Below, one piece after another: positions 1 through 64,000 of a DNA stretch of 64,000 bases. The DNA is from Climacium dendroides (taxonomy: Eukaryota; Streptophyta; Bryopsida; Hypnales; Climaciaceae): NCBI GenBank assembly GCA_950106755.1, contig OX467090.1:4216001-4280000 (forward strand), written 5' to 3'. Numbering within the stretch: the first letter of the stretch is position 1; each line of letters begins with the position of its first letter. The position numbers and the translations under genes are program-made. The notes under the pieces were generated by a model, which was not told where the DNA came from, ran no database searches, and saw only the letters and a list, made by a program, of their open reading frames with translations.

Positions 1-1082
1 AAGTTCCAACTAGGATGTTGGATGAAAAACAACCCATTGTCCTTTATGACTACATTATCAAGAACAACTTGTTCACAATGACTATGAGTTCCCAAATTTG
101 TACCATTCAATAAATAAATTTGTTCTTGTAGTAAAAAAAACTTCATTTTCTTCAAGTGATCCCAAATGAGCTCATTAAATACAATATTAATCATCTACAA
201 AGTAGAAGGTACTTTTTGCATTTATCCATCATACTACTAAAATCATAAGTCCCTCTGTAATATCACAAATGCTACCATTAATACTAGGGGCTCGTGTGTG
301 CTATGCTACGCATTCATTGTACCACATATTAGTAAAAATTTGATATATTTGAATAGAATACAGGATAACGATTTCAATAAGTCTTTAAAATAATTATTTT
401 AATATTTTTATAAAAATATTTCCAATCATGCATAGTTACGTAGAAATCATATTTTCACATAATGTGATATTATTGAAATAGAGTAGCAGTTCACAATCAC
501 CTTTGTAATATCAATTTTTACAAAGAGTGATATTATAGAAATAATATAGTCATTGCAATTGAGGTGATATTAAAGAGGATCAATATGGTGATGTTATAAA
601 GGTAGCAATTCCATTGCTTTTCTTGACTTTGTACTTCTTTTGCATTTCACAAAAAAAAATTTGAAAAATTAAATTTTTTTTTCTCACAGATAGTAAATTT
701 ATCTATGATTGTGGGATGATTTGATTTATTCCATTTAAATTTGTTATGTGAAAGTTATGGACAATCTTATTTTTTAAGCAATTAGATCATCCTCTTGAAA
801 AAATAGCTTATAGGATTCATTTTTTAATGCAATTTTCACAATTTTTTCACAAAAAATTGTTTGACAAGGTTAAAATTGTTTGACAAGGCAAATTTTGAGT
901 TGTTTTTGAAAAAAGAATGGCCTTGGAACTTTAGGGGTTAACAGTCAGAAATTAATTTTGGGAGGTTAGACGTCTTGAAATATTTTTCCAGAAAATTTTC
1001 CTTGAAAGCCAAATGAAATTGGCATTTAACTCAAGTTGTTTTCATATTAATTGAAGCTTTGTGAAATTAGTTATGGACTTTT

Positions 1083-1738
1083 GAACTTGGAATGGCATCC
1101 CCCGCTACAAGCGTCCGCCTCCTGAAATGTACTCTGTTTGTACATGGACGGTGCAATAACAAAGCAGAATGTACCTCTGGGAATGTACCTCTGCGTTGGA
1201 GGACGCTTTAGGGCCGCAGCGGTTTCTGGGCTCCTCCTGCTTGAGCACTCCACCCCATCCAACTTCCCGCAAAGTCCTCCTCCTCTCTCCTTCCGGGAAT
1301 GCCAGTCCGCCTCTCCCTTCCTGCGAACTCCCGATCGAAGGAAATTCTTCAACGCCCTTGGCAGCTGGCGATGGCGCACGAGCTAGCTTGGGTCCCCATG
1401 GCGGAACTTCCAGCGGCAGGCAATCAGCTGTGCCGAAGGCCTATCCGTCTGAATTCGACCAACTCTCTTGAATTGATTTGCGATTCCTTTTCCTGGGAAA
1501 GTCCCGTCCTCCCAACCTCCCGGAGGACATGTCAAGCTGCGATTTCTGGGTCGTCGTTAGAAACCCGTCTTCGCGTTCCCAACTTGTTTTCACACCAGAA
1601 TATTCTTCAACTAGTTTCACTGGAATTCGATCTCAAGCTCCGTCTGGGTCTCATCAATTTATCTTGTCTGGCAAGGCGTCAGTTCTCCGCGTTTGAACAG
1701 AACAGCGTGAGTTGACGTGAAATTGGAGATCAGGAGAA
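1083..1738 (+). promoter_or_regulatory. GC-rich region upstream of the three-repeat SKWRPP ORF
   Basis: A GC-rich island between AT-rich sequences, immediately upstream of a TATA box. Several overlapping frames are open in both directions, as expected of GC-rich DNA, and none shows a recognisable motif or ATG-led conservation, so I do not call a protein. The right-arm copy lacks about 19 bp here. Promoter or 5' regulatory DNA is the simplest reading. Confidence 0.3.
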
Positions 1739-1746
1739 TATAAATA
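1739..1746 (+). promoter_or_regulatory. TATA box
   Basis: TATAAATA, a perfect plant TATA box, 268 bp before the ATG at 2007. A start near 1770 would give a leader of about 240 nt. Confidence 0.6.
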
Positions 1747-2006
1747 CCACCACTGGAATGAACCAAAACATTCCCTCATTCTGACTGAGTGATCAATTGC
1801 AATACAAACTGAAGAAGGGATACGTACTGCGACTGCACAAAGCTAGGGATCGAGAAACTCGACGTAGTTCAATCTGCAAGACTAACTTGAAATATAATCG
1901 TAGAGCTGTTGTTTGATTGATACAGAGCTTGGGTGGAAACTCTCAAAGTCTTTGTAAGAGATTTGCCCCGAGATTTTGATACAAGAAGTTGTGACCGATC
2001 GAGAGC

Positions 2007-2183
2007 ATGGCAGGTTTGGGTGATGGTGGTGGATCGAAGTGGCGGCCTCCGAGTAGGAGCGCCATGGGCGACGGCGGGTCGTCCAAGTGGAGGCCTCCGT
2101 CGAAGTCTGCGTTGGGCGATGGTGGATCTTCAAAGTGGAGACCTCCGTCGCAGCGTCCGACGGGTTGTTTGCAAGACGACTGA
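2007..2183 (+). CDS. Three-repeat GDGG-SKWRPP micropeptide ORF (58 aa)
   Basis: I do not recognise this family. From the ATG at 2007 the frame encodes 58 residues with three tandem units of 16 residues (cores at about 5-15, 21-31 and 37-47), each reading GDGG-x-SKWRPP followed by S-R/K-S-A. The units differ mostly at third positions (Arg CGG/AGG/AGA; Ser TCG/TCC/TCA; Gly and Asp codons vary), which argues for protein-level constraint in this frame rather than the open antisense frame. A TATA box lies at 1739-1746. There is no signal peptide or membrane segment; it is basic and low in complexity. The stop at 2181 is in frame, but a pyrimidine tract ending in CAG at 2217-2226 could be an intron acceptor, so this may be a first exon. 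The mirror copy is at 55841-56017. Confidence 0.55.
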   Translation: MAGLGDGGGSKWRPPSRSAMGDGGSSKWRPPSKSALGDGGSSKWRPPSQRPTGCLQDD

Positions 2184-2569
2184 GAATTGAAGACAAAGCA
2201 TTACCGCTTGTAGAAATTTCTTTCAGCGCCGGTGCATGCAATTGCCCCTCCAGCAGCAAGCTTCGACTTCGCAATCCAGCTGCAATTGAAGAACGCTCGC
2301 AATTCTTTCCATTGCTGCAATAATGGAAGCTAGAATTGCTAGTGAATGTCAGAGCCAGCGATATGGAAAGCCAAAGGGCCGGGGATACTAAGCTATCCCC
2401 TTCAAAATTCCATTTGGATGATTCTTGAGCTCCGAACTCACAAGTCACAATTAATTTTTTCAGATTGATCTCACTAGTAAGAGTAGTTCCTGATTCTTTA
2501 CGCGCACATCTGAGGATGTTGTGTCGGTGATTTGACAATACCACTCACGTACAGCCTTGAAAGTGGTCA

Positions 2570-4790
2570 TTGGTTCAGTTCAGTACGACTGTAAATATGA
2601 AAGGATTCAGTTGCCTTTCGTTTCCCCTTTCTGGGGTGGAATTTTTGCACTCTTCAATTGAAGGTTGTGCCTCTTTCACAAGGAAATTTAAATGTTCAGG
2701 ATTCTGTTGATTCAAGCGTTTCTGTGTTCGGTATTTGACTGTCGAAGTTGCTCGAGCTCTGGATTTCTGAGCTGAATTTGCAATCTGGTGCACTGGACGT
2801 CAATTTCGTAGAATTTTGTCGAGTAAATCTACTCCTGTCCTTTTAGAGCCTTGTTACAAATTTTGTTGCACTTAATTTCGCACTCTCTTCACAAATTTTG
2901 GTACACTCAATTGTGGCACTATTGACGCCAATGTAATGAAATTGACGATACGGAAAATCTGTGAACGTCTTCACCAGCAGGCCAGTTATGCAAACGTTGC
3001 AATGCCCCATTTCTCCAAATTTTCAGGATTCCTCGGTGGGCAAGTGTTTTTGGTTTTTTTTTGGCACACAATGAAATTTTATTCAACTGAGTCTGAAAAA
3101 AAGATACATCACCCCCCACCACCCCCACCACCTGGAGGCAAAGCCAGGGCAGAGCGCAAGCTTTTAGGAGTAGAACAAGGAGTCGCCTGTGAACTGTCGG
3201 TACGGCGTACTTCTCGGTCAGACTTAGTCTTGTGTTTTGGATTGAATGTTTGTCTTGTACTGGAGTCGAACTCAATTCTAATGCTGCCATAAATCTCACA
3301 GTGAAATTTTCCAGAGAAAGTGTTTGATAACGGATTGCAAAAATTCTCAGCGAAAAAGTGGCGCATCCTTAACGTGCAAGAGTTACAAGAGCCATCATGG
3401 CTGTCCTGTCGCTTTGTCAACTTGAGCCTGTGAGCATGACTTTGTTCTGCTGTAGTCATTATTTGCTTTTTTCTCTGGGGTGGCTCCAAGGATCTGATCG
3501 CAGCTACCCTTTTCTGACAAGTATTGCAAGCTCAATATATTTTGTAGCTACATATGTTTTGGTGATTTACAGAAGAATTCAACAATTCATTTTTTCTTTG
3601 AAATCGGACTAAATGTTCAATTACATTTTCTTCCTAGCTTGACTTTCCTACAAAGCTTGTTTCTACTGTACTCCGAGAAACTTGTTAAGATTTGGCCTTA
3701 TTTAGTGAGAAAGAGTGGTAAGATATGTATACTCATTGTGTGAACCCTGTGGGCACTACACCTATTTAGATTGATCAACTTCTCAATTTTTTTCTTGCAA
3801 TAGAACTGTCTACAAATTTGAAAGCTGTTCACATGTATTTTGGTTAACTCATCCACAGTAAAAACACACTTCATAAGTTTGAATTGGGTGCCATTTGGGG
3901 CATACCTACCGTGGAATTAGTATTGAAAAACAAATCTAGTACCGGTATTATTTCCGAGTGGGGAATTCGGTAAAGAGTTTGAAATTGCTTGATATTGAAC
4001 GATGTCTACAGACTGAAGATATCAGTATTAACTTATTAATTTAGATTCAGTTCGCAATCATCCGCGTTGCAATTCCGTCTACCGACTAACTACAATTCTA
4101 CAAAGTGGAAATTCCATTTTCAATTCATATTTTTCCATTTGCACCAGTCCACACTACCCAGGATGTCAATCTCACCATCACCACCACCGCCGCCAATTGT
4201 TTCTTTTATAAGTCTAATGGGAAAAAATGGTGGAAAGGTGGCAACTCACTTTCTAAAGTGCACAAATACCGTGTCATCACGTGAACCCAAATTGAAAGTT
4301 CATAACCAGTGATGATTTATTAACTCCTGTAAAGGTCACGGTCCTTTGGGTGCACCAAATTTCTAAAACTGTGAGGTGAGTTGTGTTCTAAAGTGCAACA
4401 TAGAAGAAGAAGTTTTTGTGGTGGTCTTCAATTAAAATTCGTACCGTGTGGATGATAGATTAAAATATCATTGTGGTTTGATCTACCACCCCTAGTAGAA
4501 AAGAATTTGTAGGACACTAAGCTACTAAGCTACAATGTCGAAGGTGGATGTCAAAAATCAATATAGAAACCAAACTTTGACATTGTACTAACTTAGTGCT
4601 TCTAAACCTCTTTTCTATTACAAGCGCGTTTTACATTAATATTTAAATGACCAAGTGATCATTCAACGTACACAAGAGATTTCGGGTAGTTTTGCACCAA
4701 GTAAACTTGGGTTGAATGTTCATGAAATTTTGACACAAGGTGTGAATGTGTATCCCCTTAGTGGGAATATAACCTTTTTTTCCAATTGGG
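2570..4790. other. Intergenic region with a G/C-only tract, no gene recognised
   Basis: Mixed-composition DNA downstream of the three-repeat ORF. It includes a C-rich tract (CACCCCCCACCACCCCCACC at about 3108-3127), a GC-richer stretch 3130-3420 and a CAT/CCG trinucleotide run near 4172-4195. Frames up to 126 codons are open in both directions, but none is supported by a motif. Mirrored at about 53230-55450. Confidence 0.3.
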
Positions 4791-4798
4791 TGCCTGGA

Positions 4799-5268
4799 TC
4801 ATGAGTTCTGTTGCCTTGAACTAGATTTAAGTAGCTCCAGCAACTTTGGGCAGCATGTGCAAAACTCCTCTAATTCACAAAATGTGGAAAATACACTGGT
4901 GTAACTGACACGATACAAGATGCAAATGTCAAAAAACAAATCCGCCGTGGCTGCAAAGTAAGCTTGATAGTTGTTGAACTGGTTCAGTTGGTCCCTGGAG
5001 GAACCTGCCTCTTCTCTGTGCTCGCCTGTCGAGGCCACAGCTTGGACCCAACGAAGTTAATTTCCTTCGCAAAGTCCGCTTGCCTCGCTGCCGGCAGACT
5101 TGCCGGGCAAGCTGGGACACCGAATCCGTTGCGTCTTCCGCAAGTAACAAACCATCCAATATCAGAAGAACTTGCTTTCTGCGGATTCAGTGAGATTCTT
5201 CGGGTAAGTCTGTTGCTCCCGATTCGGCCCCACCTGCAGTCCTGCACAGGGCTACTGTAGTCCGTCAC
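4799..5268 (-). other. GC-rich island, possible exon, unassigned
   Basis: A sharp GC-rich block in AT-rich surroundings, with reverse-strand frames of 94 and 79 codons. Both begin at GTG, so no ATG-led product is visible. The right-arm copy (52753-53222) differs by about one base and keeps the frames. A TATA-like TATAAATTATT lies upstream at about 5420 (reverse strand), between two copies of TACTCCGTA. It could be an exon of an unrecognised gene, with weak support. Confidence 0.2.
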
Positions 5269-5731
5269 AGACTTGAAGAATTGCTGCGAAATGCGTGCGT
5301 GGCTCAGGGAATTTGGTCCGGGACTTTCACTGTAACTTATGCTCCGTACAAGCTTAAGTTGGTGATGTGGTGATCACTGAGGAGGGTATAACTGAAGAAT
5401 TACAAGTAAAATACTCCGTAAATAATTTATACTCCGTAATACAGTAAGGAGAGGAATGATATCCAAGGCGGGATTCAGTGCAACGTTCGGAACAACCGGC
5501 GGCTGGTTCAGAGGTAGTCGGTGGAATTGGAAAAAAAACGGTTGCGATTGGAAAACATCGGGAAAAAAAACCCGGTGAAAAAATCTATAAGATTTCTAAT
5601 TTGAGTAAGATATAGAGAAACTAGCCTGACCCGACGCTTTGAAAAAATGGTTCAATTTAATTGGGAATTGAAAGTGAAAGTCGCCTGTAAAAACTCGAGA
5701 AAATTCCAGAACGCTCACTCAGTGGTGGCTT

Positions 5732-5752
5732 TTCTCTTCTCTCTCTCTCTCT
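5732..5752. repeat. CT microsatellite
   Basis: (CT)n run just before a T-rich stretch. Mirrored as GA at about 52269-52290. Confidence 0.8.
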
Positions 5753-6487
5753 GTTGTTTTTTTAATTTTTTTTACACAAATGACATCAGTTGACTGAAAG
5801 TCAGTTCATCCGTCAGAGCGATTGAAAAGTCACAGACTGAATTGGCTGCAGGGTAGCTTGTCTGTGACGGAGGTTTCACGAGAGGTTTCCGTCAGGGAAC
5901 TGAGGCAGGAAGCTCATTCGCCTTCGGTTCTTGTGCATGGATATAACTTTATAAGATTCACAATTTTTTTTTAATATTTTACTATTGAGTTTTACTATTA
6001 CCCATGTGTTTTGGTCAACTTTTTTTTCGGAGAAATGACACATTGAATAGGTGGTCAAAGTAAAAACATATAGCTTCCCATTGCGATTGGCTTGGCTAGG
6101 GGTGGGACTATTTCTATTTGCTTTTGGATTCTAAATGATGCGGCTCTCTTATAGCTCTACATGTTTTCAATAGAAATCTAAAAGCACCCCCTTTGTCATG
6201 ACGTCATGTATTGAATGTGCAAACGTGTGTTCATTGAATTCATTAAATGTCAACTTTCCAACCCAATGCCAACGCTTTCATCCCCAATTCCAAAACTTGA
6301 TATTAGGCTTTGAAAATTTTGGTCTACAAACCATGATAAGTCTGCTTACCTTATACGAAACCGTGTAAGCTATCTACAACAAGAAATATCTTCAATCTCT
6401 TTTTGAAATTGGCTTGAATCACCCTCCAAAGGACTCCTATCCAAAAGTCTGGGTCAGACTTGATTATAACTATAAGATGTGTATATT

Positions 6488-7040
6488 CGGAGGGTACACT
6501 TAATCCTACTACAACAAACAACGTGCAAACAAGTGGTTTCTAATAAACTATAATTTTAACTTCAAATTTTGAACATTGTTTACTAGTGATTATAGGATTC
6601 TACTCCCAAAATTTCAAACTCAAATAAAATATGGAATGATTTTTAGAAGAGGTTAAAAATGCACTAAAATGACATGTTTTTTTAACTCAAATATTTTTAG
6701 AGAACAAAATTAGATGAACATTGCATCAATATTCAACTCAAAATGAGCTTTCAATAGAGTTATTTTTAGGAATTTTTTGTTCATTTTTTAAACAATTTTT
6801 TCTTATATAATATAGGGGTGTGAAAGTTATTTTTTAGTTCTATAATGTATCTTTTTACTTAAATTTTTTTTAATTAATTATTATTAATAAATAAAACATC
6901 AATAATTCAACTTAAATTTTCAAAGTAGGAAAATCTATTCATATTTTTTCATTTAATTTTATTTCAAATTCAAAAAGTATATAGGGGGTCCAAAGTTTTG
7001 TTTGCATGCTAACATCAAAAAAGGGAGAGTGCACCCCCGG
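6488..7040. mobile_element. TIR element, 590-bp family, copy B (left)
   Basis: Outer ends GGAGGGTACACT and AGTGCACCCCCG are inverted. The interior, including TTATATAATATAGGGG near 6803 and ACAACAAACAACGTGCAAAC near the left end, aligns with the element at 16404-16990. No ORF inside, so non-autonomous. The ends are worn compared with copy A. Confidence 0.65.
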
Positions 7041-9238
7041 GTGTATATATTCATTTTTTTCATTGATAAACAACATATAAGAAGATGTAATAAAAATATG
7101 AAATAAAAAACTTTGAAAATAAAATTTAGAAGGCTAAATTGAGCTTGGAATGATGTTAGACCATATGAAGATAGATGTGGTCATTTAGGAATGTACTACT
7201 TCACGAAAAATGAATAGTAACTTGACCAGTATGACAATCGGGGTATTGGGACGCATAATAGTCTGCATTAAGGAAGGTTAAATTTCCAAAATTATAAAGA
7301 TACATTACAAAACGCAACTTAGAATAATAATTTGATGTTGGCTTTGCATAAACATTGTGAAAATATGATCCATAAATTACATCTACATAGACACATGGTT
7401 AGATCACTACTACACTTGTTATTATTTAATATCTATCAATAAAAAAATGTAACTATAAAATTAGATATTTCTTCTAAAATTAAACATAGATTGATTATTT
7501 GTAATATGTGTAAGTTATGAATAATTTTTTCTTTAAGTTTAAAACATTGAGTTCTAATTTTTTTAATGATTATTATATTATTCAAATATTCAAGTCATGT
7601 TTGAAGGATCACTTTTTCAACTAGAAATGTTACATTTTTAGGTGAAACATACTTGTAACTTTTGAACAATAGAATACTTGCAAAGCAAAGTTGTGATGAA
7701 AGATCTATACCATACAAAGGTTAGAAGAAGAATTCATAAACAATGAGACCGATGTGAACACTATGATTTTATGTGGCTCTTTGTGTTCATTCATTATTCA
7801 AAATTTGAACATTTGGTTTTAAGGGTTTAATGTTATGGTTGCTTCATGTATACACCAAACAAATTATGAAGATACCAATTATTCAACAATAGATATTGCA
7901 AGTGCATGCAACATTGCATTGGGTCTTCATTTTTGAATTGCCAAGTGGACTTGTAGTATTGAACAAGTTGACATTCACATTTTAAAAACATTTCTCAAAT
8001 TCATTACTCACTAACTCAAAGCCCTTATAAAAATCTTATTTCCTTTATTTGAAATATACTTTGTATAACATGATCGCACTCTTCAAAATGCACCATCACA
8101 AATTCACAATGCCTCTGCATGATGTGTGTAGTTCCTTGTGATAAAATATTACCAATACTTCATATACAAACGACAATATACATATATCAAACAATAGGTC
8201 ATGAATGTGGTCACTTCTATTTGCATGGTTCCCAAAAGATCAATGAATGTATTGTTTTAAAGTATTGCCCTCTTGACAATGTTTTTTTGGAGAAGGAGTG
8301 GGGGACAACTTATTGCTCAAAAGCTATAAATTTTTTCACTACAAAAAAACAACTGTATAAATGACTTGTCTGCAATGACTGCAAAACAATCATTTTGTAA
8401 TCATTGTTGTGCTTGTAGTCAATGTGGACAAGTCGCATTTGTATCCTTGTTTTTTTGTAGTGTTTTGAAGGATTCTTTGGAGAAAGATTCACCTACTTTC
8501 AATGAACGGAATCACTCAATTGCTACAAAATCTAGGGATAATATTGCTCTATTACAGATTAATTTACACATGGTTGGTTGGATGAAAATGTGTGTTTTAA
8601 TCCACGTTTTGTACATGTTTCATCCACGTAGATGGATGTAAATAGCTTCCCCAATCCACCTGCGCTGCCCCCCAAATAATGAAAAACACACACCTGCTTC
8701 TTCTGTCGTCATTGTCAATGCCGATTGGTTTCCGGAATCAAATGTGAAACTTGTCTGTCACGACACCATCGCAGGTGTCTGTACATCCGCGCGACGACTA
8801 AAGTTGCGATAACCTGCCAGCTCTGTCCCTCCATCAAGACATTGCAGACAGTAGGATCAGTGTTGAAGAAGTTGCACAAAAACGCATTAGTCCTCCGTCT
8901 TACATAAGTTAAATCTCTTCCTAATCCTTCAGAAATCAAACACATTACTAGCTCTTTCTGAAAACGTACCGAGTTCTATTCCATGTGTTTGCCTGGCATT
9001 GTTAGAAATGTACTCAGATACATACCAGGAAGCTAGCTAGTTTGATTGGTTCGTAGAGAAGCTACTAACATTTGTAGAAGCAGGTGTGAACTACTCACGT
9101 ACTCAAGCTTGTTTGGCTTGTTCAGATCGGTTGGACATGCAGTTTCTTGAGTTCTTCAATTCAGAGCACATTCAACGGCACGTGACTGTCTGATTAGGAC
9201 GGCATTGCAGCTTGGGTTGGTTGTAACGTAGATATCCA

Positions 9239-9322
9239 ATGGCCGATACTGCAGGAGATGGCGGTGGTTCCAAGTGGAGACCTCCTCAACACTTCTGCTG
9301 CAGCAGGGAACTTGTAACATAG
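9239..9322 (+). CDS. Single-repeat GDGG-SKWRPP micropeptide ORF (27 aa)
   Basis: The ATG at 9239 starts a 27-codon frame whose residues 6-16 are GDGGGSKWRPP, the same core as the 2007-2183 ORF, followed by a Cys-containing tail (QHFCCSREL). The ATG lies in a good plant context (CCAATGGCC). Function unknown. No clear TATA box is visible upstream. A GT pair in the last codons (CTT|GTAACA) could be a splice donor, in which case this is the start of a longer gene. The surrounding 8.7-11 kb is almost perfectly conserved in the right arm (48384-48467). The spacer copy of this region stops just short of the ORF. Confidence 0.42.
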   Translation: MADTAGDGGGSKWRPPQHFCCSRELVT

Positions 9323-10733
9323 CTTCACATGAAGCAGGCCAAGTATCGAGCACATTGGTACCCAGAAACCAGGAATCGGTGCATTGCTGGCGTCGTTGAT
9401 GACTCACCTTGTACAAAAATTTTGAGCAATTAGCGGCAATGAGGTGGATCACAAGCTAGTAGTTCACTGGAACCGAATTATGTAAATAGACTCACACATT
9501 TTCTTATGAGGATTATTTCGCAGAGAGAATGGCTGAGGCAGGATTTGGGGTTCTGTGTAATCCAAATCAATTGCAGCTTGTATGGGTACGAGACAGTCTT
9601 GGGTGCATTGCTTGAGCTAGTCATGCTTTCAGAAACCGGATTACACTTTACACTCAACGCGCTCTAATTGCGCACTCTGTTTTTTGGCACATTCCCTGCA
9701 CATGCCCAGAATTTCTTAGGTTGTGGACAAATCGAATTGCAGAAGTTCCAAGTGAATGTCAAGTTTTGAACACTGAGCATGCTGCATTCGGAAGCATATT
9801 TTTTCCTGTTTGGAAACCCATGATGCAATTAGAGAGGGTTGGCTGGTTGAGTGTTCTTTGAGTATGTGGGGTTGCTGAAAACGACTCACGACATAGTTTG
9901 AATGTGTGAAAAGCGTACCAAAATCAATGATAGTGTGAGAAATGTGCAAGATATTCTAGAATGTTGTTTCTGAGAAGGAATATAATTTAGGAAGTCCAAG
10001 TAAGTGCAAATTACCGTAATTGTTTTTCACTCTTGAAGAATCACAAAGAATGGTGTCAATGTTTTGTTGCACGCTCAATTTGATGCACTAGGGAAGGGTA
10101 CGTTGAGAGTTCTTGTTCAAACATGTCACTCACGATCTAGAGTAAAGCGTGCTACAATCCAGAAAATTACATTTGAAAGAAGTCCGAGTGAAGATTACAG
10201 TCACGACTTCCACTCCCCAATAAACACAAAAAGTGGTGTCAATGTTTTTCTTAGCCTTCAATCTATGCTGCCGAAGTCTGTGATGCGATTGGAGAGGATT
10301 GAGAGTTATTGTTCCAACATGTCACTCACGACACAGTTTGCATTTGCGACAAGCGTGCTACATTCAATGACGATGAGTAATGCAAGTGTGCAGGATATTC
10401 GAACCTATGTCCTTTTATGAGGAAATACCATTATAGAAGTGAGCACTTTGCACATTTGGAGGTTGAACTCCACCAAACATGATTGTCGTCACCGTTTTGC
10501 TGATGTATTCCACTTGAATCGTTGCTAGACTCCCTTCTGCAACTTCTGCAAGTTGACTGCAATTGCGACTGTTCACTTGCTCCAAATGTTCACCATCAGC
10601 AGCGGATGGATCGGAAGTTTCAGTTCCTTTGCACTTGCATCCCGTCCAATCCGAAAAGCCGATGGAAAGGGCAACGGGGTGGCCGGCAACACGTAGAACT
10701 GTATATCAGCAGGCAGTTGTCAGCTTCGCTCTG

Positions 10734-10759
10734 GGGCCGTGAACTATTTCGCACGGCCC
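10734..10759 (+). other. GC-rich hairpin
   Basis: Perfect 8-bp stem GGGCCGTG / CACGGCCC with a 10-nt loop, conserved in the right-arm and spacer copies. Confidence 0.6.
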
Positions 10760-10978
10760 GGGGCTCATGCCCGTTACGGTTGAAGGCAGGGCCACACGAA
10801 AGCTGCAAAACAGACGGACACTATCACTCATCACTGGGAAACGGATTTAAGAGAGTATTAAGAGTGAACCCTCTTCCCGTGCCACCCAAATTCCAAGTTC
10901 GCCCCGCATCTACCTGTGGTGTTCATTTTGTTCTGAAATACTTCCCTTGTGTACATAAGGTTTCTGCTTTTAGTGTGG

Positions 10979-11004
10979 TTTTAGGGTTTAGGATTTTTAG
11001 GGTC
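10979..11004 (-). promoter_or_regulatory. Telo-box (AAACCCTAAA)
   Basis: On the reverse strand the site reads CCTAAACCCTAAAAC with a second ACCCTAAAA beside it. AAACCCTA motifs are known in plant promoters of growth and translation genes. Kept at 46702-46727 and 29145-29170. No downstream gene is identified, so function is open. Confidence 0.4.
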
Positions 11005-11169
11005 TAGAGTTAGCCCAACAATCATAGTGAATAACAAGTATGCTTGAGTAGCTCTACAGAACAAGCACAAAAGATGTAGAAGGGAAATTTCATAGTTCTT
11101 GAAACCCAAATTAGGGTGATTGCAAGAAATCCTTGTCCTTTTTTTTTGTGCCCATGGCCTTGGACAAGT

Positions 11170-13160
11170 ATTTTTTTTTCTCATAACTTTTTGCATCATA
11201 TGTCAATTACATACTAAAGTTGAAATGAAGGTACATGTGGTAGTTGCAAACATATAAGAAATTTTTTCAATTTTTAAAATTAGTTTATTATTTTTAAACA
11301 CCACAAAAATGGATATATACCTTTGCTATTTGGGGGGGGGGGAGGTAATACTATTGTCAACCCAAGAATATGAATTTGAACTTCAAAATTGGGAGATGAG
11401 GATTCCTATTAAAGTTACACAAGTCTACGAAGAGATTTTCTAAAAATAACAAAATATCCACCTTCCACATGCACTCAAAGTGACTAAAGTGCACTACCTT
11501 TGGGCAAAGTACAAAGAACAAAATTTGTTTTTCACAGACACAAATGGTTGAAAAAGAGCATTTTCAAGTTAGGAATTTTTTAAAATTTTTAGTTTGTTAA
11601 AAAAAATGTACTATTTTTTAGAAGTTAAACATCAAATGGTCTATTTTTTGATATTTCCCATCTCTATTTATTTGTACATAACTTTTAGAGCTAAGTTTTT
11701 CTAGGTTGAATTTTTGTACCCTACTATTTTGAATGCTTTACAAATAATCCTTATTTTATTTCATTTTAAAATATTTATTCAAAAAGTCACAATATTCACT
11801 AAAATAATTAGGTTGTTTTAAGATAAAAATGGAAAGTGTTTCTCGCAAAGACCCTTGAAACAATTGCTAACTATATTTTGGCACTCATTCTTTAGTAGTT
11901 GAAATTATTTCCATACTTTTTTTTGCTATAATTTACTTCAATTGCATTAGATGATGTTTGAAGCCTCGAAAGGGCTGTTTAAGGCCAGTTCCCTAGGTTG
12001 AGAGCATGTTTGAATATAAAAAATTAAAATTTCTTAAATTTTAATTTTAAAATTTTAATTAACCAATTAATAAATATTATTTGACATGGCAGGGTCTCGA
12101 CCACATCAAACTGCTAATTTGGTAGAGTTCCTAGAGTTTACCTCAGTCTAAGAACTCATGGAAATCCGTAGTCTTCTAATGGCCTCAAATTTTATGTAAT
12201 GATTCAAAATTTTAAGAATAAAGATTTCATGGCTATTATAAATTCTTAATATTTTTTGAATTTTTCCTATATAGAGACATTCCCCAATTGAATGTCACAT
12301 TTATTTATTTGTTTATTTGCATATCATTTTTAACTTGAAAAATTAAATTTAGATTTAAAAATTGGAATATAAGGTCATCTTCAAAGTCGTCATCATAAAT
12401 TGGAATTCAAAATCATCTTCGAAGGACATCATATTCATTATTTTGAGACAAAGGGGCCCCCTCAAAATAATATTATCCATTTCGACACCCAAAAATCGAA
12501 TTACAATTGTAGCCAATTTAACTCAATAAACACAAAATTTTATAGTTGTAGGCCACAATTTCCATTAAAATGAGAGTTTTGTGAATTTGAAGGTCCTCCA
12601 ATACATATAGTTTACAAAAATAAAAGTTCTCTGATTTATACAAGTGAATATTGTGTCTCTAATTGTATACTAAGTCATGAGCTGAACGCTTGATTATAAG
12701 GGCTGGACTATTTATCTCATTTAGGCAGTTGGAGTTCAATTCCCGTTGAATTTGTATGAGTGGCTGAGAGAAATACATGACTTAGAACTGCTATGTGAAC
12801 CTAGCAGGCAGGAAAGTTGCAACAACCAACGAGCCCCCTATCCATAAATGTGACAAGTGCTTAGTATGTTAACAAAATAAAAAGTGGTTATATCCACTAT
12901 CCATTTTTTCCCAATTGTATGTTTTTTCAAATGCAATTTTCACCAACAAGGACAAAGTAAAATAAAATCAATTATAAAAAATATTTCAAAATAAAATAAT
13001 ACATATATTAATAAAATATAGATGCATTGTCATTATAAAACAAAAATATTCTACAAAAGATTTATTGAATAGAAATCTATGAAACTAAATCAAATCAACA
13101 CCATCTGTTCCAATTGACATAAAAACATTCTATTGGTTATACATTTCATTACTTAGGAAT
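11170..13160. other. AT-rich intergenic DNA
   Basis: No gene seen. Contains a G10-11 homopolymer near 11333 and a repeat-like stretch at 12660-12790 with a weak tRNA-like look (see rejected). Mirrored at 44190-46200. Confidence 0.6.
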
Positions 13161-13164
13161 ATAT

Positions 13165-14724
13165 TGTGAGTGAATTTCACAATATGGTAAAACTCATTCA
13201 CAAAATTGGGCCGGAAGAGGAGTGTATGGGACTCTCTTACCTAAACGCCTCCAAGCAATGAACTCTATTAATGTTTTGGTAGATTTTTAGTTCATTGATC
13301 CTAAACAAAAGAGGGCCAGCTCTCCTAAATCCCTAAAAAAACAAGCCCTAATCTACCTCAGTTACTAAATCACTCCTCTACACATTTTAGGAAAACTTCT
13401 TAAGTCAAATTGTACTCAAGTATGCCCTTAAAGGCTCCAAAATGACCCAAATTGTGCTTGAATGGACAATTTCAGCACACCATACTATCCCCAACACTCC
13501 ATTTCCATTAAGCCTTAACATGAGACTTGCATGTACTTTCAATCATTTTTTACACATCCAACTCGTTCATCCTTGCTTTACCAATTTTTTTTCCATAACC
13601 ATGTGCAATGAAAATTGCAGTTTTACAATGACAAGGGAAAGAAGGTTCACTAAAACCTCAAATTTGGCCTCGCAGCAAGGCCAACAGACACCTCTTCAGT
13701 AAAACAGCCATCAACGCCTTAATTTTTCTTCAAATCAGGTGACACTAGTCTCGTTTGGAATCTAACTTTGATCTTCATCTTCCCTCCAAATTTCGTTGGA
13801 ATCCATAACTCCCTCTACACGCTGTAGCTCTTGAAACTTGGCAGTCTTCCATAGCTGCGGCAGCACACTATCTCCTACAAAATTGGTTGCCTCCATCTTG
13901 TCCGTGCTTCGATGAAGGTGAGTGATAGCTCCTTGGAAAGCTGACCTCAAGGCGCTCCATCCCTACAAAATTTAGCTTCATTGGAGTCTTCACACTTCCG
14001 CAATCGCTCCTCAAAGTGGGCAGATTCAAGGAGGATTCCAAAAAAATAATATTTCACTTCATATTCTCTCCCACTCTCCCATCTGACTTCACCAAACCTC
14101 ACTTTTCACCCCATTGTCACTTCAATTGAATGAAAACCTACTCGAAAAATTGACTATGATCCTCAATTAACCTCTTGCACTCATTGTTTTCTCCCAAAAA
14201 GACATACACACTCCACACACAAGAGAGCAAAAAAAAAGAAAACTCAAGAGAGAAGTGAGAGAGGAGAAAGGACTCCTAACCCTAATTCGACCTTTTCCTC
14301 CAACTAACTAACTAACACTCCTAATCACTTTCATCCAAGCTAATTTACTGAAATTTCATTAAATCATTACTAATTGTCTAAATTAGAGTTTCTACCACTA
14401 TATTAGTTTTCTCATAATAGTTTTAAGTTTGATAACTTCTTTTGTGCTTTTCATATTTCTTCTTTTTTGTTGGTTTTTGATTTATATTTAGATCCATTTT
14501 CAATTTCTAATCCTTGTTTTCAATTCCTTTTTTGTATTTTTTTATCTTTTTAAACATTTTTGGGTTGAAATTTTGATCTAGTTTCTTGTCCTATGTACTA
14601 AAAGTCTTTTAACTAATGGTTATAGTTTAATTTAGGATACTAACACTTTTGAATCTAAAACTCATATATATATATTTTAATTATTTTCTATTATATTAAA
14701 AGTGAACCAATATGGTGGTTCACA
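13165..14724. mobile_element. Solo-LTR-like insertion, left arm only
   Basis: 1560 bp beginning TGTGAG and ending TTCACA, flanked by the direct repeat TATAT (13160-13164 and 14725-14729). The right arm has the uninterrupted site (about 44173-44180). The TG...CA ends, 5-bp duplication and lack of coding capacity fit a solo LTR of a retrotransposon. A purine-rich part at 14220-14270 may be leader-like. The internal region of the element is not in the window. Confidence 0.7.
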
Positions 14725-14858
14725 TATATATTCAATATTCAATATTAAAAATTCAAAACCATTAACATATATGTCTATATAATTCAAATACATCAAGCAT
14801 ATGAAGCGAGACTCTAGTTGATGACTTCAATTTGTGCAGTTGGGATTTTTATCAATCA

Positions 14859-16203
14859 CTAGCGGGTATCCTTTCTGATTTGAGACTTCCACGTTGTCAT
14901 GAGAGCGTTGGTTGCCTTCCAAACGGGCGGATCATTGATATCAACTTTCAAACGCAAACCTTTTTCGCTGTCCCATCTAGTGTAGAAGTCTTGAACATCT
15001 TGACTCCTTAGAGTTGAATGGAAGTATTGAATGAAAATGCAATTTGATTTCTTAGGGTTACAATTTGGATCAAACAACGCTTTTGCAATCCAAATTGGAC
15101 GCATGTCACCATCTACAGGTCGAACTACAACAAAGTAGCCTTCGAAAACATTATAACCTATTCTGAAAGATGGTTGTGGACGACCCACAAAGGCCCAATG
15201 TAGGCGTCATCTTCTCTAAACTCTTCACGGTCCTCACCATTTTCTGCTAATTGATCAGCTTGAGTTGCTTGAACACAGGTAGTTGGCCAAAAGCCATCCT
15301 TCAAAACAAGAGAGGCCATAAGTGGTTCTTGTAAAGCATCCTTCACATCATACCAATAGTACACCAAATGTTCATAACGCCTTTGGCACTCTCCAATAAC
15401 ATCTGCATTGCACAAGTTCTCCTAATACTTCATGAACCCGGCTACGCCTTTTTCAATGTCTTCCATACCTTTCATTGGCTTCGGAGGAATTGGCAATGGC
15501 TCTCCACGAGGCCACATATTATATCCCTCGGAATCCTCCTTCCACAATCTGATGTCATTACCATCTTCTTCGGACCATTCCAAATCAGTGCACAACAACT
15601 TGTACTTCATGACTAATATTCCATTTGAATCCAAGTAAAACTTCACTTGTTGCGGCTTTGTATATCCAACAAGGATCTTAGTACCATCCACAAATGCACT
15701 TGCAATGAATCTCTTGAAATCTGGCACCTTCTCAATGAGATATGGAATAGTAGGAATGGATTTCACATCTATAAAGAACTTTATTAGTGCTGGGATTGTT
15801 AAGAATTTCTCCTTTTTCAATTACATACTCCATCTTCCAAACAACGCATCAATGTTATCATGCATGTGGCCTACAATCATGAAGTTTACATACACTTTAC
15901 GAAAGATCTTCTTTGCCACAAGGAGAGATCAAAAACAAAAAAAACATATCTGTTCTTGTTATCACTAGTTGCATTATCCATCTATACATTGAGAATGGGT
16001 GGCAATGACGTTGGTAAAACCAAAGTTTCTGGTGCTAAAGATAGTGACGCTTCACACATCTCTGCACCCTTAAGGACCTTTTGAAATAAAGTCGTGGATC
16101 TTGACACCTCAAACAATTGTTGAGAAGATGTCACGCCCCTATCTTCTTGAAGTGCCCAATGAATTTTAGTGCACAAGGGGGGACCTTGGGGGTGACTTCC
16201 CAA
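14859..16203 (-). pseudogene. DUF7869-like transposase pseudogene, left arm
   Basis: Reading the reverse strand from about 16203: a stretch ending PPILNV, a stop, then MDNATSDNKNRYVF, then after a frameshift FRKVYVNFMIVGHMHDNID-x-LFGRWSM. This is the asparagine-rich DN..NKN and VGHxHxxID signature I know from DUF7869-type, DDE-like transposases. It continues as KKEKFLTIPALIKFF... with the TKPQQVKFYLDSNG block (15422-15820), and after a private TAG stop (15422-15424) through YEHLVYYWYDVKDALQEP. A second frameshift precedes GRPQPSFRIG...VFEGYFVVV (15188 to 14859). The stop before MDNA and both frameshifts are shared with the right arm, so the gene was dead before the arms duplicated. A family name from memory; the relation to transposons is fairly firm. 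Confidence 0.6.
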
Positions 16204-16403
16204 ACCTTACAATAGACTAGGAAAGGAGATTTGAGAGAATCCCGATCAAATAGGGCACAATGACGCCTAGGTTTTGAAGTTAACGGTAGAATGTCATACA
16301 TTATTGGGAAGATATTGACAATACACTTCTAATGGCGCAAAGAACGCGTGATTAGGAATTGTGAGCTAAAAGTTATGGCCGTTCAAAGTTGACTAGGTCC
16401 CTA

Positions 16404-16990
16404 GGGGGTGTACTACAAAAGAAGTTCATGGGTGAGGAGTGACCAAACCCTAACTACCCATTTCTACTTTTCTTAATTACTTTCTAATAAACTACAATTT
16501 CAATCTACAACTTTGAGCTTTGTTTAATAATGTTTATAGGTTTCTATTGCCAAAAATTTCAATCCTAAATAATATGTGATGTATTGTCTAAAAAGGATTG
16601 GAAAATGAATTAAAATGGCATGTTTTTCAACTAAAATATTTATAGAGATCACATGAAGATGACTATTGTATCAATATTCAGCCAAAATAAACTTTTAGTA
16701 GAAAGCTATTTTATAGATCTTTTTTTTTCATTTTTCAATATTTTTTCTTATATAATATAGGGGTGTAAAAGTTATTTTTAGCTTTACAATGTATCTATTT
16801 CTTCTAAAATTTGTAACTAATTGTTATTAACATAAAAAAATACTGATAATTTAGAACATAACCTTTCAAAGTAGAAAAATCTATTCATATTTTTTTTTTA
16901 GAAAAAAAAAAAAAATTTAGGATATTATATAGGGGGTCTAAAACTTGGTTGCTCCTCACCCATAAACTTCCTTTGTAGTGCACTCCCTGT
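16404..16990. mobile_element. TIR element, 590-bp family, copy A (left)
   Basis: Inverted ends of about 45 bp: GGGGGTGTACTACAAAAGAA at the left, and the complement of GTAGTGCACTCCCTG at the right. The right-arm copy 41910-42497 has cleaner ends (CGGGGGGTGCACTACAAAGG on both sides). The interior is AT-rich with no ORF. It lies directly upstream of the dead DUF7869-like gene and could be a deletion relative of a larger transposon. Confidence 0.7.
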
Positions 16991-17398
16991 GAGAACAACA
17001 ACACAATCCAAACTGAATGCTCTAACTTGGAAGAGCCTCTAGAAGGAAGGATCCCACATGCATGCAATGTGATTGTGCGTGGCTTTTCACTGTTTGGCTA
17101 TTTCTTGACTCCTTTTTTAGACTTCCAAGCTCTAAGACAAACTTTAGGATGCATGTACTTTGACTTTTACCATATATGTACAAACTATTATATTCATCTT
17201 GAAATATATGAAGCTTTTCCACTTTCATATGTCGACCACCTTCCATTAAGAATGCTACCTATGGAAATACTCTCACCATTGTGCACTGTGAAACACTGAG
17301 CGAATGCAAGGCTACTAATTCGGATTGGAAAAGGGAGGAGCACGGCCTGCACTTCGATCACCGATAACCTCTACGAACATTGGGCACTCCACCACTTC

Positions 17399-17511
17399 CG
17401 TGCAATTCCATTATAATGGTGCTAGTCCACATGCAATCTCTAAAACCGCCAAAATCGTCCTTCTTGCGCAAATGGCATGCGGAATATCGCCATTTTAATT
17501 AAATTCCCCAT
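17399..17511. mobile_element. Short MITE, ATGGG family, both arms
   Basis: About 113 bp with inverted ends (ATGGGGAATTTAATTAAAAT on the reverse strand; GTGCAATTCCATTATAATGG on the other). Mirrored at about 41390-41502. Part of the same family as 28853-29013. Confidence 0.55.
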
Positions 17512-17622
17512 ACTCAAAATATTGTGTATTGATGCTAAGATTTCTGATCTTGTAATATATAATTTCTCACAGAAAATTTTTGTACATAATTTTGTATCGT
17601 AAGCCTTGTAAATCCTAAAAAT

Positions 17623-18730
17623 TTGCATGAACTTGTACAATCTTTTCTTGCTCCAACTTCTCCATTGTCTCCCAAAGGCATTCCAATTGTCAATGACAAA
17701 ACAAAGAACATCGTTGCAACTCACAAAGAAGAGGCCTCTATTTCTTTGCGTAAATTTGTGATCGTTGAAGATGCCGGTCAACCGTCTGGGCCTGTACAAT
17801 CGGAGGTACAGTTCAATCCTTCCTTCTAGTCCCGGGATGCAACATGTTTGACTCCTTTTTTATTAGTCTAGTGAGGCTTTGCATTTCAATTTTGTATAGT
17901 AGTTGCAATATGTCAATTTTGCGTTTGATAACTGGCTGCATTTTCCTCCGTTTTTTAGCAGGAATCCGACTCTCCACTAGCTCGCGGGGGGGCATCGGAG
18001 GACGTTTGTTGGCCATTAAGGGTCCAAAGTGGCTACAAAGTAGGCCAACATCGTCCTGAATCTCAATGGCATTCTTTGCCTTTGTGAAGACTGGAAGTCA
18101 AAGGGGTCCATCAAGCAATTCAACAATTGGTCGAAGCTACAATCTACTAGGATGGCCATGGTTGTGGGTTCGAAGGCCATCCACGTTCGACCCAATGCTC
18201 GACATTTCTTGTGGAGCTAGAAAAAATAACAATTGTCTCAGTATGGACTTCTATGAAAAAACCCACCATTGAGGAAATTTGCAAATATTTTTTCTAGGAC
18301 GGGTGGATGCCTTTCCTCATCCTCAGGTAGGATGCCTACGAGACAATCAAATGCAAGGATAGATTGAGTAGGCTCACGTCCTTTAAGGAACATGACACTG
18401 ACAAGGACTTGTTCTTGAAGGACTTAGACGTGTTTTTTGGACACCTGCGGGGAGGATTCACCATTGAAAATACAGTGATAGTGGACGACAACCTTCGTAA
18501 GCACATCATAAAGAAGCCTAAGAACGTAATATTCATAGAGTCCTAGAGTAACCGGGGAAATGGCAACAAGGATAATTTCCTCCTTGAAATATTGCTTCTT
18601 TGGATTCAACAACTGCACGTCCATCGAGATGTAGGGTTGAAGCACTTTCGTGAGAGTAAAATGGGGAGAATTGGGAGACAAATGCTCTGTGACAAAAGGG
18701 GTCGTCAAGAGTACAACAAGCTCATGGAGA
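17623..18730 (+). pseudogene. FCP1-homology (HAD phosphatase) pseudogene, left arm
   Basis: Three frames together spell an FCP1-like domain, the fold that dephosphorylates the CTD of RNA polymerase II and related substrates. The pieces are IVLNLNGILCLCEDWKSK at about 18048, ELEKITIVSVWTSMKKPTIE at about 18212 (the 'VWTSM' motif), and KDLFLKDLDVFFGHLRG...NTVIVDDNLRKHIIKKPKN at 18391-18535 (VDD motif IV). A last piece, LLLWIQQLH, lies near 18600. An N-terminal stretch (17623-17829) precedes after a break. Stops and frameshifts separate the pieces, and the catalytic DxD-like site reads NLN, so the nucleophile Asp is replaced. Not functional. Mirror at 40172-41278. Confidence 0.65.
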
Positions 18731-18989
18731 TTGTGCGAGGATCGGCGAGTGTTAGTTAGGGAGGCGTGCCGAGGTATGTAGTTTAGCTCGAATCCAATTG
18801 ATTCGGGACATTTGCAGGTAGTTTGTGATATAGTATGTAGGATTTTGCATTTCAGCTCGAGTTGAGCTGAAATGATGTGTAGGGAGATGTATTGTGACGA
18901 TCCTCAGCCATCATTGTGGTGGGTCTTGTTCCGCAATAGTTTTATTTTTGGTAGTTGACTAAGTTGGTTCTAATTCATTCCTGTCTTGA

Positions 18990-19630
18990 AGTAGATGGTC
19001 AACACCTCGACTTGACGGGAGCCAATTGGAGATTTCTTTTGTCAAGCATCCGAGTACTCCATCTTGGACTATGGACAGTACGTCATCTTTAGCACAGGGA
19101 ACTTCCTTGGCTCGGCACCCACTGTAAATTCCTTAATGGATTTCTCCACAAAATCCATCAACAATGGGGTGGTGGAATGCCCTCCAAACTAGAAGCCTCG
19201 CCAACTAGTGTTGGTGTCTCCTTCACTTTCACGTTCTAGGGAGCCTTCCCTATCACCGATGGATCCGTCTGCCTTGAGGAAGGGGGTCCAAAGAAAGCTT
19301 TACGGGGGGTGCAAATTATCCAATGTCTGCATCAGGGATTCTATCCGCAGTCCTGGAAAAAAGTCACGAGGAAGTCGTTCCATACACTATCAACTCGACC
19401 TTACTTCCACAGTAGTAGTTTCCGTTTCCAACTAAGAGGTTGAAGAAGAAATGTGATGGACCTTCATGCAGCCAGTGCTCGGCTCCATCATGGGACTCTT
19501 GGGAGTGATGGTCTTTGAAGGCGCAACGTATAAAGGATGTCCGCAAGGCTAGGAAGATTGGAGAAGGATATAGTCGAGGACTTGAGATTCTGAAGGCCAT
19601 GGCAAAGATGAAGAGTAAATCGCATGAGTA
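18990..19630 (+). pseudogene. Broken ORF of unknown function downstream of the FCP1 remnant, left
   Basis: Reads on the same strand as the FCP1 remnant. The pieces start with a stretch containing FFCQASEYSILDYGQYV-like sequence, continue through SLSPMDPSALRKGVQRKLYG, and end with a Lys-rich tail AMAKMKSKSHE before a stop near 19630. Stops and a frameshift separate them. I do not recognise a domain. It may be the downstream exon of the same dead gene. Mirror at 39272-39912. Confidence 0.35.
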
Positions 19631-19807
19631 GTGATTTGTTTTGATAGCTGTATATTATAGAATAAAGGCACTCATATGTAATCAAAGTGTAAATGATGTA
19701 AGTAGCTACAGTCATCCCAACAAGAAAGAAGACAAGATGTTTGGAGATTGTATTTGAACCATTTGATGCATACCGTTTAATTTCTACAAACTGAGTAGTC
19801 GAAGTAC

Positions 19808-19837
19808 CTCCTACTCATTCACTGTGATGAGTAGGAG
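19808..19837. other. Perfect short hairpin
   Basis: CTCCTACTCAT, 8-nt loop, ATGAGTAGGAG. Mirrored at 39065-39094. Could be a terminator-like or transposon-end structure; no function assigned. Confidence 0.5.
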
Positions 19838-19889
19838 TTTCATAAGAAGAGGCATTCGTCATAAAAGAACAGGACAGATGTTGAAGCTC

Positions 19890-20300
19890 AACGTCAACCT
19901 TGTTTTCCAATGACCATGGTCCCTCCTTCTGAAGCTTCTACTCACAAGCCCAACACAATCAAAAGGAATGAGGTACTTCGCTTCTAGGAGTGTGGCGGTA
20001 GGCATCACGCATACATAGTTAGGCATCACTCGTACATAGTTTGCCCCCATTTCAGAATCAGTCGGTTCAAAGACCTTCTTTTCTCCTTCATGATGTTTGT
20101 AGGTGCCATAGTCAAGTGCAATGGTGGTTATATCCTACATCCATATAAAAACTTCATAGAAACAAAATTACCTTGAACTCAAAGCTCATCATCCACTTCA
20201 TTCTTCAATCACCATGACCTTGTTTTCTCAAGCAATCTACTTGCGAGGTCTACCACAATCAAAGGAGATGAGAGACTTTGCTACCAGGAATGTAATGTTA
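19890..20300. repeat. Local diverged duplication
   Basis: A block at about 19895-20000 resembles about 20205-20300 (both read, on the reverse strand, a Leu-Leu / CGL-like stretch before a Ser-Arg run). A 19-20-bp unit AGGCATCACKCATACATAGT is repeated in tandem at 20001-20040. No gene seen. Confidence 0.4.
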
Positions 20301-22090
20301 GAAAAATATTTGTTTCTCATTAAATACATATTTTATATGTGTATTTCCGTACTTTATTTCATTAATTGCTTTTGATATTGTCATTTGCATATGTGTTTTG
20401 TATGTCAGCGCATTGTGTTTGTGGTATTTAAGAATATGTAATGCTTCTTGAATTGTACATTATGTCTGACTCTCAGAAGGCTCTCATTTCACTAGAAATC
20501 TCTCATTTTAATGAATATAGTGTTAAAGCCATCTTTGTAAATTGGAATTCAAAGTCATCCTCAAAGTTATCTTCATAAATTTTGGCAATTGTTTTCCAAC
20601 TTGAAAATTTTGGAATGTCTTATTTTTAATACATATATGATTATTCTTGTTTTATTTTTAAATATTCTTTTCCAAAAGCCTATGGTCTTTCTAATAGGTC
20701 AAAAAATGCAATAAAATTAGGAAGTGGTTCGTGCAATCACTCACTAGCCCCTCGGCTAAGCTTTGGCCAAATGACTACAAAGAGTTGAATAGAAAGTTAA
20801 GTAAAAGTCCCTTGGGTATCCATGGAAGGACTAAGAATAATCCATATAAAAAGTCAATTGGATTATACAAAGCATGGTTAAGAACATATAACTCTTTTTT
20901 CACCTATATAAATTCTTCTTTGGAATCAAGGATATTTCAAAGAGTTTGAATGACATTAAAAAGAGGTGAAGAAATTGTTCTCTTTGGCTGTGTTTGTATT
21001 AACAATACCATCACAAGGGGGGAAACACCATACCCGTAGGGTAATTTGAAAACTTGTGATGAAATAGAATAATTTTGGAATCCAAAATTTATGAAATATC
21101 ATTTTTAAAATTCAAATTATTCAAATCTTTTTAAAATCTAGAATTTTATATTTAAAAAATAAACAAAGACCTTTAAAATAGAATTTTCTTTGTTCTTTAG
21201 ATATTGGTCTGCAAGTTACCCCCCAAAGGATCAAACGACAATTTTTTTGGCAATATAGTCATTTTGGGCAGCTCACTAAGAATGAAATTTTTTTTATTCA
21301 AATTTTTTATATAACATGTATCCATGGAGTATCTTTAAGGTGCAACACTTTTCATAATTTTTTACTACATAATTAACAAGTTATTGTGTAATATGTAATT
21401 TTCATTGTTTTGTTAGCAACCTAGGCAATGCATAATCGTTTTTAAACAAGTTTTAAGAAAAAAAAATTTTGAAATTGATTTTCTAGATGTGTATATATGT
21501 AAAAAGCTTTGAATCATTCCATTTTGATTAATGACATGAAAGTTATGAGGAGTTTTACTTTGCCAATAGTCATGGAATCTCTATTTTATGAGAAACTTTG
21601 AAGTCTTTTATTTAACTCAATTATCAATATTTTGGAAAAAATAAAAGCATTGGGTGCAAATTGTTTGTTATGACATTAAAACCATTGAAATGAGGAATTT
21701 TTAATGCCATAACTAAATTCTTAACAATATAGTATTTTAAATGATACTCTATTTCTTATTTTCTTTCTACTTACTATTTTTTTCAAGAATGAATACAAAA
21801 TGCTTTTTGATTGAATTTTTTTATTGACAATTCCAATTTATTTCTTCAACATATTATAGAGAGTAACAAGTTGTAGTATGTACACATTTTTGTGTAAAAT
21901 ATTTAAAAGATGAAATCTTACCATTTGGAAAGAGTTGAAAATGCTTCTTTTTCAAATTCAAGTGACTTGATCTTGCAATTGGTAAGGTTTCTTATTTTGA
22001 AATTTTAGGAGGGTGTACTCTACTAAGTTAACTAAAGGATCCTACAATTGGATTTGTTAATGAATAAATATAGATGAGGATTTTAGCTTT
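20300..22090. other. AT-rich intergenic DNA with a short ORF fragment
   Basis: No gene recognised. A 72-codon forward frame at 20731-20949 (KLWPNDYKELNRKLSK...) is mostly kept in the right arm (37725-37916) but has no known family. Confidence 0.5.
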
Positions 22091-22254
22091 ATAGGAAATT
22101 TCATTAAAATAGCATATTTGATACACCATTTTTAGATTGCAAAGTCTAAACTATAAGAATGACATTTAGGATAGATATACATTTCAAACTATATGGTCTA
22201 AATCATAAAAGTGCAAGTGTTGAAGAATGATGCCATTTTGACAAAATTCCCCAT
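22091..22254. mobile_element. MITE, long ATGGG subfamily (a)
   Basis: Ends AGGAAATTTCATTAAAAT and, inverted, GATGGGGAATTTTGTCAAAA. The interior shares the 'AAACTATATGGTCTAAATCA' type of stretch with 22668-22864. Mirror 36351-36514. Confidence 0.6.
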
Positions 22255-22453
22255 CCTTGCTTTGGATTAACTTTGAGTACTTTGAAGCAATTTGGGGCCT
22301 AAAAACCACAAAAACCTTTAGGGGTTAATAAAATCTTTGACATGCTTCAAATTTTGTTTAATTATTTACAAACTTGACATAGATATAAAGTAGCAAACAT
22401 AGTGAGGCTTACCTTGATTGGTATGTATACTAGGCTTAGCCTAGAATTTGTAG

Positions 22454-22613
22454 ATGGGCAATTTCGTTAAAATGGCAGTATTTTTGTAGAATGGCACTAC
22501 ATTCCATTAAAATGGCACTGATTATGTCAAAGATGACACGACATTCCATTAGAATTGCACACAAAGTATGGAAAATAACAAAAAATCACTGCCATTTTAA
22601 TGAAATTGCCCAT
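22454..22613. mobile_element. MITE, 160-bp ATGGG family
   Basis: 160 bp with inverted ends ATGGGCAATTTCGTTAAAAT and ATGGGCAATTTCATTAAAAT. The interior repeats a 'TGGCAC-TACATTCCATT' type of unit. Mirror 35992-36151. Confidence 0.75.
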
Positions 22614-22667
22614 GACTAGGGATTTGGTTTCAAGGTGTGGCTGGTACTATATATAAGGTAATTACAC

Positions 22668-22864
22668 ATGGAGAATTTCATTAAAATGGTGTCACTCTAC
22701 AACTTTGGCAATTTTTATGGTTTAGACAGGGCGGTCTGAAATGTACACTAGCCCTAGATTTTTGAAATCTATACCTCTCCAAGATGGCACTTTTATGACC
22801 GGTTCACATCAAGCTGTCTGGAAATGGCACATGGAATACTGCCATTTTAAACGAAATTTCCCAT
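22668..22864. mobile_element. MITE, long ATGGG subfamily (b)
   Basis: 197 bp, ends ATGGAGAATTTCATTAAAAT and ATGGGAAATTTCGTTTAAAA. Mirror 35742-35937. Confidence 0.68.
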
Positions 22865-23202
22865 ACGTCTAACTACCACCTCTTTACCTCTTTGCAAAAC
22901 CAACCTCACATGGTCTTGGCTGAAGTGCAGCTTCTATTTATGACAACCTCACAACCTAGGATCAAAGTTCCCAGTGCAATCATTGCAGAACACCTGAACC
23001 ACTGAAACCTGAGGCAAGTCGGAAACATCTGCAGATTACCGTCTTGCGTGTCAAAACCCCAACGAGGGTGAAGATGCTCTAAAGAGTTACGACCGCAGCC
23101 GCTTCTGATATAGCCAAGATCTATGGAACGATCCCCCAATTTGCAAAGAGATTCGACAGTTGTTTGAGGAATTCTTTCTTACAAATTCTCCGGTTAGCAC
23201 AG

Positions 23203-23317
23203 GTTCCCGGTGTTAAAATTCCCGGTGAGTCCCACATTTCCCTGTGTGTCGTACACTGGGAACACCGGGTAAACACCGGGGAAAGTGGGACTCACCGGGA
23301 AATTTAACACCGGGAAC
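23203..23317. repeat. Foldback element
   Basis: Two arms of about 40 bp, GTTCCCGGTGTTAAAATTCC and its near-perfect inverse, around a loop of about 35 bp that itself contains ACACCGGG repeats. The right-arm site (about 35355-35425) has lost parts of it, about 64 bp shorter. Confidence 0.7.
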
Positions 23318-24608
23318 TGAATATGAGACCCCTGTGGTTAACCCTGTCGACTTCGATCATCAATAACCCCAGGTTGGGGAGACTCTACTGGAAATGATTA
23401 CTACGCTTTCAGTTGAACTTCACCAGTGCAGACAATCGCTTGTTCCCAGATGGCATAACATAGTTCGGGATCATACCAGAGTGGTCCCACAAATTGAATG
23501 ACTGGGTCCTCCTTGGGTTGCAGGCCGTGGAGGCGTGCTGCCCAGGTGACGTACAGCAAATACTTGCCATAAATAAACGATAGGAGGGGGAGGGGCGGGG
23601 CGGGCCGGCAGCCAGCGAGTGCAGTTGACTAAACTGAAATTCGACTGTCGTTGACCGAACCCGCAATTCTAGTGCATTTCTAATCGATACACCCCAAGAA
23701 ACTGAGATTTTCGCCAACTGGTAGTGTAGTTTCTTTGAGTTTCTCCATCACGGTCGTGATCTGAATAAGGTATTAATTGTCAATGAAAAGATTGAAGTCC
23801 GATCAATCACCATAGAAATCCAAAATATCCAAAGACACAGTTCCCAAGGAATTTCACAGCTCGACTCTCGAATCGAATTCCCGGCTCTATTCCATCCTCA
23901 AGCTCCGAAATTCCGTACTCATATGGAATTGTGTTTACGGACTTCTGTATTCTTTGGTGAATACAGGTGGTGATCGACTACATCCGATCCAAGGTCAATG
24001 CAATGTTCATCACAACAATTATCATATATCGTGCCTAATCAGGGAAATTTTACGTATTTGAATATAATGCATCTAAATTGCGGTTGTACGCTCTACAGTT
24101 TGTCAGCGTCGTGCACACGTCAGTCATAATGATTCAATCCAACTCTCAGAACTCTACCAATGGCAAATACTGAAGACTTTAACTGCAACTCATTCCAAGA
24201 GAAGAACACAAACGAACCTGACACAGTGATGCCAATCAACAGATTGTGGACGTTAATAAATGAATTTGACAATCAGACAATGTGTCCAATTGTATTGAAA
24301 AGATGTACGTGGAAGCATATAAAGCTGTATCTTTGCAGCTAGTTACAACTGCATGTAGCTGCTTCACATATTCTTCAAGATACAAATATTAATAGATTGA
24401 GTACTCTCCTACTAGGATCTTGCCCATTCAACTGAAGGGGAAATGACCTAGACTACTGTTTTCGCAATGGATTGCGTTTCTGAAAAAGGATAAAACACCA
24501 ATTCAATAACTTTCATAACTAGAATCAATGCTACCCCCCCTCAAGTGCTCATGGAATTCAGGCAATTCCATGGACGTCTCATGAGATCAGGTGTGCAGTG
24601 AAAATCGA

Positions 24609-24749
24609 TCAATCATACCGATATACGACAGAGTCCGCTCCTGAAGATCGAAGTTTGACAGAGTTTGCCGCTCTTGAAGATTTCGTCATGGACATTGAGC
24701 GCTTCGGAGGCTTCCACTTGGTGTCACCTCCATCTCCTGCACCAGCCAT
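24609..24749 (-). CDS. GDGG-TKWKPP micropeptide ORF (46 aa), left-arm copy
   Basis: Starts at the ATG at 24749 (reverse strand) and encodes 46 residues: MAGAGDGGDTKWKPPKRS, then a Ser/Arg-rich tail. It is identical in sequence to 33929-34069 in the right arm. A TATA-like box (TATAAG) lies at 25055-25060, about 310 bp upstream. The frame ends just past a strong donor (CG|GTATGA). A pyrimidine-rich acceptor ends at 24480, 139 nt downstream, and splicing would extend the product to about 60 residues. No homologue outside this window is recognised. The start codon was chosen because it aligns with the 27129 and 2007 family members (M-A-G). Confidence 0.5.
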   Translation of the reverse strand: MAGAGDGGDTKWKPPKRSMSMTKSSRAANSVKLRSSGADSVVYRYD

Positions 24750-25054
24750 TGGTATGGTACGTGTCGATCTAACTGGAATCGAAAAGGCTAGTAAGTTGTA
24801 ATAAAACAAATGGATCTCTAGAACTTCACAGCACTAGATTGAACTTGATTGTGGTTTCTTCTCTCCACAATGATTCCAGATTGCTTGTCTGGAAACACGA
24901 ATTTCTCGAGCCAGATAGAGACGAGATCGATCAACGCAGATAAATGGAGCAGATAAATGGAGCTTACACAGATCGATGCTCTCGATAAGTTATGACTGAT
25001 CGATTAGCTGTGAGCTGGAGAGCGGAATGAAACTAGAGAAGCAGGGATGTCCTT

Positions 25055-25060
25055 CTTATA
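25055..25060 (-). promoter_or_regulatory. TATA-like box of the 24749 ORF
   Basis: Mirror of 33618-33623 on the reverse strand. Conserved distance to the ATG. Confidence 0.5.
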
Positions 25061-26822
25061 GTGAAAGGAATTTAGTGGTAGCTCCCCTGGAAAGCCAAAC
25101 AGATGAATCCGTGCACGTTCGGAGAATGATTCATGCTCGAATTGCAGGCTTGACCAAAGCGGAGTTCATGGTGTGGGCGGCCAATTTGACCACGGTAAAC
25201 TAGCTTGGGAATTCCGAGCTCATGAGTCACTTCAGAAGAATATTCTCCCGTAACACTTGGGTGAATGTAGAAAACATTTGCTGCGCTTTTCAAAAAGTGA
25301 AGCTCGTGAATCTACAGTCAAGTCGATGAAGCTTGGAATTGAAACTGTAGTCCGAAATTCACGGATTGTGACAATCGCCTCCTTCCTCGATCGCCCAGCA
25401 ACTTGTACAGGTTATCATGGCGAGGATGCAATGACGATTCATGCAGGTTAGTTGATCAAAGTCAGCAATTCCATGCTTCAGCAGGGGTTTGGTACGCTTT
25501 GAACTGCATTCGAATTGGCGGTGCTGGTGTGAATTCATTTGCAACCAGTAACGGGTTTGAGGCTTTGAGCAGCCCAGCGGCGACAAGGACGACGGTCTAC
25601 AGAAGCTCCGGTATATTCTTCAAAGTAACCAGGCCGGGAAAATAACCAGGCCGGGAAAATAACCACGCCGCGAAAATAACCACGCACGGCAGGGAAAAGT
25701 GAAGCGATCATTTCGTTCAAGCTTGTGGGGCCATATATACAGTACCAGCGCAAGGGATTAGTTAGCGCAGCGAGCAGCCGGAGCACGAAGTTATTAGTGC
25801 CGCCAGATCCGTCTAATCCTAGTCAACCGTCAAGGGAGTCGCACCCATCCCAGCAGTTTGTAAGATACAGTGAACCATGATCACGCGCGGGCACGGTGTC
25901 GCTGGCAGTTAAAGGTTAGTTTTGTCACTTGCTACCAAGCCGCAGTTTTGACTCCTCCGGACGAGCCCCGAGTCCCTGACCGAGCCAAATTTTGACCGGT
26001 TGGTCCGGAGGGAATGTTTCCATCTCTTCAAACTCAGCAGGTTCGGCATCCACCTAATCATTCATGGTTGCGAGTGGAGTCACAAATTGAAGGCTCAGTA
26101 CCTCCCAACGGAGGTCTCGGTACAGGACACGGTATCTGAATTTTAGACCCCTACGAGATTTCAGACAACATGAGCTGTCTGGAATGAAATCAGTCTCGGG
26201 CGGGTTACAGGCGACCCATCAGTACCAATTCGTGAAAACTCGTGTCACTAGGCGAAAATCAGTACAGCTTGAAAGAACATGGTGACTTTCTCTTTCGTCT
26301 TCAGCACAAAGTAACTGAAAAATCAATCAATTGTGAAGAGTAAAAAAGGAACCTACAAACCACACATGCAGACCTATTACGGCCTTAATTGGGCGAAGGG
26401 TCTCACTACGGAAATAGTGCATGTGACGTGAGCTAGTTGGTTGTCAAGCACTACCAGGATAAATCATTGTAGTCTGTATAGCGGCAGGCGACATGCGCCA
26501 CATAGCTACTGAGCGTTGCGGATTTTAGGACCGCGTTTAGTAGCGCCTTTCGAGTTCCCGTCCAAGTCCACAAGGCAAGAGCGAGCCTGGAGTTGGTTAG
26601 GGAATTCATTCATTCCCAACCGCTACGAGAGAATTTTCTTCGCAAGTGACTCACGAGCTTGGAATTCCCAAGCGAGTTTACCGTGGTCAAATTTTTATTA
26701 CGCCGCCCACACCAAGGACTCCACTTCGGTCAAGCCTGCACTTCGAGCATCAATCATTCTGCGAAGGTGAACGGATTCATCTCATTCGCTTTTGGGGGGC
26801 AGCTACCACTACTTCGTTTCAC

Positions 26823-26828
26823 TATAAG
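26823..26828 (+). promoter_or_regulatory. TATA-like box of the 27129 ORF
   Basis: TATAAG in the same ACTATAAGAAGG context as the other two copies, kept although the surrounding copy is diverged. Confidence 0.48.
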
Positions 26829-27128
26829 AAGGACATCCCTGCTTCTCTAGTTTCATTCCGCTCTCCAGCTCTCACAAGCTAATCGATCAGTCATAACTTA
26901 TCGAGAACGCACATCGAGCCGTAAGTCCTACTTATCTGCCTGAGCATTGATCGATCTCGTCTCAAGCTGGCTTGAGAAATTTGTGTTTCCAGACAAACAA
27001 TCTGGGATTCATCTGTGAATAGAAGAAACCAGTTCAACCTGGTGCTGTGAAGCTGTGAAGAGATTCATTTGTTTCATTACAACTTATTAGCGTCTTCGAT
27101 TCCAGCTCGATCGATCGACCCCGTACCA

Positions 27129-27251
27129 ATGGCTGGTCTAGGAGATGGAGGTGATTCCAAGTGGAAGCCTCCGAAGCGCTCAATTAATGTCCATGAAGAA
27201 ATCTTCAGGAGCCGCGGACTCGATCTGTCGAATTCCGGTGTCAGTGATTGA
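27129..27251 (+). CDS. GDGG-SKWKPP micropeptide ORF (40 aa), spacer copy
   Basis: Third, diverged copy of the 33929 locus. It encodes 40 residues beginning MAGLGDGGDSKWKPPKRS. The core is kept (Thr to Ser, Ala to Leu are the visible changes), but the tail is rewritten by indels and frame changes. The TATA-like box is at 26823-26828. The acceptor that would end the intron of the sister copies reads CTG instead of CAG near 27391, so this copy either does not splice there or is decaying. Core kept while tail drifts is what selection on the core would give, but chance cannot be excluded for so short a stretch. Confidence 0.42.
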   Translation: MAGLGDGGDSKWKPPKRSINVHEEIFRSRGLDLSNSGVSD

Positions 27252-28310
27252 TTTTCGGTGCATACCTGACGTCTACGGAATGAACTGAATTCCGTGCGTA
27301 CCTGAGCTAGGGGGGTAGCATTGATTCTTAATTATATACATACTTAGTTATGAAAGTCATTGAATTCTTTTTTTTTTTCTTTTTCTGAAACGCAATCCAT
27401 TGCGAAAACAGTAGACTAAGTCATTTCCCCTTGAATGGGCAAGGCCCTTGTGGGAGAATACTCCATTGAAACTATGATTTGTATCCTGAAGAATGTGTGA
27501 GGCAGCTACGACATGCAGTTGTAACTATTGCAGCCAGCTGCAAAGATACGTACAGCTGTATATGCTTCCTCGTTCATCTTTTCAATGAAATTGGACACAT
27601 TGTCGAATTCATCCACAACCACTGTGTCAGGCTCGTTGGTGTTCTTCAGAATTCGATTGGAGTTGCAACTACAGACTTCAGTGTTTGTCACTGCTAGAGT
27701 TCTGATCGAGAGTTGGATTGAATCATGATGATGACGCTGACAAATTCTAGAGCTTGCAACCGCAATTCACGTGCATTATACTCAAACACTGAACTGGGCT
27801 CGATGTATGATAATTTTGTTGTGATGAACGATGACCTTGGATCGGTATCACTGCCTGTGTTCACCCAAGAAATCCAAAAGCCCGTATACACAACTCAACA
27901 TGAGTACGAGCAACTACGGAATTTCACAGCTTGAGGAGGGAGTAGAGCCTGGACTTCCACAGCTAGTCGAGCTGTGAAATTCCACAGAAGCTTGGAGGAA
28001 TTCCAGGGTCTTCGGATTTGGATTTTGGGTCGATTTCTATATATGGTGATTGATATGTGGGACTTCAATCTTTTCATCGACAATTAATACCTTGTTCAGA
28101 TCATGGCCGGGATGGAGAAACTCAAGAAACTACACTACCAGTTGCCAAAATCTCCGTTTCGTGGGGTGCATCGATCAGAAATGCACTAGAATTGCGGTTC
28201 AGTCAAATCACTAAACTGCACTCACTGGCTGCCGGCCTGCCCCTCCCTCTCCCCCACCTAATGTTTCTTTATGGCAAGGAAATATTTGCTGTCACCTGGG
28301 CAGCAAACCA

Positions 28311-28740
28311 ACATACCGACTGTTCGGTTCCTTTGGACCACGTCCAACTTCCTGGCCTGGGCAGGATGTGTGGGTGCGATATTCTTCAGAAGGACCCCAA
28401 GCAAATGCTATTTGGTAGTTAGTGCTTAGTTGGTGGGTCCTCATGACATGATTGGGGAGCACCTGTGCTTAGTTTATGCACCGTGAATTACACAAAAATA
28501 GTGAAATTAGGTCGCCTTAACAATTAGGTTGCCTCACATCAAGAAAGTTACTACAGAAGCCATCAAAGTCATTAAATATTTTTTAAAATATTTCCATTAG
28601 CCGGTACACATGTAGTATTGAATGTCGAGAAATTAGTGTAGGGCCACCTAAATTCATATTTTGTTTAGTGAAGATATAATTTTAAAATCAATCAAAACTA
28701 TAGGAAAATGGAAATTCCAATCAATTCCTAGTTATAATTA
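28311..28740. other. Spacer DNA, nothing recognised
   Basis: Linker between the two copied segments of the spacer. No ORF or motif supported. Confidence 0.5.
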
Positions 28741-31312
28741 TAACTAAGCATGTTCAACATTTTATAAATTTGCAAACCAATATCTAAAAAATAAAGAAAA
28801 TTATATTTGAAGCTTTTTTTTCTTATACTTGGTGACATTAAGTAGAGCAATTATGGGCAATTTAGTTAAAATGGTGGCATTCCTATAGAATGGTACTACA
28901 TTCCATGAAAATGGCAGTGAATATGTCGAAGATGACATGACATTCCATTGGAATGGCACACTGAGTATGGAAAATGGCAAAAAAATCACCACCATTTTAA
29001 TGAAATTCACCATAATTATTTTTTACAATCACCCTAATTTGGGTTTCAAGAACTATGAAATTTCCCTTCTACATCTTTTGTGCTTGTTCTGTAGAGCTAC
29101 TCAAGCATACTTGTTATTCACTATGATTGTTGGGCTAACTCTAGACCCTAAAAATCTTAAACCCTAAAACCACACTAAAAGCAGAAACCTTATGTACACA
29201 AGGGAAGCATTTCAGAACAAAATGAACACCACAGGTAGATGCGGGGCGAACTTGGAATTTGGGTGGCACGGGAAGAGGGTTCACTCTTAATACTCTCTTA
29301 AATCCGTTTCCCAGTGATGAGTGATAGTGTCCGTCTGTTTTGCAGCTTTCGTGTGGCCCTGCCTTCAACCGTAACGGGCATGAGCCCCGGGCCGTGCGAA
29401 ATAGTTCACGGCCCCAGAGCGAAGCTGACAACTGCCTGCTGATATACAGTTCTACGTGTTGCCGGCCACCCCGTTGCCCTTTCCATCGGCTTTTCGGATT
29501 GGACGGGATGCAAGCACACCTTTGCAGAATGGAACTGAAACTTCCGATCCATCCGCTGCTGATGGTGAACATTTGGAGCAAGTGAACAGTCGCAATTGCA
29601 GTCAACTTGATTCAAATGGAACACATCAGCAAAACACTGACGACAATGTTTGGTGGAGCTCAACCCCCAAATGCGCATGTGCTCACTTCTTTAATTTAAT
29701 GTTTTTTCCTCTGAAAAGGACATGGAGAAAACGACATAGGAGAATATACTACGCACTTGTCTCATCGTCATTGAATGTAGCAAGCTTGTCACAAATCCAA
29801 GCTGTGCCGTGTCTGAGCCAGTGACATGTTTGAACAATAGTACCTCTGTCTCAAAAGAAATCTGTGGTTGCTAGTGGAAAACTAGTAAGGTAGAATTATC
29901 CATTCCCACACAGATTTGCTATTTAGGTACTTTGGAGAAGCTATTTGTCAGCTCTCATATTTTTCAGAAATTGAATTGTTTGAGAGAAGTCAACTGCAAA
30001 AAGAATGAAGACATTCTGACAAGAATTGAATTTTTTTGTGATTTTTCAAAGCTGAAATGTAAAACTGTGAGTGGACCCTTGTTGAAGCATGACCAGACCA
30101 TTGCTGAAGCATGGGCTAATGTGTCCACTCCCCAAGCGCATTTCCATCATGATGAAGGATTAATAAGATTGTGGTAATAGATGGGTCAGTGACAGAAATA
30201 AGAGGAACCTGTAGGTGGCGGAATTGGATAATGGTGGTATTGGTAGTTCCACCTTAGTCGGAGCACCACAAATTTATTGTGAGATAGGAGTACTGTAACT
30301 CTTAATCCTCTCCAATCGCATCACAGACTTCGGCAGCATAGATTGAAGGCTAAGAAAAACATTGACACCACTTTTTGCGTTTATTGGGGAGTGGGAGTCG
30401 TGACTGTAATTTTCACTCGGACTTCTTTCAAATGTAATTTTCTGGAAAATCACATTGGAGAATACCCTTCACTTCTCTAGCTCACTGTCATGGATTGTAG
30501 CACGCTTTACTCTAGATCGTGAGTGACATGTTTGAACAAGAACTCTCATTCTCTCAACGTACCCTTCCCTAGTGCATCAAATTGAGCGTGCAACAAAACA
30601 TTGACACCATTCTTTGTGATTCTTCAAGAGTGAAAAACAATTACGGTAATTTGCACTTACTTGGACTTCCTAAATTATATTCCTTCTCAGAAACAACATT
30701 CTAGAATATCTTGCACATTTCTCACACTATCATTGATTTTGGTACGCTTTTCACACATTCAAACTATGTCGTGAGTCGTTTTCAGCAACCCCACATACTC
30801 AAAGAACACTCAACCAGCCAACCCTCTCTAATTGCATCATGGGTTTCCAAACAGGAAAAAATATGCTTCCGAATGCAGCATGCTCAGTGTTCAAAACTTG
30901 ACATTCACTTGGAACTTCTGCAATTCGATTTGTCCACAACCTAAGAAATTCTGGGCATGTGCAGGGAATGTGCCAAAAAACAGAGTGCGCAATTAGAGCG
31001 CGTTGAGTGTAAAGTGTAATCCGGTTTCTGAAAGCATGACTAGCTCAAGCAATGCACCCAAGACTGTCTCGTACCCATACAAGCTGCAATTGATTTGGAT
31101 TACACAGAACCCCAAATCCTGCCTCAGCCATTCTCTCTGCGAAATAATCCTCATAAGAAAATGTGTGAGTCTATTTACATAATTCGGTTCCAGTGAACTA
31201 CTAGCTTGTGATCCACCTCATTGCCGCTAATTGCTCAAAATTTTTGTACAAGGTGAGTCATCAACGACGCCAGCAATGCACCGATTCCTGGTTTCTGGGT
31301 ACCAATGTGCTC
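28741..31312 (+). repeat. Direct copy of right-arm segment 46303-48357
   Basis: Runs colinear with 46303-48357 and inverted to left-arm 9349-11100. It includes a MITE with the same AATT target duplication as the right arm, an insertion the left arm lacks. The copy is interrupted by extra sequence around 29670-30470. It stops at 31312, which corresponds to 27 bp past the stop codon of the 9239-9322 ORF, so the copy carries the flank but not the short ORF. Confidence 0.88.
28853..29013. mobile_element. MITE, 160-bp ATGGG family, spacer copy
   Basis: 161 bp, ends ATGGGCAATTTAGTTAAAAT and ATGGTGAATTTCATTAAAAT, flanked by AATT on both sides (28849-28852, 29014-29017). Confidence 0.78.
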
Positions 31313-31330
31313 GGACGATCCGTCACAGGA

Positions 31331-31449
31331 AGACCGGCAGGGTATTATATTCTAACATGCAACTTTACCCCCAAACTTTCTGTTTTAAGAAAGTTTGGGG
31401 GTAAAGTTGCATGTTGGAATATAATACCCGGGGGTGACACTGCCGGTCT
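31331..31449. repeat. Nested hairpin
   Basis: An 88-bp near-perfect palindrome (31341-31428: GGTATTATATTCTAACATGC ... and its inverse, with a loop of a few bases) sits inside a second inverted pair AGACCGGCAG / CTGCCGGTCT. Confidence 0.75.
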
Positions 31450-31900
31450 CCGTGTGCGTCTCCCACGCCAGCCATCACTGCAATCAGAGAGAGATTTCCT
31501 TGTTTTCTTGATTAATTTCAGAAGCCTCCCAGCTCAATGATGTTACACTTGCATGGTGTCACAAACCAGTGTCAAAAATTTTCCTGGTTGGCAACACGGT
31601 TAACCGAGATTATTCGATGTGCCATTTCTAGCTTAGTAATTTGTACCTGTCAATGGTCAGGATACAATGAACCATTCAGGTCAGGTCACCAAAGTAGTAA
31701 CTCCGATTTAGGTGAAATTGGTGGAACTCCATTCCATTGTCACTTCTCGGAACATCTGTCTTGAAATACAATTCTATACCCGTCCTAGATGTTAGACCGT
31801 TATGTACATATATGTCACAATTCATGGCACCTGGAATCGAGCCACTTTTAACGAAATTGACGACAATTCCATGTTTCAACAGTGTTTTACACTTCAATCG

Positions 31901-32250
31901 CACTACACTAATGATGGTATTTAGTGTTATGTTATTAATAGTGTTACTTGAGCTTTTACCCTACCCACTCTAAATTTCAATTAATTGGCATTTAGTGTTG
32001 TGTTCACTTTTTTGAGTAGTAACTTTTCTAAGCATGTCATAGGTTTCTTGGGTTCTTACGTTTTTCTTTGCATTTTGATGAAATAGTTAGGTAACACTAA
32101 ATGTAAACTTGTAAAAAATTTATACCCAATAGTTGACAAATAGTGTCTATGTTGACATTTAGTGTTGGTAGCATTAACCGGATTGTTGACAATTAGTGTT
32201 ATGCTTTGTAATTAGAGTTGCCAACACTAAATACCATCATTAGTGTAGTG
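31901..32250. mobile_element. Small CACTA (En/Spm-type) element
   Basis: 350 bp. Ends CACTACACTAATGATGGTAT in perfect inversion (28 bp). Repeated TTTAGTGTT motifs lie inside both ends, like subterminal transposase-binding repeats of the CACTA superfamily. Target duplication TCG (31898-31900, 32251-32253). The sister site at 25510-25512 is empty. No coding sequence. Confidence 0.85.
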
Positions 32251-32712
32251 TCGAATTGTGGATGCTGGTGTGAATTCGATTGCAACCAGCTACAGGTTCG
32301 AGCAGCCCAGAGACGACAAGGACGATCTACAGAAGCTCATGGTATATTCTTCAAAGTAACCAGGGAAATGTGAATGAATCATTTTATTCAAGCCTGTGGG
32401 GCCATACCAGCGCAGTGAGAACTGTACGAAGCTACTAGTGCCGCCAGATCTAATCATTCAAGGATTCAAGGCAGTCAGACACTCAGACCTTTACCCATCA
32501 CAACAATTAAACTTTGTAAATTCCATGTACAGAGTGTAAGGGTAGCTTTGCTGAGAGAAGTAAATTCCATGTACAGTGAAGCATGATCACGGTCACGCTG
32601 TAGCTGTCAGTAAAAGGTTCGATTTGTCGCTTACTTACAACGCCGCAGTTTTGACTCCTCCTCATGAGCCCTGACCGGTCCAAATTTTGACCGGTACGTT
32701 GGCCCATGAGGA

Positions 32713-32760
32713 ATGATGGGGAATTTTATTAAAATGGTGGTATTCCATGTGCCATTTAAT
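32713..32760. mobile_element. MITE fragment, ATGGG family
   Basis: One end only (ATGGGGAATTTTATTAAAAT) inserted in the copy at 32.7 kb and absent from the sister position near 26010. Confidence 0.55.
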
Positions 32761-33395
32761 CGGTCGAATTAATTTCGTGGTTGTGAGTGGAGTCAGGAAC
32801 GCTTTTTGCCCGGTACAGGATACAGTATCTGAAATCTAGAGTCTAGATCTCTACAATATTTCAGACACCATTAGCTGTCTGAAATGAAATCCTGGGTTAC
32901 AGGTCTTTGCTATTCCCGTCCCATGCCATCAGTACCAATGCGTGAAAACTCTCTTCACTAGACACTTTGTTATGAAAATCAATTGTAATTAAAAAAAAAA
33001 GGAAACAAACAAACCACACAAAACAATTAACTAGGGACTAGGTGAAGGGACTCCCAGGGAAATAGAGTGACATTGCTAAATCGATCCCAAGCACTAACAG
33101 GAGAAATCAATGTAGTCTGTATCCCGCCACGCGACATGCATAGTGAGGGTCGCCGACTTTCGGACCAGTTTCGTAGTGCCTTTCGTGCTCCCTTCCAAGT
33201 CCAAAAGGCAAGAGCGAGCCAGGAGTTTGTTACAGAATCCATTCCCAAGTGTTACGGGTGAATATTCGTCGCAAGTGACTCACGAGCTTGGAATTCCCAA
33301 GCTAGTTTACCGTGGTCAAATTTTTATTACGCCGCCCACACCATGAACTCCACTTTGGTCAAGCCTGCAATTCAAGCATGAATCATTCTGCGAAC

Positions 33396-33557
33396 ATGGT
33401 GAATTTCAATAAAATGGCGGTGCTTTTTTTTGCCATTTTCCATAGTCCATGGGCCATTCTAATGGAATGTCGTGTCAAATTTGACACATTCTTTGCCATT
33501 TTAATGGGATGTAGTGCCATTGTACAAGAATACTGCCATTCTAACGAAATTTCCCAT
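33396..33557. mobile_element. MITE, 160-bp ATGGG family, right arm only
   Basis: 162 bp, ends ATGGTGAATTTCAATAAAAT and ATGGGAAATTTCGTTAGAAT, flanked by GAAC (33392-33395, 33558-33561). The left arm has the empty site with one copy of the tetramer (25117-25120). Confidence 0.82.
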
Positions 33558-33617
33558 GAACGTGCAGGGATTCATCTGTTTGGCTTTCCAGGGGAGCTAC
33601 CACTAAATTCCTTTCAC

Positions 33618-33623
33618 TATAAG
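33618..33623 (+). promoter_or_regulatory. TATA-like box of the 33929 ORF
   Basis: CACTATAAGAAGG context. The box and the sequence after it are conserved in the inverted (25055) and spacer (26823) copies and sit 306-311 bp before each ATG. Confidence 0.5.
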
Positions 33624-33928
33624 AAGGACATCCCTGCTTCTCTAGTTTCATTCCGCTCTCCAGCTCACAGCTAATCGATCAGTCATAACTTATCGAGAGC
33701 ATCGATCTGTGTAAGCTCCATTTATCTGCTCCATTTATCTGCGTTGATCGATCTCGTCTCTATCTGGCTCGAGAAATTCGTGTTTCCAGACAAGCAATCT
33801 GGAATCATTGTGGAGAGAAGAAACCACAATCAAGTTCAATCTAGTGCTATGAAGTTCTAGAGATCCATTTGTTTTATTACAACTTACTAGCCTTTTCGAT
33901 TCCAGTTAGATCGACACGTACCATACCA

Positions 33929-34069
33929 ATGGCTGGTGCAGGAGATGGAGGTGACACCAAGTGGAAGCCTCCGAAGCGCTCAATGTCCATGACGAAATCT
34001 TCAAGAGCGGCAAACTCTGTCAAACTTCGATCTTCAGGAGCGGACTCTGTCGTATATCGGTATGATTGA
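33929..34069 (+). CDS. GDGG-TKWKPP micropeptide ORF (46 aa), right-arm copy
   Basis: Mirror of 24609-24749 with the same 46-residue product. The TATA-like box is at 33618-33623. A candidate intron runs 34060-34198: donor CG|GTATGA, acceptor TTTTTCAG, 139 nt, phase 2. Using it replaces the last residues by about 17 others before a stop, giving about 60 residues. The core GDGGDTKWKPP is at residues 5-15. The tail is basic and Ser-rich with no recognised domain. Because the two arm copies are equal, both could be active or neither. Confidence 0.5.
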   Translation: MAGAGDGGDTKWKPPKRSMSMTKSSRAANSVKLRSSGADSVVYRYD

Positions 34070-37000
34070 TCGATTTTCACTGCACACCTGATCTCATGAG
34101 ACGTCCATGGAATTGCCTGAATTCCATGAGCACTTGAGGGGGGGTAGCATTGATTCTAGTTATGAAAGTTATTGAATTGGTGTTTTATCCTTTTTCAGAA
34201 ACGCAATCCATTGCGAAAACAGTAGTCTAGGTCATTTCCCCTTCAGTTGAATGGGCAAGATCCTAGTAGGAGAGTACTCAATCTATTAATATTTGTATCT
34301 TGAAGAATATGTGAAGCAGCTACATGCAGTTGTAACTAGCTGCAAAGATACAGCTTTATATGCTTCCACGTACATCTTTTCAATACAATTGGACACATTG
34401 TCTGATTGTCAAATTCATTTATTAACGTCCACAATCTGTTGATTGGCATCACTGTGTCAGGTTCGTTTGTGTTCTTCTCTTGGAATGAGTTGCAGTTAAA
34501 GTCTTCAGTATTTGCCATTGGTAGAGTTCTGAGAGTTGGATTGAATCATTATGACTGACGTGCACGACGCTGACAAACTGTTGAGCGTACAACCGCAATT
34601 TAGATGCATTATATTCAAATACGTAAAATTTCCCTGATTAGGCACGATATATGATAATTGTTGTGATGAACATTGCATTGACCTTGGATCGGATGTAGTC
34701 GATCACCACCTGTATTCACCAAAGAATACAGAAGTCCGTAAACACAATTCCATATGAGTACGGAATTTCGGAGCTTGAGGATGGAATAGAGCCGGGAATT
34801 CGATTCGAGAGTCGAGCTGTGAAATTCCTTGGGAACTGTGTCTTTGGATATTTTGGATTTCTATGGTGATTGATCGGACTTCAATCTTTTCATTGACAAT
34901 TAATACCTTATTCAGATCACGACCGTGATGGAGAAACTCAAAGAAACTACACTACCAGTTGGCGAAAATCTCAGTTTCTTGGGGTGTATCGATTAGAAAT
35001 GCACTAGAATTGCGGGTTCGGTCAACGACAGTCGAATTTCAGTTAGTCAACTGCACTCGCTGGCTGCCGGCCCGCCCCGCCCCTCCCCCACCTATCGTTT
35101 ATTTATGGCAAGTATTTGCTGTACGTCACCTGGGCAGCACGCCTCCACGGCCTGCAACCCAAGGAGGACCCAGTCATTCAATTTGTGGGACCACTCTGGT
35201 ATGATCCCGAACTATGTTATGCCATCTGGGAACAAGCGATTGTCTGCACTGGTGAAGTTCAACTGAAAGCGTAGTAATCATTTCCAGTAGAGTCTCCCCA
35301 ACCTGGGGTTATTGATGATCGAAGTCGGCAGGGTTAACCACAGGGGTCTCATATTCAGTTCCGGGAGTTAAATTTCCCTGTGAGTCCCCGGTGTTTACCC
35401 GGTGTTCCCAGTTAGCTAACCGGAGAATTTGTAGAAAGAATTCCTCAAACAACTGTCGAATCTCTTTGCAAATTGGGGGATCGTTCCATAGATCTTGGCT
35501 ATATCAGAGGCGGCTGCGGTCGTAACTCTTTAGAGCATCTTCACCCTCGTTGGGGTTTTGACGCGCGAGACGGTAATCTGCAGATGTTTCCGACTTGCCT
35601 CAGGTTTCAGTGGTTCAGGTGTTCTGCAATGATTGCACTGGGAACTTTGATCCTAGGTTGTGAGGTTGTCATAAATAGAAGCTGCACACTTCAGCCAAGA
35701 CCATGTGAGGTTGGTTTTGCAAAGAGGTGGTAGTTAGACGTATGGGAAATTTCGTTAAAATGGCGGTATTCCATGTACCATTTCCAGACAGCTTGATGTG
35801 GACCGGTCATAAAAGTGCCATCTTGGAGAGATATATATTTCAAAAATCTAGGGCTAGTGTACATTTCAGGCCGCCCTATCTAAACCATAAAAATTGCCAA
35901 AGTTGCAAAGTGACACCATTTTAATGAAATTCTCCATGTGTAATTACCTTATATGTAGTACCAGCTACACCTTGAAACCAAATCCCTAGTCATGGGCAAT
36001 TTCATTAAAATGGCAGTGATTTTTTGTTATTTTCCATACTTTGTGTGCAATTCTAATGGAATGTCGTGTCATCTTTGACATAATCAGTGCCATTTTAATG
36101 GAATGTAGTGCCATTCTACAAAAATACTGCCATTTTAACGAAATTGCCCATCTACAAATTCTAGGCTAAGCCTAGTATACATACCAATCAAGGTAAGCCT
36201 CACTATGTTTGCTACTCTATGTCTATGTCAAGTTTGTAAATAATTAAACAAAATTTGAAGCATGTCAAAGATTTTATTAACCCCTAAAGGTTTTTCTTGT
36301 TTTTAGGCCCCAAATTGCTTCAAAGTACTCAAAGTTAATCCAAAGCAAGGATGGGGAATTTTGTCAAAATGGCATCATTCCTCAACACTTGCACTTTTAT
36401 GATTTAGACCATATAGTTTGAAATGTATACCTATCCTAAATGTCATTCTTATAGTTTAGACTTTACAATCTAAAAATGGTGTATCAAATATGCTATTTTA
36501 ATGAAATTTCCTGTAAAGCTGAAATCTTCATCTATATTTATTCATTAACAAATCCAATTGTAGGATCCTTTAGTTAACTTAGTAGAGTACACCCTCCTAA
36601 AATTTCAAAATAAGAAACCTTACCAATTGCAAGATCAAGTCACTTGAATTTGAAAAAGAAGCATTTTCAACTCTTTCTAAATGGTAAGATTTCATCTTTT
36701 AAATATTTTACACAAAAATGTGTACATACTACAAATTGTTACTCTCTATAATATGTTGAAGAAATAAATTGGAATTGTCAATAAAAAAATTCAAACAAAA
36801 AATATTTCGTATTCATTCTTGAAAAACATAGTAAGTAGAAAGAAATAGAATATCATTTAAAATACTATATTGTTAAGAATTTAGTTATGGCATTAAAAAA
36901 TCCTCATTTCAATGGTTTTAATGTCATAACAAACAATTTGCACCCAATGCTTTTATTTTTTCCAAAATATTGATAATTGAGTTAAATAAAAGACTTCAAA

Positions 37001-37966
37001 GTTTCTCATAAAATAGAGATTCCATGACTATTGGCAAAGTAAAACTCCTCATAACTTTCATGTCATTAATCAAAATGGAATGATTCAAAGCTTTTTACAT
37101 ATATACACATCTAGAAATTCAATTTCAAAATTCTTTTTTTTAAAACTTTTTAAAAAATGGTTCTGCGTTGCCTAGGTTGCTAACGAAACAATGAAAATTA
37201 CATATTACACAATAACTTGTTAATTATGTAGTAAAAAATTATGAAAAGTGTTGCACCTTAAAGCTACTCCATGGATACATGTTATATAAAAAATTTGAAT
37301 AAAAAAAATTTCATTCTTAGTGAGCTGCCCAAAATGACTATATTGCCAAAAAAATTGTCGTTTGATCCTTTGGGGGATAACTTGCAGACCAATATCTAAA
37401 TAACAAAGAAAATTCTATTTTAAAGGTCTTTGCTTATTTTTTAAATATAAAATTCTAGATTTTAAAAAGATTTGAATAATTTGAATTTTAAAAATGATAT
37501 TTCATAAATTTTGGATTCCAAAATTATTCTATTTCATCACAATAGTGTTGAAATTAACCTACGGGTAGGGTGTATCCCCCCTTGTGATGGTATTGTTAAT
37601 ACAAACACAGCCAAAGAGAACAATTTCTTCACCTCTTTTTAATGTCATTCAAACTCTTTGAAATATCCTTGATTCCAAAGAAGAATTTGTGTTTGATCAT
37701 TTGTGTTATAAATAGATAATAAGTTCATATATTTTTCATAAGGGTGAAAAAAGAGTTATATGTTCTTAACCATGCTTTGTATAATCCAATTGACTTTTTA
37801 TATGGATTATTCTTAGTCCTTCCATGGATATACAAGGGACTTTTACTTAACTTTCTATTCAACTCTTTGTAGTCATTTGGCCAAAGCTTAGTTGAGGGGC
37901 TAGTGAGTGATTGCAAGAACCACTTCCTAATTTTATTGCATTTTTTGGCCTATTAGAAAGACCATA

Positions 37967-38221
37967 ATGGCCTTATTCGTTAAAATGAGACAATCTTCAC
38001 ATTTTGAGACTACAACCCTAAAATAGTTATAGTGATTTATCCTCGAGACAAGGATAAGATGAACTTGCAACCTTTGGAAAATCAAAGGTTTTTATATATA
38101 TTAATACATTGAAATCTCAACTTACCAAATAGTCTTAAAATTGAACAGTTATTATGATTTATCTTCGAGTCGAGGATAAAAATGAGACTACCAAAAGTCT
38201 CAATATAATGAATATGGCCTT
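37967..38221. mobile_element. 255-bp MITE, right arm only
   Basis: Ends ATGGCCTTATTCGTTAAAAT and AAGGCCATATTCATTATATT (20 of 25 positions agree over the first 25). Flanked by CATA (37963-37966, 38222-38225); the left arm has a single tetramer at 20681-20684. Inside, a unit of about 33 bp around GATTTATCYTCGAG is present twice. Confidence 0.8.
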
Positions 38222-38229
38222 CATAGGCT

Positions 38230-38850
38230 TTTGGAAAAGAATATTTAAAAATAAAACAAGAATAATCATACATGTATTAAAAATAAGACATTCCAAAAAT
38301 TTCAAGTTGGAAAACAATTGCCAAAATTTATGAAGATAACTTTGAGGATGACTTTGAATTCCAATTTACAAAGATGGCTTTAACACTATGTTCATTAAAA
38401 TGAGAGATTTCTAGTGAAATGAGAGCCTTGTGAGAGACATTATGTACAATTCAAGAAGCATTACATATTCTTAAATACCACAAACACAATGCGCTGACAT
38501 ACAAAACACATATGCAAATGTCAATGTCAAAAGCAATTAATGAAATAAAATACGGAAATACACATATAAAATATGTATTTAATGAGAAACAAATATTTTT
38601 CTAACATTACATTCCTGGTAGCGAATTCTCTCATCTCTTTTGACTGTGGTAGACCTCGCAAGTAGATTGCTTGAGAAGACAAGGTCATGGTGATTGAAGA
38701 ATGAAGTGGATGATGAGCTTTGAATTCAGGGTAATTTTGTTTCTATGAAGTTTTTATATGGATGTAGGATATAACCACCATTGCACTTGACTATGGCACC
38801 TACAAACATCATGAAGGAGAAAAGAAGGTCTTTGAACCGACTGATTCTGA
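38230..38850. other. Intergenic, nothing recognised
   Basis: Mirror of about 20050-20675. Low-complexity AT-rich DNA. Confidence 0.5.
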
Positions 38851-39271
38851 AATGGGGGCAAACTATGTACGAGTGATGCCTAACTATGTATGCGTGATGC
38901 CTACCGCCACACTCCTAGAAGCGAAGTACCTCATTCCTTTTGATTGTGTTGGGCTTGTAAGTAGAAGCTTTAGAAGGAGGGATCATGGTCATAGGAAAAC
39001 AAGGTTGACGTTGAACTCCAACATCTGCCCTGTTCTTTTATGACGAATGCCTCTTGTTGTGAAGCTCCTACTCATCACAGTGAATGAGTAGGAGGTACTT
39101 CAACTACTCAGTTTGTAGAAATTAAACGGTATGCATCAAATGGTTCAAATACAATCTCCAAACATCTTGTCTTCTTTCTTGTTGGGATGACTGTAGCTGC
39201 CTACATCATTTACACTTTGATTACATATGAGTGCCTTTATTCTATAATATACAACTATCAAAACAAATCAC

Positions 39272-39912
39272 TACTCATGCGATTTACTCTTCATCTTTGC
39301 CATGGCCTTCAAAATCTCAGGTCCTCGACTATATCCTTCTCCAATCTTCTTGGCCTTGCGGACATCCTTTATACGTTGCGCCTTCAAAGACCATCGCTCT
39401 CAAGAATCCCTTGATGGAGCTGAGCACTGGCTGCATGAAGGTCCATCACATTTCTTCTTCAACCTCTTAGTTGGAAACATAAACTACTACCGCGAAAGTA
39501 AGGTCGAGTTGATAGTGTATGGAACGACTTCCTCGTGACTTTTTTCCAAGACTGTGGATAGAATCCCTGATGCAGACATTGGATAATTTGCACCCCCATA
39601 AAGCTTTCTTTGGATCCCCTTCCTTGAGGCAGACGGATCCATCGGTGATAGGGAAGGCTCCCTAGAACGTGAAAGTGAAGGAGACACCAACACTAGTTTG
39701 TTGAGGCTTTTGGTTTGGAGGGCATTCCACCACCCCACTGTTGATGGATTTTGTGGAGAAATCCATTAAGGAATTTACAGTGGGTGCCGAGCCAAAGAAG
39801 TTCCCCATGCTAAAGATGACGTATTGTCCATAGTCCAAGATGGAGTACCCGGATGCTTGACAAAAGAAATCTCCAATTGGCTCCCGACAAGTCGAGGTGT
39901 TGACCATCTACT
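39272..39912 (-). pseudogene. Broken ORF of unknown function, right-arm copy
   Basis: Mirror of 18990-19630. The reverse-strand frame 39662-39907 is open for 81 codons here (a stop interrupts the left copy), followed by a stop and a second frame to 39487. The same Lys-rich tail follows. No domain recognised. Confidence 0.35.
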
Positions 39913-40171
39913 TCAAGACAGGAATGAATTAGAACCAACTTAGTCAACTGCCAAAAATAAAACTATTGCGGAACAAGACCCACCACAATGATGGCTGAGG
40001 ATCATCACAATACATCTCCCTACACGTCATTTCAGCTCAACTCGAGCTTAAATGCAAAATCCTACATACTATATCACAAACTGCCTGCAAATGCCCCGAA
40101 TCAGCTCGATTCGAGCTAAACTACATACCTCAGCACGCCTCCCTAACTAACACTTGCCGATCCTCGTACAA

Positions 40172-41278
40172 TCTCTATGAGCTTGTTATACTCTTGATGA
40201 CCCCTTTCGTCATAGAGCATTTGTCTTCCAATTCTCTCCATCTTACTCTCACGAAAGTGCTTCAATCCCACATCTCAATGGACGTGCAGTTGTTGAATCC
40301 AAAGAAGCAATATTTTGAGGAGGAAATTAGCCTTGTTGCCATTTCCCCGGTTACTCTAGGACTCTATGAATATTACGTTCTCGGGCTTCTTTAAGATGTG
40401 CTTACAAGGGTTGTCGCCTTTTATCATTGTATTTTCAACAGTGAATCCTCCCCGCGGGTGTCCAAAAAGCACGTCTAAGTCCTTCAAGAACAAGTCCTTT
40501 TCCATGCCATGTTCCTTAATGGACGTGAACCTGTCCGATCTATCCTTGCATTTTATTGTCTCGTAGGCGTCCTACCCAAAGATGAAGAAAGGCATCCACC
40601 CGTCCTAGAAAAAATATTTGTAAATTTCCTCAATGGTGGTTTTTTTCATAGAAGTCCATACTGAGACAATTGCTATTTTTTCTAGCTCCACAAGATACGT
40701 GGAGCATTGGGTCGAACGTAGATGGCCTTCGGACCCACAACCTTGGCCATCCTGGTAGATTGTGGCTTTGACCGATTGTTGAACTGCTTGATGGACCTCT
40801 TTGACTTCCAATCTTCACAAAGGCAAAGAATGCCATTAAGATTTAGGACGATGTTGGCCTGCTTTGCAACCACTTTGGACCTCAATGGCCAACAGACGTC
40901 CTCCGATGCTCCCCTACAAGCTAGTAGTGGGTGGGATTCCTACTAAAAAACGGAGGAAAACGCAGCCAGTTATCAAACGCAAAATTGGTATATTGCAGCT
41001 ACTATACAAAATTGAAATGCAAAGTGTCACTAGACTATTAAAAAAGGAGTCAAACATATTGCATTCCAAGACTAGAAGGAAGGATTGAACTGTACCTCCG
41101 ATTGTACAAGCCCAGAAGGTTGACCGACATCTTCAACAATCACAAATTTACGCATAGAAATAGAGGCCTCTTCTTTGTGAGTTGCAACGTCGTTCTTTGT
41201 TTTGTCATTGACAATTGGAATGCCTTTGGGAGACAACAGAGAAGTTGGAGCAAAAAAAGATTGTACAAGCTCATGCAA
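40172..41278 (-). pseudogene. FCP1-homology (HAD phosphatase) pseudogene, right arm
   Basis: Mirror of 17623-18730, with the same motif order on the reverse strand: LNLNGILCLCEDWKSK, VSVWTSMKKTTIEEIYKYF, then the FCP1 motif-IV block. About one residue in seven differs from the left copy over 68 codons (40630-40836), clearly more than in neighbouring modules. It keeps the same Asp-to-Asn change at the nucleophile, so inactivation preceded the duplication. Confidence 0.63.
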
Positions 41279-41909
41279 ATTTTCAGGATTTACAAGGCTT
41301 ACGATACAAAATTATGTACAAAAAATTTCTGTGAGAAATCATATATTACAAGTTCAGAAATCTTAGCATCAATACACAATATTTTGAGTATGGGGAATTT
41401 CATTAAAATGGCAATATTCCGCATGCCATTTGCGCAAGTAGGATGATTTTGGCGGTTTTAGAGATTGCATGTGGACTAGCGCCATTATAACGGAATTGCA
41501 CGGAAGTGGTGGAGTGCCCAATGTTCGTAGAGGTTATTGGTGATCAAGGTGCGGGCCGTGCTCCTCCCTTTTCCAATCCGAATTAGTGGCCTTGCATTCG
41601 TTCAGTGTTTCACAGTGCACAATGGTGAGAGTATTTTCATAGGTAGCATTCTTGATGGAAGGTGGTCGTCATATGAAAGTGGAAAAGCTTCATATATTTC
41701 AAGATGAATATAATAGTTTGTACATATATGGTAAAAATCAAAGTACATGCATCCTAAAGTTTGCCTTAAAGCTTGGAAGTCCAAAAAAGGAGTCAAGAAA
41801 TAGCCAAACAATGAAAAGCCACGCACAATCACATTGCATGCATGTGGGATCCTTCCTTCTAGAGGCTCTTCCAAGTTAGAGCTTCAGTTTGGATTGTATT
41901 GTTGTTCTC

Positions 41910-42497
41910 ACGGGGGGTGCACTACAAAGGAAGTTCATGGGTGAAAAGCAACCAAGTTTTGGACCCCCTATATTATATCCTAAAGTTTTATTTTTTTCTA
42001 AAAAAAATATGAATAGATTTTCCTACTTTGAAAGTTTATGTTCTGAATGATCGGTATTTTTTTTATGTTAATAACAATTAGTTACAAATTTTAGAAGAAA
42101 AAAGATACATTGTAAAACTAAAAATAACTTTCACACCCCTATATTATATAAGAAAAAAAATTTGGAAAATGAAAAAAAGAAATCTATAAAATAGCTTTCT
42201 ACTAAAAGTTTATTTTGGCTGAATATTGATACAATAGTCATCTTCATGTGATCTCTATAAATATTTTAGTTGAAAAACATGCCATTTTAGTTCATTTTTC
42301 AATCCTTTCTAAACAATACATCACATGCTATTTAAGATTGAAATTTTTGCCAATAGAAACCTATAGACATTATTAAATAAAGCTCAAAGTTGTAGATTGA
42401 AATTATAGTTTATTAGAAAGTAATTAGAAAAAGTAGAAATGAATGGTTAGGGTTTGGTCGCTCCTCCCCCATGAACTTCCTTTGTAGTGCACCCCCC
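41910..42497. mobile_element. TIR element, 590-bp family, copy A (right)
   Basis: Mirror of 16404-16990 with nearly perfect ends of about 45 bp beginning CGGGGGGTGCACTAC. No coding content. Confidence 0.72.
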
Positions 42498-42687
42498 GGG
42501 GACTTAGTCAACTTTGAACGGCCATAACTTTTAGATCACAATTCTTAATCACGCGTTCTTTGTGCCATTAGAAGTGTATTGTCAATATCTTCCCAATAAT
42601 GTATGACATTCTACCGTTAACTTCAAAATCTAGGCGTCATTGTGCCCTATTTGATCGGGAGTCTCTCAAATCTCCTTTCTTAGTTTA

Positions 42688-44049
42688 TTGCAAGGCTTGG
42701 AAAGTCACCTCCAAGGTCCCCCCTTACGCACTAAGGTTCATTGGGCACCCCAAGAAGATAGAGGCGTGACATCTTCTCGACAATTGTTTGAGGAGTCAAG
42801 ATCCACGACTTTATTTCAAAAGGTCCTCAAGGGTGCAGAGATGTATGAAGCGTCACTACCTCTAGCACCAGAAACTTTAGTTTCACCAACGTCGTTGCTA
42901 CCTATTCTCAATGTATAGATGGATAATGCAACTAGTGATAACAAGAACAGATATGTTTTTTTGTTTTTGATCTCTCCTTGTGGCAAAGAAGATCTTTCGT
43001 AAAGTGTATGTGAACTTCATGATTGTAGGCCACATGCATGATAACATTGATACATTGTTTGGAAGATGGAGTATGTAATTGAAGAAGGAAAAATTCTTAA
43101 CAGTCCCAGCACTAATAAAGTTCTTTATGGATGTGGAATCCATTCCCACTGTTCCATATCTCATTGAGAAGGTGCCAAATTTCAAGGGATTCATTGCAAG
43201 TGCATTTGTGGATGGTACTGAGATCCTTGTTGGATATACAAAGCTGCAATAAGTGAAGTTTTACTTGGATTCAAATGAAATTCTAGTCATGAAGTACAAA
43301 TTGTTGTGCACTGATTTGGAATGATCCGAAGACGATGGTAATGGCATCAAATTGTGGAAGGAGGATTCTAAGGGACATAGTATGTGGCCTCGTGGAGAGC
43401 CATTGTCAATTCCTCCAAAACCAATGAGAGGTATAGAGGACATTGAAAAAGGTGTAGCCAGGTTCATGAAGTATTGGAAGAACTTGTGCAATGCAGATGT
43501 TACTGGAGAGTGCCAAAGGCGTTATGAACATTTAGTGTACTATTGGTATGATGTGAAGGATGCTTTACAAGAACCACTTATAGCCTCTCTTGTTTTGAAG
43601 GATGGTTTTTGGCCAACTACCTATGTTCAAGCAACTCAAGCTAATCAATTAGCAGAAAATGGTGAGGACCGTGAAGAGTTTAGGGAGGATGACGCCTACA
43701 TTGGGCTTTTGTGGGTCGTCCGCAACCATCTTTCAAAATAGGTCGTAATGTTTTCGAAGGTTACTTTGTTGTAGTTCAACTTGTGGATGGTGACATGTGT
43801 CCAATTTGGATTGCAAGAGCGTTGTTTGATCCAAATTGTAACCCTAATAAGAAATCAAATTGCATTCTCATTCAATACTTCTGTTCAACTTTGAGGAGTC
43901 AAGATGTTCAAGACTTCTACACTAGATGGGACAGCGAAAAAGGTTTGCATTGGAAAGTTGATATCAACGATCCGCCCGTTTGGGAGGCAACCAACGCTCT
44001 CATGACAGCGTGGAAGTCTCAAATCAGAAAGGATAACGCCAGTGTTTGA
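42688..44049 (+). pseudogene. DUF7869-like transposase pseudogene, right arm
   Basis: Mirror of 14859-16203 and more diverged from it than the flanking modules. It carries the shared TAG (42916-42918) before MDNATSDNKNRYVF, the VGHMHDNID block near 43030, and private stops TAA at 43250-43252 (Gln in the left copy) and TGA at 43322-43324 (Trp in the left copy). Where the left copy has TAG this one keeps Trp (43475-43477), leaving 43352-43741 open. The C-terminal part (43711-44049) is in another frame. All private stops are C-to-T or G-to-A changes, as expected from deamination of methylated cytosine. Confidence 0.6.
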
Positions 44050-46300
44050 TCAAAATCCCAACTGGACAAATTGAAGACATCAACTAGAGTCTCGCTTCAT
44101 ATGCTTGATGTATTTGAATTATATAGAGATATATGTTATAGTTTTTGAATTTTTAATATCGAATATTGAATATATATTTCTTAGTAATGAAATGTATAAC
44201 CAATGGAATGTTTTTATATCAATTGGAATAGATGGTGTTGATTTGATTTAGTTTCATAGATTTCTATTCAATAAATCTTTTGTAGAGTATTTTTGTTTTA
44301 TAATGACAATGCATCTATATTTTATTAATATATGTATTATTTTATTTTAAAATATTTTTTATAATTGATTTTATTTTACTTTGTCCTTATTGGTGAAAAT
44401 TGCATTTGAAAAAACATGCAATTGGGAAAAAATGGATAGTGGATATAACCACTTTTTATTTTGTTAACATACTAAGCACTTGTCACATTTATGGATAGGG
44501 GGCTCGTTGATTGTTGCAATTTTCCTGCCTACTAGGTTCACATAGCAATACTAAATCATGTATTTCTCTCAGCCACTCATATAAATTCAACGGGAATTGA
44601 ACTCCAGCTACCTAAATGAGATAAATAGTCCAGCCCTTACAATCAAGTGTTCAGCTCATGACTTAGTGTATAATTAGAGACACAATATTCACTTGTATAA
44701 ATCAAAAGACTTTTATTTTGTAAACTATATGTATTGGAGGACCCTCAAATTCACAAAACTCTCATTTTAATGGAAATTGTGGCCTACAACTATAAAATTT
44801 TGTGTTTATTGAGCTAAATTGGCTACAATTATAATTCGATTTTTGGGTGTCGAAATGGATAATATTATTTTGAGGGGGTCCCTTTATTTCAAAATAATGA
44901 ATATGATGTTCTTTGAAGATGATTTTGAATTCCAATTTATGATGACAACTTTGAAGATGACCTTATATTCCAATTTTTAAATCTAAATTTAATTTTTCAA
45001 GTTAAAAATGATATGCAAATAAACAAATAAATAAATGTGACATTCAATTGGGGAATGTCTCTATATAGGAAAAATTCAAAAAATATTAAGAATTTATAAT
45101 AGCCATGAAATCTTTATTCTTAAAATTTTGAATCATTAGATAAAATTTGAGGCCATTAGAAGACTACGGATTTCCATGAGTTCTTAGACTGAGGTAAACT
45201 CTAGGAACTCTACCAAATTAGCAGTTTGATGTGGTCGAGACCCTACCATGTCAAATAATATTTATTAATTGGTTAATTAAAATTTTAAATTAAAAAAATA
45301 ATTATAAATTTTAAGAATTTTTTTATTTTTATTCAAACATACTCTCAACCTAGGGAACAGGCCTTAAACAGCCCTTTCGAAGCTTCAAACATCATCTAAT
45401 GCAATTGAAGTAAATTATAGCAAAAAAAAGTATGGAAATAATTTCAACTACTAAAGAGTGAGTGCCAAAATATAGTTAGCAATTGTTTCAAGGGTCTTTG
45501 CGAGAAACACTTTCCATTTTTGTCTTAAAACAACCATATTATTTTAGTGAATATTGTGACTTTTGGAATAAAATTTTAAAATGAAATAAAATAAGGATTA
45601 TTTGTAAAGCATTCAAAATAGTAGGGTACAAAAATTCAACCTAGAAAAACTTAGTTCTGAAAGTTATGTACAAATAAATAGAGATGGAAAATATCAAAAA
45701 ATAGACCATCTGATGTTTAACTTCTAAAAAATAGGACATTTTTTTTAATAAACTAAAAATTTAAAAAAATTCCTAACTTGAAAATGCTCTTTTTCAACCA
45801 TTTGCGTCTTTGTGAAAAACAAATTTTGTTCTTTGTACTTTGCCCAAAGGTAGTGCACTTTAGTCACTTTGAGTGCATGTGGAAGGTGGATATTTTGTTA
45901 TTTTTAGGAAATCTCTTCATAGACTTGTGTAACTTCAATAGGAATCCTTGTCTCCCAATTTTGAAGTTCAAATTCATATTCTTGGGTTGACAATAGTATT
46001 ACCTCCCCCCCCCCCAAAAAAAATAGCAAAGGTAAATATCCATTGTTGTGGTGTTTAAAAATACTAAACTAATTTTAAAAATTGAAAAAAATTCCTATAT
46101 GTTTGCAACTACCACATGTACCTTCATTTCAACTTTAATATGTAATTGACATATGATGCAAAAGTTATGAGAAAAAAAAACACTTGTCCAAGGCCATGGG
46201 CACAATAAAAAAGGACAAGGGTTTCTTGCAATCACCCTAATTCGGGATTCAAGAATTGTGAAATTACCCTTCTACATCTTTTGTGCTTGTTTTGTAGAGC
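44050..46300. other. AT-rich intergenic DNA
   Basis: Mirror of 11170-13160 plus 14725-14858. The solo-LTR-like element of the left arm is missing. A C11 homopolymer is near 46006. Confidence 0.6.
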
Positions 46301-46640
46301 TACTAAGCATGTTCAACATTTTATAAATTTGCACACCAATATCTAAAAAATAAAGAAAATTATATTTGAAGCTTTTTTTTCTTATACTTGGTGTATTAAG
46401 TAGAGCAATTATGGGCAATTTAGTTAAAATGGTGGCATTCCTATAGAATGGTACTACATTCCATGAAAATGGCAGTGAATATGTCGAAGATGACACGACA
46501 TTCCATTGGAATGGCACACTGAGTATGGAAAATGGCAAAAAAATCACCACCATTTTAATGAAATTCACCATAATTATTTTTTACAATCACCCTAATTTGG
46601 GTTTCAAGAACTATGAAATTACCCTTTTACATCTGTTATG
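46200..46640. repeat. Duplication flanking a MITE
   Basis: The block CAATCACCCTAATTYGGG...AGAGCTACT is present at about 46229-46302 and again at about 46584-46662, with the MITE-bearing stretch between. The left arm has one copy only (about 11040-11125). Confidence 0.65.
46411..46571. mobile_element. MITE, 160-bp ATGGG family, right-arm copy
   Basis: Same insertion as 28853-29013 including the AATT duplication (46407-46410, 46572-46575). Absent from the left arm. Confidence 0.78.
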
Positions 46641-48383
46641 CTTGTTCTGTAGAGCTACTCAAGCATACTTGTTATTCACTATGATTGTTGGGCTAACTCT
46701 AGACCCTAAAAATCCTAAACCCTAAAACCACACTAAAAGCAGAAACCTTATGTACACAAGGGAAGTATTTCAGAACAAAATGAACACCACAGGTAGATGC
46801 GGGGCGAACTTGGAATTTGGGTGGCACGGGAAGAGGGTTCACTCTTAATACTCTCTTAAATCCGTTTCCCAGTGATGAGTGATAGTGTCCGTCTGTTTTG
46901 CAGCTTTCGTGTGGCCCTGCCTTCAACCGTAACGGGCATGAGCCCCGGGCCGTGCGAAATAGTTCACGGCCCCAGAGCGAAGCTGACAACTGCCTGCTGA
47001 TATACAGTTCTACGTGTTGCCGGCCACCCCGTTGCCCTTTCCATCGGCTTTTCGGATTGGACGGGATGCAAGTGCAAAGGAACTGAAACTTCCGATCCAT
47101 CCGCTGCTGATGGTGAACATTTGGAGCAAGTGAACAGTCGCAATTGCAGTCAACTTGCAGAAGTTGCAGAAGGGAGTCTAGCAACGATTCAAGTGGAATA
47201 CATCAGCAAAACGGTGACGACAATCATGTTTGGTGGAGTTCAACCTCCAAATGTGCAAAGTGCTCACTTCTATAATGGTATTTCCTCATAAAAGGACATA
47301 GGTTCGAATATCCTGCACACTTGCATTACTCATCGTCATTGAATGTAGCACGCTTGTCGCAAATGCAAACTGTGTCGTGAGTGACATGTTGGAACAATAA
47401 CTCTCAATCCTCTCCAATCGCATCACAGACTTCGGCAGCATAGATTGAAGGCTAAGAAAAACATTGACACCACTTTTTGTGTTTATTGGGGAGTGGAAGT
47501 CGTGACTGTAATCTTCACTCGGACTTCTTTCAAATGTAATTTTCTGGATTGTAGCACGCTTTACTCTAGATCGTGAGTGACATGTTTGAACAAGAACTCT
47601 CAACGTACCCTTCCCTAGTGCATCAAATTGAGCGTGCAACAAAACATTGACACCATTCTTTGTGATTCTTCAAGAGTGAAAAACAATTACGGTAATTTGC
47701 ACTTACTTGGACTTCCTAAATTATATTCCTTCTCAGAAACAACATTCTAGAATATCTTGCACATTTCTCACACTATCATTGATTTTGGTACGCTTTTCAC
47801 ACATTCAAACTATGTCGTGAGTCGTTTTCAGCAACCCCACATACTCAAAGAACACTCAACCAGCCAACCCTCTCTAATTGCATCATGGGTTTCCAAACAG
47901 GAAAAAATATGCTTCCGAATGCAGCATGCTCAGTGTTCAAAACTTGACATTCACTTGGAACTTCTGCAATTCGATTTGTCCACAACCTAAGAAATTCTGG
48001 GCATGTGCAGGGAATGTGCCAAAAAACAGAGTGCGCAATTAGAGCGCGTTGAGTGTAAAGTGTAATCCGGTTTCTGAAAGCATGACTAGCTCAAGCAATG
48101 CACCCAAGACTGTCTCGTACCCATACAAGCTGCAATTGATTTGGATTACACAGAACCCCAAATCCTGCCTCAGCCATTCTCTCTGCGAAATAATCCTCAT
48201 AAGAAAATGTGTGAGTCTATTTACATAATTCGGTTCCAGTGAACTACTAGCTTGTGATCCACCTCATTGCCGCTAATTGCTCAAAATTTTTGTACAAGGT
48301 GAGTCATCAACGACGCCAGCAATGCACCGATTCCTGGTTTCTGGGTACCAATGTGCTCGATACTTGGCCTGCTTCATGTGAAG

Positions 48384-48467
48384 CTATGTTACAAGTTCCC
48401 TGCTGCAGCAGAAGTGTTGAGGAGGTCTCCACTTGGAACCACCGCCATCTCCTGCAGTATCGGCCAT
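48384..48467 (-). CDS. Single-repeat GDGG-SKWRPP micropeptide ORF (27 aa), right arm
   Basis: Exact mirror of 9239-9322, with ATG at 48467-48465 on the reverse strand. The product is the same, including the core GDGGGSKWRPP and Cys-Cys tail. See the left-arm entry for the caveats: no visible TATA box and possible splicing near the stop. Confidence 0.42.
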   Translation of the reverse strand: MADTAGDGGGSKWRPPQHFCCSRELVT

Positions 48468-50467
48468 TGGATATCTACGTTACAACCAACCCAAGCTGCA
48501 ATGCCGTCCTAATCAGACAGTCACGTGCCGTTGAATGTGCTCTGAATTGAAGAACTCAAGAAACTGCATGTCCAACCGATCTGAACAAGCCAAACAAGCT
48601 TGAGTACGTGAGTAGTTCACACCTGCTTCTACAAATGTTAGTAGCTTCTCTACGAACCAATCAAACTAGCTAGCTTCCTGGTATGTATCTGAGTACATTT
48701 CTAACAATGCCAGGCAAACACATGGAATAGAACTCGGTACGTTTTCAGAAAGAGCTAGTAATGTGTTTGATTTCTGAAGGATTAGGAAGAGATTTAACTT
48801 ATGTAAGACGGAGGACTAATGCGTTTTTGTGCAACTTCTTCAACACTGATCCTACTGTCTGCAATGTCTTGATGGAGGGACAGAGCTGGCAGGTTATCGC
48901 AACTTTAGTCGTCGCGCGGATGTACAGACACCTGCGATGGTGTCGTGACAGACAAGTTTCACATTTGATTCCGGAAACCAATCGGCATTGACAATGACGA
49001 CAGAAGAAGCAGGTGTGTGTTTTTCATTATTTGGGGGGCAGCGCAGGTGGATTGGGGAAGCTATTTACATCCATCTACGTGGATGAAACATGTACAAAAC
49101 GTGGATTAAAACACACATTTTCATCCAACCAACCATGTGTAAATTAATCTGTAATAGAGCAATATTATCCCTAGATTTTGTAGCAATTGAGTGATTCCGT
49201 TCATTGAAAGTAGGTGAATCTTTCTCCAAAGAATCCTTCAAAACACTACAAAAAAACAAGGATACAAATGCGACTTGTCCACATTGACTACAAGCACAAC
49301 AATGATTACAAAATGATTGTTTTGCAGTCATTGCAGACAAGTCATTTATACAGTTGTTTTTTTGTAGTGAAAAAATTTATAGCTTTTGAGCAATAAGTTG
49401 TCCCCCACTCCTTCTCCAAAAAAACATTGTCAAGAGGGCAATACTTTAAAACAATACATTCATTGATCTTTTGGGAACCATGCAAATAGAAGTGACCACA
49501 TTCATGACCTATTGTTTGATATATGTATATTGTCGTTTGTATATGAAGTATTGGTAATATTTTATCACAAGGAACTACACACATCATGCAGAGGCATTGT
49601 GAATTTGTGATGGTGCATTTTGAAGAGTGCGATCATGTTATACAAAGTATATTTCAAATAAAGGAAATAAGATTTTTATAAGGGCTTTGAGTTAGTGAGT
49701 AATGAATTTGAGAAATGTTTTTAAAATGTGAATGTCAACTTGTTCAATACTACAAGTCCACTTGGCAATTCAAAAATGAAGACCCAATGCAATGTTGCAT
49801 GCACTTGCAATATCTATTGTTGAATAATTGGTATCTTCATAATTTGTTTGGTGTATACATGAAGCAACCATAACATTAAACCCTTAAAACCAAATGTTCA
49901 AATTTTGAATAATGAATGAACACAAAGAGCCACATAAAATCATAGTGTTCACATCGGTCTCATTGTTTATGAATTCTTCTTCTAACCTTTGTATGGTATA
50001 GATCTTTCATCACAACTTTGCTTTGCAAGTATTCTATTGTTCAAAAGTTACAAGTATGTTTCACCTAAAAATGTAACATTTCTAGTTGAAAAAATGACCC
50101 TTCAAACATGACTTGAATATTTGAATAATATAATAATCATTAAAAAAAATTAGAACTCAATGTTTTAAACTTAAAGAAAAAATTATTCATAGCTTACACA
50201 TATTACAAATAATCAATCTATGTTTAATTTTAGAAGAAATATCTAATTTTATAGTTACATTTTTAATTGATAAATATTAAATAATAACAAGTGTAGTAGT
50301 GATCTAACCATGTGTCTATGTAGATGTAATTTATGGATCATATTTTCACAATGTTTATGCAAAGCCAACATCAAATTATTATTCTAAGTCGTGTTTCATA
50401 ATGTATCTTTATAATTTTGGAAATTTAACCTTCCTTAATGGAGACTATCATGCGTCCCAATACCCCG

Positions 50468-50612
50468 GTTGTCATACTGGACAAGTTACTATTCATTTTT
50501 CGTCCTGTAGGACAAGTTACTATTCATCAAATGTACTTGAGAGGTACATTTGATGAATAGTAACTCGTCCTACAAGACAAGAAATGAATAGTAACTTATC
50601 CAGTATGACAAC
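50468..50612. repeat. 69-bp-arm hairpin, right arm only
   Basis: Arms 50468-50536 and 50544-50612 are inverse with about five mismatches, loop TTGAGAG. Each arm contains the unit GGACAAGTTACTATTCAT twice. The left arm keeps only one outer half-unit (7204-7237). Confidence 0.85.
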
Positions 50613-50830
50613 TAGGGCCAATACTTTAAAAATTCCTAGTTTTATCATAAAGTGTCCAAACAAATTTACTAAATTTTTAAAAAAAAATCCCTTATGACTC
50701 CCAACAATATCAAACAAAATCTAGATAATTTAATAAAGGAGACCATGCTCAAATATTCATCCACTTTTATTATAGATTTTGGCAATACAAGATATAGACA
50801 CCTTGTAGGAAATTTATGTAGAACATTCCT
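50613..50830. other. Right-arm-specific AT-rich stretch
   Basis: Together with the hairpin it makes up the roughly 315 bp absent from the left arm. No gene seen. Confidence 0.5.
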
Positions 50831-50977
50831 AAATGACCACATCCATCTTCATATGGTCTAACATCATTCCAAGCTCAATTTAGCCTTCTAAATTTTATTT
50901 CCAAAGTTTTTTATTTCATATTTTTATTACATCATATTATATGTTGTTTATCAATGAAAAAAATGAATATATACATG

Positions 50978-51534
50978 CGGGGGTGCACTCTCCCTTTTTT
51001 TGATGTTAGCATGCAAACAAAACTTTGGACCCCCTATTTATTTTTTGAATTTTAAATAAAATTAAATGAAAAATATGAATAGATTTTCCTACTTTAAAGA
51101 TTTATGTTTTGAATTATTGATATTATATTTATTAATAATAATTAATTAAAAAAATTTGAAGTAAAAAGATACATTATAGAACTAAAAAATAACTTTCACA
51201 CCCCTATATTATATAAGAAAAAATTGTTTAAAAAATGAACAAAAAATTCCTAAAAATAACTCTCTATTGAAAGCTCATTTTGAGTTGAATATTGATGCAA
51301 TGTTCATCTAATTTTGTTCTCTAAAAATATTTGAGTTAAAAAAACATGTCATTTTAGTGCATTTTTAACCTCTTCTAAAAATCATTCCATATTTTATTTG
51401 AGTTTGAAATTTTGGGAGTAGAATCCTATAATCACTAGTAAACAATGTTCAAAATTTGAAGTTAAAATTATAGTTTATTAGAAACCACTTGTTTGCACGT
51501 TGTTTGTTGTAGTAGGATTAAGTGTACCCTCCGA
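50978..51534. mobile_element. TIR element, 590-bp family, copy B (right)
   Basis: Mirror of 6488-7040. Ends GGGGGTGCACTC and AGTGTACCCTCC. Confidence 0.65.
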
Positions 51535-54500
51535 ATATACACATCTTATAGTTATAATCAAGTCTGACCCAGACTTTTGGATAGGAGTCCTTTGGAGGGT
51601 GATTCAAGCCAATTTCAAAAAGAGATTGAAGATATTTCTTGTTGTAGATAGCTTACACGGTTTCGTATAAGGTAAGCAGACTTATCATGGTTTGTAGACC
51701 AAAATTTTCAAAGCCTAATATCAAGTTTTGGAATTGGGGATGAAAGCGTTGGCATTGGGTTGGAAAGTTGACATTTAATGAATTCAATGAACACACGTTT
51801 GCACATTCAATACATGACGTCATGACAAAGGGGGTGCTTTTAGATTTCTATTGAAAACATGTAGAGCTATAAGAGAGCCGCATCATTTAGAATCCAAAAG
51901 CAAATAGAAATAGTCCCACCCCTAGCCAAGCCAATCGCAATGGGAAGCTATATGTTTTTACTTTGACCACCTATTCAATGTGTCATTTCTCCGAAAAAAA
52001 AGTTGACCAAAACACATGGGTAATAGTAAAACTCAATAGTAAAATATTAAAAAAAAATTGTGAATCTTATAAAGTTATATCCATGCACAAGAACCGAAGG
52101 CGAATGAGCTTCCTGCCTCAGTTCCCTGACGGAAACCTCTCGTGAAACCTCCGTCACAGACAAGCTACCCTGCAGCCAATTCAGTCTGTGACTTTTCAAT
52201 CGCTCTGACGGATGAACTGACTTTCAGTCAACTGATGTCATTTGTGTAAAAAAAATTAAAAAAACAACAGAGAGAGAGAGAGAAGAGAAAAGCCACCACT
52301 GAGTGAGCGTTCTGGAATTTTCTCGAGTTTTTACAGGCGACTTTCACTTTCAATTCCCAATTAAATTGAACCATTTTTTCAAAGCGTCGGGTCAGGCTAG
52401 TTTCTCTATATCTTACTCAAATTAGAAATCTTATAGATTTTTTCACCGGGTTTTTTTTCCCGATGTTTTCCAATCGCAACCGTTTTTTTTCCAATTCCAC
52501 CGACTACCTCTGAACCAGCCGCCGGTTGTTCCGAACGTTGCACTGAATCCCGCCTTGGATATCATTCCTCTCCTTACTGTATTACGGAGTATAAATTATT
52601 TACGGAGTATTTTACTTGTAATTCTTCAGTTATACCCTCCTCAGTGATCACCACATCACCAACTTAAGCTTGTACGGAGCATAAGTTACAGTGAAAGTCC
52701 CGGACCAAATTCCCTGAGCCACGCACGCATTTCGCAGCAATTCTTCAAGTCTGTGACGGACTACAGTAGCCCTGTGCAGGACTGCAGGTGGGGCCGAGTC
52801 GGGAGCAACAGACTTACCCGAAGAATCTCACTGAATCCGCAGAAAGCAAGTTCTTCTGATATTGGATGGTTTGTTACTTGCGGAAGACGCAACGGATTCG
52901 GTGTCCCAGCTTGCCCGGCAAGTCTGCCGGCAGCGAGGCAAGCGGACTTTGCGAAGGAAATTAACTTCGTTGGGTCCAAGCTGTGGCCTCGACAGGCGAG
53001 CACAGAGAAGAGGCAGGTTCCTCCAGGGACCAACTGAACCAGTTCAACAACTATCAAGCTTACTTTGCAGCCACGGCGGATTTGTTTTTTGACATTTGCA
53101 TCTTGTATCGTGTCAGTTACACCAGTGTATTTTCCACATTTTGTGAATTAGAGGAGTTTTGCACATGCTGCCCAAAGTTGCTGGAGCTACTTAAATCTAG
53201 TTCAAGGCAACAGAACTCATGATCCAGGCACCCAATTGGAAAAAAAGGTTATATTCCCACTAAGGGGATACACATTCACACCTTGTGTCAAAATTTCATG
53301 AACATTCAACCCAAGTTTACTTGGTGCAAAACTACCCGAAATCTCTTGTGTACGTTGAATGATCACTTGGTCATTTAAATATTAATGTAAAACGCGCTTG
53401 TAATAGAAAAGAGGTTTAGAAGCACTAAGTTAGTACAATGTCAAAGTTTGGTTTCTATATTGATTTTTGACATCCACCTTCGACATTGTAGCTTAGTAGC
53501 TTAGTGTCCTACAAATTCTTTTCTACTAGGGGTGGTAGATCAAACCACAATGATATTTTAATCTATCATCCACACGGTACGAATTTTAATTGAAGACCAC
53601 CACAAAAACTTCTTCTTCTATGTTGCACTTTAGAACACAACTCACCTCACAGTTTTAGAAATTTGGTGCACCCAAAGGACCGTGACCTTTACAGGAGTTA
53701 ATAAATCATCACTGGTTATGAACTTTCAATTTGGGTTCACGTGATGACACGGTATTTGTGCACTTTAGAAAGTGAGTTGCCACCTTTCCACCATTTTTTC
53801 CCATTAGACTTATAAAAGAAACAATTGGCGGCGGTGGTGGTGATGGTGAGATTGACATCCTGGGTAGTGTGGACTGGTGCAAATGGAAAAATATGAATTG
53901 AAAATGGAATTTCCACTTTGTAGAATTGTAGTTAGTCGGTAGACGGAATTGCAACGCGGATGATTGCGAACTGAATCTAAATTAATAAGTTAATACTGAT
54001 ATCTTCAGTCTGTAGACATCGTTCAATATCAAGCAATTTCAAACTCTTTACCGAATTCCCCACTCGGAAATAATACCGGTACTAGATTTGTTTTTCAATA
54101 CTAATTCCACGGTAGGTATGCCCCAAATGGCACCCAATTCAAACTTATGAAGTGTGTTTTTACTGTGGATGAGTTAACCAAAATACATGTGAACAGCTTT
54201 CAAATTTGTAGACAGTTCTATTGCAAGAAAAAAATTGAGAAGTTGATCAATCTAAATAGGTGTAGTGCCCACAGGGTTCACACAATGAGTATACATATCT
54301 TACCACTCTTTCTCACTAAATAAGGCCAAATCTTAACAAGTTTCTCGGAGTACAGTAGAAACAAGCTTTGTAGGAAAGTCAAGCTAGGAAGAAAATGTAA
54401 TTGAACATTTAGTCCGATTTCAAAGAAAAAATGAATTGTTGAATTCTTCTGTAAATCACCAAAACATATGTAGCTACAAAATATATTGAGCTTGCAATAC

Positions 54501-55840
54501 TTGTCAGAAAAGGGTAGCTGCGATCAGATCCTTGGAGCCACCCCAGAGAAAAAAGCAAATAATGACTACAGCAGAACAAAGTCATGCTCACAGGCTCAAG
54601 TTGACAAAGCGACAGGACAGCCATGATGGCTCTTGTAACTCTTGCACGTTAAGGATGCGCCACTTTTTCGCTGAGAATTTTTGCAATCCGTTATCAAACA
54701 CTTTCTCTGGAAAAAAAATTTCACTGTGAGATTTATGGCAGCATTAGAATTGAGTTCGACTCCAGTACAAGACAAACATTCAATCCAAAACACAAGACTA
54801 AGTCTGACCGAGAAGTACGCCGTACCGACAGTTCACAGGCGACTCCTTGTTCTACTCCTAAAAGCTTGCGCTCTGCCCTGGCTTTGCCTCCAGGTGGTGG
54901 GGGTGGTGGGGGTGATGTATCTTTTTTTCAGACTCAGTTGAATAAAATTTCATTGTGTGCCAAAAAAAACCCAAAAACACTTGCCCACCGAGGAATCCTG
55001 AAAATTTGGAGAAATGGGGCATTGCAACGTTTGCATAACTGACCTGCTGGTGAAGACGTTCACAGATTTTCCGTATCGTCAATTTCATTACATTGGCGTC
55101 AATAGTGCCACAATTGAGTGTACCAAAATTTGTGAAGAGAGTGCGAAATTAAGTGCAACAAAATTTGTAACAAGGATCTAAAAGGACAGGAGTAGATTTA
55201 CTCGACAAAATTCTACGAAATTGACGTCCAGTGCACCAGATTGCAAATTCAGCTCAGAAAACCAGAGCTCGAGCAACTTCGACAGTCAAATACCGAACAC
55301 AGAAACGCTTGAATCAACAGAATCCTGAACATTTAAATTTCCTTGTGAAAGAGGCACAACCTTCAATTGAAGAGTGCAAAAATTCCACCCCAGAAAGGGG
55401 AAACGAAAGGCAACTGAATCCTTTCATATTTACAGTCGTACTGAACTGAACCAATGACCACTTTCAAGGCTGTACGTGAGTGGTATTGTCAAATCACCGA
55501 CACAACATCCTCAGATGTGCGCGTAAAGAATCAGGAACTACTCTTACTAGTGAGATCAATCTGAAAAAATTAATTGTGACTTGTGAGTTCGGAGCTCAAG
55601 AATCATCCAAATGGAATTTTGAAGGGGATAGCTTAGTATCCCCGGCCCTTTGGCTTTCCATATCGCTGGCTCTGACATTCACTAGCAATTCTAGCTTCCA
55701 TTATTGCAGCAATGGAAAGAATTGCGAGCGTTCTTCAATTGCAGCTGGATTGCGAAGTCGAAGCTTGCTGCTGGAGGGGCAATTGCGTGCACCGGCGCTG
55801 AAAGAAATTTCTACAAGCGGTAATGCTTTGTCTTCAATTC

Positions 55841-56017
55841 TCAGTCGTCTTGCAAACAACCCGTCGGACGCTGCGACGGAGGTCTCCACTTTGAAGATCC
55901 ACCATCGCCCAACGCAGACTTCGACGGAGGCCTCCACTTGGACGACCCGCCGTCGCCCATGGCGCTCCTACTCGGAGGCCGCCACTTCGATCCACCACCA
56001 TCACCCAAACCTGCCAT
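55841..56017 (-). CDS. Three-repeat GDGG-SKWRPP micropeptide ORF (58 aa), right arm
   Basis: Exact mirror of 2007-2183, ATG at 56017. The three 16-residue units are all kept, as is the TATA box (56278-56285, reverse strand). I see no difference in the ORF between the arms. The opposite strand is open for 220 codons across this block, but that frame begins with a non-ATG codon and has no family support, so I treat it as a shadow. Confidence 0.55.
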   Translation of the reverse strand: MAGLGDGGGSKWRPPSRSAMGDGGSSKWRPPSKSALGDGGSSKWRPPSQRPTGCLQDD

Positions 56018-56277
56018 GCTCTCGATCGGTCACAACTTCTTGTATCAAAATCTCGGGGCAAATCTCTTACAAAGACTTTGAGAGTTTCCACCCAAGCTCT
56101 GTATCAATCAAACAACAGCTCTACGATTATATTTCAAGTTAGTCTTGCAGATTGAACTACGTCGAGTTTCTCGATCCCTAGCTTTGTGCAGTCGCAGTAC
56201 GTATCCCTTCTTCAGTTTGTATTGCAATTGATCACTCAGTCAGAATGAGGGAATGTTTTGGTTCATTCCAGTGGTGG

Positions 56278-56285
56278 TATTTATA
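56278..56285 (-). promoter_or_regulatory. TATA box, right-arm copy
   Basis: TATAAATA on the reverse strand, mirror of 1739-1746, 268 bp upstream of the ATG at 56017. Confidence 0.6.
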
Positions 56286-57692
56286 TTCTCTTGATCTCCA
56301 ATTTCACGTCAACTCACGCTGTTCTGTTCAAACGCGGAGAACTGACGCCTTGCCAGACAAGATAAATTGATGAGACCCAGACGGAGCTTGAGATCGAATT
56401 CCAGTGAAACTAGTTGAAGAATATTCTGGTGTGAAAACAAGTTGGGAACGCGAAGACGGGTTTCTGACGACGACCCAGAAATCGCAGCTTGACATGTCCT
56501 CCGGGAGGTTGGGAGGACGGGACTTTCCCAGGAAAAGGAATCGCAAATCAATTCAAGAGAGTTGGTCGAATTCAGACGGATAGGCCTTCGGCACAGCTGA
56601 TTGCCTGCCGCTGGAAGTTCCGCCATGGGGACCCAAGCTAGCTCGTGCGCCATCGCCAGCTGCCAAGGGCGTTGAAGAATTTCCTTCGATCGGGAGTTCG
56701 CAGGAAGGGAGAGGCGGACTGGCGTTCCCGGAAGGAGAGAGGAGGAGGACTTTGCGGGAAGTTGGATGGGGTGGAGCGCTCAAGCAGGAGGAGCCCAGAA
56801 ACCTCCTCCAACGCAGAGGTACATTCCCAGAGGTACATTCTGCTTTGTTATTGCACCGTCCATGTACAAACAGAGTACATTTCAGGAGGCGGACGCTTGT
56901 AGCGCGGATGCCATTTCAAGTTCAAAAGTCCATAACTAATTTCACAAAGCTTCAATTAATATGAAAACAACTTGAGTTAAATGCCAATTTCATTTGGCTT
57001 TCAAGGAAAATTTTCTGGAAAAATATTTCAAGACGTCTAACCTCCCAAAATTAATTTCTGACTGTTAACCCCTAAAGTTCCAAGGCCATTCTTTTTTCAA
57101 AAACAACTCAAAATTTGCCTTGTCAAACAATTTTAACCTTGTCAAACAATTTTTTGTGAAAAAATTGTGAAAATTGCATTAAAAAATGAATCCTATAAGT
57201 TATTTTTTCAAGAGGATGATCTAATTGCTTAAAAAATAAGATTGTCCATAACTTTCACATAACAAATTTAAATGGAATAAATCAAATCATCCCACAATCA
57301 TAGATAAATTTATAATCTGTGAGAAAAAAAAGAAAAAAATCAAATTTTTTTTTTGTGAAATGCAAAAGAAGTACAAAGTCAAGAAAAGCAATGGAATTGC
57401 TACCTTTATAACATCACCATATTGATCCTCTTTAATATCACCTCAATTGCAATGACTATATTATTTCTATAATATCACTCTTTGTAAAAATTGATATTAC
57501 AAAGGTGATTGTGAACTGCTACTCTATTTCAGTAATATCACATTATGTGAAAATATGATTTCTACGTAACTATGCATGATTGGAAATATTTTTATAAAAA
57601 TATAAAAATAATTATTTTAAAGACTTATTGAAATCGTTATCATGCATTCTACTCAAATATATCAAATTTTTACTAATATGTGGTACAATGAA

Positions 57693-57721
57693 TGCGTAGC
57701 ATAGCACGCACGAGCCCCTAG
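57693..57721 (+). mobile_element. Helitron-like 3' end
   Basis: Short stem TGCGT...ACGCA, then CGAGCCCCTAG followed by T. Helitrons end in a short hairpin and CTRR and insert before T. Mirror at 284-312. No 5' end or RepHel coding region was found. Confidence 0.25.
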
Positions 57722-58004
57722 TATTAATGGTAGCATTTGTGATATTATAGAGGGACTTATGATTTTAGTAGTATGATGGATAAATGCAAAAATTAATCTT
57801 CTACTTTGTAGATGATTAATATTGTATTTAATGAGCTCATTTGGGATCACTTGAAGAAAATGAAGTTTTTTTTACTACAAGAACAAATTTATTTATTGAA
57901 TGGTACAAATTTGGGAACTCATAGTCATTGTGAACAAGTTGTTCTTGATAATGTAGTCATAAAGGACAATGGGTTGTTTTTCATCCAACATCCTAGTTGG
58001 AACT

Positions 58005-58740
58005 TTGTTGACATATTCTTCTTATATTTTTCATCCAACATAAAGGCCTCTAGTCTTGATTCTCAAAGTTATCATCCAAAAATTTAGATGAATTGTGAAA
58101 AATTTCCCTCCTTGATTTGCTTTTTTCAAAATTTGTATATTACAAGAGGGAATTTTAGATAATCCCATCTAAGAAGGTCTTTATGTTGCAATTATGCAAA
58201 TTTGTCTCTCGAGAAAAGAAGAATATATCCTCAACATTCAAGGATTGCTACCATATGAGTATAGAATGTAGAGCTTAGAATACAAAGTTTAGATTTGGTG
58301 AGCCTAAAGCTTAATTTAGAGGTTATTCTTTTATAACATAGGCACCTTTGAAAGTTGTAAGGAGGTATTTTATAACCATCAAAGATCTAAAGGTATCCTA
58401 TAACCACCAAAAGTGTTCAACACTCCATACTCTCACCCTATGTTCATATAAGGTAAGAGATTCTAAAAGCGCACAAGCTCTAAAATTGGCCACTTCCTCA
58501 ATTGCAAACTATTCCTTTCTTGTTGCCTTCAACAATGTGCAATCAATGTACATTTTGAGGATGTGGGTGATAGTTTGTAGCCCCATGTCATTTCAACTTT
58601 TAAATTTTATAACTAATTCCATAGAGCTGCAAAAAATATGAAACCACTTGGGTTAGATTTCAATTCCACTTGTCTTTGAAGTAAAATTTACTGAAAACTA
58701 TTTCAAGAAGCTCCACCTCCCCAAAATTCAGTTTCAGCTC
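58005..58740. other. Flank outside the visible right arm
   Basis: Single copy in this window. 58620-58745 resembles 56955-57075 in the same orientation, so it is a diverged dispersed repeat. No gene recognised. Confidence 0.5.
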
Positions 58741-58744
58741 TTAA

Positions 58745-59958
58745 ATGGGCGATTTACAAACCTCCTACCTTACAAGCTTTGCTCCCCAACACTCCCATGA
58801 AGTACATGAAGTACATGCTTTTCAGCAGAAAAAAGAAGCAATCCCGGCTACTTCATACACTTGTTCCGGAAATGTTTTTTTACTTCGCTTTAGCAAATCT
58901 GTTAAGCTTCCGTGCGAACTGAAGAGTCGGTCGGCAGAAGTTTTGTTTTTTGTTTTTTTGACACATTCAAGTGACGGCGGCAGACGATTTCATTGTCATT
59001 GTTGCTGCTGAGTTAGGGTTCTCCACGGAAGTGTGCTGGCTCGCCCCACAGGCAATGAACTCCGTCAATTGTGGGGTCATCAAAAAGCTTTTTCGTTGTC
59101 AACTGTCAACTGAACTTCTCAGCGTGTCGTTTGTCATCAACAGTGGTTAAGACTCGGCAATTGGTGAAAGGCACAATTGCAGTTATCATCATAATTACCC
59201 CGACACAAATAGATGTGTATCTTCGTTGCAAGTTAGGACGCAACTGCACTAGCCAGTTCTGCAGTAACAGCCTCTGGTCAGCCAGTTCGTAAATTTTGGA
59301 GTCTCCAGTGACCCGTGTTGCTTATGTGGCGATGGTTTATGTGATAAAAGACGCCATCCCAGACTATTTTAAACTATATTCGGTGAATTTCCGAAGTCCC
59401 AAATTTCCTACACTCGTGGCAAAGGTCTGCGGGAGGTCGGTTTTTTATGATAGATCGCCAGAACAATTACAGCCACTGGTTCCTTGCTCAACAAGAATGT
59501 TCAATTCTTTTTTTTTGAATTTCTTATTTCCTGTTACTTCATTTGGAGATGTACACAGAGGGATGATGGATTGTGGCGCAAGAATGAAGAAATTCGATGA
59601 CAGTCAACTGAAGGAGACCAGGAACAGTGTTGCCGACGATGCCGCCAAGAAGACTTGAACTTCAAGCTAACGAGATTTGTGTAGACAAGAACTACATCAG
59701 TCCATTTCTACTTGAGCAAAGCTTGTCCGAATCGTATACGGTATTTCTCTCAGACACTTGGGCCTTGACTATTTAGAGTTAACAATTGCCAACAGTCTTC
59801 AGAGGTTCTTCACTCACAACAAACTGCCGTGTCCGTGTTTCGGAGCTAAATTCAGAGGCACTTTTCCAAGAGGTGGACAATTTACACCAGCGAGAATTTT
59901 CAGGTTCCCAACGATGCCATTTCTAATCAACAGGATTAGAATTACGTTGCCGAGCAGA
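58745..59958 (+). other. Higher-GC region upstream of the 59959 ORF
   Basis: Several short frames (88, 73, 120 and 85 codons) without recognised domains, some not ATG-led. In composition it resembles the other SKWRPP modules, so it is probably the promoter and leader of the 59959 ORF. Confidence 0.25.
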
Positions 59959-60015
59959 ATGGGTTCCGAAGGAGACGGAGGGAACTCACGGTGGAATCCA
60001 CCGCGCATCAGGTGA
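59959..60015 (+). CDS. GDGG-SRWNPP short ORF (18 aa) in the right flank
   Basis: ATG at 59959, 18 residues: MGSEGDGGNSRWNPPRIR. It is the most diverged family member, with K to R and R to N in the core but GDGG, S, W and PP retained. It lies outside the visible inverted repeat. The stop overlaps a good donor (ATCAG|GTGATT at 60012), in the same phase as the donor of the 33929 copy, so it may be the first exon of a spliced gene. No convincing TATA box or downstream exon was identified. The upstream frame stays open to about 59758 but without family support. Confidence 0.35.
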   Translation: MGSEGDGGNSRWNPPRIR

Positions 60016-61880
60016 TTCAGAGCTGCCATTCAGCGGCATTTTCTTGACGCAGTAGAAGCTGGTTTTCGAAATTCTCATTTGCTCAATGGACAACATGAAG
60101 CTATCGGTGCTTGCTGGCATTCCCAGCTCCAGCTCGATTATTTGGTACTTGAGTTATCATTAGAACTTTGAGTTTGTCCTCTGATTGTCAACACGTAGAT
60201 TGATTCTATTCTTGAAATTCTCGGAGCTGTTGCTTCATTTCGTAGAAGAATGATCTCTAAGCTGCACCCATTTCTGTCTTTACTGGGGCCCTTAGAAAGA
60301 GATCGGTTGTATCATTTATCAATTTTTATAGCAAGCAAAAGCTGGCAAGAAATGCCTTCATGACCTGCACTCACGCTTGTAATGCCCTGCGTCTCGTGTT
60401 TTCTATGCGTTGGTGACAGCCATGTGATCGAACTTCAAATGTTAGAAGAATTTCTAGCCAATGGGACTAACTGAGGTGGAGTTGTGATCAAGTTGTTGTA
60501 ATTAGAGGTATCTAATTGTGACACCTACCGAACTGCACCCGTAGAAAATAGTACAATGAGTTCAGATTGATTTTAAGATAGTATACCACCTCAACATCGA
60601 GGTAGTTTAAGGATTCCTAACCATATAACCTTGAATCCTTATAACATTTGCTTATGATATCTGAATAATGCATTCTCTGGTGCGTTAGAACCCTCGTTGA
60701 TTTGCTAACACGTCTATTCAAAATCTGACCATTCTAATCACCACCTTCGGCTTAATTATGCCATTCTGATATACCTAATGACGAGCTTGACAAGACTGAT
60801 GTGAGCAACCGAAACATCAGTGTGCCCAAGTAACTCATTGACCATGACGATAGGAAGTTTCTGGGGCAATTGATCTCTTGAACGATCCAATTTGTTGATT
60901 GGCCAAGCTGTCGCATCGAAAAACTAAAATCTCAGTTCGCGGGAGGAAGACGGACCTGCTTTTGCGGGAGTGGGGACCGGTGCAATCTTGACCTGCAAAT
61001 GCGTTCTACCGAATAATAACTACCCTAACTTCTTATCCGTGGACTTCCCCATCGGAATTTTAAACCAAGATTACGTCAGATGACACAGTCGTTGACGACT
61101 CAGAAAGAATCAAGTAGAAGCTTATTAGTGATTCCAATTTGACTCGAACAAGATTTGACCCCCTGAAATTGAAAACCGCTGACTCTGTGGGCTGCCGGCC
61201 TTGTACTTGTCCCCTTGCAATGAAATTCCGTTTCATTTGTTTAAAAAAAAACCAAAAAAAACCCAAAAAAACGCTGACTCAAGGATTTCAATTGACTGAA
61301 TTCGTAAACGCATCGCAGTCAAGCGAGAGTTCTGCCCTCAATGGATCGACTCCGTCACTGCTTTCCTAGCCTGATCGAGTGCTTGCATCATGCCGACTGC
61401 AAGAGAATCGCAAACATTCAGTAGTGAAAATTCACAAGAATTCAAGAAATTCCCACCATTTGACTTACGAATCCAAGATGAAAAACCCCACAAGTTACTT
61501 CAAAGGTGAGTGATACGAAGGCTTACCAACAGCGTCTCACGGCACACTTCTCATTGATTGGAACAATGTTTCGGTGTCTGCTTCCTCCGAATTACAAGAA
61601 CTCGATTCACAAGTACGGGTCGGCAGGTTTTAGGATTCCCTGTATTATACAAGAATTTCTTCAAGGTCATCAGGCGTTTAGTCATCTTCACATTCTCCGG
61701 CAGTTCTAATCCAAACGCGTGTACGACTGTCGCTGACCCGCTGCTCTGCGCTTACTGGCAACAGTCCATCGTGCTAGCTCCCCAAAGAAATCGGGCTCGC
61801 AGTGAGTGGGCTCCGTGCGTAGGAAGTGCTCCCCTGTTTCCTTTCGAAACATTAAATCGCAAATCTGAACTTCACGACGA
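60016..61880. other. Unassigned region
   Basis: Mixed composition. Frames 61139-61369 and 61558-61923 are open but show no motif. A weak resemblance to the GC-rich part near 3000 may be chance. Confidence 0.3.
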
Positions 61881-62540
61881 CGAGCCGGTCACCGTGGAAA
61901 TCACTTGTTTGGGTACCGTGTGAATTGTTGCCTTAAAAAAAATGCAAAGCACTCATACAAGACCTCCTTTCATGACTTGGAAGTCAAACTACTATACAAG
62001 ACCTCCTTTCATGCAAAATTTCGAGGATGAATAGTTGCACTTCTATCCTATGCACAAAGATTCTTCATTATTTATCAACATAAAATGGCTATAGCATTGT
62101 TTATGGGTTAACCTTTGACCCTTAAATGTCGAGCTGATGACCATGGAAATCAGCCCTTTTGGAACCGTGTGACATCATCTAGTTTAAAAAAACCAAAAAC
62201 ATTCATTGGAAGTCAAACTATTATAGAAGATTTCCCCTTTCTACCCCTAATTCCGAAGATGAATAGTTGCATTTCTATCCTACACAGGAGAATTCCTTGT
62301 CATTTATCGGACAAAAAATGTCTGCCGCGTCATTTATGGGTTAAAGGACGGGTTGATGACCATGAAAATCATCCTCTTGGTTAGCAAGTGGATCATTCGC
62401 TTTCAAAAGTGTAAAAGTAGTCAGTACAAGTCAAACAACTGTAGAAGACCTCCTTCTTTTACAACAATATTACGAGGATGAATAGTTGTACTTCCATCCT
62501 ACTAGAAAGATTCTCTATCATCCATCAAACACCAAACATC
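61881..62540 (+). repeat. Diverged tandem repeat, three units
   Basis: Units of about 220-250 bp begin at about 61881, 62131 and 62349, each with GATGACCATGRAAATCA-like sequence, then GGAAGTCAAACTA...AAGACCTCCTT, then GAGGATGAATAGTTG. Clearly diverged, so old. Confidence 0.6.
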
Positions 62541-62555
62541 ATCTTCAATGTTTAA

Positions 62556-63245
62556 TCCCTAAGGGACCAAGGCCTTCATTTTTGCCAAAAAACACTCAAA
62601 ATTGTCATTTCTATAGCAAAGAGTAAAAATATTTGAAAATTGTTTTTTTTGCACATTTAACCATAGGATCTTACACCTAACTAGTATAAGAATGTATGGA
62701 GTTTCTTTTAGAAATTTTGACTACAAAAAAAGCAAGATATTTTTGTGTAAAGTTAAAAAAACAAGTTTTGAGCACATTGTAGGATTAGATTATTTGACTT
62801 TAAACCTTCTTATCTTTAACTTTTTGCACTACAGAGTTTTGAGCTTTAAATCTTTATTGTGAGGAATTGAATTGAGAGTCTAGGAAAAAAAAGAATTTCA
62901 AAAAACTTAATTTTATTCTTAAAAAAATTGTTAAGTAGAAGGAGGTACTAGATAGAAGGAAATTTTTTAAATATTAATATTTCTAAAATGGAATTAAAAC
63001 ACACTAATCCCAATGGTGAGATTGTTTTAGGAAACAAACTAAACTACGTGGAACTTTTTTTTAAATTGTAAGAATTGCATTCAAAAAATGAATTCTACAA
63101 GTTATTTTTTCAAGAAAATGCTCTAATTGCCCGAAAAACAAGATTGGTTATAATTTTTTAATAACAAATCTATATAGAATGAATCAAAGCTTCACATATA
63201 AAAAAAAAATATAATCTATGAAAAAAAAAATTCAAATTTTGAATT
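62556..63245. repeat. Diverged copy of arm repeat 57065-57360
   Basis: Shared stretches include CCAAGGCC...AACACTCAAAATT, TTGCATT-AAAAAATGAAT, and AGTTATTTTTTCAAGA. Same orientation as in the right arm. Confidence 0.55.
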
Positions 63246-64000
63246 TTTTTTTACTGAGTGACCCCTCTCCTTTGTTTTGAACTTATTTGGATTGAACCTT
63301 TGTTCTTGGGCACCGATTGAAAAAATTATATATATATTTGCATGAAACTAATCAATTTTTCTATCTTCAAAAAAAGTTTCACAAAATCATGACAAAAATG
63401 CAGCCTATAGGTACCTACTTGAAATTCCATTTGTCTCCCAAAGGGACAATGGTCTTTTAGGGTCAAGGGGTCATATTCATCAGAGGGGGGATTTTGGCTC
63501 CTCAAAAAATCAAGAGCCTGCTTGTAAGAAAATACCTATGACAACCAATGACAATCCCAACACTAACAATATAGTGACTCACTAGTTGTGCCAGCCAATT
63601 AATGAAGTTTTGAAGATTCTCACCCCAAGTATATAAGGGAGAATTTTACCTTCATTTGGATGGAAGTATCTTAGTTGGTTAACAATGTTATGAACATTAA
63701 AAGGACATTATTGTCTATCCATGGCAAGTCTCAAATTCCTTTGCCTTGTGCATTCCGTTTTGTAAATGAATGAAGTTTTTACTTTTATTTTTCTTCATAT
63801 TTGAAGAGAGAGTGAAGAAAAGTCATATCAAATAAAAAATACACTAAAAAATTGAGATTCTAAATTTTTTTTAAATCTACAAGTGATCGTTTAGAATATT
63901 ATGATATAAGCAATTTTTTCATGTAATTATGTATTTAAAACGTGGTTACAAAAACATTTGTAATTCAAAGCCTGTGATCTCCAAAACACTCTAGAAGGTT
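63246..64000. other. AT-rich DNA to the window end
   Basis: No gene recognised. Confidence 0.5.

What the first reader, a model, noticed from the sequence alone, without database searches (positions are those of the whole stretch)
2007..60015. A family of very short ORFs sharing a GDGG-x-S/T-K-W-x-PP core
Five different members at eight loci in 64 kb all carry GDGG, a K/R-W pair and PP in the same spacing, usually just after an M-A-x start. Third-position changes dominate between members (several Ser, Arg, Gly, Asp and Pro codons are used), and flanking sequence outside the core is unrelated between the 2007, 9239, 33929 and 59959 types. That is what protein-level constraint predicts. I know no named plant peptide or domain with this core.
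Basis: partly seen in the sequence, partly recalled or inferred. Interest (0 to 1): 0.88.

Follow-up and report, generated by a model that had tools for sequence, protein, structure and literature searches.

The report
Moss tandem-repeat micropeptide gene family
A chromosome of what appears to be a moss carries dozens of copies of tiny genes whose products repeat one short, strictly conserved peptide (GDGGxSKW, usually then xPP), and likely relatives occur in peat moss, so this looks like an undescribed family of small proteins rather than chance.

Summary
All eight ORFs exist as described; three pairs are mirror copies on the arms of a giant inverted repeat, leaving five independent members. 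The 412.6 Mb genome, inferred to be a moss, holds 135 GDGGxxKW codon matches against 2 for the reversed pattern; I count 73 loci, 65 in 1.34 Mb of one contig, not each checked for an intact ORF. The 38 distinct ORFs read have one to four units just after a start codon. Near flanks fall into 13 (upstream) or 11 (downstream) groups while the core is shared. In the largest subfamily, core differences at codon positions 1/2/3 are 0.9/3.0/15.9 %; flanks differ by 32-39 % in every phase. This is protein-level selection on the unit; tails are less constrained. Homologues exist elsewhere, with weak matches to annotated, unnamed Sphagnum proteins that have three degenerate units. No Pfam family, solved structure or paper was found, and no prokaryotic or viral relative was established. 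Best reading: a moss family of leaderless, disordered, mostly multi-unit micropeptides whose unit probably acts as a docking motif (inferred); a damage-released signal peptide is the main rival. Expression was not testable.

The parts
2007..2183 (+). 58-aa ORF with three GDGGxSKWRPP units (type 2007)
   Evidence: translation; TATAAATA 268 bases upstream at 1739
55841..56017 (-). mirror copy of the 2007 ORF, identical protein
9239..9322 (+). 27-aa ORF with one unit (MADTA type)
48384..48467 (-). mirror copy of the 9239 ORF, identical protein
24609..24749 (-). 46-aa ORF with one unit (subfamily III), mirror copy of 33929, identical protein
27129..27251 (+). 40-aa ORF with one unit (subfamily III)
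33929..34069 (+). 46-aa ORF with one unit (subfamily III)
59959..60015 (+). 18-aa ORF with one unit (MGSE type); a match at the mirrored place lies outside the window at C39:4214012
1739..1746 (+). TATA-box-like TATAAATA upstream of the 2007 ORF (putative promoter)
   Evidence: sequence match only
26820..26833 (+). TATA-like CACTATAAGAAGGA upstream of 27129; the same 14-mer lies at 33615 upstream of 33929
   Evidence: sequence match only
26921..26992 (+). possible 5'UTR intron of 27129, from donor-like GTAAGT to acceptor-like GTGTTTCCAG; similar signals at 33711-33789 for 33929; a second acceptor-like GATTCCAG lies at 27098-27105
   Evidence: consensus match only, no transcript
1..25120 (+). 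left arm of the giant inverted repeat carrying the ORFs (with gaps between blocks)
33558..58005 (-). right arm of the giant inverted repeat (with gaps between blocks)

Best explanation
These are genes of a moss family of micropeptides. SHOWN: one to four copies of an 8-residue unit G-D-G-G-x-S-[KR]-W (usually followed by xPP) sit right after a start codon, and in the two multi-unit subfamilies selection keeps the unit at protein level while flanks, and more or less the spacers and tails, drift. INFERRED: the organism is a moss; the ORF is translated in the cytosol, since no hydrophobic leader is seen by inspection, the model is disordered, and base +4 is G in 35 of 38 ORFs. The unit probably works as a short linear docking motif for one conserved partner, and repeating it within a protein and amplifying the gene raise valency and dosage. 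Motif-centred constraint, variable spacer length, no evident cleavage site shared between units, and loose tails fit this better than an excised hormone.
For: Genome excess 135 vs 2. 70 profile matches. 84 units, 50 distinct 24-mers; Gly codons 1 and 3 never change at positions 1-2 though the pattern allowed Asp there; pN/pS 0.14. Codon-phase rates with flank control: subfamily I core 0.009/0.030/0.159 vs upstream 0.327/0.323/0.327; subfamily II core 0.042/0.035/0.253 vs upstream 0.471/0.459/0.480. Near flanks in 13 and 11 groups with a shared core. Homologues in other assemblies: P0001 E 6.7e-10 and P0002 7.7e-7 from a single query; 13 of 21 listed proteins at E<=1e-3 in the last search, whose profile held eight of them already. 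Annotated Sphagnum fallax and S. magellanicum proteins with three unit-like segments, 0 of 5000 shuffles as good for each. Disordered model, mean pLDDT 60.3, pTM 0.14.
Against: No transcript or peptide evidence was available. Loci were found by protein or codon patterns and ORFs without an upstream Met were dropped and not counted, which favours intact ones; the pattern itself fixed D and W. Subfamily III evolves almost neutrally over the ORF (pN/pS 0.86) with out-of-phase stretches, and its core has too few changes to judge. Some copies are decaying (L037, L038, second copy in L058). The Sphagnum matches are weak on their own (E 0.07 and 0.8). Subfamily I spacers and tail also show phase bias (0.051/0.058/0.167), so constraint there is not confined to the unit. 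Nothing identifies a binding partner; docking is inference by elimination.
Confidence: 0.45

Rival explanations
1. Precursor of a damage-released or unconventionally secreted signal or defence peptide (systemin- or Pep-like in logic): a cytosolic precursor with repeated active units, perceived outside cells after wounding.
For: Repeated near-identical units, no leader by inspection; cationic members with W and PP (subfamily I, charge +5 to +8 apart from a 16-aa remnant frame at +3); large gene amplification.
Against: No basic or other cleavage site shared between units by inspection; subfamily II is neutral to acidic (-6 to 0); the unit sits at the N-terminus; no literature match.
Confidence: 0.25
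2. Hydrophilin / LEA-like desiccation protectants: glycine-rich, disordered, repeated hydrophilic units.
For: Gly above 6 % in 38 of 38 ORFs, GRAVY below -1 in 26 of 38; disordered model.
Against: GRAVY criterion fails in 12 of 38, including all seven single-unit subfamily III ORFs; Trp in each ORF; sequence-exact constraint on one 8-mer is not needed for a bulk protectant.
Confidence: 0.1
3. Precursor peptides of a ribosomally made cyclic peptide (BURP-type or other plant RiPP), the unit being core plus recognition sequence.
For: Repeated Trp-containing segments in short ORFs; the genome has BURP genes, many in an array (33 matches).
Against: None of the 33 BURP matches lies on C39; the would-be core hardly varies between members. 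Other RiPP enzymes were not searched for.
Confidence: 0.06
4. Not a protein family: a satellite, transposon fragment or RNA element that happens to be open.
For: Many copies, much of the copy number due to segmental inverted amplification; no transcript data.
Against: Phase-specific substitution with phase-free flanks, diverse synonymous codons for the same residues, core shared between near flanks that do not align, start Met one to seven residues before the first unit in the 38 ORFs kept, homologues in other assemblies, no Rfam match in the window.
Confidence: 0.05
5. Upstream ORFs that control a downstream main ORF on the same transcript.
For: Very short, and within a few hundred bases of TATA-like sites in several loci; two tandem ORFs in L041.
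Against: Of 36 window frames of 110 aa or more, ten were tested and none reached a Pfam cut-off; up to four units per ORF is unlike known conserved uORFs (recalled). Downstream regions were not tested systematically.
Confidence: 0.09

Closest known systems
Sphagnum fallax BDL97_07G095400 and S. magellanicum CY35_07G103200 (hypothetical proteins; P0016, P0019)
   Same: three unit-like segments each (GDGGSSNYKPP, GDGKGSSWRPP / GDGKGSPWNPP, GDGGGSKIKPG); no Pfam domain
   Different: 128 and 121 aa, with 56 and 49 residues before the first unit; Trp replaced by Tyr or Ile in two of three units; match alone weak (E 0.07 and 0.8)
Plant peptide-hormone precursors with repeated domains (CEP, CLE, HypSys) and leaderless ones (systemin, Pep); recalled, not compared here
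   Same: short genes, repeated conserved motif, variable spacers
   Different: no shared motif that I can recall; no signal peptide by inspection (unlike CEP, CLE, HypSys); motif at the N-terminus, not the C-terminus
BURP-type cyclic-peptide precursors (recalled)
   Same: short repeated Trp-containing segments
   Different: the ORFs are too short for a BURP domain and no BURP match lies on contig C39
Hydrophilins / LEA proteins (recalled criteria)
   Same: Gly-rich, hydrophilic, disordered, some with tandem repeats
   Different: Trp in each ORF, exact 8-mer, 12 of 38 fail the hydrophilicity criterion

Membership tests
Secreted plant signalling peptides (CLE, CEP, RALF and others) | N-terminal signal peptide | tested here: not met
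   By inspection of the 38 distinct ORFs no hydrophobic leader follows the start Met; no signal-peptide predictor was available, and an unseen upstream coding exon is not excluded
Secreted plant signalling peptides (CLE, CEP, RALF and others) | known family motif or Pfam domain | tested here: not met
   0 Pfam matches for 3 members and 7 homologues at E<=10
Hydrophilins | glycine above 6 % | tested here: met
   38 of 38 ORFs; criterion recalled
Hydrophilins | high hydrophilicity (GRAVY below about -1), little Trp | tested here: not met
   26 of 38 below -1, 12 of 38 not; one to four Trp in each of the 38 ORFs
BURP-type RiPP precursors | BURP domain in the precursor or a BURP gene beside it | tested here: not met
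   33 BURP matches in the genome, none on C39
Transposable element | shared flanks or terminal repeats around dispersed copies | tested here: not met
   near flanks form 13 upstream and 11 downstream groups; terminal repeats were not searched for separately
GDGG-W moss micropeptides (family proposed here) | one or more G-D-G-G-x-S-[KR]-W units in a short ORF under protein-level constraint | tested here: met
   (subfamilies I and II; III inconclusive for the core)
GDGG-W moss micropeptides (family proposed here) | transcribed and translated | not testable with these tools
   no RNA-seq, ribosome or peptide data at hand

The most novel reading that the evidence does not exclude
GDGGxSKW is the signature of an undescribed moss-wide class of leaderless multivalent micropeptides, at least as old as the split between peat mosses and the host lineage. 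In this species it has been raised to about 70 loci by palindromic amplification, with cationic (subfamily I) and acidic (subfamily II) members kept as convergent neighbours that may act as a pair on one partner.
Probability: 0.35. Interest if true: 0.75.

Novelty: new variant of a known kind. Interest (0 to 1): 0.62.

Why it matters
Genes this short are often missed by annotation, yet here an 8-residue motif has been held at protein level while its synonymous codons diverged widely, beside flanks that no longer align, and apparently across mosses. That points to a specific, old function in a lineage whose peptide biology is little known, and gives a compact testable object: one synthetic unit peptide and one knock-out. 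The palindromic arrays also offer a case of amplified micropeptide genes.

Tried and rejected
Chance or low complexity: rejected (control; expectation 0.63). Satellite, transposon or RNA element: rejected as main explanation. Prokaryotic or viral origin: the codon pattern with PP gave 0 stretches in viral contigs and 3 in genome contigs; I judge three hits in 257 Gb to be chance, but did not examine them. P0009 as a phage or plasmid protein: no match; it resembles the Sphagnum proteins instead. Resurrection-plant CDT-1 peptide: a literature lead only, nothing to link it. BURP cyclic peptides: not near. AlphaFold model: uninformative, disordered. P0010 and P0020 (one clear unit each, E 2.6 and 1.2) are left undecided.

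A result partly against 'unrelated flanks': comparing 1200 bases upstream and 800 downstream, joined 22 ORFs (subfamilies I and III and the 2007 type) in one cluster. One search shows why: of the three linking pairs, I-III is linked by distant dispersed repeats in other positions and orientations, and 2007-I mainly by the units themselves plus one weak 141-base match (69.5 %) about 300 bases after the ORF, so a common origin of the 2007 type and subfamily I is possible. One search also shows one 93-base repeat shared by the downstream flanks of L041 and L030.

Papers: seven searches; only listings and abstract starts were seen, no paper was opened.
Full report
WHAT WAS CLAIMED AND WHAT IS THERE. 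The eight ORFs exist at the stated places. Self-comparison of the window shows one giant inverted repeat, arms 1-25120 and 58005-33558, with main blocks of 98.9, 99.4, 95.4, 93.9 and 95.4 % identity. Three ORF pairs (starts 2007/56017, 9239/48467, 33929/24749) are therefore mirror copies with identical proteins, and the 59959 copy has a match at the mirrored place just outside the window, C39:4214012. Five members are independent: 2007, 9239, 27129, 33929 and 59959. The 27129 and 33929 ORFs are themselves diverged paralogues.

MORE THAN CHANCE. The window is G000:C39:4216001-4280000 in a 412.6 Mb genome of 123 contigs. The codon pattern for GDGGxxKW occurs 135 times (67 + 68), against 2 for the reversed pattern; independent bases at 38.1 % GC predict 0.63. 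A profile search with the 58-aa member gave 70 matches. I set aside two antisense rows and one stop-riddled match (C3:5405710) and added six loci that only the pattern searches show. That makes 73 loci: 65 between 3.358 and 4.701 Mb of C39 (counted), and 8 elsewhere (two each on C1, C35 and C38, one on C3, one at 12.1 Mb of C39). I read the ORFs of only part of them; the searches say counts are lower bounds.

ANATOMY. I collected 38 distinct ORFs from the loci in hand; frames without a Met upstream of the unit were dropped there and not counted. Subfamily I: MAVM-GDGGSSKWRPPSKASPM-GDGGSSKWRPPSKSSPM-GDGGSSKWRPPSKRQ, with two or three units 17 residues apart. Subfamily II: MGAE-GDGGGSKWNPS-(spacer)-GDGGSSRWRPPS-(Cys- and Asp-rich spacer)-GDGGSSKWRPGKGF, three units or four (L044). 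Subfamily III: one unit, then a variable tail. Others are L049 (three units without PP), L051, L041 (two tandem ORFs of 23 and 24 aa) and the window's 2007, 9239 and 59959 types. The chosen Met lies four residues before the first unit in 31 of 38, five in 2, seven in 3 and one in 2. Codon 2 is Ala in 22 and Gly in 13 of 38, and base +4 is G in 35 of 38. The PP is not universal.

SELECTION. Among 84 units there are 50 distinct 24-mers. At the first and third Gly codons positions 1 and 2 never vary, while third positions of the Gly codons are highly diverse (0.68-0.74); pooled pN/pS is 0.14. These units were collected with a protein pattern that itself fixed the D and the W and limited other places, which biases that figure. 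So I also aligned whole loci with 300 bases upstream and 200 downstream and counted pairwise differences by codon phase. Subfamily I (13 loci): upstream 0.327/0.323/0.327, downstream 0.372/0.349/0.388, core 0.009/0.030/0.159, spacers and tail 0.051/0.058/0.167. Subfamily II (10 loci): upstream 0.471/0.459/0.480, downstream 0.210/0.201/0.179, core 0.042/0.035/0.253, spacers and tail 0.108/0.101/0.107. Subfamily III (7 loci): core 0.071/0/0.036, too few changes to judge; tail 0.107/0.148/0.079 with out-of-phase stretches; ORF-wide pN/pS 0.86. So selection holds the unit in I and II; spacers are phase-biased in I and not in II; tails of III look nearly free. The sequence pairs are not independent, so these are rates, not tests. 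Some copies are decaying: L038 has a shortened first unit, L037 has changed units, and the second copy in L058 has lost most of its third unit.

CONTEXT. With the nearest flanks compared separately, the 38 ORFs fall into 13 upstream and 11 downstream groups (the ten subfamily II ORFs alone make five upstream groups but one downstream group). Between clusters, similarity is confined to the ORF and about ten bases before the ATG, apart from one 93-base repeat; links that merged subfamilies I, III and the 2007 type there are dispersed repeats, the units themselves and one weak 141-base match. The 2007 type has TATAAATA 268 bases upstream. In subfamily III a TATA-like site lies 306-316 bases upstream in 5 of 7, GTAAG at 208-228 bases in 6 of 7, and GTTT[CT]CAG at 132-152 bases in 7 of 7, suggesting a 5'UTR intron. 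These are consensus matches only. Ten of the window's 36 frames of 110 aa or more were tested and none reached a Pfam cut-off. The array from 4.41 to 4.60 Mb alternates strand with a period of about 44.6 kb (coordinates). Around 3.69 and 3.91-4.04 Mb, the eight subfamily I-II neighbours within 3 kb that I read off one search are all convergent; they are probably copies of one ancestral pair.

THE HOST. Plastid PsaA from contig C123 matches best the PDB entries 8htu and 6l35/7ksq/7kux/7xqp. I recall these as Physcomitrium patens photosystem I; the output gives no organism. With rbcL features I recall, this makes the host a moss; this is inference. A second plastid set on C88 differs.

RELATIVES ELSEWHERE. 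One 56-aa query found P0001 (E 6.7e-10) and P0002 (7.7e-7) among 5.8 billion proteins. Profiles that included earlier hits found ten proteins and then 21, 13 of them at E<=1e-3; eight of the 13 were in that profile already. Two hits are named: BDL97_07G095400 of Sphagnum fallax (E 0.07) and CY35_07G103200 of S. magellanicum (E 0.8), both hypothetical or uncharacterized proteins. Each has three unit-like segments, and none of 5000 shuffles of either did as well; shuffles control for composition, not for having been picked by similarity, and all 21 proteins passed that test. P0021 has five GDGGGSKW segments in a row (E 2.5), organism unknown. P0017 closely resembles the C3 member L049. The organisms of the unnamed hits are unknown. 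The codon pattern has 0 matches in viral contigs and 3 stretches in the prokaryotic collection.

WHAT IT DOES. Shown: a short-ORF family with protein-level selection on an 8-residue unit. Inferred: translation in the cytosol, and disorder (pLDDT 60.3, pTM 0.14). Most likely mechanism, inferred by elimination: the unit is a short linear motif that docks on one partner, repeated for valency and amplified for dose. A damage-released peptide signal is the main rival. Hydrophilin, RiPP precursor and uORF readings are weaker; the element reading is nearly excluded. No search here found the family in print: in the held library, GDGGSSKW, six shorter motif strings, four Sphagnum locus-tag strings, and GDGG with Physcomitrella and peptide gave 0 papers.

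Noticed in passing
window 1-25120 / 33558-58005: A giant inverted repeat, arms 93.9-99.4 % identical in the main blocks, with an unpaired centre; it seems to reach beyond the window on the left.
   Followed up: partly
G000:C35:13.5-15.4 Mb: BURP-domain genes occur as many copies with equal or nearly equal scores on both strands, often alternating, so palindromic amplification may be a habit of this genome, not special to the micropeptides.
   Followed up: no
G000:C39:3.69 and 3.91-4.04 Mb: Cationic subfamily I and acidic subfamily II genes: the eight I-II neighbours within 3 kb read are all convergent.
   Followed up: partly
G000:C88 and C123: Two different plastid rbcL/psaA/psaB sets are in the assembly; C88 may be a contaminant or a foreign plastome.
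   Followed up: partly
window 22454-22613, 28853-29013, 33395-33557, 35991-36151, 46411-46571: A dispersed repeat of about 161 bases, 83-86 % alike; three of the five copies (28853, 33395, 46411) lie at or near edges of repeat blocks.
   Followed up: no
window 1882-2544 (-) and 55480-56142 (+): A 220-aa stop-to-stop frame runs antisense over the 2007-type ORF in both arms; perhaps a by-product of the repeated codons.
   Followed up: no
L041 (G000:C39:3354000-3362000): Two ORFs of 23 and 24 aa, each with one unit and no PP, lie in tandem with their units 316 bases apart on one strand.
   Followed up: partly
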